Positions 1-52,674 of a stretch of 52,674 bases of DNA are shown here, in pieces (positions within the stretch are counted from its first letter, which is position 1; each line of letters starts with the position of its first letter). Below the pieces are notes generated by a model. The model did not search any database and was not told where the DNA came from. It saw only the letters and a program-made list of their open reading frames with translations. A program made the position numbers and the translations under genes. Source of the DNA: an uncultured Oscillospiraceae bacterium (GTDB lineage Bacteria > Bacillota > Clostridia > Oscillospirales > Oscillospiraceae); NCBI GenBank assembly GCA_947599875.1, contig CANQFV010000017.1, positions 1 through 52,674 of the forward strand, written 5' to 3'.

Positions 1-15
1 CTAATGGACATTATA

Positions 16-936
16 TCAATAATGTCTCTTTTTCTTCTTCCCCCTCCTGGACTTCTTCCGGGAGGGGTTCTTTGTTACTGTTTTTGGTGTCTCCTCCTCC
101 CGGTATAAGAGTCCAAGGCTGTTGATGAGCTTCCGATGCTCATCCCCTGTAGATTTGATATAGATCCTGGTGGTCTCGATGCTGCTGTGGCCTAAAACGT
201 CGGAGAGCTGGGGCATGTCCCCGCCGTTTTTGAGGAAGGTGCGGGCGAAGAGTTTTCTCAGGTTGTGGGGATGGACTTTGGAGGCCAAAACGCCGGCCCG
301 CTCGGCCGTCTCCTTCATGATGGCCCAGATGCGCTTGCGGCCCAATGGACGGCCCTTCTGACCCCGGAAGATGACTCCGGACGTGATGCCCCGCTCCTTT
401 GCGAATTTCTCAAGCTTGACGCAAAGCGCCTCCGGCATGAGGACGCTTCGATTCTTGCGCTTGCACAGCACCCCCACATCCCGCCGCTTCACGGCCTCCA
501 CGGTGAAGTAGCGAAGCTCGGAGACGCGGATCCCGCTGGAGCAGAGAGTTTCCAGGAGCAGCCTGTCTCGGGGGTTCTTGGCGGCCTTCAGGAGCTTCTC
601 GTACTCCTTCTCGGTCAAGACTTTGTCTTCCGGGAGGTAGGTCGTCCGTTGAATGATCATCCGTTGCGTTCCGCAGTCAATCCACTTCATGAAACTGAAG
701 AACGCGAAGAGGGATGCTAAAATCGTGTTGATGCTGGATGGTTTGTACTCCCGGTCAACTAAGCTCTGTTTGTAGGCGTGGGTGGTTTCCGAAGTCACCT
801 CCTGTCCGCCTAAAAAAGCGGAGTAGCTGATGACGTCGTGGAGATACCGTCCAATGGTGTGGATACTGCATGAGTTGGAGATGAGCTGCGCCCGGAATCC
901 CGCCACAGCCTCCGGTGTGATGGTGCGAGTTGTCAT
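16..936 (-). CDS. Orphan tyrosine recombinase (XerC/D or integrase-like)
   Basis: Site-specific DNA recombinase of the tyrosine family, 306 aa, cytoplasmic. A SAM-like core-binding domain (about residues 8-95) precedes the catalytic domain (about 105-275). Catalytic residues are visible: Arg137 in GIRVSE, the HxxR box His224-Arg227 (HNLR), His250 in LGHSS and the nucleophile Tyr259 in TRIYI. The start is the ATG at 936, preceded by AAAGGAGG at good spacing; an in-frame extension to 1047 lacks such a site. The C-terminus is a very basic tail. No phage, conjugation or cassette genes are visible next to it, so its DNA target is unknown. It may be an element integrase whose cargo lies left of the window, an inversion recombinase, or a Xer paralogue. 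Confidence 0.9.
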   Translation of the reverse strand: MTTRTITPEAVAGFRAQLISNSCSIHTIGRYLHDVISYSAFLGGQEVTSETTHAYKQSLVDREYKPSSINTILASLFAFFSFMKWIDCGTQRMIIQRTTYLPEDKVLTEKEYEKLLKAAKNPRDRLLLETLCSSGIRVSELRYFTVEAVKRRDVGVLCKRKNRSVLMPEALCVKLEKFAKERGITSGVIFRGQKGRPLGRKRIWAIMKETAERAGVLASKVHPHNLRKLFARTFLKNGGDMPQLSDVLGHSSIETTRIYIKSTGDEHRKLINSLGLLYREEETPKTVTKNPSRKKSRRGKKKKRHY

Positions 937-1040
937 GGAAATGATCCTCCTTTGTGTTTTGACACAGATTATTTTCTGATGACCCCACTGTATCATGCAA
1001 AGGCGGTTTCGGGCAAGGGGCGGGCGGCGAAAATTTTCTG

Positions 1041-1102
1041 TTGCCATCCCTCCCCCGAGGGGGTATAATCACCGTATAGGAACCCCGCCCCGACTGGCGG
1101 GG
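1041..1102 (+). promoter_or_regulatory. Sigma-A promoter and leader hairpin of ttcA
   Basis: TTGCCA (1041-1046) and TATAAT (1064-1069) are separated by exactly 17 bases, a near-consensus housekeeping promoter reading into ttcA. Just downstream, CCCCGCC (1083-1089) and GGCGGGG (1096-1102) form a 7-bp hairpin in the short leader, ending a few bases before the ribosome site GGAAAGG at 1104. The hairpin could affect ribosome access; no riboswitch is recognised. Confidence 0.75.
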
Positions 1103-1121
1103 CGGAAAGGGATTGGGGCAA

Positions 1122-1958
1122 GTGGAAGCAGAGAGAACAGACGACCTGGACAGGCGCAAGCGTGCCGAGCGGAGCATCATCAAGACGTACCGCAAGGAGC
1201 TTTGGGGGCCGTTCACCAAGGCGCTGAATGTGTATAAGCTGGTAAACCCCGGGGACCGGATAGCGGTGTGCGTCTCCGGCGGCAAGGACTCCATGCTGAT
1301 GGCCAAGCTCTTTCAGGAGCTTTACCTCCACGGGGAGCGGAATTTTCAGGTGGAGTACCTGTCAATGGACCCGGGCTACAGCCAGGAGAACCGCCGGGCC
1401 GTGGCGGAGAACGCCCGCCTGCTGGGCATACCGCTCCACACCTTCCGGACGGAAATTTTCGACATCGTGGCCGGCGAGGGCGGCTCCCCCTGCTACCTGT
1501 GCGCCAGGATGCGCCGCGGGCACCTGTACAGCCAGGCCCGGGAGCTGAACTGCAACAAGATTGCCCTGGGCCACCACTTCGACGACGTGATCGAGACTAC
1601 CCTGATGAGTATGCTCTACGGCGGCCAGATCCAGACCATGACGCCCAAGCTCCACAGCAAGAATTTCCCCGGCATGGAGCTGATCCGCCCCATGTACCTC
1701 ATCCGGGAGGCGGACATCATCCGCTGGAGCCGGTACAACGACCTCCGGTTCCTCCAGTGCGCCTGCCGCCTGACGGAGGCCGCCGGGGCGGAGCAGAGTT
1801 CCAAACGCGCCGAGATCAAGGAGCTGATCCGCCGCCTGAAGGAGGTCAACCCCCAGGTGGAGAGCAGCATCTTCCGCAGTATGGAAAATGTGTGTCTGGA
1901 CGCAGTCCTCGCCTACAAAAAAGGCGGCGTGAAGCACAGCTTTTTGGAGGAATATTAA
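1122..1958 (+). CDS. ttcA: TtcA-family PP-loop ATPase (tRNA 2-thiocytidine synthesis)
   Basis: Predicted tRNA cytidine-32 2-sulfurtransferase: it adenylates C32 and transfers sulfur with the help of an Fe-S cluster. The PP-loop SGGKDS lies near residues 52-57, followed by a CxxC pair (CYLC, about 124-127) and a later Cys in FLQCACR, which together match the three cluster ligands of TtcA. Length (about 278 aa) fits the family. Two starts are possible: TTG at 1113, only two bases after the GGAAAGG site, and GTG at 1122 at better spacing; I chose 1122. The stop at 1958 is followed after two bases by repeat-element copy 1. TtcA-like proteins form a broad group in Clostridia, so the exact tRNA target is less certain than the fold. 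Confidence 0.85.
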   Translation: MEAERTDDLDRRKRAERSIIKTYRKELWGPFTKALNVYKLVNPGDRIAVCVSGGKDSMLMAKLFQELYLHGERNFQVEYLSMDPGYSQENRRAVAENARLLGIPLHTFRTEIFDIVAGEGGSPCYLCARMRRGHLYSQARELNCNKIALGHHFDDVIETTLMSMLYGGQIQTMTPKLHSKNFPGMELIRPMYLIREADIIRWSRYNDLRFLQCACRLTEAAGAEQSSKRAEIKELIRRLKEVNPQVESSIFRSMENVCLDAVLAYKKGGVKHSFLEEY

Positions 1959-1960
1959 AG

Positions 1961-2330
1961 CTGGCGAAAAAGGTCATTGGGGTTCTCTAAAGAGAACCCC
2001 AATGACCTTTTTCTGCCAAGGGGGACGGAGGCTGGCTTGGAAGGCCTAAAGGCCTTCCAATGCCAAGGGGAAACGTGCGAAAGACCGGGCGTGAATTTAA
2101 GCGGAATTCACGCCCGGTCTTTCTGCTGCCGCGCTGCGCGACCAGTCTGCGGACTGGTCACTTGCGCGGCGAGAGGGATTTTTTGCGAGGCAAAGCCCCG
2201 CAAAAAATATTTGGATTGGGGAGCGGGTCGGGGGGTTGTCCGTTGTACGGAGGCTTTCACCCGGCGTTACAGAGGGACGGTTCTTTTGTCACTCGGAGCA
2301 AAGCGGAGAATGGGACTAAAGAACCGTCCC
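1961..2330 (+). repeat. Modular palindromic element, copy 1 (+ orientation)
   Basis: Starts with CTGGCG two bases after the ttcA stop. Hairpin A (1967-2012) has 22-bp perfect arms with an A-run before and a T-run after, so it also reads as a terminator. A second, smaller hairpin A follows (arms TTGGAAGGCCT, about 2038-2061). Hairpin B (about 2080-2124) has 19-bp perfect arms around GAATT...AATTC. Hairpin C has arms GACCAGTC/GACTGGTC and loop TGCG, inside a GCCGCGC/GCGCGGC clamp. Hairpin E (2178-2208) is TTTTTTGCG...CGCAAAAAA. A less structured stretch leads to a GGGACGGTT/AACCGTCCC hairpin (2274-2330). No reading frame in it resembles a protein. Confidence 0.85.
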
Positions 2331-2358
2331 CGTGTAACACCGGCTTCCGGGGGCGCTT

Positions 2359-2515
2359 GACGCTGCCCTTTCCCCGTTTATTATACCGCCCTCAATCATC
2401 GCGGCACGGGCCGCCGTGGGCGGCGGCCCCTACGGCATATTTTAAAGTTTTCTATCTTAACGCAACCGCTCTGTCATCCAACCCGCCCGGGCCGATGAGG
2501 TCATCGGCCCCTACA
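2359..2515 (+). repeat. 157-bp dispersed intergenic repeat (second copy at 40267-40421)
   Basis: This stretch, starting GACGCTGCCCTTTCCCCG and ending ATCGGCCCCTACA, recurs in the same orientation at 40267-40421 with only scattered substitutions. It contains two GC-rich hairpins: GGGCCGCC-gtg-GGCGGC with an extended stem near 2407-2430, and GGGCCGATGA-gg-TCATCGGCCC near 2489-2510. In both places it follows a GGGACGGTT hairpin and precedes a reverse-oriented modular element. It has no coding signal; it looks like a non-autonomous intergenic repeat. Confidence 0.8.
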
Positions 2516-2569
2516 AGGGAGTCTTGCAGACACCGGACACCTCCCTTCCCTCGTCCCCTCATTTTAAAT

Positions 2570-2791
2570 ATTTTTTCCAAGGACATGTGCCTTGGAAAAA
2601 ATCCCTCTTGCCGCGCAAGTGACCAGTCCGCAGACTGGTCGCACAGCGCGGCAGCAGGGGATATGCCCATGAATTCCGCAGAATTCATGGGCATATCCCC
2701 GCACGTCCCCCCTTGGCAGGAAAAGGCTGGATGCTTTCTCGCAGAGAAAGCATCCAGCCTTTTTCGCCAGCCCTGCGGCCTTTCAAGCCAG
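2570..2791 (-). repeat. Modular palindromic element, copy 2 (- orientation), at the pepC stop
   Basis: Same module order as copy 1 on the minus strand. Hairpin E (2570-2602) has stem CCAAGG/CCTTGG instead of GCGAGGC/GCCCCGC. Hairpin C is again GACCAGTC-tgcg-GACTGGTC. Hairpin B (about 2658-2701) has 19-bp perfect arms unrelated to copy 1 apart from GAATT. Hairpin A (about 2720-2765) has arms that read AAAAAGGCTGGATGCTTTCT on the minus strand, with T-runs on both sides, and should terminate pepC. The unit CTGGCTTGAAAGGCC supplies the TGA stop of pepC. Confidence 0.85.
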
Positions 2792-4123
2792 CTCCGCCAG
2801 CGATCCCATCGGATCCCAGGGCGCCAGCTCAATGACATCCGTCTCCAGCGCCGCCAGCTGCGCGGGGGTGAGGTACTTTTTATTCACCACCACCTGGTAC
2901 ATGTACTGGTCGAACCAGGCGTCGGACATGACGTAATAGCCCTTCTTCCCCGGCTCGTCGCCCCAGCTGTTCTCCACCCTCCAGCGGGTGGGCCTGCCGT
3001 CGTCCGTGAGGTTCACGCCCTGGAAGACCATCGCGTGGGTCATCATGCTCTGGCAGTAGTCCAGCCTCTGGGCCTTGGTCATGTTCAGGTCGATCCCCAG
3101 GGCCGCGGCGTAGTCGTAATTGTCCGGATCCAGCGTCCCCGCCTCCCTGTCGGAGTAGGGCCCCACGTCGCACCCAAACCACACCGGTTCGCCGTCGCGC
3201 ATCTGGGCGATGGCCGCGTCCTTCAGCTCCTCGATGGGCAGATTCAGGTAGCACACTGGGCTGCCCTCCTTCACGTTGCCCAGCATCTTCACCGTGAACC
3301 GGTGATAGAAGGGCTTATCCGCCGTGGGGGCGTTGATGAGGCTTATGTACTGGCTCAGATCCATATCCACATACTTTTTGAAAAACGCCTGGGGCGTCAG
3401 GCCGCAGTCCCGGATGAAGCCGCCGTTCTTGTCCGTGGCCTCAAAGTCCACCGTCTTGGGCGGCTCGCCCAGGCAGATGACCAGGATCCGGTAAATCTCC
3501 CCCAGCATCCGCTCCTTCTCCGCCTCCAGCTCAGCCCGGCCGGCGCCCTGGGCGGCCAGCTCCCGCAGACGCACCGCGTCGGTGCGCAGAAGCTCCGTCA
3601 TCACCCGGCACATCTCCCGGGTGGCGGAGGATACCGCCGTCTCCGGCATGGCCTCCTTGGGCACCACGCCGTATTTGTTCACCAGGTTCGCCATCATGTC
3701 CCACTGACCGCCGTCCCCGATGGGGTCACGGAGCAAAAAGTCCAGCAGGCGGCTGCCCACGCTCTCCGACAGCGTGTCCAGGATGTTCTCTAAGAACCAG
3801 TTGGACTTTTCCAGCTTATCCCAAAAGAGCATGTAGTTCTGGGAAAGCTCGAAATTGGCCAGACTGCACTTTTTCATCACGCGCACGCGCATCACATTCA
3901 TAGCCGCGAAGAGCCAGCATCTGCCGCTGGACTTCTGGTTTGTGACGGCACCCTGCTCCAGGCTCAGGGAGAAGGTATGCACGTTCCGGCGCATGGCCTC
4001 CTGATTGAGGCAGCTCTTGTTCAAACCGTTTACCGTCACCGCGTCCCGGACGGCCCTGTTGGCCCGGTCCGCGTGGAAATCGCCGCTGTACGAGGCAAGC
4101 AGCTCAGGGGTGATCTTGCTCAT
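2783..4123 (-). CDS. pepC: Aminopeptidase C (bleomycin-hydrolase family, C1B)
   Basis: Cytoplasmic thiol aminopeptidase that trims N-terminal residues from imported or recycled peptides; family members form hexameric barrels. The 446-aa length is typical. The papain-type triad is visible: Gln63 and Cys69 in NQKSSGRCW, His363 in THAMVFQG and Asn385 in VENSWG. ATG at 4123 has AAGGAGG eight bases upstream; an in-frame extension to 4168 would start before the promoter -10 and is rejected. The gene is monocistronic with its own promoter and dyad. Its last codons (CTG GCT TGA) lie in a repeat-element unit, so the natural C-terminus may have been altered by repeat insertion. Confidence 0.96.
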   Translation of the reverse strand: MSKITPELLASYSGDFHADRANRAVRDAVTVNGLNKSCLNQEAMRRNVHTFSLSLEQGAVTNQKSSGRCWLFAAMNVMRVRVMKKCSLANFELSQNYMLFWDKLEKSNWFLENILDTLSESVGSRLLDFLLRDPIGDGGQWDMMANLVNKYGVVPKEAMPETAVSSATREMCRVMTELLRTDAVRLRELAAQGAGRAELEAEKERMLGEIYRILVICLGEPPKTVDFEATDKNGGFIRDCGLTPQAFFKKYVDMDLSQYISLINAPTADKPFYHRFTVKMLGNVKEGSPVCYLNLPIEELKDAAIAQMRDGEPVWFGCDVGPYSDREAGTLDPDNYDYAAALGIDLNMTKAQRLDYCQSMMTHAMVFQGVNLTDDGRPTRWRVENSWGDEPGKKGYYVMSDAWFDQYMYQVVVNKKYLTPAQLAALETDVIELAPWDPMGSLAELA

Positions 4124-4158
4124 GGAAAAACCTCCTTGGTCATTTCTCTGTTGAGTAC

Positions 4159-4187
4159 AATATAGCACAGGTTTCTCCCTGTGTAAA
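4159..4187 (-). promoter_or_regulatory. pepC promoter with an operator-like dyad in the spacer
   Basis: On the minus strand TTTACA (4182-4187) and TATATT (4159-4164) are 17 bases apart. The spacer and -35 edge hold an inverted repeat CACAGG-N6-CCTGTG (4166-4183), a likely repressor site that would block RNA polymerase. A related ACAGG-N7-CCTGT dyad is found at 14941-14957 upstream of the second sugar-binding protein gene. Confidence 0.75.
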
Positions 4188-4214
4188 GTCCAAAAGTGCC
4201 GCCCCCTCCCACAG

Positions 4215-4250
4215 AAAAATCCCCCGACCCGGACGTGCCGGATCGGGGGA
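4215..4250 (-). terminator. Rho-independent terminator of the MsmK-type ATPase gene
   Basis: Read on the minus strand, TCCCCCGATCCGG pairs with CCGGGTCGGGGGA around a 5-base loop (one mismatch), followed directly by TTTTT (4219-4215). It lies 18 bases after the msmK stop. Confidence 0.88.
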
Positions 4251-4267
4251 GCTTTCCGTTACGGATG

Positions 4268-5440
<1,173 letters not shown>

Positions 5441-5526
5441 AGTTAACCCTCCTGAATATATTCTTCAAAATAAATTTTTAAACGGTTCCCTCCGGGCCGC
5501 CTCAACGGCATACCCGGCGCTGAGTC

Positions 5527-7461
5527 TTATTTTTCTGTGACCCAAACGGTCATCTCCCCCGGCTCCCGGTTCCCCCAGAAGCAGTAGGGCACAAATTTCA
5601 GGGTGACGGGCACGGCGTCCGGGGCGCGGGTACTGTAGAGCCCCCCGCTCCACTGAAGGCGCAGCCCCTCGGCCTCCACCGTGACACAGTCACGCAGGCC
5701 GCCCCCGGGCACCTCCTTCAGCGCCTTTGAGGTATCTATCCGCAAAGCGGCGAGGCCCTCCCCATTGTCCGCCTCCTCCAGACAGTAGACCAGCGGCCCT
5801 TTTCTGACCGCCACCTTGCCGGAGTCGGCCGAGACCCGGGGATTGGCGTAAATGACTCTCGCCGTCATGCCGAACGTAAACTGTACCGCCGCGCCGTTTC
5901 CGTCAACGGAAATCACGGCGTAGCCCCGATCCATTGCCGGGGTGAACTCCCCGCCGGCGTTCTGGAATCTGGGATCCTCCGCGTAATCCGGGACGCGGAT
6001 CAAAAGCCTGCCCTTCACGGGCTTTTCACAGCGCAGGCGGATCTCTCCGCTTCCCTCCCAGGGGAGGGAGGAATTTATGGTGATCTCCGCCGGCACACCG
6101 GCAATCTCAACCCGGTATGTGCCGCTGATCAGGAGATTGACTCTCACGGAATCATCGCCCTGGAGCAGGACGTACTCCCCCAGGGACGCCAGGGTCCTGG
6201 CGATGTTGGGCGGGCAGCAGGCGCAGCCGAACCACTTCTGACGCACGGGCTTGACGTGCGCCCGGTCTGTGGCGGGCATACACGCGTCCGGGATGACCTC
6301 CAGGGGGTTGACGTAGAAGAAGCTCCTGCCGTCCATCGCGATACCGGCCAGGACTGTGTTGTAAATGGCCAGCTCCGCAGTGTCCATATACCTGGCCTCG
6401 CCTGTGACCCGGGCCATGCGCTTGCAGAACATAGCCAGGGCGATGGAGGCGCAGCTCTCCGCGTAGGCCGAATCATTGGGCAGATCGTAGTCGGTGGTGA
6501 ACCGCTCCATGACCCCGGAGCTTCCGATGCCGCCGGTTATGTACATCCGCTTCTCGGTGATATTCTCGTATAGCCTCTCACAGGCCGCCAAAAGCTCCCG
6601 ATCCTGGCAGCTCCCGGCCAGATCCGCCATCGCGGAGTAGAGGTACAGCGCCCGGACGGCGTGTCCCTCGGCGGTGGTCTGCTCCCGAACCGGCAGGTGC
6701 GCCTGGCCGTACTCCGGGACATAGGGGTTGGGGTCGTGCCACACGTCGATATAGCGGGGAAGAGAACTCTCACGGCTCAAATAATCCGTGGTGCCCCGGC
6801 GGTTCACAAAATCGTAGGCCATATCCCGGTACTTCTCCTGGCCCGTAACCTCGTAGAGCCTGAAAAGCGCCAGCTCGATCTCCTCATGCCCCGGAACGGC
6901 GTCGGCGTACTCCGGCGTGTGGAAGACCTGGCAGATCAGGTCTGCGAACCTGCGCATGGCGTTGAGGAACCGATCCTCCCCCGTCACCTGATACCAGGCG
7001 ACGGCCGCCTCGATGAAGTGCCCGGCCGTGTACAGCTCGTGCCCCTCCTTCAGGTTGCAGAACTGGTGTCCCGGGTGGAGGATGGTGAAATAGCTGTTCA
7101 AATACCCGTTGGGCTGTTGGGCCTGGAGGACGAGATCGATCATCTCCTCCGCCGTGTCCTTCAGCTTGGGGTCGGGCAGGGACGCCAGGGAGTAGGCCGC
7201 GGCCTCCAGCCACTTGGCCAGATCCGTGTCCTGGAAGACCCAGCCCTCAAAGCTCCCCTCCTCGAGCCCCGCGGCGATCCGCAGATTGCGGATACAGCGG
7301 CTGGGGGGCGCGCCGGGGATCCGATCCCACAGGGTGTTGTACTGGTAGGGCAGGATCTCGCTGGTGACGAGACGCACACAGCCGTTCCAGAAGGGGTCGT
7401 CGATATGGGTATCGGAAAGGGATAAGTATTTTAGGTTTTCGTCAAATTTATGCCGGGCCAT
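5527..7461 (-). CDS. GH127 beta-L-arabinofuranosidase (HypBA1-like)
   Basis: Cytoplasmic retaining glycosidase (formerly DUF1680), 644 aa, predicted to release L-arabinofuranose from beta-arabinosides such as hydroxyproline-linked arabinan of plant extensins. The unusual zinc/cysteine centre of the family is intact: Glu335 and Cys337 in YAESC, and Cys415-Cys416 in FGCACCPPN, corresponding to Glu338, Cys340, Cys417 and Cys418 of characterised HypBA1. An alpha/alpha-barrel N-terminal part is followed by beta-sandwich domains (about 430-644). No signal peptide, so the substrate must be imported. GGGAGGG precedes the ATG at 7461. It is divergent from the ArsR-type regulator gene, which probably controls it; a clear -35/-10 pair for it is not visible (weak candidate TAAAAT near 7510). 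Confidence 0.93.
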   Translation of the reverse strand: MARHKFDENLKYLSLSDTHIDDPFWNGCVRLVTSEILPYQYNTLWDRIPGAPPSRCIRNLRIAAGLEEGSFEGWVFQDTDLAKWLEAAAYSLASLPDPKLKDTAEEMIDLVLQAQQPNGYLNSYFTILHPGHQFCNLKEGHELYTAGHFIEAAVAWYQVTGEDRFLNAMRRFADLICQVFHTPEYADAVPGHEEIELALFRLYEVTGQEKYRDMAYDFVNRRGTTDYLSRESSLPRYIDVWHDPNPYVPEYGQAHLPVREQTTAEGHAVRALYLYSAMADLAGSCQDRELLAACERLYENITEKRMYITGGIGSSGVMERFTTDYDLPNDSAYAESCASIALAMFCKRMARVTGEARYMDTAELAIYNTVLAGIAMDGRSFFYVNPLEVIPDACMPATDRAHVKPVRQKWFGCACCPPNIARTLASLGEYVLLQGDDSVRVNLLISGTYRVEIAGVPAEITINSSLPWEGSGEIRLRCEKPVKGRLLIRVPDYAEDPRFQNAGGEFTPAMDRGYAVISVDGNGAAVQFTFGMTARVIYANPRVSADSGKVAVRKGPLVYCLEEADNGEGLAALRIDTSKALKEVPGGGLRDCVTVEAEGLRLQWSGGLYSTRAPDAVPVTLKFVPYCFWGNREPGEMTVWVTEK

Positions 7462-7512
7462 TTACATTATCCCTCCCCTCTAAAAGGCTAAATTGGTAAA
7501 AAACGAAAGATT

Positions 7513-7600
7513 TTATCTAAATTGCACGAAAAAACGCCTGTGAAATTCGGAAAAATCTAAAATAAATCAGATTGACGAAAGGACAAACAAATTGTATAAT
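7513..7600 (+). promoter_or_regulatory. Divergent control region: regulator promoter and repeated ATCTAAA motif
   Basis: TTGACG (7572-7577) and TATAAT (7595-7600), 17 bases apart, form a strong promoter for the ArsR-type regulator. Upstream are two AT-rich copies of a similar motif, TTATCTAAATTG (7513-7524) and ATCTAAAATA (7555-7564). The exact 10-mer ATCTAAAATA recurs at 30493-30502 between the promoter and start of a lipoprotein GH43 gene, so it is a candidate operator. Confidence 0.6.
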
Positions 7601-7631
7601 AGTCCCAAAAGATCGATCAGGAGGTACGGCA

Positions 7632-8549
7632 ATGCTTCACGTCAAATCTCTGGACGAGGGCCTGGAGCTTTTCAAGGCCCTGGGTTCCGATATGAGGGTC
7701 CAGATCCTCAAGCTCCTGCTGGAAAACAAGCAGATGAGCATGAATCAGCTGGCTTCCAAGCTGGACATCACCAACGGGGCGCTCACCGGCCACATCCGGA
7801 AGCTGGAGAGCTGCGGGCTGGTGTCCATCTCCAACGACTCCGCCTCCCACGGCAACCAGAAGCTCTGCTCCGTCACCACCAACAAGATCCTCATCGACAT
7901 CATGCAGGAGCAGCGGGCCGACAACGTCCACGTCACCGAGATGAAGGTGGGCCACTTCTCCAGCCGCTCCATCCAGCCCACCTGCGGCATCGCCACGGCC
8001 TCGGGCCTCATCGGCTTTGCCGACGACCCCAGGTACTTTGACCACCCCGACAGGTTCAACGCGGAGATCCTCTGGTTCACCAAGGGCTTCGTGGAGTACA
8101 CGGTACCCAACTTTATCTCCCGGAATCAGAAGATCACCGCCGTCAGCGTCTCCTGCGAGATCTCCAGCGAGGCGCCGGGGACAAACAGCCGCTGGCCGTC
8201 GGACATCAGCTTCTCCATCAACGGGGTGCCCCTGGGCTATTGGACATCCCCCGGAGATTTCGGGGACGCCCGGGGCCTGCTGACACCGGAGTGGTGGCCG
8301 GAGAATTGGAACCAGTACGGACTTTTAAAGCAGCTGACCGTCAACGATCAGGGGACTTTCCTGGATGGGCTTCGCCTCTCGGACGTCACCGTGAAGGAGC
8401 TGAACCTGGCGCCGGGCCAGCCCACCACCTTCCGCATGAGCGTCCTGGACGGGGCGGAGAACGTGGGGGGACTCACCCTCTTCGGCAAGAGCTTCGGCAA
8501 CTACGGCCAGGATATCCGCTTCGCCTTCTCCTACGCGCCGATCCAATAA
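7632..8549 (+). CDS. ArsR-type transcriptional regulator with C-terminal beta-rich sensor-like domain
   Basis: DNA-binding regulator, 305 aa. Residues about 8-90 are an ArsR-type winged helix (MRVQILKLLLENKQMSMNQL, then the recognition region DITNGALTGHIRKLESCGLV). None of the usual ArsR metal-binding cysteine patterns is present. The remaining ~200 residues are rich in Trp, Asn, Gly and beta-prone segments (WPSDISFSING, GYWTSPGDFGDARGLLTPEWW), resembling a jelly-roll carbohydrate-binding or ligand domain; I do not recognise a named family. ATG at 7632 has AGGAGG at 7619-7624; an upstream in-frame TTG overlaps the -35 box and is rejected. Being divergent from GH127 and beside GH51/GH43, it is probably the local arabinoside-responsive regulator (inference). 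Confidence 0.85.
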   Translation: MLHVKSLDEGLELFKALGSDMRVQILKLLLENKQMSMNQLASKLDITNGALTGHIRKLESCGLVSISNDSASHGNQKLCSVTTNKILIDIMQEQRADNVHVTEMKVGHFSSRSIQPTCGIATASGLIGFADDPRYFDHPDRFNAEILWFTKGFVEYTVPNFISRNQKITAVSVSCEISSEAPGTNSRWPSDISFSINGVPLGYWTSPGDFGDARGLLTPEWWPENWNQYGLLKQLTVNDQGTFLDGLRLSDVTVKELNLAPGQPTTFRMSVLDGAENVGGLTLFGKSFGNYGQDIRFAFSYAPIQ

Positions 8550-8567
8550 GACTTTCGCTTTTTCTCT

Positions 8568-8600
8568 CAGGAGCCGCCTTGGCGCGGCTCCTGTTTTTTT
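8568..8600 (+). terminator. Rho-independent terminator of the ArsR-type regulator gene
   Basis: CAGGAGCCGC (8568-8577) pairs with GCGGCTCCTG (8584-8593) around CTTGGC and is followed by seven T. Its T-run overlaps the stop codon of the convergent DUF6171 gene. Confidence 0.92.
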
Positions 8601-8844
8601 ACCATCTCTTATAGGGGCAGTGGCTCACCTTCCGGATCGCCCGAAGCTCCACATAGCACCCGCAGGCCAGACAGGTGGGGCCGCTGAGCTTTTCGCACGC
8701 CTCGCAGATCCCCACGCGGCGGGCGTACTCGGCGTCGTCCGTCCTGTCCCGTTCCCTGACGGCGGCGCGGTTTTTGGCGATGAGCTGGGCGTAATCCTCC
8801 GCGTCCACGCCTATGAGGCACTTTTTGCACAGCGTGCCGGTCAT
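8599..8844 (-). CDS. DUF6171-like small cysteine-rich protein
   Basis: Protein of 81 aa with paired cysteines: LCKKC near the N-terminus, CEAC and CLACGC in the centre and a final HCPYKRW. The arrangement suggests one or two zinc ribbons. It resembles DUF6171 small proteins of Clostridia, whose function is unknown. The start codon overlaps the GH51 stop as ATGA, so it is translationally coupled and the last gene of the large arabinan operon. Nothing in the sequence links it to sugar catabolism; it may be a passenger. Confidence 0.8.
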
Positions 8845-10340
8845 TTCCCCAGTCTCAACTCCACAACGCTGGCGGCGGGCATCTCGACTACGACGCCCTT
8901 GTCAGTCCCGGTGACGTTCCAATCGCGCTCCGTGACCTTGTCCTTGTCCTCAAAGGTGTTGTGGTCGTGGATATCCCCGGAGGCCACGATCTTGGACTCC
9001 AGCAGCTTCCCATACGCCCCGTCCGAGAGCTGGATGTCCACCTTCTCGGACTCGCTGGCGGAGAGGTTCACCAGAGTGACGGTAACAACGCCGTCCTTGA
9101 CGGAGACGGACTCCGTGATCTGAGGCAGGCCCTCCCCCACGGTCTTCACGCCGGAGAGCTGGCTCCGGACCAGGTCGCCGTCCTGATGGTGGCGGTACAT
9201 GTGCATCACATGATAGGTGGGGGTCAGGAGCATCTCCGGCCCCTCCGTGAGGATCACGGCCTGGAGGACGTTGACCATCTGGGCCAGGCACGCCATCTTC
9301 ACCCGGTCGGAGTGCTTGTTGAAGATGTTCAGGGTGATGCCGGCGATCAGGGCGTCCCGGACGGTGTTCTGCTGATAGAGGAAGCCCGGATTCGTCCCCG
9401 GCTCCACGGTGTACCAGCTGCCCCACTCGTCCACGCTCATGCCGATACGCTTCTCGGGGTCATACTCATCCATAATGCCCCCGTGGAGGTTGATCAGATC
9501 CTCCATATACATGGCCTTCTTCATGGTGGTGTAGAAGACCTTCTCATCGAACTCAGTGGCGCTGCCCTTCTTCTCCCAGCCCAGGGGGTGGACGTAGTAG
9601 TGCAGGCTCAGCGCGTCCATAAAGCCGTGGTGATGCTCCGGATGGGGAAGCTTGAAGCACGTCTCCATCACGCCCCTTGTCCAGAAGGCGTCGTCCACAT
9701 TGGCGCCGCAGCAGACCTTACGGATGGGGGCCGCCTTGTCGTAGTGGCGCACATACGTCTGATACCGGCGGTAGAGGTTGGCGTAATACTCCGGCGTCAT
9801 ATTGCCGCCGCAGCCCCAGTTCTCGTTGCCGACGCCGAAATAATCCACCTTCCAGGGTTCGGGGTGGCCGTTCCTGGCCCGCAGATCCGCCATCGGGGAC
9901 ACGCCGGGGAAGGTCATATACTCCACCCACTCGCTCATCTCCTGAACGGTGCCGGAGCCCACGTTGCCGTTGATATACGTCTTGCACCCGATCTGGCGGC
10001 AAAGCTCAAAGAACTCGTGGGTGCCGAAGGAGTTGTCCTCCATGACCCCGCCCCAGTGGGTGTTGATCATCTTTTTCCGGTTCTCCTTGGGGCCGATGCC
10101 GTCCTCCCAGTGGTACTCGTCGGCGAAGCAGCCGCCGGGCCAGCGGAGAACGGGGACCTTCAGCTCCCGCAGGGCCGCCACAACATCGGAGCGCATCCCG
10201 TTGACGTTGGGGATATCCGATTCCTCGCCCACATACAGCCCCTCGTAGATGCACCGTCCCAGATGCTCGGAGAAGTGACCGTAGACCTCGGGGTTGATGT
10301 GGCTCAGTTTTTCGTTTTCACAGATTTTCAGAGTTGCCAT
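8841..10340 (-). CDS. abfA: GH51 alpha-L-arabinofuranosidase
   Basis: Cytoplasmic retaining enzyme, 499 aa, that removes alpha-L-arabinofuranosyl units from imported arabino-oligosaccharides. The (beta/alpha)8 barrel carries the acid/base Glu173 in GVGNENWG and the nucleophile Glu305 in MSVDEWGSW; the N-terminal motif [10 protein letters not shown] and the barrel motif [15 protein letters not shown] are typical of the family. A beta-sandwich domain (about 390-499) completes it. Length is normal and there is no signal peptide. It starts 27 bases after the GH43 stop and overlaps the DUF6171 start by four bases, so it is within the operon. Confidence 0.96.
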
Positions 10341-10367
10341 AGGGTAAAATCCTCACTGAATCTAAAA

Positions 10368-11324
10368 TTACAGCTCGTTATCGAAGCTGAAAATAGGCTT
10401 TTCGTCGTTCCAGTCGATGGGCTGGAGCATGGTGTGCCGGTTGGGGCTGTACAGGGGGTTGCCCACGATCTCCGCCTCCGTCCTGGCGTGGAAGACCAGG
10501 ATGTCGTTCCCCTCCTCGTCCTTGGTGAAGGAGTTGTGGCCGGGGCCGTATACGCCCTTCTCCAGATCGGTGCGCAAAACGGGCCAGCGCTCCTTCTTCC
10601 AGCTGAGGGGATCTAAGAGATCCGCGTCCTCGTCGGCGGTGAGCATCCCCATGCAGTAGTTGACGCCCGTGTCGCTGGCGGAGTAGGTCATATAAACCTT
10701 GCCGTTGCGCTTGATCACCGACGGCCCCTCGTTCACCCAGAAGCCGTGGCGCTCCCAGTCGTAGTCGGGGGTGGAGAGCATCACCTGGACGGTGTCCAGG
10801 GTGTAGCCGTTCTTCATCCTGGCGATGTACAGGTTGGAGACCTGCTTCCCCACGCCCACCTTTTCGGCCCAGACGTAATACCAAAAGCCGTTGCACTGGA
10901 AGACGGTAGCGTCCAGGGAAAAGGCCCGGAAGGAGAATTTGTCCTCCTTGGCGGGGCGCATCTTCCCCTTCTCCACCCAGGGGCCGGCGATGGGGTCGTC
11001 GCTCTGGCACTCCAGAACGTAGGGGCGGATGTGCCAGGGCTGGGTCTTCATGCCGCCGGAGTAGTAGATGTACCATTTGCCGAAGAGCTTGTGCAGCTCC
11101 GGCGCCCAGATGTGGAGACTCATAGGCCCGGACTCGTGGGCCCTCCACAAAACGTGTTCCTCCGCGTCGGGAAGCTCCGCCAGGTGCTGTGCCCGGCGCA
11201 GGACGATCTTGTCATAGCTGGGGACGGAGGCGGTGAAATAATAGTTGCCGGCCTCGTCCCGTGTCACAAAGGGATCCGCCCGCTGGGGGATCCAGGGTTT
11301 GTTGAATACCAGGTTCTTGTCCAT
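10368..11324 (-). CDS. Cytoplasmic GH43 (probable exo-alpha-1,5-L-arabinofuranosidase)
   Basis: Inverting five-bladed beta-propeller glycosidase, 318 aa. The three acidic residues are Asp17 (RADPF, general base), Asp138 (SLDATVF) and Glu199 (VNEGPSV, general acid). The opening ADPFV...YYFTASVPSYDKI resembles GH43 subfamily 26 exo-arabinofuranosidases; the subfamily call is tentative. No signal peptide. ATG at 11324 is preceded only by a weak site (AAAGGCAG); an in-frame extension to 11435 would cross the leader hairpins and is rejected. Its leader (11325-11466) holds three hairpins that separate it from the upstream LamG lipoprotein gene and probably lower its expression. Confidence 0.9.
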   Translation of the reverse strand: MDKNLVFNKPWIPQRADPFVTRDEAGNYYFTASVPSYDKIVLRRAQHLAELPDAEEHVLWRAHESGPMSLHIWAPELHKLFGKWYIYYSGGMKTQPWHIRPYVLECQSDDPIAGPWVEKGKMRPAKEDKFSFRAFSLDATVFQCNGFWYYVWAEKVGVGKQVSNLYIARMKNGYTLDTVQVMLSTPDYDWERHGFWVNEGPSVIKRNGKVYMTYSASDTGVNYCMGMLTADEDADLLDPLSWKKERWPVLRTDLEKGVYGPGHNSFTKDEEGNDILVFHARTEAEIVGNPLYSPNRHTMLQPIDWNDEKPIFSFDNEL

Positions 11325-11370
11325 AAAACTGCCTTTTTGACTTACAGAAGTGATTTGCGGCCCTTGCGTC

Positions 11371-11458
11371 CGCTTTTCCAGAGGGACGGCGCCCGTCCCC
11401 CTGGAAAAGCGGGGCTTCTTTTGGAAGCCCCGCAAGGCTTGCTGAGGGGTAACTCAGC
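11371..11458 (-). promoter_or_regulatory. Three consecutive hairpins between the LamG lipoprotein and GH43 genes
   Basis: GCTGAG-gggtaa-CTCAGC (11441-11458), GCGGGGCTTC-ttttg-GAAGCCCCGC (11409-11433) and a long stem with arms CGCTTTTCCAG and GGGACGG (11371-11411, one mismatch). On the minus strand the middle stem is followed by TTTT, so it can act as a partial terminator. Such arrays commonly raise expression of the upstream gene relative to downstream genes in an operon. Confidence 0.75.
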
Positions 11459-11466
11459 GGGGAAAA

Positions 11467-13110
11467 TTACTCAACGCTGAGCAGCTCGATGTAGGCGCCC
11501 TCGCCGCCGAAGAAGGCGTAGACAGGCGCGTCAGCGGCGACCTCGACTTTGGCGTTCAGAGGCATGTTGACCTTCTCGGTCATGACGGTTCCGTCAGCGC
11601 CGGTGAAGGTGTAGTCCATAGCCACCGTGGTGCCGGTGCGGGTCATGGTCAGGGTGACCTCGGCATCCGCCATCAGGTTCAGCCAGCTGGTCCAATCGTC
11701 GCCCCAGGAGTACTCATAGGTCAGATCGGGGATGGGGTTGACATCGCCGGCCCAGGCCCAGTTGTCGGGACGGACGACGGCGTACTCCACATAGCCCTCC
11801 AGATCGTTGGGGCCGACCTCAGCGGCATCCAGCTTGAGTCCGGTGAAGACGGTGCAGAAGTTCATGTAGTTGGCCTTGGCGCTGGAGTAGTTGTTGAGCT
11901 TGAAGGTCACAGCCTTGCCCTCGGGCAGCTCGTAGCTGGCGGTATGCTCAGTCCAGAAGGCCAGGGTGCGCTCGGGCGTGCCGAGAGCCGCAAGGGCGTT
12001 GGCGTCCACGGGGGCGGCGCCCAGGGTGTCGGGATCCACAGGCTCAACGGTCTCGCCTTCGCCGCCTTCGCCGCCCTCTTCACCGTCCACGGGGCCGGTG
12101 TACTCGGGGGCAGTGGAGTTGACGGAAGCATCGCCCAGCTGATAGAGGCTGAGAACCTGGCCGGCGGTCAGGGCCTCGTCATAGACATACATGTCGTCGA
12201 TGAATCCCTTGTAGCAGGCATCCCAGTAGTTGATGCCGATGTAGGCCTCAAGGCCGCGGACGGCGGTGTCGAGATGCTGGAAGATCTCGGGGGCAACGCC
12301 CTGATAGAACTGGTTCTCGGCGTTGGCGTCGAACATCAGGTTGCCGTTGACATAGAGCTTGCAGCCGATGCGCTCCATGCCGTCGTCGGCGGTGTAACGG
12401 ACACCGTCAACAACGATGGCCACATGGGCCCATTCCTTCTTGCCGTAGACGGCATCGGGGCCGATCCAGGGCCACACGCCGTTAGCAGCGATGTTGGTGC
12501 TGATGGAGGAGTTGCGGTTCCACACGGTGGGGGTCAGGGAGGCGCCGTCAGTGCCCCAGGCGCTCTGGCAGATGTTGAACCAAGCGACGGCGGTGGCGGG
12601 GTCGGCGCTGTCGGCCATGCCGAGGTTGCGGCCCATCTGGACGATAGGCCCAAGGCTGATGAACCGGTCGCCGTTGTACCAGAAGGCGATGGTGTAGCTG
12701 TCATCGGTGGGGGCGGTCATGTCCAGCTTGATGCCGTACTTGCCGTCCAGATACACGGCCTTGCCCACAGGGCCGTCGGCGGTCATGATCTCGTGCTTGG
12801 ATTCGGCGATGTCATAGGTGGCGCCGGTCAGCTCGCCGTCCGCGGGCTTGGGAGCCTGCCAGACGGCGGTGAGGCCGTCGGTGGACTCGAAATCCCAGTG
12901 GTTCAGGGCGGTGGCGGGCAGCTCCTCAGGAGTCACCTCTACAGGGGGATTCTCCTCCTCGCCGGGATTCTCCTCGGGGGGATTCTCCTGCCCGCCGGGG
13001 TTCTCCTCGGGAGGATTATCTTCTTGGTCGTTGGGCTTCTTGTCGTTGTTGCAGGCGGCCAGGGCAAACACCATGACAAGCGCCAGCAAAAGTGCTATAA
13101 GCTTCTTCAT
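11467..13110 (-). CDS. LamG/concanavalin-like surface lipoprotein, probable glycan-binding
   Basis: Secreted lipoprotein of 547 aa. The signal peptide ends in the lipobox LAAC (Cys20), followed by an acidic, Pro/Glu/Asn-rich linker with repeated ENPGE/NPPEEN units (about 22-62) that would hold the domain away from the membrane. Residues about 70-325 form a LamG/concanavalin A-like domain (YTIAFWYNGDR, WAHVAIVVDG, GCKLYVNGNLM, GFIDDMYVYDEALT). A second acidic linker near 335-355 leads to a C-terminal region of about 180 residues that I do not recognise. There are no glycosidase catalytic motifs. In an operon with arabinan importers it most likely captures polysaccharide at the surface. ATG has AAAGGAAGGAG upstream. 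Confidence 0.85.
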   Translation of the reverse strand: MKKLIALLLALVMVFALAACNNDKKPNDQEDNPPEENPGGQENPPEENPGEEENPPVEVTPEELPATALNHWDFESTDGLTAVWQAPKPADGELTGATYDIAESKHEIMTADGPVGKAVYLDGKYGIKLDMTAPTDDSYTIAFWYNGDRFISLGPIVQMGRNLGMADSADPATAVAWFNICQSAWGTDGASLTPTVWNRNSSISTNIAANGVWPWIGPDAVYGKKEWAHVAIVVDGVRYTADDGMERIGCKLYVNGNLMFDANAENQFYQGVAPEIFQHLDTAVRGLEAYIGINYWDACYKGFIDDMYVYDEALTAGQVLSLYQLGDASVNSTAPEYTGPVDGEEGGEGGEGETVEPVDPDTLGAAPVDANALAALGTPERTLAFWTEHTASYELPEGKAVTFKLNNYSSAKANYMNFCTVFTGLKLDAAEVGPNDLEGYVEYAVVRPDNWAWAGDVNPIPDLTYEYSWGDDWTSWLNLMADAEVTLTMTRTGTTVAMDYTFTGADGTVMTEKVNMPLNAKVEVAADAPVYAFFGGEGAYIELLSVE

Positions 13111-13144
13111 CTTAGTCTCCTTCCTTTTTTAGGAAATTTATTTA

Positions 13145-13228
13145 TTCCGCTGACGGCGGAAATTTTTTTCCGTTGGCGGCGGAAATTTATTCCGCTGTTT
13201 GTGGAAATTTATCCCGCTGTCCGCGGAA
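13145..13228 (-). repeat. Four tandem 17-nt hairpins (22-23 bp period) in an operon leader
   Basis: Units at 13145-13161, 13168-13184, 13190-13206 and 13212-13228 follow TTCCGC-N5-GCGGAA with small changes and are joined by AATTTA(T)-type spacers. In the third, G-T pairing replaces G-C on one side; the fourth starts TCCCGC. They sit 35 bases before the ATG of the LamG lipoprotein gene, in its leader. The array could be a protein-binding mRNA element or slow transcription; a CRISPR is excluded by the short period. Confidence 0.8.
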
Positions 13229-13264
13229 GAAATACAAGTGAATGAAACCTCTGCTTTTCGGGGT

Positions 13265-13293
13265 GCCTCCCCCTCTTATCCCGAGGGGGAGGC
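13265..13293 (-). terminator. Strong hairpin after the second sugar-binding protein gene
   Basis: GCCTCCCCCT (13265-13274) pairs with AGGGGGAGGC (13284-13293) with a 9-base loop, 15 bases after the stop at 13309. There is no T-run on the minus strand, so it is probably a 3' stabilising hairpin or partial attenuator, as often found after importer binding-protein genes. Confidence 0.7.
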
Positions 13294-13308
13294 GGAATTC
13301 AGGTCAAA

Positions 13309-14913
13309 TCAGGTAACGGCGTTGGCCGCCTGCATCGCAGTGTACTCCGCGATCTCATCCTCGCTGAGGACGTTGTAGCCGCTGGGCCCGAAGTACTCCA
13401 GCATGGCGGTGGCGTGGTAGTAGTTGAACTGGCGGGTGGCCTCGTCCACATAGTCGGCGGCAGCAGCGGTGCCCTGGTCAACAAGGGTGTGGATATCGAT
13501 CTTGTTGAAGTACTCTTCGCAGGCGTTGTGATAGCCGGCGATGGAGACCCAGCCGTAGGGGATGGGCCTCATGCAGGAGGCGAAGAAGCTCTCCCAGTGT
13601 TCCCTATGCTCTTCGTCCATGTCCCTGCAGTACATGTCGAGATAGGCGTCCCAGACGCCCTGGTCGGTGGTGAGGGGCACAGGCATAAAGTCGGCGCGCA
13701 GGGGGTTGCCGGAGTCGTTGACGATGGTGTCGTCGTTGTACAGGGCAATACGGGCATACCAGCCGTCGATGCCGAAGGTCATGAACTTCAGCAGCTCATA
13801 GGCCTCGCGGGGATACTTGGTGGCGCTGGAGACGCCGCCGAAGTCCATCGTGGCGATGGTGTTGTGCAGCTTGTTGGCGTCCTCCTCCGTGACGGCGGGA
13901 ATGACGTAGGGGACGATATCCAGGTTGTAAAGATCCATGTTGCTCTTGCCCTCGGAGTCCTTGAGCAGCCACAGGTTCTGATAGGTCCAGAAGGACTCGG
14001 TGAAGAGGGCAACGTGGCCGGAGAAGCCGCACCACGCCGCGGGATCGCCCAGCCACTCCTCATTCTCCAGAGTGTCTCGGTCGGGGGCAAGATAGCCGTT
14101 GACGCGAAGGTTGCCGCCCTCCTGCTCGCCCACAGCCCAGGCGGACAGGTCAAAGTCCTTGCCGTCGAAGCCGAACTCGCCGATGATGTCGCCGCCGGCG
14201 GCGATGCCGTACAGGGAGTCAAGACGGTTCTGCTCCGTGAAGCAGCCGAAATACCGGGTTCCGTCAAGGGTGTCGGGCTGCTTGCCGGCCTTGATGATGT
14301 CGATCATCTCAGACCATTTCCAGTTCTGATCGGGGATGGCGATGGACAGCTTCTTCAGCACGTTGCGGTCAACGCCGATGGCGTTGGGGAAGAACTTCAT
14401 GGGGACGGCATAGCGGTGGCCCTCCAGGCCGTAGCAGCCGATCCCGGCCTCGTTGATGGTGGCGGCCAGGTTGGCGGTCTCATCGTCGGAGTCAAAGTAC
14501 TTGGCAATGTCCAGGAAGATCCTGTTGGACAGAGCAAAGTCGGCGTCGGTGGTCATGACCACGTCCGGAGTCTGCTTGTTATTGATCAGGGTGCTGAGGG
14601 TGGTGTTGTATGTACCGGAATCCTCAAAGGTCACGTCAACATGGATGTTGGGGTAGATCTTCTCGAAAACCTTCGCCAGCTCCTCGGTGGTCTTCTTACT
14701 GTCAAAGTTGAAATAGCGGAGAGTGATCTCCTGGTCAGTCATGTTCTTGTACTTCTTGAACTGATGATCGAAGCCATCGATGCTGACAAGCTCGTACTCG
14801 CCGCACTCGTCGGCGCCCACATAGTTGCCGGAACCTCCGCCGCCGTTGCACCCGGCGAGGACGCCCACCAGCATGAGGGCCGCGAGACAAAGTGCCATTA
14901 TCTTCTTTTTCAT
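13309..14913 (-). CDS. Sugar ABC importer substrate-binding lipoprotein (SBP-B)
   Basis: Extracellular solute-binding protein, 534 aa. The signal peptide MKKKIMALCLAALMLVGVLAGC ends in a lipobox (LAGC), so it is anchored to the outer face of the membrane. The body has the family-1 binding-protein pattern (ELAKVFEKIYPNIHVDVTF, TPDVVMTTDADFALS, YAVPMKFFPNAIGVDRNVL). It is larger than the usual ~430 aa. The start at 14913 lies after GGAGG; the upstream in-frame ATG at 14925 overlaps that site. It follows permeases B1/B2 and should be their receptor, with an arabino-oligosaccharide as likely ligand (inference from context). A promoter-like region and dyad precede it, and strong hairpins flank it. 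Confidence 0.92.
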   Translation of the reverse strand: MKKKIMALCLAALMLVGVLAGCNGGGGSGNYVGADECGEYELVSIDGFDHQFKKYKNMTDQEITLRYFNFDSKKTTEELAKVFEKIYPNIHVDVTFEDSGTYNTTLSTLINNKQTPDVVMTTDADFALSNRIFLDIAKYFDSDDETANLAATINEAGIGCYGLEGHRYAVPMKFFPNAIGVDRNVLKKLSIAIPDQNWKWSEMIDIIKAGKQPDTLDGTRYFGCFTEQNRLDSLYGIAAGGDIIGEFGFDGKDFDLSAWAVGEQEGGNLRVNGYLAPDRDTLENEEWLGDPAAWCGFSGHVALFTESFWTYQNLWLLKDSEGKSNMDLYNLDIVPYVIPAVTEEDANKLHNTIATMDFGGVSSATKYPREAYELLKFMTFGIDGWYARIALYNDDTIVNDSGNPLRADFMPVPLTTDQGVWDAYLDMYCRDMDEEHREHWESFFASCMRPIPYGWVSIAGYHNACEEYFNKIDIHTLVDQGTAAAADYVDEATRQFNYYHATAMLEYFGPSGYNVLSEDEIAEYTAMQAANAVT

Positions 14914-14940
14914 GTTTGCCTCCATTTTTTAAATATTTTG

Positions 14941-15000
14941 ACAGGTGATTGGCCTGTTCAATACAACAAGATTTATACCACAATTTTCGCGATTTGTACA
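14941..15000 (-). promoter_or_regulatory. Internal promoter and dyad upstream of SBP-B
   Basis: On the minus strand TGTACA (14995-15000) and TATAAA (14972-14977) are 17 bases apart. Downstream of the predicted transcription start lies ACAGG-N7-CCTGT (14941-14957), similar to the dyad in the pepC promoter. The binding-protein gene can therefore probably be transcribed separately from the rest of the operon. Confidence 0.5.
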
Positions 15001-15043
15001 GTGCTTCTAAAATATTTCACACTTTTTTAAATGGGGGTCTCCC

Positions 15044-15071
15044 CTCCCCGGAGGGAGATCCCACCGGGGAG
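15044..15071 (-). terminator. GC-rich hairpin after permease B2
   Basis: CTCCCCGG (15044-15051) pairs with CCGGGGAG (15064-15071), 17 bases after the permease stop. No T-run follows on the minus strand; it may stabilise or partly attenuate the transcript before SBP-B. Confidence 0.55.
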
Positions 15072-15088
15072 AGCAGCACTTTGGAGAA

Positions 15089-16129
15089 TTATTCGCCGGT
15101 AATACCGGTGCGGTCGATGGACTCCACGAACTGCTTCTGGAGTACGAAGTACAGGAGCAGCAGCGGGAGGATGGACAGCATCGTGCCGGCCATGCTGATG
15201 GACTCGTTCAGGGTGGGCACGCCCGCGGCCGCGCCGGAGGTCTGCTGATAGCTGCTGAAGTTATCGGCAAAGTTCTGGAGCTGGATGACCAGGGTGGTCC
15301 ATTTGGAGTCCCCGTAGACGCCGTGGACGTACAGGTTGGTGAGGTACGCCTCGTTCCAGTACCACACGAAGGAGAACAGACCCACGGTGATAAAGGCGGG
15401 CTTGGCGCTGGGCAGGGCCACCTTGTAGAAGGACTCGAAGTAGCCCGCGCCGTCGATCTTGGACGCCTCGATCAGCACCTTGGGGATCTGGCGGAAGAAC
15501 TGCCAGAAGATCAGGATGAAGATGGGGGCGTTGATGCCCTGCGCCAGGATAGCCGGCAGGATGAAGGCCCACAGCGTGTTCAGGATCTTGAGGTTGGAGT
15601 AAAGCACATAGGTGGGGATCATGGTGATCTGGCTGGGAAGCACAAAGGTCAGGATGATGATGCCCATGCAGATGCCCTTACCCTTGAAGTTGAACCGCGC
15701 CAGGCCGTAGCCCACGATGGAGCAGGACACCAGGTTGCAAAGGGTCGGGACGCCGGCGATGATGATGCTCTGAAGCAGGGACATCCAGAAATTCATACTG
15801 GCGGCGGCCTGCTTGTAGTTTGCGAAGTTCATGGAGCTGGGGATCCACTTGATGGAGGAGTCCAGCAGGTCATCCAGCGACATAAAGCTGGCGGAAACCA
15901 TGTGGAGGATCGGGTAGATGTAGATGAACCCGATGCAGATCAGGAGCGCGTAGACCAGGAACTGCTTTAAAAAGCCCTCCTTGTCCTTTGTGCCCATCAG
16001 GAACCGGCGAACCTTATCCTTGGTGATCTTCTTATACCAGGGCTTCTTATTGGGATCAGTAATCCTCTCGGCTCGTGGTGCGCGAGGTGATCTTGCCTTG
16101 CTTCCTCTGGCGGTCAATACGCTTTGCAT
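15089..16129 (-). CDS. Sugar ABC importer permease B2 (MsmG/MalG type)
   Basis: Integral membrane permease of about 346 aa with six predicted helices. The cytoplasmic EAA loop that docks the ATPase is clear: IEASKIDGAGYFESFYKVAL. Before the first helix (QFLVYALLICIGFIYIYPIL) there is an unusually long basic N-terminal segment of about 75 residues. The start at 16129 is chosen because AAAGGAGG lies about ten bases upstream; it makes the gene overlap permease B1 by 74 bases in another frame. A later Met (15997) has no ribosome site. It pairs with permease B1 and SBP-B; energy presumably comes from MsmK. Confidence 0.9.
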   Translation of the reverse strand: MQSVLTARGSKARSPRAPRAERITDPNKKPWYKKITKDKVRRFLMGTKDKEGFLKQFLVYALLICIGFIYIYPILHMVSASFMSLDDLLDSSIKWIPSSMNFANYKQAAASMNFWMSLLQSIIIAGVPTLCNLVSCSIVGYGLARFNFKGKGICMGIIILTFVLPSQITMIPTYVLYSNLKILNTLWAFILPAILAQGINAPIFILIFWQFFRQIPKVLIEASKIDGAGYFESFYKVALPSAKPAFITVGLFSFVWYWNEAYLTNLYVHGVYGDSKWTTLVIQLQNFADNFSSYQQTSGAAAGVPTLNESISMAGTMLSILPLLLLYFVLQKQFVESIDRTGITGE

Positions 16130-17138
16130 TACGGACGTTCCTCCTTTCGATCTTTTTACGGTTGCGGGCTTCGCGCTTGGCGGCCTTCTTGGCGCGCTTG
16201 ACCTGCTTCTCATAAGCATCCTTGCGGGTCATCAGCAGCAGGGCGAAGAGGCCAACCATCAGCAGCACCACGATGGAGTACATCCAGGCCATAGCGGCGG
16301 CGTAGCCGTAGCCGCGGCCCGGGGCGCCGGAGAACATGGAGTCCTCGATAAGCCCGATAATGGGGTTCTGGTCGTTGTTGGAGGTGAACACCACCGTGTA
16401 GACCACGTTCAGCAGAATCATGGGCTTCAGATTAGGCAGGGTGATTTTCCAGAAGCACTCCCACCCGGAGCCGCCGTCGATCTTGGCGGCCTCGTACATG
16501 GATTTGTCGATCTTCTGCAAGCCCGACAGGAAGATCAGGATCTGAACGCCGGAATACCACAGCGTCATGATCATGTTGTTGAACAGGTCTGAGATTGGCT
16601 CCGCCAGCATCTTCGGCAGAACGCTGCTGATGTTGTTCGTCAGCGCCGTCATGTCGATGGCGGAGATGGAGCCTGCGCCCTCGGCGTTCAGCTGGCCCAG
16701 GATCGGCCCGCTGACGATGATCACGGGCAGGAAGAAGATCACGCGGAAGAATCCTTTTCCTTTGATTTTCATGTTCAGCATCAGGGCGATGATCAACGCG
16801 AAGACCACGATAATGGGTACCGACAGAAGCGTGCTTGTCAGGTAGTCCACCAACTGCACAATGAAGTCGGGGTCCTGCAGGAGGATGTCCGTAAAGTTCT
16901 TGAAACCGTAATAGGTGAAATCACGGCCCATAGGGGTGATCTTGATCTGGTTCAGGGCGTACCAGAAGGAGTTGATCAAGGGGTAGGCCAGGAACACGGC
17001 CGCGCCAATGAACCAGGGGATCATGAAGAAGTAACCCTTGTGGGCGTCCCGCTTCTCCAGCTTCCCGGATTGCAGGTGCTTCAGACGTTCTTTGAGGGCT
17101 TTTTTCTCCTCACGGGTCATTTTTTTCGTTTCTTCCAT
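16056..17138 (-). CDS. Sugar ABC importer permease B1 (MsmF/MalF type)
   Basis: Integral membrane permease of about 360 aa. A charged N-terminal tail (KKMTREEKKALKERL) precedes the first helix (GYFFMIPWFIGAAVFLAYPL). The EAA loop YEAAKIDGGSGWECFWKITL is present. The C-terminus carries a highly basic tail of about 50 residues (KRAKKAAKREARNRKK and on), unusual for the family; it contains the ribosome site and start of permease B2. ATG at 17138 starts two bases after the DUF5696 stop, with AGGTGAG at good spacing; a GTG at 17144 is the alternative. Confidence 0.92.
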   Translation of the reverse strand: MEETKKMTREEKKALKERLKHLQSGKLEKRDAHKGYFFMIPWFIGAAVFLAYPLINSFWYALNQIKITPMGRDFTYYGFKNFTDILLQDPDFIVQLVDYLTSTLLSVPIIVVFALIIALMLNMKIKGKGFFRVIFFLPVIIVSGPILGQLNAEGAGSISAIDMTALTNNISSVLPKMLAEPISDLFNNMIMTLWYSGVQILIFLSGLQKIDKSMYEAAKIDGGSGWECFWKITLPNLKPMILLNVVYTVVFTSNNDQNPIIGLIEDSMFSGAPGRGYGYAAAMAWMYSIVVLLMVGLFALLLMTRKDAYEKQVKRAKKAAKREARNRKKIERRNVRNAKRIDRQRKQGKITSRTTSREDY

Positions 17139-17140
17139 CG

Positions 17141-19405
17141 TCACTCACCTACCTTATAGGACATAGCGTCCACGGTCACGCCGTCAGCGGAGAGGGCGGA
17201 CGCTGTGTAGTTTACATAGATCCGGATCCCGTTGTCGTAGGTCACTCTCACCAGACCGTTGGGAAGGACCTCATGCTCGGTGATGCAGGAGGTGCCCACG
17301 ACCTCGGAGAGGGCCCGCAGCTCCCTGTCATACTGGGCGATGGTCTCACGGTAGCTCTCAAACTCCAGAGAGAAGAGATCGGAGGAATTGGTGTAAATGA
17401 GCTTGGAGGAATCCTCCGCCGTGATGTAGAAGGAGGGATACATGCCGGACTCCACCATCTGGAGGAAGTTCTCGGTCTTGTTGGCCTCAAAGTTCACATA
17501 CTCGGAATAGGTGGGGACGATGCCCTTCAGAACCATGCTGAGGAACGGGATCTCCCTGTCGATGTACAGGTAATCGGAGCTGCCCAGGGGCATATCCAGC
17601 ATGGCGTCGGCGTACTTCCACAGGAACTGATTGGGCTTCTCCAGGATCAGGTTCATGTCCTCATCCACCGCGCTCAGGGCGTCCATATAGGTGTCCATCG
17701 TGTGGGTGCGGGCGTAGAAGTTGCCCTTGTAGCTGAAGGAGAACAGCTTCTCGGTGATCCCCGCCAGGGCCATGTTCTTCACGTTCTTCCCGGTGAGGGC
17801 GTCCGTCAGCTCCATCAGGTTGGTGCCGGAGCGGTCGGGCATCAGGTAGTAGAAGGTCTTGTACACCTGGCCGTTGACATCCTTCTCAAATGTCCGCTTG
17901 TTCACCATCTTCATCACGCTGTAGGTGGAGGAGTTGGTGGAGGCGTTCACGGAGAGGGCGTCGTTGTAGAGGTAGATGGTGTTGCCCTTCTCGGCTTCCT
18001 GAAGGATCAGATCTGTCAGGGCGCCGGTGCCGCCGATCTTGCCGTCAGCCTTGTACTTGGTGATGGGCAGGTTGTAAAGACCGCCCTTCTGCCAGCCGCG
18101 GTAGACGGTGAGGACGTTTTCCACACCCTCCCGCCGCAAAGCGGCGTAGATATCCTCCAGCTGATTCACCGTGGTCATGGGGACGGAGGTGGTTCCCATC
18201 AGGAACTCCTCCCGCTCGGTGCCCAGCACGTCCACACGGGTGTTGTAGGCCAGATTCTGCTTCCGGATCAGACCGTTGTCCAGCAGGTACTGCCGGTAGG
18301 TCACGGCCATTCCGGAGTAGTCCGCGTCCTCCCCGGTCAGGAGGATGTAGCGCACCTGCAGGTCGGAGTGGAGCCTGTCGGCCTCCACCGCGTCAACCAC
18401 GCCGGAGTTGCCCTTGGACAGGGGCTGCTTGAACACGTCCCTGAGAAGGAACCGGGCAAAAGCGCGGTTGTAATTGATGTTGTTGGCGCCGTTGGGCTGG
18501 ATCTCGATGTAGCACCGCTCGTCGCCCTTCTCCACCACGGCCAGATACGCCTGCTCGTCGCCGGTGTGGGCCATGCCGAAGATAGGCATCATAACGGAGT
18601 TGGCATCCGTGACCGTCTCGTAGCGCTCCCACAGGGTGGGGATACCGGTCTTGGCGGTCAGGCCCTCGTCCGTGCCGTAGATGAGACCGGTGAAGCCGTT
18701 GGCGTAGCGGCCCTCCTTGTCATCCAGGTTGATCAGGGCGCCGTTGCCGTCGGGAACCAGCATGTAGCCGGATTCGTCGCCCAGGTGGGTGTAGCCCATC
18801 ATGGGGAAGACGCTGATGGAGCTTATGTAAGTGTTCTCCTTGTCCTCGTGGATGGACTCGTCAGGGATACGGACTACCAGCTCGTCGCCCTCCAGCCGAA
18901 CCTCCACGCCAAGACCGAAATCGTAAGCTCCCTTGAACTCGATCTCGGCGTAAATGCCGTTGTCGGTGTACCAGGTGGTGATCTCCGTCTCCACGGTGTT
19001 CACGTCCACCTGATAGGTGTTGGTGGTGCCGCGGATGGCGTTGATAACGATGCCGCTCTTCATGTAGCCCTGCCAGACCTCGTTGGCGGAACCGTCGTCC
19101 TTCTCCTCGGAGAGGGTGGACTCGATGATCGCGCCGGTCTTCTTGTTCTCCAGCTTAATGGAGAACTGAGGCTCGTAGTAGTAGAGGATGTAGCTGTCGC
19201 TCTCGGCCACCTGGACGTAACCGTCCTTGGCGTCCACCTTGCTCTTTACCGTGGGCTTGGGGCTGCTGTGGTCGTAATTTCCGGCCGTCAGGCGCTCTCC
19301 CTTGCTGCCCAGGACGATCAGGGTGATGGCGATCGCCGCGGCCACAAGGAGGACAGCCAGGATGATCACAAGCCACTTGATTTTTTTACGCTTCTTAGTA
19401 TCCAA
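17141..19405 (-). CDS. DUF5696 membrane-anchored extracellular protein
   Basis: Protein of 754 aa with a short basic N-terminus and one membrane helix (IKWLVIILAVLLVAAAIAIT, about 9-33), so the remaining ~720 residues lie outside the cell. It resembles DUF5696 proteins found beside sugar importers in Clostridia and Paenibacilli. The first half is beta-rich (Tyr-rich segments around YYEPQFSIKLENKKTGAIIES); the second half has alternating strands and helices suggestive of a TIM-barrel-like domain (VENVLTVYRGWQKGGLYN, MDTYMDALSAVDEDMNLIL). A glycosidase or polysaccharide-handling role is possible, but I see no assigned catalytic pair. It lies between the two permease pairs, overlaps the NHL/Yip1 gene by 11 bases and is two bases from permease B1, so it is tightly co-expressed. 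Confidence 0.85.
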   Translation of the reverse strand: MDTKKRKKIKWLVIILAVLLVAAAIAITLIVLGSKGERLTAGNYDHSSPKPTVKSKVDAKDGYVQVAESDSYILYYYEPQFSIKLENKKTGAIIESTLSEEKDDGSANEVWQGYMKSGIVINAIRGTTNTYQVDVNTVETEITTWYTDNGIYAEIEFKGAYDFGLGVEVRLEGDELVVRIPDESIHEDKENTYISSISVFPMMGYTHLGDESGYMLVPDGNGALINLDDKEGRYANGFTGLIYGTDEGLTAKTGIPTLWERYETVTDANSVMMPIFGMAHTGDEQAYLAVVEKGDERCYIEIQPNGANNINYNRAFARFLLRDVFKQPLSKGNSGVVDAVEADRLHSDLQVRYILLTGEDADYSGMAVTYRQYLLDNGLIRKQNLAYNTRVDVLGTEREEFLMGTTSVPMTTVNQLEDIYAALRREGVENVLTVYRGWQKGGLYNLPITKYKADGKIGGTGALTDLILQEAEKGNTIYLYNDALSVNASTNSSTYSVMKMVNKRTFEKDVNGQVYKTFYYLMPDRSGTNLMELTDALTGKNVKNMALAGITEKLFSFSYKGNFYARTHTMDTYMDALSAVDEDMNLILEKPNQFLWKYADAMLDMPLGSSDYLYIDREIPFLSMVLKGIVPTYSEYVNFEANKTENFLQMVESGMYPSFYITAEDSSKLIYTNSSDLFSLEFESYRETIAQYDRELRALSEVVGTSCITEHEVLPNGLVRVTYDNGIRIYVNYTASALSADGVTVDAMSYKVGE

Positions 19406-21449
19406 GTCTGTACACCCCCTCTCCGACTATCGCGGAAACGAAGTCGAATACCTGTGCCCAAAGCACATAGATGATGAAGATGAGAAGCACCAGGATCAGC
19501 GCCGTGAATGCGGTGAGGAGGATGACCTTGACCGTCTCCTTGGCGGTGAAGTTGTTGACCTCCTTCAGTCCGATGACGGCCAGGACAATGATCCAGCCGT
19601 AGGTAAGGATGCTGATCATCTGGCTGATGAAGATCTCGTTCATGGTGAGGATGTGGCTCAGCGCGTAGGCCAGGGGGGTCAGGACAATGTAGGGTACCAG
19701 GCTGTAGCAGAAGAAGGTGTAGATCTTCTTCACGGTGCCCTCGCCTTCATTGATGGTGCAGACCAGGTATGTGCAGGCCGTCAGGGCGAACATCAGAGCC
19801 ACGATCATGCCCACGTCGCTGAGGATGTCGTACCGGCCCTCCATCACGTTCTTCAGGAGGAAGCCCCTGGTGTACTTATCCAGGACGTACTCCACCATGA
19901 AGATCACCAGCAGGAAGGTGGAGGTGCCCCAGTTGGCCCGTCCCTCCGCCGCGATGCCGTAGGCGCCGTCTGCGGGCTTCTTCATGTAGTACCCGGCGTA
20001 GCACAGGTTGGAGAAGAATTTGTTCTTCTTCATCTTCCGGATCACCCGCCTGGGCTTGTTCAGGATGTGTGCCCTGGCGTCCAGCTTCTTTACCACCTTG
20101 TACGCCACGAACAGCAGGACGCACAGGATGATGGCTGTCATAATGTTGTTCTTGAGCCACACATTCCGCAGCTCCCAGTAGGCGTCGGAGTAGCCGTCAT
20201 AGTCCTTGGCGAGGCGGGCGTACCGCAGAGCCTGCTTGTAGTTCTCCTCCTGGAAGTAGCTGCGGCCCATCGCCTTGTTGGCGTAGTCGAACATGGAGTT
20301 CATCCGCAGCACCTGGCTCAGCGGCTCCTTGGCCTCGGTGTAGCGGCCCTTGGAGTAGAGGTACAGGGCGTTGTGCAGCAGGTCTGTGAATTCCGTCGGC
20401 TCATAGATCTGAACCTGGGCCGCGTCGGAATCCAGGACGTAGATGCGGTCGGATTTGTCAATGGTGATGCCCCTGACCATCGTGGACAGACCCACGCGCT
20501 GGCTTCCGTCGCTGGGGCCGCCGAAGGTGAACAGCAGCTCGCCCTCGTTGTTGTACTCGAAGATGTAGCCCTGCTGATCGGCCACATAGACGTTGTCGTG
20601 GTTTCCGGCCACGACCGCCACGGGCGTGTCGGCGTAGGTGTTGTCCGCGTTGCGGATCATATTCGTGCCGGCGATGTTCAGCCTCTTCAGCGTCTGGTTC
20701 TCGTTGCCGCGGGTGACGGTGAAGATCAGGCCCTTCTCGTCAATGGCCAGGTTCGTGGGCGTGGCCGGGATGTTGCTGACCATTCTGGCCCTCTGGGCGT
20801 CCGTAAGGATGGCCCGGTAGATGATGGTCATGATGTCCGTGGAGGCGAAGTTTGTTCCGAAGTATCCCAGGAACGTGCCGCCCTCCGTGGGGGAGATCTC
20901 CACGATACCGTTGGTGTTGGACTCGCAGACGATAAACATGATCCCGGCGTCGTTGACCACGATCTTAATGGGGAGGAAGTCGATGGTGTCGCCGTAGAGG
21001 GGGCTGGTGGGCCTGCCGTATTCCTCGATGAGCCTGCCCACCGAGTTGAACACGAAGACCTTCTTGGCGTCGCGGTCGGCCACATAGATGTTGCCGTTGT
21101 CCGTGACGAACACGCCCTGGGGATTGACCAGGGTCCCCTCGCCCACGGTCTTGATCAGCTCGCCGTCCAGGGTGCCCACCACGATGCGGGCGTTTCCGGC
21201 GTCGGCGATGTACATGTGGCCGTCGGAGGCGATGCAGATGTCACTGGGGCTTTTCAGCGTCACATCCTCACCGAATTTGGTGATGGTGGCGTAGGCCAGA
21301 TAGGCTGTCTGCGTCTGGCGGATCTGTCCGTAGCCGTTGACCGTGTAGGTCACATAGGGCGTCTCCGCGTAGGCGGTGATCGGCCCCAGAATGGCGGCTG
21401 TGATGAGAAGCACCAGAACAAGGACGGCAAAGCGATTGAACTTTCGCAT
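19395..21449 (-). CDS. NHL-repeat protein with C-terminal Yip1-like membrane domain
   Basis: Membrane protein of 684 aa. A signal sequence (FAVLVLVLLITAAILGPITAYA) is followed by an extracellular beta-propeller made of NHL-type repeats (about 45-345; for example SPSDICIASDGHMYIADAGN and NPQGVFVTDNGNIYVADRD). Then comes a TPR-like helical stretch (about 350-420, ALYLYSKGRYTEAKEPL), a membrane helix (NNIMTAIILCVLLFVAYKVV) and a C-terminal domain with about five helices of the Yip1 type (about 490-684). It is probably a scaffold or sensor on the surface that joins polysaccharide or proteins to the importer. No enzyme motif is seen. It sits between permease A2 and DUF5696 in one transcript. Confidence 0.85.
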   Translation of the reverse strand: MRKFNRFAVLVLVLLITAAILGPITAYAETPYVTYTVNGYGQIRQTQTAYLAYATITKFGEDVTLKSPSDICIASDGHMYIADAGNARIVVGTLDGELIKTVGEGTLVNPQGVFVTDNGNIYVADRDAKKVFVFNSVGRLIEEYGRPTSPLYGDTIDFLPIKIVVNDAGIMFIVCESNTNGIVEISPTEGGTFLGYFGTNFASTDIMTIIYRAILTDAQRARMVSNIPATPTNLAIDEKGLIFTVTRGNENQTLKRLNIAGTNMIRNADNTYADTPVAVVAGNHDNVYVADQQGYIFEYNNEGELLFTFGGPSDGSQRVGLSTMVRGITIDKSDRIYVLDSDAAQVQIYEPTEFTDLLHNALYLYSKGRYTEAKEPLSQVLRMNSMFDYANKAMGRSYFQEENYKQALRYARLAKDYDGYSDAYWELRNVWLKNNIMTAIILCVLLFVAYKVVKKLDARAHILNKPRRVIRKMKKNKFFSNLCYAGYYMKKPADGAYGIAAEGRANWGTSTFLLVIFMVEYVLDKYTRGFLLKNVMEGRYDILSDVGMIVALMFALTACTYLVCTINEGEGTVKKIYTFFCYSLVPYIVLTPLAYALSHILTMNEIFISQMISILTYGWIIVLAVIGLKEVNNFTAKETVKVILLTAFTALILVLLIFIIYVLWAQVFDFVSAIVGEGVYRLGY

Positions 21450-21465
21450 ATTCTCCCGCCCCCCT

Positions 21466-22332
21466 TTACTTAATACCGGAGCTGGCCATTGTGTTCATAA
21501 CCTTATTCTGAAGGATGATGAAGAGGATAAGGTTAGGAAGGAACATGATCAGCGAGGCGGCGGCACCCATACCTTGTCCGGCAACGGAGTTGTTGGCGTT
21601 GACCAGAGTGTTCATATAGAAGGTAAGGGTCTTCATACTGTCGTCATTGAAGAAGTAGCTGGAGGTCTCCATATTCGTCCAGACCTGCTGGAACACCAGG
21701 ATGGAGGCGGTGGCGATAGCCGGCTTGATCATGGGGAGGATGACCTTGACGTAGACATCCAGATCCGTGGCGCCGTCCATATACGCGGCCTCCAGCAGGG
21801 AGTCCGGCACCTGGTCCACAAACTGTTTGACCAGGAACAGGGCCACAGGCATGGCCACAAGGGGCAGGACGTGGGCCAGGATGTTGTCGATCAGGTGGAG
21901 CTGGCAGATCACCAGGTATCTGGGGATCAGCACCGCCGTGGACACGAACATGATGGCGATCTGGTTGATCTGGGTCAGCATGTTGCGGCCCTTGAACTTG
22001 ATCTTGGAAAGGGCGAAAGCGGACATGGTGGTCAGCAGCAGAGCCAGACCCACCGTCAGCAGCGTCACCAGGATGCTGTTGAAGGCGTAACGCGCCAGAG
22101 GAATACCGCTGGTGTTGGAGAATTTCATGAGCTTGGTGAAGTTCTCCAGCGTGGGGCTCTTGACGAAGAACGTGGGCGGGAAGGCGAACAGCTCATCCAT
22201 GCCCTTGAAGGCGTGGTTGATGATGAAGATGATGGGCAATCCCATGAAGATGACCAGAGGCAGGATGATCAGAATGATCTTCAACTGTCCGGGTTCAAAC
22301 TTTTTAGGGTTAATTTTCTTCCCCTTGTTCAT
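21466..22332 (-). CDS. Sugar ABC importer permease A2 (MsmG type)
   Basis: Integral membrane permease, 288 aa, with six predicted helices and the EAA loop [20 protein letters not shown]. The start at 22332 follows AAAGGAGGAGAAGAGG and overlaps the end of permease A1 by 23 bases; an in-frame ATG at 22356 lies upstream of the ribosome site. It pairs with permease A1 and the large binding protein SBP-A. Its last codons lie 17 bases before the NHL/Yip1 start. Confidence 0.93.
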
Positions 22333-23314
22333 CCTCTTCTCCTCCTTTCTTTCCATAAGGATCTTTTTCCGCTAAGAGAACATTGGCGCCCTTGCTGAAG
22401 AGCTGGACGATGAGCAGCAGCACCACGGAGATGGCTGCGGCGTAGCCCATTTCATACCGCTGGAAGCCGTAGTCCTCGATGTGGTTCACCAGCAGCTGTG
22501 AGGCGTATCCCGGGGAGGGGTTGCCCACCAGCATGGAGGTGACCATGCCGTTCTGGAAGGCTCCCACAATGGCCATAACGGCCGCGAACAGCATCTGGGG
22601 CTTCATCTGGGGGATGGTGATGTAGACCATCTCCTGGAAGCGGTTGGAGATACCGTCGATGGAGCCGGCCTCGTAAAGGCTCTCGTCGTTGTTCAGGATA
22701 CCGGCGATCATGGAGAGGAAGCCGATGCCCATGCTGGACCAGAGTCCGATGACAATGACGATGGGCAGCAGGAACCTGGCGTCCGTCAGCCAGATGATGG
22801 GCTCCGTGATGACCCCCAGCTCCATCAGCCAGGAGTTGAGAAGACCGGCCTGGTCTCCGGAGAAGATGACCTTCCACAGGACTGTCATGGCCACGCCCGT
22901 GGTCATGCTGGGCGAGTAGAGGATCAGAGCGAAGATGGTGCGGACGGGCTTTGTCAGGTTGCACAGCGCCCAGGCCAGCACAAAGGAGAGAACGTAGCCG
23001 CCGATACCCACGACCACGGCGTACACCACCGTGTTGGGCAGGACGTACTTCATGAATTCCGCGTCGTTCGTGAGAATGGTGATGTAGTTCAAGAAGCCCA
23101 CGAATTTGGGGAATTGGATGGCGTTAAAGTTCGTGAAGGAGAGAACCACCGCCAGGATGACCGGGATCAGGATGAAGACGGAGAAGATAAGGGCGTAGGG
23201 GCCAATGAACAACCAGCCGTGCCAGTTGTTTTCCCGGCGGGAGATCTTATTCTTCTTTTTCTTCTTCGGGGCGGTCTGTACCGGCGCCTTAAGTACCGTT
23301 GCTTCAGTTGTCAC
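22310..23314 (-). CDS. Sugar ABC importer permease A1 (MsmF type)
   Basis: Integral membrane permease, 334 aa. A lysine-rich N-terminal tail ([14 protein letters not shown]) precedes the first helix ([20 protein letters not shown]). The EAA loop is slightly divergent: [20 protein letters not shown], with Gly in place of the second Ala. GTG start at 23314 with GAGGAGGTGATC upstream. The Asp/Glu-rich C-terminus overlaps the start of permease A2. It is the second gene of the operon, 14 bases after SBP-A. Confidence 0.93.
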
Positions 23315-23328
23315 AGACGATCACCTCC

Positions 23329-26310
23329 TCAATTTCTTCCCAGGATTCCCTTGATGCTGTCGATGGTGGGAATCACATAGGGTTCAATGGTGTTTCCTTC
23401 GCTGTCGATGTAACCGAACTCCTCCAGCTTGCGGATGATCTCCCGGTCGATGGTCTTGACGGCCTCGTCGATGCGGCTCTGGGCCGGCTGGCCGTCCACC
23501 ACGATGGCGTTGAAGGCGTTGGACATCTCACGCTCCAGCATGTAGGTGCCGGGAACGCGGGCCACGTCCACCACGTTCTTCATAAACTCCAGGATAACAG
23601 CTTTGTGGGCGTTGTCCACAGGCAGCTGGGCGAAGGCTTCGGTGTTGGCGGTGGTCCACATGTACTCATCGCCGTAAGTGATCTGCATGGTCTGGCCGAA
23701 CTCCGCCTGAATGTCGGAGGAGGACCACCACTTGACAAACTCCCAGGCCATCGCCTCCCGCTCGCTGTCGGACTTGAAGATGACGGTGGACTCGGCGCAC
23801 CCGCAGGTGGCCCGGTTGATGGTGCCGTCAGGCCGCTCCGTGCCGGGGACGACGGAGATATCCCAGGAGCCGTCCAGCTCGGGGGCGGCGTTGGCGATCA
23901 GGTTGTATGTACCGTAGTCGCAGATGCCGATGGGGATGTCGCCGTTGCGGAAGTGCTGATAGAAGTTGGCGATATCCACCGGCAGGTTATAGACGGTGAA
24001 GAGATCCGTCAGCTGCGTGAAGCCCTCGACGGATGTCTCGCTGCCCAGTGTCGTGCCCTCCTGGGCCGTGCCGGAGTAGAGGGCGCCGCCGTTCTGCACG
24101 ATCAGGGGCGTGGTGCCGTGGAAGTTGCGCATGGCCGCCATGCCCGCGGTGGGATAGTAGAAGTTCAGGCCGCGCATCTGCAGCTCGGGCAGCATGTCTC
24201 TCACGTCCTCCATCGTATCCGGAACCTCCAGCCCCAGCTTGTCAAGGACGTCGGTGCGGTAGACCAGCACCCAGAAGTTCATGGTCTCCGGCATGGAGTA
24301 GACGGATTTTCCGATAGTACCGGTGAGGAAGAAGCCCGGCTCATAGGGGGCCGCCGTCTCCTGGAAGTCGTCATACTGCGCCATATCCACCAGAGCGCCG
24401 CGGACGGCCAGCTCATAGGGGATGGTGTAGTTGATACCGGTGGCCACATCCGGCGCGGAACCGGAGGAGTTGGCCAGAACCAGCTTGTACTGGTCAGGCA
24501 TGATGGAGATGTCCACCTCAATGCCCGTCTGGGGCGTGAAGTACTCGTCGATCATCTTCTGCATGACCTGGACGTACTGGCTGGAACGGTTGACCCAGAC
24601 CTGAAGGTGGTCGGGATCGGCGTTGGCCGCCGAGTAGGACTGGTCGGTGAAGGAGGCGAAGAAGCGCTTGATGCTCATCCACATGGACTGGAAGAAGCCG
24701 GGAAGCTTGGGAAGCTTCGCCCCGTCCTGATAGAGCCACAGCCTGTCGATGGAGAGGCCGTTCTGCAGCAGGGAGTCAATGGTGTTGGCCAGGTACTGGT
24801 TGACGGAGTTGGTGCTGGAGGACAGCTCCCCGATACGGTAGGGGATCTCGTCCGGGTTCTTGGCCAGGCTCTTCAGCTGATTGGCCGCGATGAGCATGGA
24901 GGACATCACCGCCACGTTCTTTTTCTTGGCGGTAAAATGGCGGGCGCTCTGCTCAAGCTCCGTGAGCCTGTCGGCGTAACCGTTCAGGGTGTCCTCAAGG
25001 CCGGGGATGTAACGGGAGAGGCTGAGATCCCGGTACTGGTCGGAGTTGTTGCCCGCCACCTTGGTGATCTCCAGGGCCAGGTCGTTGACGCCGGCCATGA
25101 TCTCCTCCAGGGCCTCCAGCACATAGCAGATGGGATCCAGGGTGATGGTGAGGGAGACGGTGTGCTTGCCCGGCTCCAGATGGAGCGTCAGCTTGGAGCC
25201 GTCCTCATCCGTCAGAGTGTGGATCTTGTACTTGCTGGTGTAGGCCATCTGGTAGGCCTGGAAGGCGGTGTTGGGGATCTGCCCGTCCACCCGCACGTCC
25301 AGAAACACCGGGAAGTCCGTCTTGTCGGCCTGGCTGTAATTCAGCGCCAGGTAGTAGTCGCCGGCCTCGGTGACATCGAACTCATAGGTGATGGTCTGTC
25401 CGGCGGAGTTGAAGGAGTCGGCGTCCACGGTGTTCAGCACGGACTGCGTCACCTCGTAGGGGTTGACGCCGCTGTCAAACTCCGCAACGGCGTGTACGGA
25501 GGAGTCGTTGGTATAGACGTAGTCCTCACCCTGCACGGGGATGATCGCGCTGCCGGAAGCGCTCTTGGCCCCGGAGTACGCCGGGACTGTCTCAGGCGCG
25601 TTCAGGCTCAGGCTCCCGAAGAGGAAGCTGCCGCTCTTGGTAGTAAAGCGAAAAACGTGTTCCCCCGCCGAAAGCTCCAAAAGGAGCGGCGCGGAATGGC
25701 GGTAGGAGCTGTCCCGGAAGAAGGCCGACTCCCACTGGATGGCCTTGTCCGGAACCGTGACCACCTGATCGCCGTACCGGTCGTAGGACGGCTCGGCCTT
25801 GGGAAGCCAGGTGGACTGCAGCTCCACGTTGCGGCACTCGTAGAAGGGATACGCCCCGTCCACCTCCATAGACAGCTCGATGGGCAGCACCGAGGCGTCA
25901 TAGGACAGGTAGTCAAGGCCCACGGCGTACAGCCCCGGCTGGGGCACGTTCACCGTCAGCTCCACCACGTTGCCCGCGGTCACATCCAGGACGGAGGGGA
26001 AGGCCCCATAATCCCGGGTGTCGGAGGTAAGCTGGGCGTCGCCGGTGGCCTGGGAGAAGGGGAAGACGATGGGATCCCCCGCATAGGCCGCCGCGGTATA
26101 CCCGGCGCTCACCTTCGTGTAGTTGTTGGAGATACGTTCACTTACGAACTGCGCGTCATAAGTCGCGCTGGCGGTGGCGGTGGCGCCCAGAGTATCCCCT
26201 GGCTCCTCCGCCGAAGCTGTCATTCCCGGTGCCAGCGCCAGCAAAAAAACCGCCGCCAGCATCAGAGAGAGACCGCTTCTCAGATGCTTGAATGCTTTCC
26301 TGTCCCTCAT
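23329..26310 (-). CDS. Very large extracellular binding protein with lectin-like N-terminal domains (SBP-A)
   Basis: Exported protein of 993 aa, more than twice the usual binding-protein length. The signal peptide (LSLMLAAVFLLALAPGMTASA) ends in an ordinary Ala-x-Ala site without a lipobox cysteine. Two beta-sandwich regions resembling carbohydrate-binding modules follow (about 40-235 and 255-400; YDAQFVSERISNNYTKV, TITYEFDVTEAGDYYLALNY). A helical segment (about 405-545) links to a C-terminal family-1 solute-binding domain (about 565-985; IDEYFTPQTGIEVDISIMP, GSAPDVATGINYTIPYE, WEFVKWWSSSDIQAEF). ATG at 26310 follows AAGGAGG; the upstream codon at 26328 does not fit. First gene of the operon. 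How it stays at the surface without lipid is unclear; residual attachment through the uncleaved signal or partner proteins is possible. Confidence 0.88.
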   Translation of the reverse strand: MRDRKAFKHLRSGLSLMLAAVFLLALAPGMTASAEEPGDTLGATATASATYDAQFVSERISNNYTKVSAGYTAAAYAGDPIVFPFSQATGDAQLTSDTRDYGAFPSVLDVTAGNVVELTVNVPQPGLYAVGLDYLSYDASVLPIELSMEVDGAYPFYECRNVELQSTWLPKAEPSYDRYGDQVVTVPDKAIQWESAFFRDSSYRHSAPLLLELSAGEHVFRFTTKSGSFLFGSLSLNAPETVPAYSGAKSASGSAIIPVQGEDYVYTNDSSVHAVAEFDSGVNPYEVTQSVLNTVDADSFNSAGQTITYEFDVTEAGDYYLALNYSQADKTDFPVFLDVRVDGQIPNTAFQAYQMAYTSKYKIHTLTDEDGSKLTLHLEPGKHTVSLTITLDPICYVLEALEEIMAGVNDLALEITKVAGNNSDQYRDLSLSRYIPGLEDTLNGYADRLTELEQSARHFTAKKKNVAVMSSMLIAANQLKSLAKNPDEIPYRIGELSSSTNSVNQYLANTIDSLLQNGLSIDRLWLYQDGAKLPKLPGFFQSMWMSIKRFFASFTDQSYSAANADPDHLQVWVNRSSQYVQVMQKMIDEYFTPQTGIEVDISIMPDQYKLVLANSSGSAPDVATGINYTIPYELAVRGALVDMAQYDDFQETAAPYEPGFFLTGTIGKSVYSMPETMNFWVLVYRTDVLDKLGLEVPDTMEDVRDMLPELQMRGLNFYYPTAGMAAMRNFHGTTPLIVQNGGALYSGTAQEGTTLGSETSVEGFTQLTDLFTVYNLPVDIANFYQHFRNGDIPIGICDYGTYNLIANAAPELDGSWDISVVPGTERPDGTINRATCGCAESTVIFKSDSEREAMAWEFVKWWSSSDIQAEFGQTMQITYGDEYMWTTANTEAFAQLPVDNAHKAVILEFMKNVVDVARVPGTYMLEREMSNAFNAIVVDGQPAQSRIDEAVKTIDREIIRKLEEFGYIDSEGNTIEPYVIPTIDSIKGILGRN

Positions 26311-26386
26311 GATGTCCTCCTTGTTCACGCCCGGAAGCCGAGGCCCCCAAGCGTTTAATGGTTTTTGCGCGATTTTAAAATGTTAT

Positions 26387-26430
26387 CGTGGCGGCATGCC
26401 GCCACGAAACGAGGGGGACGTCCCCCTCGT
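26387..26430. promoter_or_regulatory. Two adjacent perfect palindromes in the leader of the large importer operon
   Basis: CGTGGCGGCATGCCGCCACG (26387-26406) is a 20-bp perfect palindrome; two bases on, 26409-26430 is a 22-bp perfect palindrome with half-site ACGAGGGGGAC. Both lie between the SBP-A promoter and start codon. They can form cruciforms or RNA hairpins, or bind dimeric regulators. No long T-run follows on the minus strand, though CATTTTTG follows on the plus strand. Confidence 0.8.
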
Positions 26431-26505
26431 CATTTTTGTGTGAATTACCGGGAATTTCAGGGAATGCCCAAACTACCCCTTATAGATGTTAAGTATTTTT
26501 AAATT

Positions 26506-26566
26506 ATTTTACACTGTCGTGCGATGAAAGTCAATACTTGACAACCATTATTTTTGTGATATTTTT
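26506..26566. promoter_or_regulatory. Back-to-back promoters of SBP-A operon (-) and cytoplasmic GH43 (+)
   Basis: Minus strand: TTGACT (26529-26534) and TAAAAT (26506-26511), 17 bases apart, for the importer operon. Plus strand: TTGACA (26538-26543) and TATTTT (26560-26565), 16 bases apart, for GH43. The two -35 boxes face each other as a dyad GTCAA-tac-TTGAC (26530-26542), so one bound protein could control both directions. The rest of the region up to 26718 is AT-rich, with an imperfect dyad TTGGCAAATTGCCCAA near 26597. Confidence 0.7.
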
Positions 26567-26718
26567 ATGTTGACGGCGTGGATTGGATGATTGGTTTTGG
26601 CAAATTGCCCAACTTTCCCGATAACGCGGCCAAATCCGGCCTGTTTCGGCACATTGTCTAATTTACAAGTTTTTAAATTGGTTAAGATAACGAAAAAATT
26701 CCCGGAAAGGACAAAAAA

Positions 26719-28041
26719 ATGAAAATTCCCCTTGAACTGAACAACTATAACGCCCGGGAGAACGCCCCCGCTGGGGCGCACGATCCCGGCATGATGTGGG
26801 ACCCCGTGACGCGGCGTTATTACTCCTACTGCACGGATGCCTACGGCCCCGCCCTGGGGGTGGAGGACCGGATCGGCATCCCCGTCCGGTGGTCGGAGGA
26901 TCTGGTCAGCTTCACCTACCACGGCAGCGCCCTCTCCCCCACCGCCGTGGCCCAGGGCCGGGACAACGGCCCGGCCTACCCCGCCACCCGCGGCTTCTGG
27001 GCGCCTTTTGTGGAATATGCCAACGGCGAATACCGGATGTACTACTCCGCCACCCGGGCCTTCGGCAGCTGGGAGTCCCGGATCTGGCTGGCCACGGCCC
27101 GCCACCCCCTGGGGCCATTTGAGAACCGGGGCGTCGTGGCGGACACCTGGGGCACAAAGAGGACAAGCCCCAACGCCATTGACCCCCACATCATCCGGGA
27201 CGGGGACCGGGTCTATCTGATCTACGGCTCCTTCTTCGGCGGCATCTACATCAAGGAGCTGGATCCGGCCACCGGCCTGTGCCTGGACGGCGACCCCCGC
27301 AAGCCGGGCGTGTGCATCTCCCGCCGGTCCCGCCCGCCGGTGATCGACGGGCCGGAGGGCGCCTCCGCCGCCTTTGTGCCGGAGACCGGGTACTTCTACC
27401 TCTTCCAGTCCTACGGTTGGCTGGGGGACACCTACGACATCCGGGTGGGCCGCTCAAGGTGCGTCACAGGCCCCTATCTGGATCGGCAGGGCCAGGATCT
27501 CCGCGGCGCCTCCCTGGGGGAGAAGCTGGCCGGGAGCTACCGGTTCTCCGCGTCGGCGCCCCCCGTGGGGGACACCGATCCCGGCTGGAGCTGGGGCGGC
27601 CTGCGCGGGCCGGGGCACGGCGTGCCCTTCTATGACCCCAACCGGGACGCCTGGTTCTTCGTCCACCACATCCGGGACGGGGCGGAGGTCAACCGGAAGA
27701 CCGAGAAGGACGGCCGGCAAAGCTTCCGCCGGTTTTATATGATGGTCAGGCCCATGTTCTTTGTGGACGGCTGGCCCGTCCTCTCCCCGGAACCGTTCGG
27801 CGGGGAGGATCTGGCCCCTCAGGTCCCCGTCCCCGGGGACTGGGAGATCATCCGCTTTAACCGGCTGGACGGGACGCAGAAATGCTCCACGCTGGAGCGC
27901 CTCGCCCCGGACTCCCCCCTCTTCGCCCACTCCCGCCTCCTCCTGTGCCCCGATCTGGAAAACGGCGGCACATGCCTGGCCCTCACCGGCGCGGATCAGG
28001 ACGGAGCGTATTGGGGGAAGAAGCTGGCTTTGAAGGCCTAA
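26719..28041 (+). CDS. Cytoplasmic GH43 (arabinanase/arabinofuranosidase type)
   Basis: Five-bladed beta-propeller glycosidase, 440 aa, without signal peptide. Catalytic residues: Asp22 (AHDPGMM), Asp155 (NAIDPHI) and Glu213 (DGPEGAS). The motif FWAPFVEYANGEYRMYYSA is typical of GH43 arabinan enzymes; a C-terminal extension of about 90 residues may be an accessory domain. ATG follows GGAAAGGA. It is divergent from the importer operon. The final residues KLALKA and the TAA stop are encoded by the first unit of repeat-element copy 3 (CTGGCTTTGAAGGCCTAA), so the original C-terminus has probably been replaced. Confidence 0.9.
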   Translation: MKIPLELNNYNARENAPAGAHDPGMMWDPVTRRYYSYCTDAYGPALGVEDRIGIPVRWSEDLVSFTYHGSALSPTAVAQGRDNGPAYPATRGFWAPFVEYANGEYRMYYSATRAFGSWESRIWLATARHPLGPFENRGVVADTWGTKRTSPNAIDPHIIRDGDRVYLIYGSFFGGIYIKELDPATGLCLDGDPRKPGVCISRRSRPPVIDGPEGASAAFVPETGYFYLFQSYGWLGDTYDIRVGRSRCVTGPYLDRQGQDLRGASLGEKLAGSYRFSASAPPVGDTDPGWSWGGLRGPGHGVPFYDPNRDAWFFVHHIRDGAEVNRKTEKDGRQSFRRFYMMVRPMFFVDGWPVLSPEPFGGEDLAPQVPVPGDWEIIRFNRLDGTQKCSTLERLAPDSPLFAHSRLLLCPDLENGGTCLALTGADQDGAYWGKKLALKA

Positions 28042-28296
28042 AGGCCTTCAAATGCCAAGGGGGACGTGCGAAAACACCCCATCGAATTGCGCGGAATTCG
28101 ATGGGGTGTTTTCTGCTGCCGCGCTGCGCGCACGGCCCAGAGGGCCGCACACTTGCGCGGCAAGAGGGATTTTTTGCGAGGCAAAGCCCCGCAAAAAAAA
28201 TATTTGGATTGCGAATACGGGGCGAGGCGTCTGACGTTGACCGGAAGCCGGCGTCCCTGTTGTCGCGACTTTAAGCGACGGCGAAAATAACCGTCC
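28024..28296 (+). repeat. Modular palindromic element, copy 3 (+), overlapping the GH43 stop
   Basis: Begins with CTGGC inside the last codons of GH43. Hairpin A has arms TTTGAAGGCCT/AGGCCTTCAAA. Hairpin B (about 28070-28114) has 19-bp perfect arms that differ from the other copies, with apex GAATT-gcgcgg-AATTC. Hairpin C differs here: GGCCC-aga-GGGCC in place of the ACCAGTC stem, within the same GCCGCGC/GCGCGGC clamp. Hairpin E is the GCGAGGC/GCCCCGC type (28169-28201). A right part up to 28296 ends with half of the GGGACGGTT hairpin. It meets copy 4 tail to tail. Confidence 0.85.
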
Positions 28297-28364
28297 CTCT
28301 GTACCGCCGGGTCAAGCCTCCAGGCAACGAAACAATCTCCCGACCCGCTCTCCCCAATTCCAAT

Positions 28365-28564
28365 ATTTTTTCCAAGGACATGTGCCTTGGAAAAAATCCC
28401 TCTTGCCGCGCAAGTGACCAGTCCGCAGACTGGTCGCGCAGCGCGGCAGCAGGGAAGGCCCCCTGGAATTCCGCAGAATTCCAGGGGGCCTTCCCGCACG
28501 CATCCCCTTGGCAGAAAAAGGGTTTTGGGTTCTCATCAGAGAACCCAAAACCCTTTTTCGCCAG
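28365..28564 (-). repeat. Modular palindromic element, copy 4 (-)
   Basis: Hairpin E (28365-28397) is the CCAAGG/CCTTGG type, hairpin C is GACCAGTC/GACTGGTC, hairpin B (about 28453-28496) has 19-bp perfect arms with apex GAATT-ccgcag-AATTC, and hairpin A (about 28514-28558) has T-runs on both sides and can terminate the gene that stops at 28570. CTGGCG lies five bases after that stop. The extension 28300-28364 closely matches that of copy 1 in the other orientation (AATTGGGGAG, GCGGGTCGGG, ACAGAGGGACGGTT). Confidence 0.85.
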
Positions 28565-28569
28565 TTGTT

Positions 28570-28920
28570 TTAGTAGTAGAATTTCCTGTGGATCAGAACG
28601 CCGGCGTAGATGAGGGAACTCACCACGCACAGGACGGCGGCGTAGATCAGAAGCTGAATAAACGTCACCTTCCACACGTTCACCAGGATCAGGGACAGCA
28701 GCAGAAGCATCACCAGCCAGTAGGCGAAGAGAAACGCCGTAACGCTGGCCCACCGCAGGGTGGTCTTGGCCGTATCCGCCGCGATCTGCTTCCTGGTCAT
28801 TCCGTCGTAATAGGGGTTCACCCTCCTGCGAAAGCCGGGACGGACGGACTTTTTCGGCTCATCCCGCCCCGTCACCCGGGCGCGGCGCTCCCCGTCGTTA
28901 TTTTCCGGAAGATTCGGCAT
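28570..28920 (-). CDS. Small two-helix membrane protein, unknown
   Basis: Protein of 116 aa: a hydrophilic, basic N-terminus (about 55 residues) followed by two hydrophobic segments (SVTAFLFAYWLVMLLLLSLI and LLIYAAVLCVVSSLIYAGVL) and a short C-terminal tail (HRKFYY). I do not recognise a family. The ATG at 28920 lies inside the end of the lipoprotein GH43 gene (23-base overlap), so it is translationally coupled to it; a GTG at 28929 is an alternative start. The stop is followed at once by repeat-element copy 4, whose hairpin A is its likely terminator. Confidence 0.7.
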   Translation of the reverse strand: MPNLPENNDGERRARVTGRDEPKKSVRPGFRRRVNPYYDGMTRKQIAADTAKTTLRWASVTAFLFAYWLVMLLLLSLILVNVWKVTFIQLLIYAAVLCVVSSLIYAGVLIHRKFYY

Positions 28921-30454
28921 ACTTGACACCCCAGATGCTCTCGTTGGCTCCGACCACGGAGAAGACCATCACGTCCGTTCCGGCCTCGTCCTTCATGGCG
29001 CAGAACACGCCCTTGTACTCCTGATCGCCAAGCGTAATGGTGACGTAGGGGGAGTCCTTCTCCATCTCCCAGGTGCCCTCCTGCTGCTCCGTCACGGCCT
29101 TGCCGCCCTTGTTGAGGTACATGATCGAGGGCTGAGCGATGGTGGCGTCGATGTTGTTGCCCTGGTTGATGAAGTAGTAGCGGCCCACCACGTCCTTCTC
29201 GTCGTAACCGGTCTCGCTGATGGTCTCGCCCTGGGTCTGATACGGGAGCATGCAGGGCCAGCCGTCGGCGTTCAGCACAAACTGGTGGACACGGGGGGAG
29301 TGGTACTCGCCCTTCTTTTCAAAGCGGGTGTGGAACACGATGTACTGCTTGCCGTCCTGATCCGTGAAGGCGGAGTTGTGGCCCGTGGCCATATACGCCT
29401 CCGGCAGGCTGGGCAGCATGTAGTTTCCGGAGAGCTTCAGCGCGTAGAAGGCCTGGGCCGTCCTGCCAAGGCCGGAGCCAAGGTTCTGGCCCTTCATATC
29501 CACATACTCCCCGTCCGGCTTATCGGAGCGGAACACGCGGATCTGATAGCCGCCGGTCTGGTTCAGGTCGCCGTAGGAGACGAACAGGAAATAGTACCCG
29601 CTGTTGGCGTCGTACAGGATGTAGGGGGCCTCCATCGTCTCATGACCGCCGCCCACCAGTCTCTTGCCGAAGTAGGGATCCACGTCGTTCTCCGGATCGG
29701 CCTCGGGGTGGATGACCTTGCCGGTCTCCTCGTCGATCTCCAGGAGGAAGATGCCGCCCGACCAGGAGCCGTACACCAGCCAGTCGTTGCCGTCGGCGTC
29801 GGTGAACAGGGTGGGGTCAATGGCGTTGGGCCAATCCCGGAAGTTATACTCATTTGTGGCCGATATGTAGTTCTCCTCGGCGTACTCCTGGGACACATAG
29901 TCCAGCACATCGGTGTACTTGATGGTGTCCTTGTTGAAGCCGGAGTAGATCAGCGCGCCCTGCCAGTCAAAGTTGCCGTCCGGCGTGTCGGACACGGCAT
30001 AGCACAGGTTGGAGGCGTTGAAGGTGGAGCTTGTGCAGTAGTACATCACATACTTGCCCAGCTTCTCGTTGTACTTCACATCCGGCGCCCAGACGGCGTC
30101 GCTGCCGGCGGGGATGACGCTGCTGGTGCTGCCGGTGTAGGCAAAGGCCTGGTCGGCCTTCTGGTAGATGGCGCCGAAGATGGGGTTATTGGGTCCGTAG
30201 CCGCCGCTCATCCGCGTCCAGTTCAGCAGATCCGTACTCTTGGCCGAGTCCATATGCGAGCCGTAGATATAATAGGTATCCCCCACCCGCAGAATGGAGG
30301 GGTCATGCACGGACACATAAGGGGCGGATATGTCCTTGGTGGCGATGCCGCTCATGTCCACCGTGAAGTCATAGTCAGGCTCCTTGGCGCAGGACGCCGC
30401 GGTCAACACAAGGAGGAGTACTGCCATCAGGGCCGAAACAAATCTCTTCTTCAT
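28898..30454 (-). CDS. Secreted GH43 lipoprotein, endo-alpha-1,5-L-arabinanase type
   Basis: Surface lipoprotein of 518 aa (signal peptide ending in TAASC, Cys22). The GH43 propeller (about 45-390) has Asp51 (SVHDPSI), Asp213 (NAIDPTL) and Glu275 (ETMEAPY) as catalytic residues. GH43 endo-arabinanases of subfamily 4/5 share the pattern DPS...GSH...AIDPT...GSW. A C-terminal beta-barrel (about 400-518; GRYYFINQGNNIDATIAQPS, GTWEMEKDSPYVTITLGDQEYKGVF) matches the lipocalin-like GH43 C-terminal domain. It should cut arabinan backbones outside the cell and feed the importers. ATG follows AAAAAGGAG; a near-perfect promoter lies upstream. Confidence 0.93.
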   Translation of the reverse strand: MKKRFVSALMAVLLLVLTAASCAKEPDYDFTVDMSGIATKDISAPYVSVHDPSILRVGDTYYIYGSHMDSAKSTDLLNWTRMSGGYGPNNPIFGAIYQKADQAFAYTGSTSSVIPAGSDAVWAPDVKYNEKLGKYVMYYCTSSTFNASNLCYAVSDTPDGNFDWQGALIYSGFNKDTIKYTDVLDYVSQEYAEENYISATNEYNFRDWPNAIDPTLFTDADGNDWLVYGSWSGGIFLLEIDEETGKVIHPEADPENDVDPYFGKRLVGGGHETMEAPYILYDANSGYYFLFVSYGDLNQTGGYQIRVFRSDKPDGEYVDMKGQNLGSGLGRTAQAFYALKLSGNYMLPSLPEAYMATGHNSAFTDQDGKQYIVFHTRFEKKGEYHSPRVHQFVLNADGWPCMLPYQTQGETISETGYDEKDVVGRYYFINQGNNIDATIAQPSIMYLNKGGKAVTEQQEGTWEMEKDSPYVTITLGDQEYKGVFCAMKDEAGTDVMVFSVVGANESIWGVKYAESSGK

Positions 30455-30490
30455 AACGGTTCTCCTTTTTAAGGTGTTGGAGTGATGGGA

Positions 30491-30547
30491 TTATCTAAAA
30501 TATTTGACTCCGCTTTCAATTATATATGCAAATGCGCCGTATGTCAA
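30491..30547 (-). promoter_or_regulatory. Consensus sigma-A promoter of the lipoprotein GH43, with downstream motif
   Basis: On the minus strand TTGACA (30542-30547), 17 bases, TATAAT (30519-30524): an exact consensus. Just after the expected transcription start lies ATCTAAAATA (plus strand, 30493-30502), identical to the 10-mer in the GH127/regulator intergenic region, well placed for a repressor. A promoter this strong would normally need repression in the absence of substrate. Confidence 0.85.
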
Positions 30548-30622
30548 TAAGATTCCCTCCGATTTTTTGGGCATTTTGCGTAAACCCCGGCGGCCCTCTC
30601 CCGCCCCCTTGCCGAAAAATAA

Positions 30623-30653
30623 AATCTCCCGGGACATTTCCTCCCGGGAGATT
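30623..30653 (-). terminator. Rho-independent terminator of the GH43-CBM42 gene
   Basis: On the minus strand AATCTCCCGGG pairs with CCCGGGAGATT around a 9-base loop, followed by TTATTTTT. It lies about 30 bases after the stop at 30685. Confidence 0.9.
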
Positions 30654-30684
30654 GAAAAACCTGCTTTTGGGAAAAGGCGCGGGG

Positions 30685-32220
30685 TCACTCCACCGTGGCC
30701 ACCGTGAAGGAGGCGGCCTGCGCGTCCTGGCCGTCTGTCAGGGTCAACTGGCCGTCCAGGAGCGTCAGGTACAGCCCCGGGTTGGACACGGACTCAAAGC
30801 TCACGCCCTCCCCGGCAAGGCCGGTAAGAGTCCGGAAGGTCTGAACCTCGGCCTGCTTGCCGTCGTGATCCTGGGCCAGCACCGCCTTGGTGCCGCCGGA
30901 GACGGTGACGTAAAGCCCCGCCTTGTTCTGGGACTCGATGGACACCAGCGTGGCGTCGGAGGCGTCTTGCTTGCCCTGGCGGATCACCCACTGGCCGTCC
31001 AGCTCCACGGCCCCGTCCAGGCCGCTTCCCAGGGCGATGTCGGTGTAGGGATAGGCGTCGTCCGCCATAGAGTTGGCGAAGTGGGCATGCTGAAGCACGT
31101 CGCCCTTCAGGCTCGTGATGGTGGAAACGGTCCCGAATGGCCCGGCCGCCGTCTCCTCCATAGCCGCCACAAGGCCCCTGTCGTCAAAGTGAAGCTCCTC
31201 GATGCAGGCCACACGGCGGAAGCCGCTTCCGTGGGGCAGGGAGCCGTTGTGGTAGATAAACCAGGTCTTGCCCAGGAAGTCAAAGACGGCCATATGGTTG
31301 GTGTTGGAGGTGGCGGAGGGCGCCATGAGCCGGTCCTCCATCACGAAGATGTCCTCCATCAGATTGTCGCCCTCCAGGATGGCATAGGCCATATTCTCCC
31401 GCCAGCCCAGGGCGTAGAACAGGTAGTACGGCCCGTAAGCCTGGCCGTTCTCGTCCGTCCTGCGGTAGAGCCAGGGCGCCTCGGTATAGCTGTCCGGAAC
31501 GATCTTGCTTTTCACGTCCTTGCCGAAGGTGATCTTCCCGTCGCCGTTATAGTCCTTGACGGAGATCATGTCCTCGTTCAGCTCGCAGATGTAGACCTTG
31601 CCGTTGCCCCAGCACAGGTAGCGATGCTCCTGGCCGTCCTCCCCCGTCTCGATCCAGACGGTGGGGTCAATGTCGTTCCAGTCCGAGGTCTGGTCAGTGG
31701 TGAAGGACCCCTTCACGATGGGCGCACCGATATCCACAAACGGCCCGGTGGGGCTGTCAGATACCGCCACGCCGATGGACTGCTTGCCGGAGTCGGTCTT
31801 GTCCCAGGAGCAGAAGTAGAAGTAGTACTTGTCCTTGCCGGAGGCCTCGTCATAGTGCCGGGCGCACTGGCCGGCCCAGGCGGCGTCCGCCGTGCCCCAG
31901 CTCACGTCCTTCATGTTGAGGACAACGCCCTCGTATGTCCAGGACTGGAGATCCTTGGTGGAGTAGCACAGGTACTCCGGGATGTTGTACGCCTCATTGG
32001 TGGCCACGTCGTGGCCCACATAGAGGTAGAGGGTGTCCCCCACCACCAGCGTGGAGGGGTCGCCGCCGTAGGTGAGATTCCCGTCCCCGTCAAACCCCGC
32101 TATGGGGTTCCCGGCGCTCTTGGGGATCTCCGTGGGCTGCGGTTCCTTCTTGCCCCCGGCACAGGCCGCCAGAGACAGGGCCAGGGCAAGCGCGAGAAAC
32201 AGAACGATCCATTTTTTCAT
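30685..32220 (-). CDS. Secreted GH43 lipoprotein with AbfB/CBM42-like C-terminal domain
   Basis: Surface lipoprotein of 511 aa: signal peptide with lipobox LAAC (Cys20), GH43 propeller (about 40-345) with Asp54 (GGDPSTL), Asp185 (NDIDPTV) and Glu247 (SYTEAPW), then a C-terminal beta-trefoil-like module (about 370-511; ESQNKAGLYVTVSGGTKAVL, SFESVSNPGLYLTLLDGQLTL) resembling the arabinofuranose-binding AbfB/CBM42 domain. Likely an arabinofuranosidase or arabinan/arabinoxylan debranching enzyme; the exact linkage cannot be read from sequence. ATG follows GGAAGGAGC. It is transcribed alone, from its own promoter to its own terminator. Confidence 0.92.
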   Translation of the reverse strand: MKKWIVLFLALALALSLAACAGGKKEPQPTEIPKSAGNPIAGFDGDGNLTYGGDPSTLVVGDTLYLYVGHDVATNEAYNIPEYLCYSTKDLQSWTYEGVVLNMKDVSWGTADAAWAGQCARHYDEASGKDKYYFYFCSWDKTDSGKQSIGVAVSDSPTGPFVDIGAPIVKGSFTTDQTSDWNDIDPTVWIETGEDGQEHRYLCWGNGKVYICELNEDMISVKDYNGDGKITFGKDVKSKIVPDSYTEAPWLYRRTDENGQAYGPYYLFYALGWRENMAYAILEGDNLMEDIFVMEDRLMAPSATSNTNHMAVFDFLGKTWFIYHNGSLPHGSGFRRVACIEELHFDDRGLVAAMEETAAGPFGTVSTITSLKGDVLQHAHFANSMADDAYPYTDIALGSGLDGAVELDGQWVIRQGKQDASDATLVSIESQNKAGLYVTVSGGTKAVLAQDHDGKQAEVQTFRTLTGLAGEGVSFESVSNPGLYLTLLDGQLTLTDGQDAQAASFTVATVE

Positions 32221-32272
32221 CAGAACAAGCTCCTTCCCGGTGTGGTATTTTTAGGTTTGTCTAATGTATTTT

Positions 32273-32300
32273 ATTATACGATAAAATATCCACTTGTCAA
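32273..32300 (-). promoter_or_regulatory. Sigma-A promoter of the GH43-CBM42 gene
   Basis: On the minus strand TTGACA (32295-32300), 16 bases, TATAAT (32273-32278). The downstream leader contains the AT-rich TTAGACAAACCTAAA but no exact match to the ATCTAAAATA motif. Confidence 0.85.
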
Positions 32301-32427
32301 GAAAGACCTTGAGAAAAAGCGGTCGGTCAAAAAAACTGCCATCGGTCAATAGAGAATCCCGCCATCCGGGCAAACGGGCTTTTCACCGTCTCATCTGGCC
32401 GGATCCGGCCCGCGGCCCAGCCGCCCC

Positions 32428-33015
32428 TTACCACTCCTTTGATTTTACCTGTCTGTTCAGCTTTGACAGCTCGACCTGAGAGACAAGCAGCCCTACCGCA
32501 GATATGGCGGCAAAGGCTACCCACACCCACGACCGAAGGGCGATCCCCAATACGGCGGAAATAAGGAACAGATACAGCCAGGGCCTTCGCATCTGTTTAT
32601 AACAGTTGATCTTGTCCTCAAAAGTGGTGTGCAGCTCAAAAGGCCTGCCGTCGCTCTCCCTTTCTACGATCAACAGCTCGCGGTTGAAGGTGGTGCGGTT
32701 TGTGGCGATCCTCCCGCCCTGGTCGGCCCACGGGCGCACAACAGCTTTTCCCACGTTCCAGTTGAGATTGACGGCTTTGAAGTGGACGCGATAACCGCAT
32801 TCTTCCAAAAACCGCGCATAATCCTCTGCGCCCTCCGCCGATTTTTGCCCCACAAACTCCACGCAGTACTGATACTGGCCCGGCTTACACTCCTCAAACT
32901 CGTAAAGCAGCCTTCCGGTACTGATCAACCTGTATCCCGTTGCGGCCATCTTGTTCAGCCATTTTTCCTGTGATGCAATCAGTCCGCCAAAAAAGCGACA
33001 GCATTTCTTGTTCAT
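32428..33015 (-). CDS. DUF2812 membrane protein
   Basis: Protein of 195 aa resembling DUF2812: a cytoplasmic N-terminal domain (about 1-140; FGGLIASQEKWLNKMAATGYRL is the typical opening, with paired Cys near residue 5) and two C-terminal helices (WLYLFLISAVLGIALRSWVW, VAFAAISAVGLLVSQVEL). DUF2812 genes are normally the second gene of a PadR-regulator operon. The ATG overlaps the TGA of an upstream PadR fragment (ATGA) and has GGGAGGTGC before it. Because the regulator is truncated and its promoter is missing, this gene may now be silent or read from elsewhere. Confidence 0.85.
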   Translation of the reverse strand: MNKKCCRFFGGLIASQEKWLNKMAATGYRLISTGRLLYEFEECKPGQYQYCVEFVGQKSAEGAEDYARFLEECGYRVHFKAVNLNWNVGKAVVRPWADQGGRIATNRTTFNRELLIVERESDGRPFELHTTFEDKINCYKQMRRPWLYLFLISAVLGIALRSWVWVAFAAISAVGLLVSQVELSKLNRQVKSKEW

Positions 33016-33170
33016 AAAGCACCTCCCATGATCTCCGCCGCTGTCTTCGTCAGTTCCAGCAGTCTTGCCAATTCCTTTTCCGCGGTCTCCCTGCCAAGCG
33101 CTGTGATGGAATATTCCTTTTTTCGTTTTTTCCGGCCCTTTTTGAAAACCTGGCGCCGGGATATTTCTAA
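33012..33170 (-). pseudogene. C-terminal remnant of a PadR-family regulator
   Basis: The frame ending at 33012 encodes KKEYSITALGRETAEKELAR followed by LLELTKTAAEIMGGAL, matching the end of a PadR domain (the YSITALGR segment is the usual last wing and helix) and overlapping the DUF2812 start as ATGA. The expected winged-helix part (about 70 residues) is absent: upstream sequence is basic low-complexity and then the promoter side of the divergent kinase gene. It is therefore a truncated gene; the left breakpoint (about 33170) is approximate. Confidence 0.7.
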
Positions 33171-33254
33171 TTGCTTTTCCCCGCCCTGTATGGTAAGATA
33201 AAGATAAAATAAGGTGAAATACTTTGACTTCAAGATATACGGGGGTATCCACAG

Positions 33255-36218
33255 ATGAAAAAGCGCACCGGGAGGCTTCTGGCGCCCATCCTCATATGCT
33301 TCGCCGCCGTGGTCTCCATTGTGATCGGGACGGTGTACTACACCGTGATTTCCCGGAGGATCTACGAGGACAGCACCGCGCACCTGGAGGAGATCTACAA
33401 CCAGGTGAACCGCACCTTCGGGGCGTTTGTGGAGCGCAACTGGGGCCTCCTCACCAACTGGGGCCAGTATTTTGAGCTGACGGGGGAGCTTGACCGGGAG
33501 ACCCTGGAGGAGTACATCCTGCCCAAGCAGGACTACTGGGGCTTTTCGGATTTTTACTTCCTCTCCCCTGACGGGAAAACCGTGAATATTGCCGGCCAGG
33601 AGGGGACCATGACCCTGCCCGGCGCCTGGGAGCGGCTGATGGAGCAGCGCCTGCCCAGCATGGCCGGCCACCGCCTGCCGGAGGGGCAGGAGGTGACGGT
33701 GTTTGCCGTGCCCGTGGCCCCGGGTACATACGAGGGCTTCTCCTACGAGGCCATCGCCATGAGCTTCACCAACGCAGACCTGGCCGAATCCGTGAATGTG
33801 GACGCCTTCGGCGGCGCCTCCACCTGCTTTGTGGTGGACGGCGAGGGGGGCGTACTCTTCTCCACCAGGACGGGGGGAAGCATTTTCGCCAATTATCTCA
33901 CCTATCTGGGGGCCGCCTCGGATCTGACCCAGCGGGAGCTGAACGACATCCGCGCCGACTGGTCGAACAAGCGCTCCGGCGTGATCCAGTGCCGGATCAC
34001 CGGGGTGGACAGCTTCATCCTCTACATGCCCGTGGGCTACCAGAACTACATCCTGCTCAGCGTGGTCCCCGTGGAGGCGGTGAGCGCCGGGTTCCTGTCG
34101 GTGCAGAGCGCCACCATGCTGGTGTTCATTGCCCTCTTCCTCCTTATCGGCACGGCGGTGGTCTTCCTGGTGGTCATACGCGGCCGCCGGAAGTCCCAGG
34201 AGGACAAGCGGGAGCTTCAGTACAGGGACATGATGTTTGACGCCCTGTCCACTAGCCTGGACGATATCTTCCTGATGCTGGATATTGACAGCCACTGCGT
34301 GGACTACATCAGCCCCAATGTGGAGCGTCTTCTGGGCATCGACCCGGAGGAGGCCCGGAAAAACATCCGGGTCATGGAGCGCTGCGCCATAGACGGGGAC
34401 GTCTACATCCCCAAGGAGGAGCTTATGGCCATCCCCCTCCACGGCAGCATCCTGAAGGAGTGCGAGTACATGCACCAGCGCACCGGCGAGCGGCGCTGGT
34501 ATCGCATGGCCGTGTACCACACCGGCATCCAGGACATCGAGAAGGACATCATCGTCATGTCCGACCGCACCCAGGAGAAGCAGATGACCGGCAGCCTCCA
34601 GGAGGCGCTGGACGCCGCGGAGAGCGCCAACCAGGCCAAGTCCAACTTCCTGAGCAACATGTCCCACGACATCCGCACCCCCATGAACGCCATTGTGGGC
34701 TTCTCCGTCCTTTTGGAGAAGGACGCGGAGAAGCCGGAGAAGGTTCGGGAGTACACCAGGAAGATCACCGCCTCCAGTCATCACCTGCTCAGCCTGATCA
34801 ACGACGTTCTGGACATGAGCAAGATCGAGAGCGGCAAGACCTCCCTCAACGTGGACAGGTTCAGCCTGCCGGAGCTTTTGGAGGAGCTGAATATCATCCT
34901 CATGCCCCAGGCCCGGGCCAAGGGCCAGACCTTCACCATCCACGTCACCGGCGCACCGCCGGAGGAGCTGATCGGCGACAAGCTGCGGCTCAACCAGATC
35001 CTGCTCAACCTGCTGTCCAACGCCATCAAATACACCCCCGAGGGGGGGAGCATCGATTTCACCGTGGCCGAGCTGCCCCAGAGCGCCCCGCAGTTTGCCA
35101 AGCTGCGCTTCAGCGTGAAGGACAACGGCATCGGCATGAGCGAGGAATACCAGGAGAACGTGTTCCTTCCCTTCAGCCGGGAGATCAACTCCGTCACCAA
35201 CAAGATCCAGGGCACGGGCCTGGGCATGGCCATCACCAAGAGTCTGGTGGATCTGATGGGCGGCATCATCACCGTGGAGTCCGCGCCGGGGAAGGGCAGC
35301 ACCTTCACCGTGGAGCTGTCCCTCACTCTGCCGGAGCGGAGCGACTCCGATCTCTGGTACCGGCACAAGGTCACCCGGATGCTGGTGGCCGACGACGAGG
35401 AGGACATCTGCCTGGACATCCGCGAGGTCATGCGGGACACGGGTGTGGAGGTCTCCTGGGTCACGGAGGGCGCCTCCGCCGTGGAGTCCGCCGTCCGCGC
35501 CCACGAGAAGGGGCTGGATTTCAGCGTCATCCTCCTGGATTGGAAGATGCCCGGCCTCAACGGGGTGGAGACCGCCCGCCTCATCCGGGAGAGCATCGGC
35601 GCGGACGTGCCCATCCTGGTTCTCACCTCCTACGACTGGTCGGACATCGAGGCGGAGGCCCGGGAGGCCGGGATCAACGCCTTTATGCCAAAGCCCTTCT
35701 TCGCCTCCACCTTCTGGCAGACGATCCGGCCCCTCTTTGAAAAGGCCGTGCCGGACGCCGTCGCGGCTCAGGCCGAACCGGAGGCCGGCGTCCTGGAGGG
35801 ACGCCGCTTCCTGGTCGCGGAGGACAACGAGCTGAACGCGGAGATCCTCACCGAGATGCTGCACATGGAGGGGGCGGAGTGCGACGTTGCCGTCAACGGG
35901 AAGGAGGCCGTGGAGATGTTCGCCGGCTCCCTGCCCGGGCAGTACGACATGATCCTCATGGACGTGCAGATGCCCGTGATGAACGGCTACGAGGCCACCC
36001 GGGCCATCCGGGCCGGCAGTCACCCGGAGGCGGAGTCCATCCCCATCGTGGCCATGACCGCCAACACCTTCGCGGAGGACGTAAAGCGCGCCCTGGACTC
36101 CGGCATGAACGGGCACCTGGGCAAGCCCATCAATATGGACGCCGTCAAGGCCATGATCGGCAGGCTTTTGGGCGGCGGGAACCGGGAAAAAGGAGACGAC
36201 CGCCATGAAAACCCATAA
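33255..36218 (+). CDS. Hybrid sensor histidine kinase with two receiver domains
   Basis: Membrane sensor kinase of 987 aa. Helix 1 (LLAPILICFAAVVSIVIGTV), an extracellular Cache-like sensor (about 38-285), helix 2 (TMLVFIALFLLIGTAVVFLVV), a PAS-like domain (about 325-445), HisKA with His471 in NMSHDIRTPMNA, HATPase_c with N box LSNAIKYTPEGG and G boxes DNGIGMS and GTGLGMAI, then two receivers: REC1 with Asp762 (ILLDWKMPG) and REC2 with Asp903 (LMDVQMPVMNG). No DNA-binding or enzymatic output domain is fused, and no separate response regulator is nearby. It overlaps the next gene, a binding lipoprotein, by 14 bases, which suggests the lipoprotein presents the ligand to the Cache domain. Confidence 0.93.
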   Translation: MKKRTGRLLAPILICFAAVVSIVIGTVYYTVISRRIYEDSTAHLEEIYNQVNRTFGAFVERNWGLLTNWGQYFELTGELDRETLEEYILPKQDYWGFSDFYFLSPDGKTVNIAGQEGTMTLPGAWERLMEQRLPSMAGHRLPEGQEVTVFAVPVAPGTYEGFSYEAIAMSFTNADLAESVNVDAFGGASTCFVVDGEGGVLFSTRTGGSIFANYLTYLGAASDLTQRELNDIRADWSNKRSGVIQCRITGVDSFILYMPVGYQNYILLSVVPVEAVSAGFLSVQSATMLVFIALFLLIGTAVVFLVVIRGRRKSQEDKRELQYRDMMFDALSTSLDDIFLMLDIDSHCVDYISPNVERLLGIDPEEARKNIRVMERCAIDGDVYIPKEELMAIPLHGSILKECEYMHQRTGERRWYRMAVYHTGIQDIEKDIIVMSDRTQEKQMTGSLQEALDAAESANQAKSNFLSNMSHDIRTPMNAIVGFSVLLEKDAEKPEKVREYTRKITASSHHLLSLINDVLDMSKIESGKTSLNVDRFSLPELLEELNIILMPQARAKGQTFTIHVTGAPPEELIGDKLRLNQILLNLLSNAIKYTPEGGSIDFTVAELPQSAPQFAKLRFSVKDNGIGMSEEYQENVFLPFSREINSVTNKIQGTGLGMAITKSLVDLMGGIITVESAPGKGSTFTVELSLTLPERSDSDLWYRHKVTRMLVADDEEDICLDIREVMRDTGVEVSWVTEGASAVESAVRAHEKGLDFSVILLDWKMPGLNGVETARLIRESIGADVPILVLTSYDWSDIEAEAREAGINAFMPKPFFASTFWQTIRPLFEKAVPDAVAAQAEPEAGVLEGRRFLVAEDNELNAEILTEMLHMEGAECDVAVNGKEAVEMFAGSLPGQYDMILMDVQMPVMNGYEATRAIRAGSHPEAESIPIVAMTANTFAEDVKRALDSGMNGHLGKPINMDAVKAMIGRLLGGGNREKGDDRHENP

Positions 36219-37464
36219 ACCCCTGCTGGCCCTGACGCTGGCCCTCCTTCTTCTCCTCCCCCTGGCCGCCTGCCGGCGGGAGCAGGCGGACTCCCTCACC
36301 CTCATGGGGAAGGAGAGCGACCTGGACAAGAGCTACATCCAAAAGATCCTCCGGCTCTACGAGGATTCCACCGGGCGGGAGCTGAGGCTTATCTCCATCG
36401 AGGACGCCGAGTACGAGACCCGGGCCGCGGAGCTGTTTGAAAAGGGCCAGGCGCCGGATATCTTCCTCCACTTCAACAACGCCGATCTGAACCGCTTCTC
36501 CGTGGAGGACAATTTCCTCCGCCTCAACGACCAGCCCTGGGTGGACGGCCTCACCGACGGGGCCAGGGCCTACTGCCAGGACGCCGCCGGGAACCTGCTG
36601 GGCCTGCCCTTCTGGGAAAACTCCGTCTCCGGCTGCTACTACAACAAGACCCTTCTGGACAACCTGGGCCTGCGCCCCGCCACAACGCAGGAGGAGTTCG
36701 ATCAGCTCTGCCAGGTGCTGACACAGCTTGACCTCACCCCCATCTGCTGGCCGGCGGACGGCTGCTCCTGGATGTTCCAGTTCGGCCTGGATCCCCTGTT
36801 CGCCGACGATCCGGCGCTGCTTGACGCCCTGAACAGCGGGGCCGCGGACTACGCCCAGATCCCCGGCGTCACGGACATGGTCAGGTGGATCCGGGACGCC
36901 GCCGAGAGCGGCTGGTTCGGCGGGAGCTATCTGCGCACCGGCTGGTCGGACATCGGCCCGGCCCTGGCCTCCGGCGGTGCCGTGATGACGTTTATCTGGG
37001 ACTCCTGGTTCTACACGGACTTCCGGCCGGACGTGTACTCCGTGGACGACTTCGCCCTGATGCCCGTCTTTATGAACACCCAGGAATCCGGCACCTACGA
37101 GGGCGGGAACCTGAATATGATGATGGTCAACAAAAACAGCGCCCGGCTGGAGGAGGCCCTGGACTTTTTGGCCTTCTGCGCCGATCCTGAAAACTACAAC
37201 GCCGCCTTTGCGGGGATCTCCACCGTCCCCTGTTTTAAGGAGCAGACCACAAGCATCCAGTCCCCTATGGTTTTAGAGGCCTCCGCCTCCGTCCAGGCCC
37301 ACGAGAGGGTCTCCACCGCCGCGTCCCGCATCGTGGGATACAGCGCCGACGACATGGCGGTCATCGTCAACCGCCTCCTGCGCGGCGAGATCGGCCTGGA
37401 GGAGTGCGTCGCCCAGATGGACGCCTCCCGCAGGGCGGACGCCGTGGCCCAGGGGAAGTCCTGA
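36205..37464 (+). CDS. Solute-binding lipoprotein paired with the hybrid kinase (SBP-C)
   Basis: Extracellular binding lipoprotein of 419 aa. The signal peptide LLALTLALLLLLPLAAC ends in a lipobox (Cys23). The mature part follows the family-1 sugar-binding pattern (AAELFEKGQAPDIFLHFNN, LGLPFWENSVSGCYYNKTLL, NLNMMMVNKNSARLEEALDF). No permease genes accompany it. It starts inside the kinase gene and is followed 40 bases later by GH35, so a sensory role feeding the kinase is more likely than transport, unless it shares the permeases at 15-23 kb. Ribosome site AAAAGGAGACGACC. Confidence 0.9.
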   Translation: MKTHKPLLALTLALLLLLPLAACRREQADSLTLMGKESDLDKSYIQKILRLYEDSTGRELRLISIEDAEYETRAAELFEKGQAPDIFLHFNNADLNRFSVEDNFLRLNDQPWVDGLTDGARAYCQDAAGNLLGLPFWENSVSGCYYNKTLLDNLGLRPATTQEEFDQLCQVLTQLDLTPICWPADGCSWMFQFGLDPLFADDPALLDALNSGAADYAQIPGVTDMVRWIRDAAESGWFGGSYLRTGWSDIGPALASGGAVMTFIWDSWFYTDFRPDVYSVDDFALMPVFMNTQESGTYEGGNLNMMMVNKNSARLEEALDFLAFCADPENYNAAFAGISTVPCFKEQTTSIQSPMVLEASASVQAHERVSTAASRIVGYSADDMAVIVNRLLRGEIGLEECVAQMDASRRADAVAQGKS

Positions 37465-37504
37465 TACAAAAATACCGTGAAAACCACTGCCGGGAGGGGC
37501 GCAT

Positions 37505-39247
37505 ATGGGAAGATTTGAGATCCGTGACAACTTTTATCTGGATGGGGAGCCTTTCCGGATCATCTCCGGCTCCATCCACTACTGCCGCGTGCCGCCGGAG
37601 TATTGGTACGACCGGCTTTTGAAGCTCCGGGCTATGGGGGCCAACACCGTGGAGACGTATGTCTTCTGGAATGTCCACCAGCCCCGGCGGGGGGAATTTT
37701 GCTTTGAGGGGGCCGGGGATATCGCCCGGTTCCTCCGGCTCGCCCAGGAGGCGGGGCTTTACGCCATCGTCCGCCCCTCCCCCTATGTGTGTTCGGAGTG
37801 GGAATTCGGCGGTATGCCCGCCTGGCTGATGGACGGCCAGGAGGACATCCCCGTGCGCACGACGGACAGCCGTTTTATGGCCTGCGTGGAGGAATATTAC
37901 AGCCGCCTTCTGCCCATCCTGGCCCCCCTGCAGCTGGATCAGGGCGGCAACATCCTGATGTTCCAGGTGGAGAACGAGTACGGCTACTACGCCGCCGACC
38001 CGGCATATGTGGACGCGCTGGCGGATCTCATGCGCCGGGGCGGCCTCACCCAGCCCTTCTGCACCTCCGACGGCGGCTACGCCGACGCCCTGGCCCGTGG
38101 GTCGCGCCCGGGGTATCTGCCCACCGTGAATCTTGGCTCCCGCGCCGCCAAGAAGCTGGAGGTTCTCCGGAGCTTCCGCCCCAACGCCCCCCTTATGATC
38201 ATGGAGCTTTGGTCGGGGTGGTTTGACTCCTGGGGCGGCGAGCATCACGCCCAGAACACGGTTCAGACTGCGCGGAACGTCCGGGATGCCCTGAAGGCGG
38301 GGAGCTTCAACCTCTATATGTTCCACGGCGGCACCAGCTTCGGCTTTATGAACGGCTCCACCTGGGAATCCCGGCTCCTCCCCGACGTGACGAGCTACGA
38401 CTACGGCGCCCCCCTGGCCGAGGACGGGCACCCCACCAGGAGCTATTTTGCCCTGCAGAGCCTTTTGGAGCGGCTCTTCCCCGGCTCCACCGGCCCCCTG
38501 CCGGATCCCATCCCCACCAAGGCCTACGGCATCCTGGAGGCCGTGGGCCGCACGGGCCTGTTTGAAAATCTGGACAACCTCTCCGAGCCGCGGCGTCTCC
38601 CCCGCTGCCTGCCAATGGAGCGCCTGGGCCAGAGCGTGGGCTATATCCTGTACGAGACCCTTGTCACCAGACGCACCAGCGGCCGCGTCCTGGCCGTGGA
38701 GAACGCCGCGGACAGGGTGCAGATCTTTGTAAACCACCGCCACGTCCTCACCGTCATGGGGGAGGAGCTGGCCGGGGGCGTCACCCTGCCCCGGAAGCTC
38801 TCCTCCAAGGACAGACTCTCCCTGCTGGTGGAGAACATGGGCAGGGTCAACTTCGGCCCGCGCCTCACCCAACAGCGCAAGGGCATCAACGGCCCCGTCA
38901 CCCTGGATGGCGTGGAGCTTAAGGGTTGGGACTGCCGCCCCCTGCCTATGGAGGGGCTTGACCGGCTGGATCTCTCCCTCCCCTATGAGGAGGGCACGCC
39001 CACCTTCACCGCCTTTGAGCTGGATACGGATACGCCGGCCGACACGTTTATGGAGTGCCCCGGCTTTGGCAAGGGCGCCGTCTTCGTCAACGGCCGGTGC
39101 CTGGGCCGGTTCTGGAGCATCGGACCCCAGCGCCGCCTCTACCTCCCCGCCCCCTGGCTGAAGCCGGGGAAAAATCAGATCCTGATCTACGAATCCGAGG
39201 GCGCCGTGGGCAATAACCTGATCTTCCGGAGCAAACCGGAAATATAA
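37505..39247 (+). CDS. GH35 beta-galactosidase, cytoplasmic
   Basis: Retaining beta-galactosidase of 580 aa. The opening FRIISGSIHYCRVPPEYWYDRL is the family hallmark. Acid/base Glu158 lies in QVENEYGYY and nucleophile Glu234 in IMELWSGWFDSWG. Jelly-roll domains follow the barrel (about 380-580; FVNGRCLGRFWSIGPQR). No signal peptide, so it acts on imported galactosides, for instance from arabinogalactan side chains; the linkage is not determinable here. ATG follows GGGAGGGG. It is the third gene of the kinase/binding-protein operon and therefore probably its regulated or metabolic output. Confidence 0.96.
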   Translation: MGRFEIRDNFYLDGEPFRIISGSIHYCRVPPEYWYDRLLKLRAMGANTVETYVFWNVHQPRRGEFCFEGAGDIARFLRLAQEAGLYAIVRPSPYVCSEWEFGGMPAWLMDGQEDIPVRTTDSRFMACVEEYYSRLLPILAPLQLDQGGNILMFQVENEYGYYAADPAYVDALADLMRRGGLTQPFCTSDGGYADALARGSRPGYLPTVNLGSRAAKKLEVLRSFRPNAPLMIMELWSGWFDSWGGEHHAQNTVQTARNVRDALKAGSFNLYMFHGGTSFGFMNGSTWESRLLPDVTSYDYGAPLAEDGHPTRSYFALQSLLERLFPGSTGPLPDPIPTKAYGILEAVGRTGLFENLDNLSEPRRLPRCLPMERLGQSVGYILYETLVTRRTSGRVLAVENAADRVQIFVNHRHVLTVMGEELAGGVTLPRKLSSKDRLSLLVENMGRVNFGPRLTQQRKGINGPVTLDGVELKGWDCRPLPMEGLDRLDLSLPYEEGTPTFTAFELDTDTPADTFMECPGFGKGAVFVNGRCLGRFWSIGPQRRLYLPAPWLKPGKNQILIYESEGAVGNNLIFRSKPEI

Positions 39248-39276
39248 TCAATCAGCATGGATAAAACTCACCATCA

Positions 39277-39310
39277 ATTCCGACATATTCCGACATATTA
39301 TATGATAGAA
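39277..39310 (+). promoter_or_regulatory. Tandem 10-bp repeat next to a -10-like box
   Basis: ATTCCGACAT occurs twice in direct succession (39277-39286, 39287-39296), followed by TAGAAT (39305-39310). No -35 box at standard spacing is seen. It may be an activator site for the small membrane-protein gene at 39444, but this is weak. Confidence 0.35.
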
Positions 39311-39443
39311 TCAGGGACAGACCCATCGGCGTAAACAACAGGGGACAATTTACGGATTATGTGGTATGATGCCAATAATGGGATTTATGGACAAATCGGG
39401 ATCAATACATAATAATGATGAAGGGAAAAGGCTGGGAAAACAG

Positions 39444-39797
39444 ATGAAGAAAACGATGGATATTAAGATCAAGATCGATATTAAAAAGACCGTTTTCCTG
39501 TTGTGTCAATTTGCGATTTTGCTCCTGCCATACTTCCTTGTTTGGAGCGACACGCCTGTGCTGTTAGGAGCAGCCGCAATTATAGTCCAATATGTTTGGT
39601 CCCTGAAATATACAGGCTGGGCAGGCGCCTGCGGGTATATCCTTACCTACTGGCTCGCCGGCATCCTGGATAGGCCCCAGGACGGAAATATGTATGTATA
39701 TTGGTATCTATCCTATTTTGCCCTTGTCGGCGCGATTTTTGTCGTTGAATTGGTCGGGAAATCCAAAAAACAGGTAAAGGTGGACGCGCAAAATTAG
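39444..39797 (+). CDS. Small multi-helix membrane protein, AT-rich gene
   Basis: Protein of 117 aa: a short Lys/Ile-rich N-terminus (MKKTMDIKIKIDIKKTVF), about three to four hydrophobic segments (LLCQFAILLLPYFLVW, VLLGAAAIIVQYVWSL, GYILTYWLAGIL, YWYLSYFALVGAIFVVELVG) and a charged tail. No family recognised. The start at 39444 has a purine-rich stretch (GGCTGGGAAAACAG); an in-frame ATG at 39366 is possible but less likely. The gene and its flanks (about 39250-39900) are clearly more AT-rich than the neighbours, suggesting recent acquisition. A terminator follows. Confidence 0.65.
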   Translation: MKKTMDIKIKIDIKKTVFLLCQFAILLLPYFLVWSDTPVLLGAAAIIVQYVWSLKYTGWAGACGYILTYWLAGILDRPQDGNMYVYWYLSYFALVGAIFVVELVGKSKKQVKVDAQN

Positions 39798-39858
39798 AAG
39801 CATCGGCGCAAGTGAAATTCTTCCTCTATTTATAGAGTGCCAATTTACCTGATAGTCA

Positions 39859-39896
39859 TTTTCCCATCGGCAATTGTGCTGATGGGAAAATTTTTT
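39859..39896 (+). terminator. Rho-independent terminator of the small membrane-protein gene
   Basis: TTTTCCCATC pairs with GATGGGAAAA around a small inner GCA/TGC stem and is followed by six T. It lies about 60 bases after the stop. Confidence 0.9.
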
Positions 39897-39899
39897 ATA

Positions 39900-40155
39900 C
39901 TCACCGTTGAATAAAGATTTACTCCAGCCGTGGCTCAGATACTCCGGAAGCACAAAAGGGAATTGGGGGTTCGACAAAAGAAAACGTGCGGAACAGGAAC
40001 TTCAATGTTTGCGGGAAGCCGGTGTGACACGGGAACGGTTCCTTTGTACCACCTCCTCAAGGAGGCGAAAGCAGAGCGTTACCATCCATTCAATCTGTAC
40101 GGGCCTCCGCCCACGGAGGCCCGGGTCGCGATAACTGACGCCTCCACTGCCTCAC
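39900..40155. other. Non-coding stretch with degenerate repeat pieces
   Basis: No convincing gene. From about 40010 it contains fragments of the repeat family: a half hairpin GGGAACGGTTCC (about 40036-40047), CACCTCCTC-aa-GGAGG (about 40052-40066) and GGGCCTCCG-ccca-CGGAGGCCC (about 40101-40122). They look like eroded copies of the GGGACGGTT hairpin type. Confidence 0.6.
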
Positions 40156-40213
40156 GGGGACGGTTTTTGTGGGACACCGCAGCGCAGCGGAGGTGGTTCA
40201 CAAGAACCGTCCC
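40156..40213. repeat. GGGACGGTT/AACCGTCCC long hairpin
   Basis: GGGGACGGTT and AACCGTCCC arms extend inward through TTGTG/CACAA, with a smaller internal hairpin (CACCGC...GCGGAGGTG). Similar long hairpins with different interiors are found at 2274-2330 and 44680-44737. They resemble REP-like elements, but no REP-associated (Y1) transposase is present in the window. Confidence 0.8.
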
Positions 40214-40266
40214 TGTGGGGCACGGGAAAGGGTTCGTCGTGCGTTTCCGGGAAGCCGGTGTTACAC

Positions 40267-40421
40267 GACGCTGCCCTTTCCCCGTCTATTATACCGCCCT
40301 CAATCAACGACACGGGCCGCCGTGGGCGGCGGCCCCTACGGCAAATTATAAAGTCTTCTATCTTAACGCAACCGTTCTGTCACCCAACCCGCCCGGGCCG
40401 ATGAGGTCATCGGCCCCTACA
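40267..40421 (+). repeat. 155-bp dispersed intergenic repeat (partner of 2359-2515)
   Basis: Near-identical to 2359-2515, including GACGCTGCCCTTTCCCCG, TTATACCGCCCTCAATCA and the two GC-rich hairpins. It again lies between a GGGACGGTT hairpin and a reverse-oriented modular element, so the three units travel or are maintained together. Confidence 0.8.
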
Positions 40422-40451
40422 GGCTTCCCGGCGACGCTCCCCTCATTCAAT

Positions 40452-40719
40452 ATTTTTTGCGGGGCTTTGCCTCGCAAAAAATCCCTCTTGCCGCGCAAGT
40501 GTCCAGTCCGCAGACTGGTCACGCAGCGCGGCAGCAGGAAAACGGCTCCTGAATTCCGCAGAATTCAGGAGCCGTTTCCCGCACGTTCCCCTTGGCATTG
40601 AAAGGCCGCAGGGGTTGCCGCCAGGGTGGGAGGGCGCGAAAAGCTCCCGCGCCAGAAGACTCCTGTGGCCTTTCAAGCCAGCTTACCCCTGCGGCCTTTC
40701 AAGCCAGTCATTTCGCCAG
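40452..40719 (-). repeat. Modular palindromic element, copy 5 (-), at the oligoendopeptidase stop
   Basis: Hairpin E (40452-40482) is the GCGAGGC/GCCCCGC type; hairpin C is mostly kept (CCAGTCCGCAGACTGG, with one GT-to-GA change beside it); hairpin B (about 40540-40580) has 18-bp arms with a single bulged A and apex GAATT-ccgcag-AATTC. The hairpin A region is expanded: CTGGCTTGAAAGGCC occurs in at least two tandem copies between 40665 and 40713, whose outer arms match GGCCTTTCAATGCC near 40600. CTGGCG lies directly after the TGA stop of the M3 peptidase gene. Confidence 0.82.
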
Positions 40720-42438
40720 TCATTTCACTCCCCCAAGGTCATACCCCTCCAGCCAGCGGGCGGCCTTCTCGCACACGCCCCGGAGGGTACTCTCGTCAAA
40801 GGGCGAGTCCAGTCCCGCGTTGGAGAGCAGCTGGGTGAACACCCGGCTGCCGCCCTGGCGGGTGTAGGCCATGTAATGCTCCCAGGCGTTCTTCTGATCC
40901 TCCTGCATCATCGCCCAGAACTCCAGGGACACGGTCTGGGCCAGGCAGTAGTCGATGTAGTAGAAGGGGCTTTCATAGATGTGGCTCTGGCGCTGCCAGC
41001 CCTCCCCCTCGGCGTAGAAGGGGATGTCCCCGTCCAGGGCAAGCCAGGGCTGATAGACGCCCAAAAGCCGCTTCCAGGTGTGGTGGCGCTCCCGGGGGGT
41101 CATCTCCGGATGCTCGTAGATCTCGTGCTGGAAGTGATCCACAAGGGTGCCGTAGGGGATAAAGGTGATGGCGTCGGCCAGGTGGGAGTACCGGAACTTC
41201 CTGGCGTCCTCCCCGAAGAAGTCCTCCGCCCAGGGCCAGGCCATAAACTCCATCGACATGGAGTGTACCTCGCAGGCCTCCATCCCGGGCCAGGCGTAGC
41301 TGGAGGGGATCCGGTCCCGGTTCATCCAGTAGGCGAAGGCGTGGCCGGCCTCGTGGGTGATGACGGTGACATCGCCGATGGTGCCGTTGAAGTTGGCGAA
41401 GATAAAGGGGACCTTGTACGCCCCGAGGCCGGTGCAGTAGCCGCCCCCCGCCTTGCCCTCGGTGCTGAGTACATCCATCAGCTCCCGGTCAAGCATGGTG
41501 TTGAAAAACTCCGCCGTCTCCGGGGAAAGCTCCGTGTAGAACTTCTTCCCGGCGGCCAGGATGTCCTCCGCCGTCCCACGGGGCCGGGGATTTCCGGAGC
41601 GGAAGGACAGGGCCTCGTCGGCGAAGCTCAGGGGATACGCCTTGCCCAGTCTCTCCGCCTGACGCCGGTAGATGGCGTCGGCCACGGGCACCAGGTACTT
41701 GCGCACGGCCTCCCGGAAGCGCTCCACGTCCTTCTTGTCGTAGCAGTTTCTCCCCATCCGGTCATAGCCCAGGGGGATATAGTTTTCGTACCCCAGATTC
41801 TTCCCCATCTGATCCCGGAGCTTCACCAGCTCGTCGTAGATCCGGTCCAGCTCCGGCTGATGCTCCTTGAACCACCGGCCCTGGGCCTTCCAGGCCGCGA
41901 GGCGCCGGGCGTCGTCCGGATCCGTCTTAAAGGGGGTCATCTGGGAGTGGGTGTACGTCTTGCCCTCAAACTCGATCTGCGCCGAGGCGAGGAGCTTGGA
42001 ATACTCCGTGGTCAGCTCATTCTCCCGCTGCATCAGAGGGATGTTCTTGGGGGAGAAGGTGCGCAGGGCGATCTCCGTGTCCGTGAACATAAGGCTGCCG
42101 TACTCCGCCTCAAACTCCGGCCGGAAGGGGCTCTCCAGCAGGGCCTTGTTCCACTCCTGCCCATACTGGGCAAGCTCCGGCCCGGCGGCGTCCCAGAAGC
42201 TCACCTCCCCGTCGTAGAAGGGATCCCGGGTGTCGATGTCGTGGCGGATGGACGCCAGCGTCGCCTGGGCGCCTATCCGGTCGTCCTCCTCCTCGGCGGA
42301 GAGGAAGATCTGCCGCGCCTCACGGTAGCTTGCGGCCTTTCGCAGATTTTGGATCTGCCGGGTGTACAGCGCTTTAAGCTCCTCCAAATCGGGGCGCTTA
42401 TAGGGCATATCCTTGAATTTTACGTTGTTGTCAGGCAT
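40720..42438 (-). CDS. M3 family oligoendopeptidase (PepF-like)
   Basis: Cytoplasmic zinc metallopeptidase of 572 aa that degrades short peptides. Zinc motif HEAGH at residues 362-366 and the third ligand Glu in the helix EACEVHSMSMEFM (about 385-397), as in thimet-type peptidases. Length fits oligoendopeptidase F. ATG at 42438 follows GAGGAGGCC; own near-consensus promoter upstream. Its stop TGA adjoins repeat-element copy 5. Confidence 0.95.
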   Translation of the reverse strand: MPDNNVKFKDMPYKRPDLEELKALYTRQIQNLRKAASYREARQIFLSAEEEDDRIGAQATLASIRHDIDTRDPFYDGEVSFWDAAGPELAQYGQEWNKALLESPFRPEFEAEYGSLMFTDTEIALRTFSPKNIPLMQRENELTTEYSKLLASAQIEFEGKTYTHSQMTPFKTDPDDARRLAAWKAQGRWFKEHQPELDRIYDELVKLRDQMGKNLGYENYIPLGYDRMGRNCYDKKDVERFREAVRKYLVPVADAIYRRQAERLGKAYPLSFADEALSFRSGNPRPRGTAEDILAAGKKFYTELSPETAEFFNTMLDRELMDVLSTEGKAGGGYCTGLGAYKVPFIFANFNGTIGDVTVITHEAGHAFAYWMNRDRIPSSYAWPGMEACEVHSMSMEFMAWPWAEDFFGEDARKFRYSHLADAITFIPYGTLVDHFQHEIYEHPEMTPRERHHTWKRLLGVYQPWLALDGDIPFYAEGEGWQRQSHIYESPFYYIDYCLAQTVSLEFWAMMQEDQKNAWEHYMAYTRQGGSRVFTQLLSNAGLDSPFDESTLRGVCEKAARWLEGYDLGGVK

Positions 42439-42470
42439 CTTTTGGCCTCCTCACGGGTGATTTTTCCCCA

Positions 42471-42499
42471 ATTATACAACCCCCGGGCAAAAAGGTCAA
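42471..42499 (-). promoter_or_regulatory. Sigma-A promoter of the M3 oligoendopeptidase gene
   Basis: On the minus strand TTGACC (42494-42499), 17 bases, TATAAT (42471-42476). A short palindrome AAAAAGGGCCTTTTT near 42523 separates it from the divergent GntR promoter. Confidence 0.85.
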
Positions 42500-42583
42500 G
42501 CGCGGCCCACCACGCCCTCCAAAAAGGGCCTTTTTTAAGAGAATCGTCTTTTTAAAAAAATCTGTCTTTTTTCTTGATTCCCC

Positions 42584-42624
42584 TTGACAGGGCCGTGTAT
42601 ACCGTGTATACTGTGTATATACAG
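42584..42624 (+). promoter_or_regulatory. Promoter and triple-repeat operator of the GntR/ABC operon
   Basis: TTGACA (42584-42589), 17 bases, TATACT (42607-42612). Three GTGTATA units at a 9-base period (42595, 42604, 42613) cover the spacer, the -10 and the start site, and also give dyads: GTATAC-cgt-GTATAC (42597-42611) and CTGTGTATATACAG (42611-42624). The position fits autorepression by the GntR protein encoded next. Confidence 0.85.
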
Positions 42625-42643
42625 TTCTTCTGTGAGGGATTAC

Positions 42644-43021
42644 ATGGATATCATACTCTCCAATTCCGATCCCCGGCCCATCTATGAGCAGGTGGGTGAG
42701 GCCCTGCGGGCGGCCATCATCTCCGGGGAGCTGAAGCCCGGCGATCCTCTCCCCTCCATTCGCGGTCTTGCCCGGGATCTGCGGATCTCCGTCATCACCA
42801 CGAAGCGCGCCTTTGAGGAGCTGGAGCGGGAGGGCTGGATCGAGACAGTCCCCGGCAAGGGATCCTTTGCCGCGGGGGCCAACGCCCCCCTTCTTCAGGA
42901 GCGCAGGCTTTTGGAGATCGAGAACCACCTCCGGGACGCCCTGCGGCTGGGGCGCACCGCCGGTATGGGCGTGGAGGATTTGGAAAATATGTTGAAAGCG
43001 CTGCGTGAGGAGGATTTATGA
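42644..43021 (+). CDS. GntR-family regulator, YtrA subfamily
   Basis: Transcriptional repressor of 125 aa: GntR winged helix (about 8-78; PIYEQVGEALRAAIISGELK, LPSIRGLARDLRIS, GWIETVPGKGSFAA) and only a short helical tail (about 85-125), typical of the YtrA subfamily that controls adjacent ABC transporters. ATG at 42644 follows GAGGGAT. Its stop overlaps the ATPase start as ATGA. It probably binds the GTGTATA repeats in its own promoter; YtrA-type systems often respond to cell-envelope stress or peptide antibiotics. Confidence 0.93.
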   Translation: MDIILSNSDPRPIYEQVGEALRAAIISGELKPGDPLPSIRGLARDLRISVITTKRAFEELEREGWIETVPGKGSFAAGANAPLLQERRLLEIENHLRDALRLGRTAGMGVEDLENMLKALREEDL

Positions 43022-43866
43022 ACGCCATTGAGGTAAACGGCCTGGGCAAGACCTACCCCGGCTTTTCGCTGAAGAATGTGAGCTTCACCCTGGCCGAGGG
43101 GTGCATCATGGGCCTTGTGGGGGAGAACGGGGCGGGCAAATCCACCCTCATCCGCCTGATCATGGGCGCGGCCCAGGCCGATTTCGGCAGTGCCCAGGTG
43201 CTGGGCCAGGAGGTGACGGCTCCGGAGTTCACCAGGACGAAGGACGACATCGGCGTGGTGCTGGACGAGGCCCACTTCCCCGACGGGCTGAACGCCGTCC
43301 AGCTGGGGCGGATCTTCTCCAGCGTCTACACCCGCTGGGATCCCGGCGTCTACGGCACCTATCTTGACAAGCTGGAGCTTCCGGCGAAGAAGCGGATCAA
43401 GGCGTACTCCCGCGGGATGCGGATGAAGCTGGCCCTGGCCGCCGCCCTGTCCCACGACGCAAAGCTCCTGGTGCTGGACGAACCCACCGGCGGTCTTGAC
43501 CCGATGGTGCGGGACGAGATCCTGGACATTTTGGAGGACTTCACCCGGCGGGAGGACAGAACCGTCCTCATCAGCTCCCACATCGTCTCCGATCTGGAGA
43601 AGCTGTGCGACTACATAGCCTTCCTGCACCGGGGCGAGCTGCTGCTGTTCCAGGAGAAGGACAGGCTGTTGGAGGAATACGCCATCGTCAAGCTCCCGGA
43701 GCGGGAGTTTCTGAACGTGCCCCCGGAGGCCGTCCGCGGCGTCCGGCGGGGGAAATACGGCGTGGAGGCCCTGGTGGAGCGCCGGCTCGTCCGGCCGGAT
43801 CTCCCCCTGGAGAAACCGTGTCTTGAGGAAGTTATCGTATTTTTTGCAAGGGGGGATCGGCAATGA
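43018..43866 (+). CDS. ABC transporter ATP-binding protein (YtrB-like)
   Basis: ATPase of 282 aa with Walker A GENGAGKSTL (about 38-47), an atypical signature YSRGMRMKLALAAAL in place of LSGGQ, Walker B LLVLDEP and the D loop GGLDP. This signature form is common in YtrB/BcrA-like exporters. Start and stop overlap its neighbours by four bases (ATGA), so the three genes form one coupled operon. Partner: the permease at 43863. Confidence 0.93.
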   Translation: MNAIEVNGLGKTYPGFSLKNVSFTLAEGCIMGLVGENGAGKSTLIRLIMGAAQADFGSAQVLGQEVTAPEFTRTKDDIGVVLDEAHFPDGLNAVQLGRIFSSVYTRWDPGVYGTYLDKLELPAKKRIKAYSRGMRMKLALAAALSHDAKLLVLDEPTGGLDPMVRDEILDILEDFTRREDRTVLISSHIVSDLEKLCDYIAFLHRGELLLFQEKDRLLEEYAIVKLPEREFLNVPPEAVRGVRRGKYGVEALVERRLVRPDLPLEKPCLEEVIVFFARGDRQ

Positions 43867-44477
43867 AAGCACTTGTGCGCAAGGATCTGTATATGCTGCA
43901 GAGCTTCGGTAAGCTGTTTTTGCTGGTGTTCACCTTATTTGCCGTGGTACCGGATCTGCAGTTTTTCTCCTACTCCTCCACCTACGCGGTGATGCTCTCC
44001 CTGTATCTGATGCAGTCGGACGAGCAGTGCAAGTGGGACTCTCTGCTGCCCATGCTGCCCATCTCCCGGCGCCTGGTGGTGCTGGAAAAGTACCTGGCCG
44101 GCTGGGCGTATCTGGCCCTGATGACCGTTTTGGCCCTGGTGTCCCAGCTGATCTGGGTCAGGTTCGACATGATGCCCCTGAACGGACAGTATTTTACGAT
44201 GCTGTGCATCGACCTGGCCATCGGCTTTTTGATGCAGGCCGTCTCCCTGCCTGTCATCTTCCGCTTCGGCACAAATCGCGGCCGGCCTGTCCTGTTCTTC
44301 GCCGTGGCCCTGGCCACCCTGCTGACGGTGATCATTTTAAACGACCAGGGCTTTGACAGCCTCCTCTCCCTGCTCGTCCACATCCGCGGCTGGCACATCC
44401 TGGTGGCGGCTGCCCTGGTCAGCGTCGCCACGATCCCCCTCTCCATACACCTGTATGAAAAGCGTATCCTGAAGTGA
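43863..44477 (+). CDS. ABC-2 type permease of the YtrA operon
   Basis: Membrane protein of 204 aa with about six hydrophobic segments (LFLLVFTLFAVVPDLQFF, YAVMLSLYL, LALMTVLALVSQLIWV, LAIGFLMQAVSLPVIF, VLFFAVALATLLTVIIL, ILVAAALVSVATIPLSIHL). The ABC-2-like cytoplasmic pattern KWDSLLPMLPISRRLVVLEKY is visible. Only one permease is encoded, so it probably acts as a homodimer. The TGA stop lies in an 11-bp sequence repeated 73 bases downstream, around a small element. Confidence 0.9.
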   Translation: MKALVRKDLYMLQSFGKLFLLVFTLFAVVPDLQFFSYSSTYAVMLSLYLMQSDEQCKWDSLLPMLPISRRLVVLEKYLAGWAYLALMTVLALVSQLIWVRFDMMPLNGQYFTMLCIDLAIGFLMQAVSLPVIFRFGTNRGRPVLFFAVALATLLTVIILNDQGFDSLLSLLVHIRGWHILVAAALVSVATIPLSIHLYEKRILK

Positions 44478-44552
44478 TCCCGTCGAAAAAGCCCTGCGGA
44501 CTTTTCCGACAAAGGGAAGCATTAGGTTTTTTGACAAACTGCTGAAGTGATC
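44469..44552 (+). mobile_element. Minimal MITE-like insertion at the permease stop codon
   Basis: CTGAAGTGATC occurs at 44469-44479 (containing the stop codon) and again at 44542-44552. Between them are GTCGAAAAAGCC at the left (44482-44493) and, at the right, a sequence whose complement is GTCAAAAAACC, resembling the ends of element copy 7. The inner part holds only a small hairpin (AAAAGccctgcggaCTTTT). It looks like an internal deletion derivative of the element at 49952-50158. Part of the 3' repeat (CTGAAG) resembles sequence also found after copy 7, so the true target duplication may be shorter than 11 bp. Confidence 0.5.
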
Positions 44553-44570
44553 GTACCTCCTTTTGATGAT

Positions 44571-44630
44571 GGACGCGTGCGCGTCCCCCGGGGTAATTTT
44601 ATGGACAAAGGCCCGAAGGCCTTTGTCCAT
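44571..44630. repeat. Two perfect palindromes, one with a UUCG-type loop
   Basis: GGACGCG-tg-CGCGTCC (44571-44586) and ATGGACAAAGGCC-cgaa-GGCCTTTGTCCAT (44601-44630, 13-bp perfect arms). On the minus strand the second loop reads TTCG closed by C-G, an exceptionally stable UNCG tetraloop in RNA. Confidence 0.75.
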
Positions 44631-44679
44631 AAGGGGGGCGGACGGTTCGTCAAGCGTCCCCTTAAAGCCGGTATGACAC

Positions 44680-44737
44680 GGGGACGGTTCCTTAGTCACA
44701 CCAGTGTGCGCACTGGTGGTACAAAGAAACCGTCCCC
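44680..44737. repeat. GGGACGGTT/AACCGTCCC long hairpin with inner TGCG-loop hairpin
   Basis: Outer arms GGGGACGGTT and AACCGTCCCC; inside, ACCAGTG-tgcg-CACTGGT is a perfect 7-bp hairpin. Same type as 2274-2330 and 40156-40213. It lies next to element copy 6. Confidence 0.8.
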
Positions 44738-44791
44738 GCTGTCCCACCTCCTCAAAAGACGGACCCCTCCGTCCCGCTCCCCCATCCAAAC

Positions 44792-45039
44792 ATTTTTTCC
44801 AAGGACATGTGCCTTGGAAAAAATCCCTCTTGCCGCGCAAGTGACCAGTCCGCAGACTGGTCGCACAGCGCGGCAGCAGGAAAGGGCCACTCGAATTGCG
44901 CACAATTCGAGCGGCCCTTTCCACACGCATCCCCTTGGCATTGGAAGGCCGCAGCGTCCACTGCCAGGGTAAGAAATACGCTTAATACTACCCCCGCCGG
45001 ATAATCCCTGCGGCCTTCCAAGCCAGCCCTTTTCGCCAG
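44792..45039 (-). repeat. Modular palindromic element, copy 6 (-), after the FTR-like gene
   Basis: Hairpin E (44792-44824) is the CCAAGG/CCTTGG type; hairpin C is GACCAGTC/GACTGGTC; hairpin B (about 44880-44923) has 19-bp arms with one mismatch and apex GAATT-gcgcac-AATTC. Hairpin A has arms TTGGAAGGCCGCAG/CTGCGGCCTTCCAA interrupted by about 60 extra bases (44955-45010). AGCTGGCG adjoins the TAA stop, exactly as in copy 1. Confidence 0.82.
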
Positions 45040-45041
45040 CT

Positions 45042-45242
45042 TTATTTCTCCTTGTAATACAGCTTACAGTGGCAGTAGCCCTCAAAATCCGGGTCGGCGC
45101 ACTGGGCCTTGAATTCCTGGCAGACGCACTTGTACTCGGGCTTGCGCTCGGTGCGGCAGGGGCAGTAGCCGCCGGTGCGCTTCAGCCCCTCCCGGACGGT
45201 GCGGACCACCTCGGGGTCATCGTTCACGCGGATCTTCGCCAT
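45042..45242 (-). CDS. Ferredoxin:thioredoxin reductase catalytic-chain-like protein
   Basis: Fe-S protein of 66 aa with the three Cys-x-Cys motifs of the FTR catalytic chain: CPC (27-29), CVC (39-41) and CHC (57-59), within the usual YCPCR...CQEF...GYCHCKLY frame. In plant FTR these hold a [4Fe-4S] cluster and the redox disulfide that reduces thioredoxin. The protein is shorter than plant FTR and spacing between motifs differs, as in other bacterial versions. It lies 14 bases after the thioredoxin gene, its probable partner. Element copy 6 starts at its stop. Confidence 0.88.
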   Translation of the reverse strand: MAKIRVNDDPEVVRTVREGLKRTGGYCPCRTERKPEYKCVCQEFKAQCADPDFEGYCHCKLYYKEK

Positions 45243-45256
45243 TTTTCACGCCTCCT

Positions 45257-45571
45257 TCAGTTGTAGAGCATCACCGCGATCTGGCGGTTCAGCTCCTCCC
45301 GGTCCATGCTCCCCTCGATGCGGTGTACCTCCCGGCCGTTGCGGAAGAACAGCAGCGTGGGCATGGCGTCGATGCCGAAGCGCTCGGCGATGTCCCACTC
45401 GTGGGAGATGTTGATCTCGATAAACCGGATCCCGGCCATATCGGCTGCGGCCTCCTTGTAGACAGGCTCCAGCATGACGCAGGCCCCGCAAAAATCCCCG
45501 TAGCAGTCCACCACGGCGTATTCGGTGTCAATAAGACGGTCAAAGGTCTGGGCAGTGGCCTCGGTGATCAT
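45257..45571 (-). CDS. Thioredoxin-like protein with CGAC active site
   Basis: Cytoplasmic thiol:disulfide protein of 104 aa; redox motif Cys28-Gly-Ala-Cys31 (FCGACVMLEP) instead of CGPC, and cis-proline in DAMPTLLFF. No signal peptide. Its ATG overlaps the stop of the trigger-factor-like gene by four bases. CGAC thioredoxins beside an FTR-like chain suggest that ferredoxin rather than NADPH may be the electron source (inference). Confidence 0.92.
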   Translation of the reverse strand: MITEATAQTFDRLIDTEYAVVDCYGDFCGACVMLEPVYKEAAADMAGIRFIEINISHEWDIAERFGIDAMPTLLFFRNGREVHRIEGSMDREELNRQIAVMLYN

Positions 45572-46440
45572 TTCGTTCCCTCCAGTCTCTCCATCGCGAT
45601 ATTATACAGGATCTCCCAGGTCTTGGACTCCATAAAGCCGCTCTCCGCCTCGTCCCCGGTGCAGCCGTTCTCGGCGTAGAGCTTTTGCTCCTCCGGCCCG
45701 AAGGTCACGCCCTGCTGCTCGCAGAAGGCGCGGCTCATGGCCAGGGACAGGTACTGGGACCGCAGGCTCTCCTTGAACTGGGCCAGCACCTCCTCGTCCG
45801 TGAGGAAGTCCGTCCCGTCCTCGGGGATGTGGGGGTCGATGCCCTCCTGCTCGTACATCTTCAGCATCTCCTTGGCGGCCTTGTCCGTCCAGGCCTCCTG
45901 CTCCTCCTCGTCCACCTGGTAGTCGCTTTTCTCTACCAGCGCGTCGTGGAGGGCGGCGGACAGGTGCTTGGCGGACAGGGAGCGGTTTTGCTCCTGGGTC
46001 TTTTCCTTGATGTACGCCCGGTAGGCCGCCACGGTCTCCACCCCGTCGATCTTCTCCTCCCGCACGAGACGGTCGTCAATGGGGGCCGGGGTGCGCCGGA
46101 CGATCCGCTGTACCGTGAGGCTGACGGGGGAGCCGGCAAGCTCCGTTTTCACCGTGTCCCCGCATCCTGCCCCCAGTAGGGCCTTCTCCGCCTGCTCCGC
46201 CCCGGGGATGCTCCGTCCCGGGTAGACCAGGACGGTGCGATCCTCCAGCGCCCCCCGGGCGGCACAGAACACCGTGTCCCCCGTTTGGACGGCGTCCCCC
46301 TGGGTCTCCACGGCGTGCTGGACGGCCAGGGCCTTCACCAGACCGTCCACGGCGGCCTCGTCCACACGCCATTCCGGAATGTCCTCCGGCGTGGGGATGA
46401 GGGCCACATCATAAAGCTTTGTCACTTTCGTTTTCATCAT
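45568..46440 (-). CDS. Trigger-factor-like peptidyl-prolyl isomerase/chaperone lacking the ribosome-binding domain
   Basis: Protein of about 290 aa aligning in layout with the FKBP-type and C-terminal chaperone parts of trigger factor: GDTVFCAARG, then YPGRSIPGAEQAEKALLGAG (like the IPGFE motif), SPVSLTVQRIVRR, IDDRLVREEKIDGVETVAAY, and a helical C-terminal arm (about 170-285). The N-terminal ribosome-docking domain (GFRxGKxP motif) is absent, so it is a free chaperone rather than true Tig. ATG at 46440 or 46437 follows AAGGAGGCAG and overlaps the exporter stop. Its place between an ABC exporter and redox proteins suggests folding help for an exported or redox-sensitive substrate. Confidence 0.82.
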   Translation of the reverse strand: MMKTKVTKLYDVALIPTPEDIPEWRVDEAAVDGLVKALAVQHAVETQGDAVQTGDTVFCAARGALEDRTVLVYPGRSIPGAEQAEKALLGAGCGDTVKTELAGSPVSLTVQRIVRRTPAPIDDRLVREEKIDGVETVAAYRAYIKEKTQEQNRSLSAKHLSAALHDALVEKSDYQVDEEEQEAWTDKAAKEMLKMYEQEGIDPHIPEDGTDFLTDEEVLAQFKESLRSQYLSLAMSRAFCEQQGVTFGPEEQKLYAENGCTGDEAESGFMESKTWEILYNIAMERLEGTK

Positions 46441-48146
46441 ACTGCCTCCTTGTCGCCCCGGCGGGCGAAGGTTTGATAATAGGCGTTTGTGCGCAGAAGC
46501 TCCTCCGGCGTACCCATGCCCACGATATGGCCGTTGTCCATAACGATCACGTCGTCGGCCTCCCGGGCGGCCCGGAAGCTGTGGGCGATCATAACGGTGG
46601 TGCGCCCCTCCATCAGCCTGTCCAGGGCCGTGGAGACATCCGCCTCGCACTTGGCGTCCAGACTGCTTGTGGCCTCGTCCAGCAGGAGATACCGGGGCCG
46701 GCGCAGCACGGCGCGGGCGATGGCCAGGCACTGTCTCTGTCCGCCGGAGAAGCTGCTGCCCCCCGGCCCCACCTGGGCGTCGAATCCGCCGGGCGTCTCC
46801 TGGATAAAGTCGTAGGCGTTGGCCAGCTTCACGGCGTCCGTCAGCTCCTCCTGGGAGACCTCCCGTCCGATTCCGTAGGTCAGGTTCTCCCGGACGGTGC
46901 CGGACATCAGGGGCGTGTCCTGGGCCACGATAGCCAGGGCGTGCCGCCAGGATGTCAGGTTGAAGGCCCCGATCTCCCGGTCCCCGAAGGTGATCTGCCC
47001 CTCGTCCGGGTCGTACATCCGCTCGATCAGCTTCATCATGGTAGATTTGCCGGCGCCGTTGGTGCCCACGATGGCCGTGACGCGCCCGGCCCGCAGGCGG
47101 CAGGAGATGTTCTCCAGAACGGGCACGTCCTTGTAGGCGAAGGACACGTTGTCAAAGACGATGTCCTCCTCCCCCGTGACCTCGTCGCCCCCCTGAGGCT
47201 CGTCGGCCTGATCCAGCAGGCAGGAGATCTTCTTCAGCTCGCCGTTGGTGCCGATAATGGTGCCCACCGCCATAAACAGGTTGGACAGGTGCATGGCCAC
47301 CATCGAGGAGAAGCCATAGAAGATCACCAGCGTCCCCACGGTCAGCGTCCCCTGGGCCACCATCCGTCCCCCGGCCACGAAGGAGATGATCAGGGACAGG
47401 CAGCTCAGTGCCTGAAGCCCCACCACCATGTACGCCACGGTACTCCGGCTGTACAGGTCTGTCCAGTACTGCCTCCGGAAGATGCCGTGGGATTTTTGCT
47501 TCTCATACCGTTCCGTCCCCAGCGCCCGGATGAGCCGCAGGTTGTGGACATGCTCCGTCATATACCCCGTGGTCTTGGCGAAATTCCTGGCGCCCAGCAG
47601 GGCGGAGTGGTATGCCATCACCGAGTAGACAGCGCCCACGCCGATGGTGCAGGGGATGATCAGCAGCGACCAGGTCGCCAGCCCCTTGTGGAAGATAAAG
47701 AGCTGCCGAAAGGCCACCACAGTGGCGTAGACGGTGGTGATGCAGGAGATACCGGTGGTGATATAGGAACTGGCCGAGCCGGGGTCGGAGGTGACACGGC
47801 TCACCAGGTCGTTGGGGCTTTCCGTGTCGTAGTAGCTCAGGGGCAGGCGCATCAGCTTGTCCCAGACCTTCAAGCGCACCCCGGCGCCGATCTTCTGCTC
47901 CAGCAGGCCGGAGAAATACGTCTCCCCCACCGTGGCGGCCACGGTGAGGATCAGATTCACCGCGTAGCGCACCAGTCTCTGCGCGTCAATGGTACTTTGG
48001 CTGGCGTCGATGATGGAGGCGCTCAGCTCCACGCTCTGCAAGCCCAGCGTCACCTCCACCAGGGAGAAGATCAGGTAAGCCAGCATACTGATCCAGGGCA
48101 GCTTCACGCCCCTGAAGATATGGACATACCGTTTGATCGCTTTCAT
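46437..48146 (-). CDS. ABC exporter half-transporter 2 (TMD-NBD)
   Basis: Protein of 569 aa: six-helix membrane domain (about 15-310) then an ATPase domain with Walker A GTNGAGKST, signature FSGGQRQCLAIARAVL, Walker B YLLLDEATSSLD and switch His in IAHSFRAARE. ATG at 48146 overlaps the upstream half-transporter stop as ATGA, with GGAGGCGGCGG before it; an in-frame extension to 48197 is rejected. It forms a heterodimer with the next protein. This half has the canonical Glu after Walker B (DEAT). Confidence 0.94.
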   Translation of the reverse strand: MKAIKRYVHIFRGVKLPWISMLAYLIFSLVEVTLGLQSVELSASIIDASQSTIDAQRLVRYAVNLILTVAATVGETYFSGLLEQKIGAGVRLKVWDKLMRLPLSYYDTESPNDLVSRVTSDPGSASSYITTGISCITTVYATVVAFRQLFIFHKGLATWSLLIIPCTIGVGAVYSVMAYHSALLGARNFAKTTGYMTEHVHNLRLIRALGTERYEKQKSHGIFRRQYWTDLYSRSTVAYMVVGLQALSCLSLIISFVAGGRMVAQGTLTVGTLVIFYGFSSMVAMHLSNLFMAVGTIIGTNGELKKISCLLDQADEPQGGDEVTGEEDIVFDNVSFAYKDVPVLENISCRLRAGRVTAIVGTNGAGKSTMMKLIERMYDPDEGQITFGDREIGAFNLTSWRHALAIVAQDTPLMSGTVRENLTYGIGREVSQEELTDAVKLANAYDFIQETPGGFDAQVGPGGSSFSGGQRQCLAIARAVLRRPRYLLLDEATSSLDAKCEADVSTALDRLMEGRTTVMIAHSFRAAREADDVIVMDNGHIVGMGTPEELLRTNAYYQTFARRGDKEAV

Positions 48147-49891
48147 TCCGCCGCCTCCTTCTCCTGGGCCTCCACCATCTGGGCGAAGATGGGGCATCCG
48201 GCCATCAGGGTGTCATAGGAGCCCTCACCCACAAGGCAGCCGTTTTGCAGGACGACGATCTTATCCACGCGGCGGGTGAGGCGCAGATCGTGAGTCACCA
48301 TGAGGATGGTCTTCCCGGTAAAGGTGGTGAGGATCGCCTCCTGCACGCCGTTTGCCGTCTGGGCGTCCAGGGCGGAGGTCGGCTCGTCCAGCAGGAGGAT
48401 ATCCGCGTTGCGCAGAAATTCCCGGGCCAGCACAAGCCTCTGCACCTGTCCCCCGGACAGGGAGGTTCCGGACGCGGCGACCTGGGTCTCCAGCCCGTCC
48501 GGCTGTTTTTCAATGTAATCCGCGATGCCCGTAAGGCGCGCCGCCTCCAGGATCTCCTCGTCCGTCACATCCCGGTCAAGGCCGTAGGTCAGCGCCTCGC
48601 GCACCGTGCCGCTGAAGATCTCCGGCCGCTGCTGGACATAGGAGAAGCACCGCCTGTACTCCGCCAGGGGCAGTCTCCCGATCTCCACGCCGCCCATCGT
48701 GACGCTCCCGCTCTCCGGCCGGTAGAACCGCTCCAGCAGGTTCAGGGAAGTGGTCTTTCCGCTTCCGCACAGGCCCACCACGGCCACGGTCTTCCCCTCC
48801 GGCACCGTGAAGGACACGTCCCGCAGGGCCGTCTTGTCGCCGTAGGAGAAGGTGACGGAGTCGAAGGACACGTCCCGCCCGCTCTGGGGTATGGGCGCGT
48901 CCCCGGCGGCCTCCAGATCCTCCTCCGGGGCGTCGTACACCTTCGCCGCCCGGCACAGGGCCGCCTTCACCATCTTGACGGAGACCCACTCGTTCACAAG
49001 CTGTGACATGGTGTTCCCCAGCTCCTGGCTGAACAGGAAGAACGCCACCCACTGGGCCATTGTGATCAGCTTGCGTTGGATCAGCACCACCGCCAGGACG
49101 ATCAGCACGAACTGCTGGACAAAATCGATCATCTGGATGGTGGCGGAGTAGCCGGCGTTGATCCTCACCTCCCGCATATTGGCCTTCACCAGCTTGTCCA
49201 CGGTCTTCCGGCCGTTTAAAAGCTCCTCCCGCTCGTTGGTGAAGGTCTTGATCAGGGGCAGATTCCGCACACGCTCAGCCAAAAATCCGGTGAGGCCGCC
49301 GATCTCCTGATAGATCCCGGCCTCCGCCCGGTAGAAGAGCTTGCCCATCACCAGGGAGTAGACGTACTTGATGGGCACAAAGGCCGCGATCCCCACCACC
49401 AAAAGCCAGTGGTAGGAGCCGATGGTCTTCGTGGCCCGGAACACATAGTACAGCTCCGGGATAATGTTGATGAGCAGATAGGAGGTATGGTCCACGCCGT
49501 AGGACACGTCGTTTGTGATGGCGCTCATCAGCTCCGCCGGATCGTTGCTGTCGTAGAAGGACATATGTACCCGGAGCATCTTTCCCCACAGGTTGTCCCG
49601 GGCGCGCTTGATGGCCAGGCACGACGCCTGGGCCATAAACAGGTTCCACACCGCCATCACCAGGGCGAAAAGCACATAGTAGACCACCGTGTCCCGCAAG
49701 GCCCCGGAGGTCAGATCCCCGCTGAAGAGCGACGCCGTGGTGGTGGGGATTTTGACCAGCAGCTCGTTGTAATAGAGATTCACCCCGAAGGCTATAGCGA
49801 TCCACAGCCAGGGCAGCTGGGACCGTTTCAGGACCCTGAATACGCTTTTCCAGCGTACCTCCGGATCCCGCTGTCGTTTCGGTTTTTTCAT
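48143..49891 (-). CDS. ABC exporter half-transporter 1 (TMD-NBD)
   Basis: Protein of 582 aa: six-helix membrane domain (about 20-315) and an ATPase domain with Walker A GLCGSGKTTSL, signature LSGGQVQRLVLAREFL, Walker B ILLLDEPTSALD and switch His in VTHDLRLTRR. ATG at 49891 follows GAGGAGG. First gene of a five-gene operon (two exporter halves, chaperone, thioredoxin, FTR-like). Substrate unknown; such pairs export lipids, drugs or peptides. No small peptide gene is recognisable beside it. No clear promoter is seen; the MITE-like copy 7 lies just upstream, at its leader. Confidence 0.94.
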   Translation of the reverse strand: MKKPKRQRDPEVRWKSVFRVLKRSQLPWLWIAIAFGVNLYYNELLVKIPTTTASLFSGDLTSGALRDTVVYYVLFALVMAVWNLFMAQASCLAIKRARDNLWGKMLRVHMSFYDSNDPAELMSAITNDVSYGVDHTSYLLINIIPELYYVFRATKTIGSYHWLLVVGIAAFVPIKYVYSLVMGKLFYRAEAGIYQEIGGLTGFLAERVRNLPLIKTFTNEREELLNGRKTVDKLVKANMREVRINAGYSATIQMIDFVQQFVLIVLAVVLIQRKLITMAQWVAFFLFSQELGNTMSQLVNEWVSVKMVKAALCRAAKVYDAPEEDLEAAGDAPIPQSGRDVSFDSVTFSYGDKTALRDVSFTVPEGKTVAVVGLCGSGKTTSLNLLERFYRPESGSVTMGGVEIGRLPLAEYRRCFSYVQQRPEIFSGTVREALTYGLDRDVTDEEILEAARLTGIADYIEKQPDGLETQVAASGTSLSGGQVQRLVLAREFLRNADILLLDEPTSALDAQTANGVQEAILTTFTGKTILMVTHDLRLTRRVDKIVVLQNGCLVGEGSYDTLMAGCPIFAQMVEAQEKEAAE

Positions 49892-49921
49892 ATTTGCCTC
49901 CTCATTTCAATTCAATGGGAA

Positions 49922-50187
49922 AAGCGCCGCCCGATCCCTCAGACGACGCCGCAGCCTGTCGAAAAAGCCCTGCGGGCTTTTCCGGCAGAGGGGACGTGCG
50001 GAAAATTTTTCTGAATTTTGCGAAATTCAGAAAAAATTTTCCTGCCGTCGCCCTGCGCGCACGGCCCCGTGGGCCGCACGCTTGTGCGACATAAGGGATT
50101 TTTTCCGACGTACATGCCGCCGGAAAAAATATTGATGTGTGGTTTTTTTGATAAGCTGAAGCGCCGCCCGATCCCTCAGACGGCGCC
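49922..50187 (+). mobile_element. MITE-like element: modular palindrome copy 7 with terminal inverted repeats and flanking direct repeats
   Basis: Element 49952-50158 (207 bp). The left end CAGCCTGTCGAAAAAGCC and the complement of the right end, CAGCTTATCAAAAAAACC, match at 14 of 18 positions, all differences being transitions. Flanking direct repeats of 29 bp (49922-49950 and 50159-50187; start AAGCGCCGCCCGATCCCTC) differ at one base. Inside are hairpin A (AAAAGCCC...GGGCTTTT), hairpin B with 18-19 bp arms and apex GAATT-ttgcga-AATTC, hairpin C of the GGCCC/GGGCC type and hairpin E (50098-50130). The direct repeat itself contains a GCGCCG/CGGCGC hairpin that may have been the terminator of the lipoprotein gene at 50196. 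Confidence 0.75.
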
Positions 50188-50195
50188 CGCTCCGG

Positions 50196-50762
50196 TCACT
50201 CCTCCGCGTTGGCGTTGATCAGATACCCTCCGTACATGTCGGCGTCAAACTGGGCATAGGTGGCCGCGTCCGCGTCCGCCTCCAGCCCGATGCCGTAGCC
50301 GGCAAACTGGAGGATCATCCCCTCCACCATCTTCTGGTTGTAGGAGTACACCAGCATGGTGGGGTCATCCCCGTAGACGCGAAGGCCCGTCTCGTCCGCG
50401 CCCATCTCGATGAGATAGTCGTACATGCCCTTGGCGTTCTCCGCGGTGTCGCACAGATAGACGTCGTCCATGTAGACAGCCTTGGCGTCCTTGGCGTAGG
50501 TGATGTGGTACTCCTTCTGGATGCCGAAGTCCAGGAATTCCGAGAGGAGGCTGTTCTCGTCGTCGGGGTTCACGTCGATCTGGGCCAGATAGAAGGTGTC
50601 AAAATCCACGTCCTTGGGGAAGGTGTACACCCGGCCGCCCACCAGCGTGACGGACTCCGCCTTTTCGCCGCCCTTGTCCGATTTTTCGCTGGAGAACAGG
50701 CCGCAGCCGGCCAGCGCCACCGCCAGGATCAGGGCGATAAGTACCTGCAAACTCTTTTTCAT
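50196..50762 (-). CDS. Lipoprotein of unknown function
   Basis: Exported lipoprotein of 188 aa with signal peptide LQVLIALILAVALAGC (lipobox LAGC, Cys20), a charged linker (SSEKSDKGGEKAE) and an acidic globular part (VTLVGGRVYTFPKDVDFDTF, LCDTAENAKGMYDYLIEMGA, DADAATYAQFDADMYGGYLI). No family recognised. The ATG at 50762 follows GAGGGA; the promoter at 50824-50852 excludes longer starts. Monocistronic. Confidence 0.8.
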   Translation of the reverse strand: MKKSLQVLIALILAVALAGCGLFSSEKSDKGGEKAESVTLVGGRVYTFPKDVDFDTFYLAQIDVNPDDENSLLSEFLDFGIQKEYHITYAKDAKAVYMDDVYLCDTAENAKGMYDYLIEMGADETGLRVYGDDPTMLVYSYNQKMVEGMILQFAGYGIGLEADADAATYAQFDADMYGGYLINANAEE

Positions 50763-50823
50763 TTTTTCATTCCCTCTTTTCACAAATCTCGATCTGTCCG
50801 GCAAACCGGACCAAATCGCTTTC

Positions 50824-50852
50824 ATTCTATCATTTCGGGAAATAAATGTCAA
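50824..50852 (-). promoter_or_regulatory. Sigma-A promoter of the 188-aa lipoprotein gene
   Basis: On the minus strand TTGACA (50847-50852), 17 bases, TAGAAT (50824-50829); the leader of about 55 bases shows no obvious structure. Confidence 0.85.
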
Positions 50853-50943
50853 CCAAATCGCGGCGAAAATCCCGCTTTTTTACAGGAAAAATTCTCTGTT
50901 TCCCCGGATTTCCGGAAGGTTTGTGCCGCCCGGGGGAATTTTC

Positions 50944-50972
50944 TTGACAAAAAGCCCCTGAGGGCGCAAAAT
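50944..50972 (+). promoter_or_regulatory. Probable promoter of the 200-aa lipoprotein gene
   Basis: TTGACA (50944-50949), 17 bases, CAAAAT (50967-50972). The sequence TTGACAAAAAGCCCC also resembles the repeat-element end GTCGAAAAAGCC, so an eroded element could have contributed this -35 region. Confidence 0.5.
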
Positions 50973-51048
50973 ATTCTTGAAGCCGCCTCGGGGCATGAAG
51001 TCCCCTCGGCGGACATATCCTTTCAGCGATCACTTTTCAGGAGGCCTT

Positions 51049-51648
51049 ATGATGAACAGATTTTTCGCGCCGGTTCTGGCGGCGCTGCTTCTCCTGGCCC
51101 TGGCGTCCTGCTCCGGGCCGTCGGACGGGCGCCTCGTGACGCCGGTCGGCCCCGGCTCCGGTGAAGAGGAGGCCGGGGAGGATCTTCCCTCAGTCCCGGA
51201 GACGCCGGAAAACCCCGATCCCCCGGCGGCGCCGGTATATGAGACAGGCTCCGGGGAGGGTTATCTCTTTGAGTACAGCCCGGACGCCTTTGAAAAGACG
51301 GGGGACGACACCTGGACGTACACCGCCCAGACCCTCCTGCCCGTGTACATCGCCGTCCAGCGCCTGCCGGACAGGACTCCGGAGGACACCGCCGCCGGCC
51401 TCGCCCTCCAGTCCGGCTCCGACACCGCCGTCCCCCGGGCCGTGTACTTCGGCAGCGAGGGCGTGGAGGCCCTGCACGTCCATGTGGAAAAGGCGGTGGA
51501 CGGCGCCACGCAGATCCAGGACTTCTACGCCATGAGCTATAAGGGCGGCACCCTCCTTGTGGAGGCCGGAACCTACGCCGGGGCGCCGGAGCAGGCGGAT
51601 GACGCGCTGAAAATCGTCCTGGACTCCTTCGTCCCGGTGACGGACTGA
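51049..51648 (+). CDS. Lipoprotein of unknown function
   Basis: Exported lipoprotein of 199-200 aa: signal peptide with lipobox LASC, then an acidic, proline-rich linker (GSGEEEAGEDLPSVPETPEN) and a compact domain of about 130 residues (GYLFEYSPDAFEKTGDDTW, LPVYIAVQRLPDRTPEDTAA, ALHVHVEKAVDGATQIQDFY). I do not recognise a family. The start is ATG 51049 or the adjacent ATG 51052, after CAGGAGG. The acetyltransferase gene follows 49 bases later in the same direction. Confidence 0.8.
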   Translation: MMNRFFAPVLAALLLLALASCSGPSDGRLVTPVGPGSGEEEAGEDLPSVPETPENPDPPAAPVYETGSGEGYLFEYSPDAFEKTGDDTWTYTAQTLLPVYIAVQRLPDRTPEDTAAGLALQSGSDTAVPRAVYFGSEGVEALHVHVEKAVDGATQIQDFYAMSYKGGTLLVEAGTYAGAPEQADDALKIVLDSFVPVTD

Positions 51649-51697
51649 ATCTTTTCGCCCCATCCGGCGCCCGGTCGGGGAAATCGTAGGAACACAA

Positions 51698-52309
51698 ATG
51701 AACCAAATGGAACGTATGCTGGCCGGTCTGCCCTACAAGGCGTGGCAGGACGGCCTGGACAGGGAGCGGGAGGCGTGCAAGGCCGTCCTCTATGAGCTGA
51801 ACCACCTGCGGCCGGAGGAGCGGCAAAGGATCCCGGAGATCTTAAAGCGCCTCCTGGGCAGCACGGGGAAAACCGTGTGGATCGAGCCGCCCTTTATCTG
51901 CGACTACGGCTGGAACATCCATGTGGGCGAGAATTTCTGGGCCAACTACGGCCTCACCGTCCTGGATGTGGGCCGGGTGACCGTTGGCGACAACGTACTC
52001 ATCGCGCCCAATGTGTCCATCTACGCCGCGGGGCACCCCATCCACCCGGCGAGCCGGAACTCCGGCTACGAGTACGGCGCCGGCGTGACTTTGGGGAACA
52101 ACGTGTGGGTCGGCGGGAGCGCGGTGATCCTCGCCGGTGTGACCGTCGGGGACAACGCCGTCATCGGCGCGGGCAGCGTGGTCACCCGGGACATCCCGGC
52201 CAACGTGATCGCCGCCGGGAACCCCTGCCGGGTCATCCGGGAGATCACGGAGGAGGACAGGAAATATTACTTTAAAGGCCGGGAATTCGACGTGCCGGAT
52301 TATGAGTGA
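51698..52309 (+). CDS. maa: Sugar O-acetyltransferase (maltose/galactoside acetyltransferase type)
   Basis: Cytoplasmic acetyl-CoA-dependent acetyltransferase of 203 aa. N-terminal Mac domain (ERMLAGLPYKAWQDGLDRER), then left-handed beta-helix hexapeptide repeats (GVTLGNNVWVGGSAVILAGV, NAVIGAGSVVTRDIPANVIA). The catalytic His lies in AAGHPIHP. Family members acetylate the 6-OH of sugars, thought to detoxify non-metabolised sugars. Length is normal. The ribosome site is weak (TAGGAAC). Confidence 0.94.
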   Translation: MNQMERMLAGLPYKAWQDGLDREREACKAVLYELNHLRPEERQRIPEILKRLLGSTGKTVWIEPPFICDYGWNIHVGENFWANYGLTVLDVGRVTVGDNVLIAPNVSIYAAGHPIHPASRNSGYEYGAGVTLGNNVWVGGSAVILAGVTVGDNAVIGAGSVVTRDIPANVIAAGNPCRVIREITEEDRKYYFKGREFDVPDYE

Positions 52310-52517
52310 CCCGCGGACAGGGCCGGCCGCCGCGCAAAAACAGCACGAAGGCCACGATGAGGATTCCCGGGACCCCCTGCCAATATACGGCCTCGTTGCC
52401 CACCGGAAGCTCGGAGATGGAGTAGATGCCGTCCGGGAGACTTAAAATCTGCGTTCCCACGGCGAGGGCCAGGTATAGGCGGCTTTTTGAGCGTCGCGTT
52501 TTTACTTCCGGTGTCAT
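52272..52517 (-). CDS. Small membrane protein, unknown
   Basis: Predicted protein of 81 aa with a basic N-terminus (MTPEVKTRRSKSR), two hydrophobic stretches (LYLALAVGTQILSLPDGIYS and YWQGVPGILIVAFVLFL) and a basic tail. The ATG follows AAGGAGACC, a good site. Its 3' end overlaps the convergent acetyltransferase gene by 38 bases, so the last dozen residues come from antisense to that gene. No family recognised; coding status is moderately supported. Confidence 0.5.
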   Translation of the reverse strand: MTPEVKTRRSKSRLYLALAVGTQILSLPDGIYSISELPVGNEAVYWQGVPGILIVAFVLFLRGGRPCPRVTHNPARRIPGL

Positions 52518-52562
52518 ACGCGGTCTCCTTGCGACATAAAATGATGGGCGGCGGCTCAGGGC

Positions 52563-52613
52563 TTGACGGAAGACGCCGAATATGGTACAATAATCAGGGC
52601 AGAATATTGTACA
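52563..52613 (+). promoter_or_regulatory. Promoter and autoregulatory operator of a toxin-antitoxin operon
   Basis: TTGACG (52563-52568), 17 bases, TACAAT (52586-52591). A perfect inverted repeat GTACAATA-N12-TATTGTAC (52585-52592 and 52605-52612) overlaps the -10 and start site; the right arm extends to TGTACA (52608-52613), the core hexamer recognised by YefM-type antitoxins. The two GTAC centres are 24 bp apart. Confidence 0.8.
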
Positions 52614-52634
52614 TAATAGGAGGGGGTGTATACT

Positions 52635-52674
52635 GTGATCGCAGTCAACTTTACAACGGCCCGGAGCAGGTTCA
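52635..52674 (+). CDS. Phd/YefM-type antitoxin, 5' part only
   Basis: The frame starting with GTG at 52635 runs to the window edge and encodes M(V)IAVNFTTARSRF, the typical N-terminus of YefM/Phd antitoxins (the MIAVNYSTAR type), which form the DNA-binding beta-strand and helix. AGGAGGGGG is at good spacing. The operator just upstream supports the call. The toxin (RelE/YoeB or similar) would lie beyond the window. Confidence 0.75.
   Translation, partial: MIAVNFTTARSRF

Follow-up and report, generated by a model that had tools for sequence, protein, structure and literature searches.

The accepted proof that an RNA is functional is paired change: in an alignment, both arms of a stem vary together. 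Does that proof hold for a hairpin repeat present in seven copies in one stretch of DNA from an uncultured Oscillospiraceae bacterium? In every copy the main hairpin keeps its apex and its pairing while the sequence of the stem differs, and the original prediction offered two readings: that the structure is under selection, or that some mechanism regenerates palindromes. We analyzed the whole stretch of 52,674 nucleotides (contig CANQFV010000017.1; hereafter, the window), the genome from which it comes, and related genomes.

A covariance model, R1, was built from 40 distinct copies, seven from the window and 33 from elsewhere in the same genome. Its seven best matches in the window are the seven predicted copies (E = 3.3e-36 or better; the training alignment includes all seven), which lie on alternating strands (+, -, +, -, -, -, + in window order; Table 1). 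A covariance model search of the bacterium's own genome gave at least 150 copies of the hairpin repeat, and in this gut bacterium and in its relatives well over a hundred copies lie directly 3' of genes; four genomes of the genus (G003, G007, G014, and G016) gave no match. After the stop codon come a terminator-like hairpin A, the box ACGTGC, hairpin B, hairpin C with its clamp, and hairpin E; copy 1 has two consecutive A hairpins. Between the hairpins, which combine a fixed apex with a variable stem, lie constant boxes: about AAGGGGNACGTGC from A to B, TGCTGYCRCGC from B to C, and GYGRCAARAGGGATTTTT from C to E. A same-strand gene lies upstream of 89 of 119 copies, with the stop codon a median of 61 nt before the model start and, in 87 of these 89, no more than 250 nt before it. 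Close pairs of copies are convergent in 19 cases, divergent in one, and tandem in one. By eye, several A hairpins consist of a stem followed by a T-run on the gene strand; B and E of this genome do not fit an intrinsic terminator. Separately, at a PP-loop ATPase locus the downstream neighbour differs among the orthologs read.

Table 1. Positions of the repeat copies and their hairpins in the window
Feature	Position	Strand	Score or source
Copy 1 core (box, hairpins B, C, E)	2065..2215	+	R1 170.1 bits
Copy 2 core, behind PepC-like peptidase gene (2783-4168, -, Pfam PF03051)	2563..2714	-	R1 171.4 bits
Copy 3 core	28056..28206	+	R1 149.8 bits
Copy 4 core	28358..28509	-	R1 173.6 bits
Copy 5 core, behind peptidase M3 gene (40720-42438, -)	40445..40594	-	R1 173.1 bits
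Copy 6 core	44785..44936	-	R1 166.2 bits
Copy 7 core; B stem AT-rich, C of CACGGCCC type	49986..50137	+	R1 127.7 bits
Hairpin A, copy 1: 23-bp perfect stem between an A-run and a T-run; adjoins stop codon 1956-1958	1966..2013	+	
Second A hairpin, copy 1 (TTGGAAGGCCT..AGGCCTTCCAA)	2037..2060	+	read from sequence
Hairpin A, copy 2: terminator-like, perfect stem, apex TTCTC..GAGAA	2721..2763	-	
Hairpin A, copy 4: terminator-like	28514..28559	-	
Hairpin B, copy 1	2079..2123	+	
Hairpin B, copy 2: 20 bp perfect, element-strand loop TGCG	2657..2700	-	
Hairpin B, copy 3	28070..28113	+	
Hairpin B, copy 4	28452..28495	-	
Hairpin B, copy 5	40537..40580	-	
Hairpin B, copy 6: one mismatch	44879..44922	-	
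Hairpin B, copy 7	50000..50042	+	read from sequence
Clamp GCCGCGC/GCGCGGC and inner hairpin C, copy 1	2128..2170	+	
Hairpin E (T6-stem-A6), copy 1	2179..2207	+	

The original prediction assigned the apex GAATT-N6-AATTC to every hairpin B. Six copies carry it exactly; the apex of copy 1 has N7, and the pattern therefore misses that copy. With up to one mismatch allowed, the pattern was found nine times in the window against 0.83 expected, a number reached in none of 100 shuffles; six of these matches are the element copies and three are one-mismatch matches elsewhere. The TGCG loop, described as UNCG-type, is present in most copies (CTGCGG in 100 of 139 loops of the own genome), but the variants (TTCG or TACG in five loops, TGTG in three, TGAG in three, TGCA in two, and flipped CGCA in two) show no clear UNCG preference. 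As anticipated, no known family was recovered: Rfam 15 gave no match above gathering anywhere in the window, and the papers that we found do not describe this hairpin repeat. At 12 distant loci nothing above gathering lay over the element (one FMN riboswitch was detected elsewhere), and at four loci searched with E up to 1 the element-overlapping matches were far below gathering.

The covariation that had been expected is strong. In the 40-copy alignment helix B is 98.4% paired, with both partners varying at 15 of its 20 pairs. The covariation score of the whole structure was reached by none of 500 shuffles and none of six slid versions; one of five covariation measures, further pair types, did not rise above shuffles (221 of 500). 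Paired change also exceeded shuffles and slides in a larger alignment of 91 rows fitted to the model, 10 rows of which are weak opposite-strand matches overlying strong ones. Taken alone, this paired change would be misread as the mark of a selected RNA.

The comparison of two sister species, G005 and G020, gives a different picture. Their orthologous blocks of at least 1 kb, among those listed, are about 92-98% identical, and both flanks could be mapped at 18 of 20 element sites. Hairpin B could be compared at 18 orthologous sites; it is identical at four, differs by one base at one, and is replaced en bloc at 13. The 26 stems at the replaced sites are well paired (16 perfect, the others with one or two mismatches), and many have changed apex family too. 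Since 13 of 18 B hairpins are replaced between flanks that are 92.8-99.0% identical, while the four unreplaced ones are the same letter for letter, stems have been exchanged and not slowly compensated. Such replacement by different, still well paired hairpins at the same spot is unlike the normal evolution of a folded RNA. The original interpretation is supported in part.

The hairpins are exchanged singly. Clamp and C differ at 15 of the 18 sites and E at only five; B is identical with clamp or C different at three sites (L378:109, L388:1501, and L387:14025), and at L384:5032 B differs while clamp and C are the same. One site is inverted between its two terminators. Among 140 copies of the own genome the modules assort almost freely, the B-C association being equalled or exceeded in 544 of 2000 shuffles and the C-E association in 152; that between B and E, matched in 28 shuffles, departs slightly from randomness, which counts against exchange. 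Individual stems also occur at different sites. The AGAAAAATCCCTTG stem of G020 C43:17569, whose orthologous G005 site holds another stem, is found at G020 C3:68860 and G005 C14:35792, and the stem of G005 L387:1501 is that of G020 L399:9542, the orthologous G020 site (L400:5612) having another. Fifteen of 47 parsed G005 copies are letter-identical in stem to one of 53 parsed G020 copies, four of them at mapped orthologous sites.

No rewriting in place was seen at unreplaced sites, nor was arm correction seen at work: the stem of L388:1501, perfect except for a one-base bulge, is letter-identical in both species, an observation that speaks against exchange. For the replaced stem at L348, 34 genomes of the genus contain no further exact copy, and hence no donor was seen. 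Of three stems or stem groups tested for siblings in the same genome, one had an exact sibling, one had only siblings that differ by one letter, and one had none. Hairpins away from elements form too small a control, with three usable at 12 bp or more (two identical, one changed with pairing lost) and two at 9 bp or more (both identical). Paired change was also seen in two hairpins within 150 nt of elements (L381:2676 and L388:15919), and the sequence directly beside the element differs at some sites (68-90 identical of the 90 outermost aligned letters on the left, 37-90 on the right).

With moderate confidence, we regard these elements as modular, dispersed, BIME-like palindromic repeats whose B and C hairpins appear to be exchanged as cassettes between copies, probably by ectopic gene conversion. 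Judged from the genomes compared, the pattern itself establishes exchange of B and C as whole hairpins. Because replacement is en bloc, affects B and C independently, and places the same stem at different sites, it does not fit stepwise RNA compensation. Gene conversion would act among the copies, at least 140-150 in number, using the boxes and the shared neighbouring modules as homology, and might start with cleavage of extruded DNA hairpins. At about 14-21 nt the boxes are short for RecA recombination, which counts against this reading, and no enzyme was found. A hairpin would move with both arms, so that pairing would survive the move; new stems would arise slowly, through base changes that end on both arms by fold-back template switching, selection for a DNA hairpin, or both. 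In the cell, the elements may combine double-sided termination with a hairpin barrier insulating convergent genes. A bolder and rather unlikely version is a dedicated system, in which a putative recombinase or polymerase would recognise the fixed apex and the boxes and swap whole palindromes among more than 100 gene-end sites, giving nearly each gene end a distinct, well-paired stem and preventing recombination or pairing between neighbouring copies.

We consider it unlikely that the repeat is a structured RNA (a 3' UTR or a small RNA) evolving under selection by ordinary compensatory substitution. Covariation far beyond shuffles and slides, the conserved apex and TGCG loop, and the orientation of the element behind genes would all suit such an RNA. 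So would the mismatches on the element strand over distinct stems, 49 G.T against 25 A.C, an excess that hints at some RNA-level or strand-biased effect and counts against exchange. However, stepwise compensation with G.U tolerated and A.C avoided is not what the stems display. Besides the whole-stem replacement, with four stems wholly unchanged, at a divergence of a few percent, there are 44 pairs of stems that differ at a single base pair with both arms changed; 18 of these changes are transversions, for which G.U is not a possible intermediate. A.C mismatches, though rarer by the same ratio of 49:25, are common and not avoided, and two G020 copies hold a C.A state between two perfect states. 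One pair of hairpin E is mismatched in 54 of 86 rows; in the rows read the mismatch is A.C on the element strand and thus G.U on the other. The core is, moreover, positioned beyond a terminator-like hairpin.

A terminator-targeting, MITE-like mobile element, its sites re-occupied by independent insertions of different copies, is quite unlikely. It would account for the copy number, for an orthologous site with (L376:1501) and without (L398) the element, the A hairpin being retained, and for the occupation of the same genes in several species (chaperonin, ribosomal L1, glutamate dehydrogenase, OLE RNA, and PepC). Against it, hairpins swap singly, E (rarer types included) stays with its site at 13 of 18 sites, the sequence adjoining E is kept at several sites, and no target duplication was seen by eye. 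No partner transposase was found: the RAYT/IS200-like gene of the own genome, which we rejected as mobiliser, has a different REP on its flanks, and the drafts G005, G006, G011, G015, and G017, each with at least 31 copies, yielded no Y1 transposase. Two other origins were rejected. A group IIC intron remnant was suggested by a box that begins GTGCG and stands behind terminators; there was no Rfam intron match, and the core is too short. For a phage or plasmid origin, the exact E pattern (in the CCGACGTACAYGCCGYCGG form only) was absent from IMG/VR, and copy 3 had no match in phage or plasmid records.

It is improbable that fold-back template switching alone rewrites the stems in place. Such switching has been described as rendering the two arms identical and inverting spacers (PMC8604942); the two flipped loops of 139 fit it, as do the stems two letters apart, 44 of 78 pairs of which have their differences at partner positions. 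Against it stand the four unreplaced stems, unchanged even where one is bulged, the change of apex family in many replaced stems, and the presence of swapped stems at other sites. Misjoining of repeat copies during assembly is very improbable: some copies lie at contig ends and the relatives are draft metagenome assemblies, but at 18 of 20 sites the left and right flanks map to one common place, the boxes tying B to its left flank are shorter than usual assembly words, the own genome (rated 100% complete, 0.03% contamination) shows the same stem diversity, and other species pairs also have differing B stems at the ends of the same genes (11 of 13 loci counted; at loci 9 and 12, which were excluded, the gene in common is on the opposite side).

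The repeat thus appears to be a natural family whose strong covariation stems largely from exchange of whole DNA hairpins between sites, and it can therefore mislead covariation-based RNA discovery. Old questions, how palindromic repeats stay paired while diversifying and whether REP-like repeats undergo gene conversion, become directly measurable between sister species and also in passaged isolates. We know of no report of stem swapping for bcr1, BOX, or similar Gram-positive repeats.

Among known systems, the REP/BIME elements of enterobacteria and pseudomonads are short palindromes in mosaic composites, present in more than 100 copies in intergenic regions and at 3' ends, often as inverted pairs; the repeat described here likewise consists of many dispersed extragenic palindromes in mosaic arrays. 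It is larger, with a 150-nt core of several different hairpins and mostly distinct stems, and it exchanges hairpins singly at orthologous sites. The GTAG and CGTC REP superfamilies carry an unpaired GTAG or CGTC at the hairpin foot (PMC3733652); here neither tag is present at B or C, whose feet read, by eye in the 40-row alignment, about ACGTGC/TGCTG. Evolution of REPs by gene conversion was raised as a question in the title of a 1988 review (Higgins et al., cited in PMC12306157). REPIN-RAYT systems (PMC3116915) share non-autonomous palindromic repeats and a genome that also holds an IS200-like gene; in the own genome no RAYT gene is flanked by the same repeat, the Y1 gene having a different REP beside it, and the five element-rich drafts have no detected Y1. 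The bcr1, BOX, and other Gram-positive stem-loop repeats are also intergenic, foldable, and found in Firmicutes (PMC2267715; see also PMC3049150), and comparison with the description in PMC2267715 gave no match to our repeat. Finally, the hairpin elements of sponge mitochondria are dispersed, intergenic, and possibly mobile; in those elements (PMC2800124) variation falls in the loops and the stems stay constant, whereas in the repeat described here it is the reverse.

All seven copies of the hairpin element were recovered where the original prediction had placed them, both by reading of the sequence and as matches to R1, a covariance model derived from an alignment of 40 copies (these seven included). 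On the element strand, a gene stop codon is followed by at least one A hairpin (often A-run, stem, T-run), the box AAGGGGNACGTGC, hairpin B with the apex GAATTC-TGCG-GAATTC, TGCT, the clamp GCCGCGC/GCGCGGC enclosing hairpin C, AAGAGGGA, hairpin E (T6..A6) and TATT. In copies 5 and 6 the short A hairpin is replaced by a long form whose interior spans roughly 60-80 nt, seen again at other loci of the same genome. The predicted retention of pairing despite differing stems held up in the 40-copy alignment: helix B is 98.4% paired, with both-sided change in 15 of 20 pairs, and the whole structure scored 0.327 for covariation versus 0.095 ± 0.006 in shuffles. A genus-wide alignment fitted to the model (86 distinct rows; 10 of 91 rows are weak opposite-strand matches over strong ones) showed both-sided change in 43 of 47 pairs.

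We compared two sister species, G005 and G020, in which 139 and 142 of the 150 best candidates, respectively, matched R1. Their orthologous blocks of at least 1 kb are about 92-98% identical among those listed. Flank mapping gave 20 orthologous element sites (mapped flanks 92.8-99.0% identical). Two were excluded, one where G020 lacks the element and retains the A hairpin, and one with a single mapped flank and no G020 copy found; another site, mapped via one flank, was retained, leaving 18. Hairpin B was replaced at 13 of these, identical at four and different by one base at one. Replacement affects the whole hairpin (6 to 21 edits per 42-46 letters) and pairing is retained: 16 of the 26 stems at replaced sites are perfect, and the other 10 have no more than two mismatches each, exclusively G.T or A.C. 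The clamp and C differed at 15 of 18 sites (same at three), and hairpin E matched at 13 and differed at five. Three sites combine an identical B with a differing clamp or C, and one a differing B with the same clamp and C. Hence B and C change singly, as independent modules, and E usually remains where it is. At PepC the entire segment, bounded by two like terminators, is inverted (named records show the same site). At 11 of 13 further loci in other species pairs or trios, the compared ends belong to the same gene; B stems there differ in all comparisons but G005-G020 at the OLE site, one of the 18. Two ordinary-looking hairpins less than 150 nt from elements (loci L381 and L388) also changed in both arms between G005 and G020, so the paired-change effect may reach beyond the element.

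Identical stems occupy different sites. The AGAAAAATCCCTTG stem occurs at two G020 sites and one G005 site, and the G005 ortholog of the G020 C43 site has a different stem. The GGAAAGCCCTCG[C/T] group has four G020 members, two of them C.A intermediates between both perfect states, and one G005 member. Overall, 15 of 47 G005 copies have a letter-identical stem in one of 53 G020 copies, four of the 15 at mapped orthologous sites. This pattern implies a pool of stems, partly common to both species, dealt over shared sites. A donor is visible for some swapped stems but not for every one; the stem at locus L348 has no other occurrence in all 34 genus genomes. Within the window's own genome, modules assort near-independently.

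Stems are diverse, with 102 distinct B hairpins in 139 own-genome copies, 42 in 47 in G005 and 50 in 53 in G020 (the sister-species counts omit six unparsed copies). None of the 102 was found among the parsed G005 or G020 copies. Distinct stems two letters apart differ at partner positions in 44 of 78 pairs, against a random expectation of about 1 in 43; these comprise 26 transitions and 18 transversions (two with an imperfect stem). Another 36 pairs are one letter apart; stems are shared among pairs, so pair counts are not independent. Mismatches across distinct stems were G.T 49, A.C 25 and other 19, the counting script misreading bulged stems. A.C should be rare in an element-strand RNA helix and as frequent as G.T under a pure DNA process; the observed 49:25 lies in between.

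Positions of features discussed in the text
Sequence	Position	Feature
Window	40590-40710	Long hairpin A, copy 5
Window	44940-45030	Long hairpin A, copy 6
Window	2261-2343	GGGACGGTTCTTTTGTC repeat
Window	40143-40227	GGGACGGTTCTTTTGTC repeat
Window	44679-44738	GGGACGGTTCTTTTGTC repeat
Own genome L031	about 1739-1800	GGGACGGTTCTTTTGTC repeat
Window	48143-49891 (-)	ABC-transporter gene
Window	49923-49950	Direct repeat, copy 7
Window	50160-50187	Direct repeat, copy 7
G023 L074	812-1483	OLE RNA (RF01071, 421 bits)
L376	1501	Excluded; no element in G020
L386	14636	Excluded; single flank
L378	109	Retained; one flank
L381	2676	Hairpin near element
L388	15919	Hairpin near element
G020 C43	17569	AGAAAAATCCCTTG stem
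G020 C3	68860	AGAAAAATCCCTTG stem
G005 C14	35792	AGAAAAATCCCTTG stem

The element sits at gene 3' ends. For 119 own-genome copies with 350 nt either side (genes called by a codon-usage script), three overlap a called gene; the upstream gene is on the same strand in 89, on the opposite strand in 28 and absent in two. A stop codon lies within 250 nt in 87 of the 89 (median 61 nt). Neighboring copies at most 1.5 kb apart are convergent in 19 cases, divergent in one and tandem in one. Genes for chaperonin, ribosomal L1 and glutamate dehydrogenase (one ortholog each, Pfam) and PepC carry the element in more than one species, as does OLE RNA (Rfam in G023; similarity identifies this site in G005 and G020 too), which in G023 immediately precedes it. 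Copy 7 has its A side facing the start of an ABC-transporter gene, not a gene end, and is flanked by a near-identical 28-nt direct repeat (AGCGCCGCCCGATCCCTCAGACGRCGCC). Some elements adjoin a palindromic repeat of a different kind (GGGACGGTTCTTTTGTC and its complement), which also flanks the IS200-like gene of the own genome; one copy of this repeat lies within that gene's open reading frame.

R1 matched at least 150 places in the own genome (2.73 Mb in 89 contigs, with a completeness rating of 100%; contig 17 is the window), all with E of 6.6e-27 or better; this is a lower bound because the seventh window copy is absent from the listed 150. Counting this genome, the element was found in 43 of 99 genomes searched: with at most the 31 best candidates taken per genome, 29 of 33 others in the genus, nine of 27 from other genera of the family and four of 38 from other families matched. 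Weaker matches were examined further in 12 genomes, with 26 loci inspected (in L086, L096 and L104 the inspected stretch falls outside the match); G066 gave 45 matches and G089 32. Most inspected loci showing the match preserve stop codon, hairpin, clamp and E in order, with an apex resembling GACGTACAYGCCG and an extra hairpin; L094 departs from this. In G066 and G089, distant relatives from another family, loci L090, L092, L099, L101, L108 and L109 hold long hairpin arrays with a further hairpin, then TCTGCGAGGC or a close variant. Relatives that carry names are assemblies from metagenomes, with the label uncultured Oscillospiraceae or Lachnospiraceae; many have isolate names in Lapin.

Neither the repeat nor stem swapping at orthologous sites was described in the open-access papers searched, a set lacking most subscription papers and hence weak evidence of absence; the portions consulted of PMC3733652, PMC4666352, PMC8040213, PMC2267715, PMC2800124, PMC12306157, PMC3116915 and PMC8604942 give no account of either. 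Stems would be swapped by ectopic gene conversion via the boxes, possibly triggered by hairpin cleavage, and the element may benefit the cell through insulation and termination. Pairing could be kept up in the long term by template switching or by selection for a DNA hairpin. Fast arm correction is disfavored, since G005 and G020 share, letter for letter, a stem that carries a one-base bulge. Template switching, according to PMC8604942, equalizes arms and flips spacers; the element itself we read as a BIME-like repeat family whose B and C hairpins are swapped as cassettes among copies.
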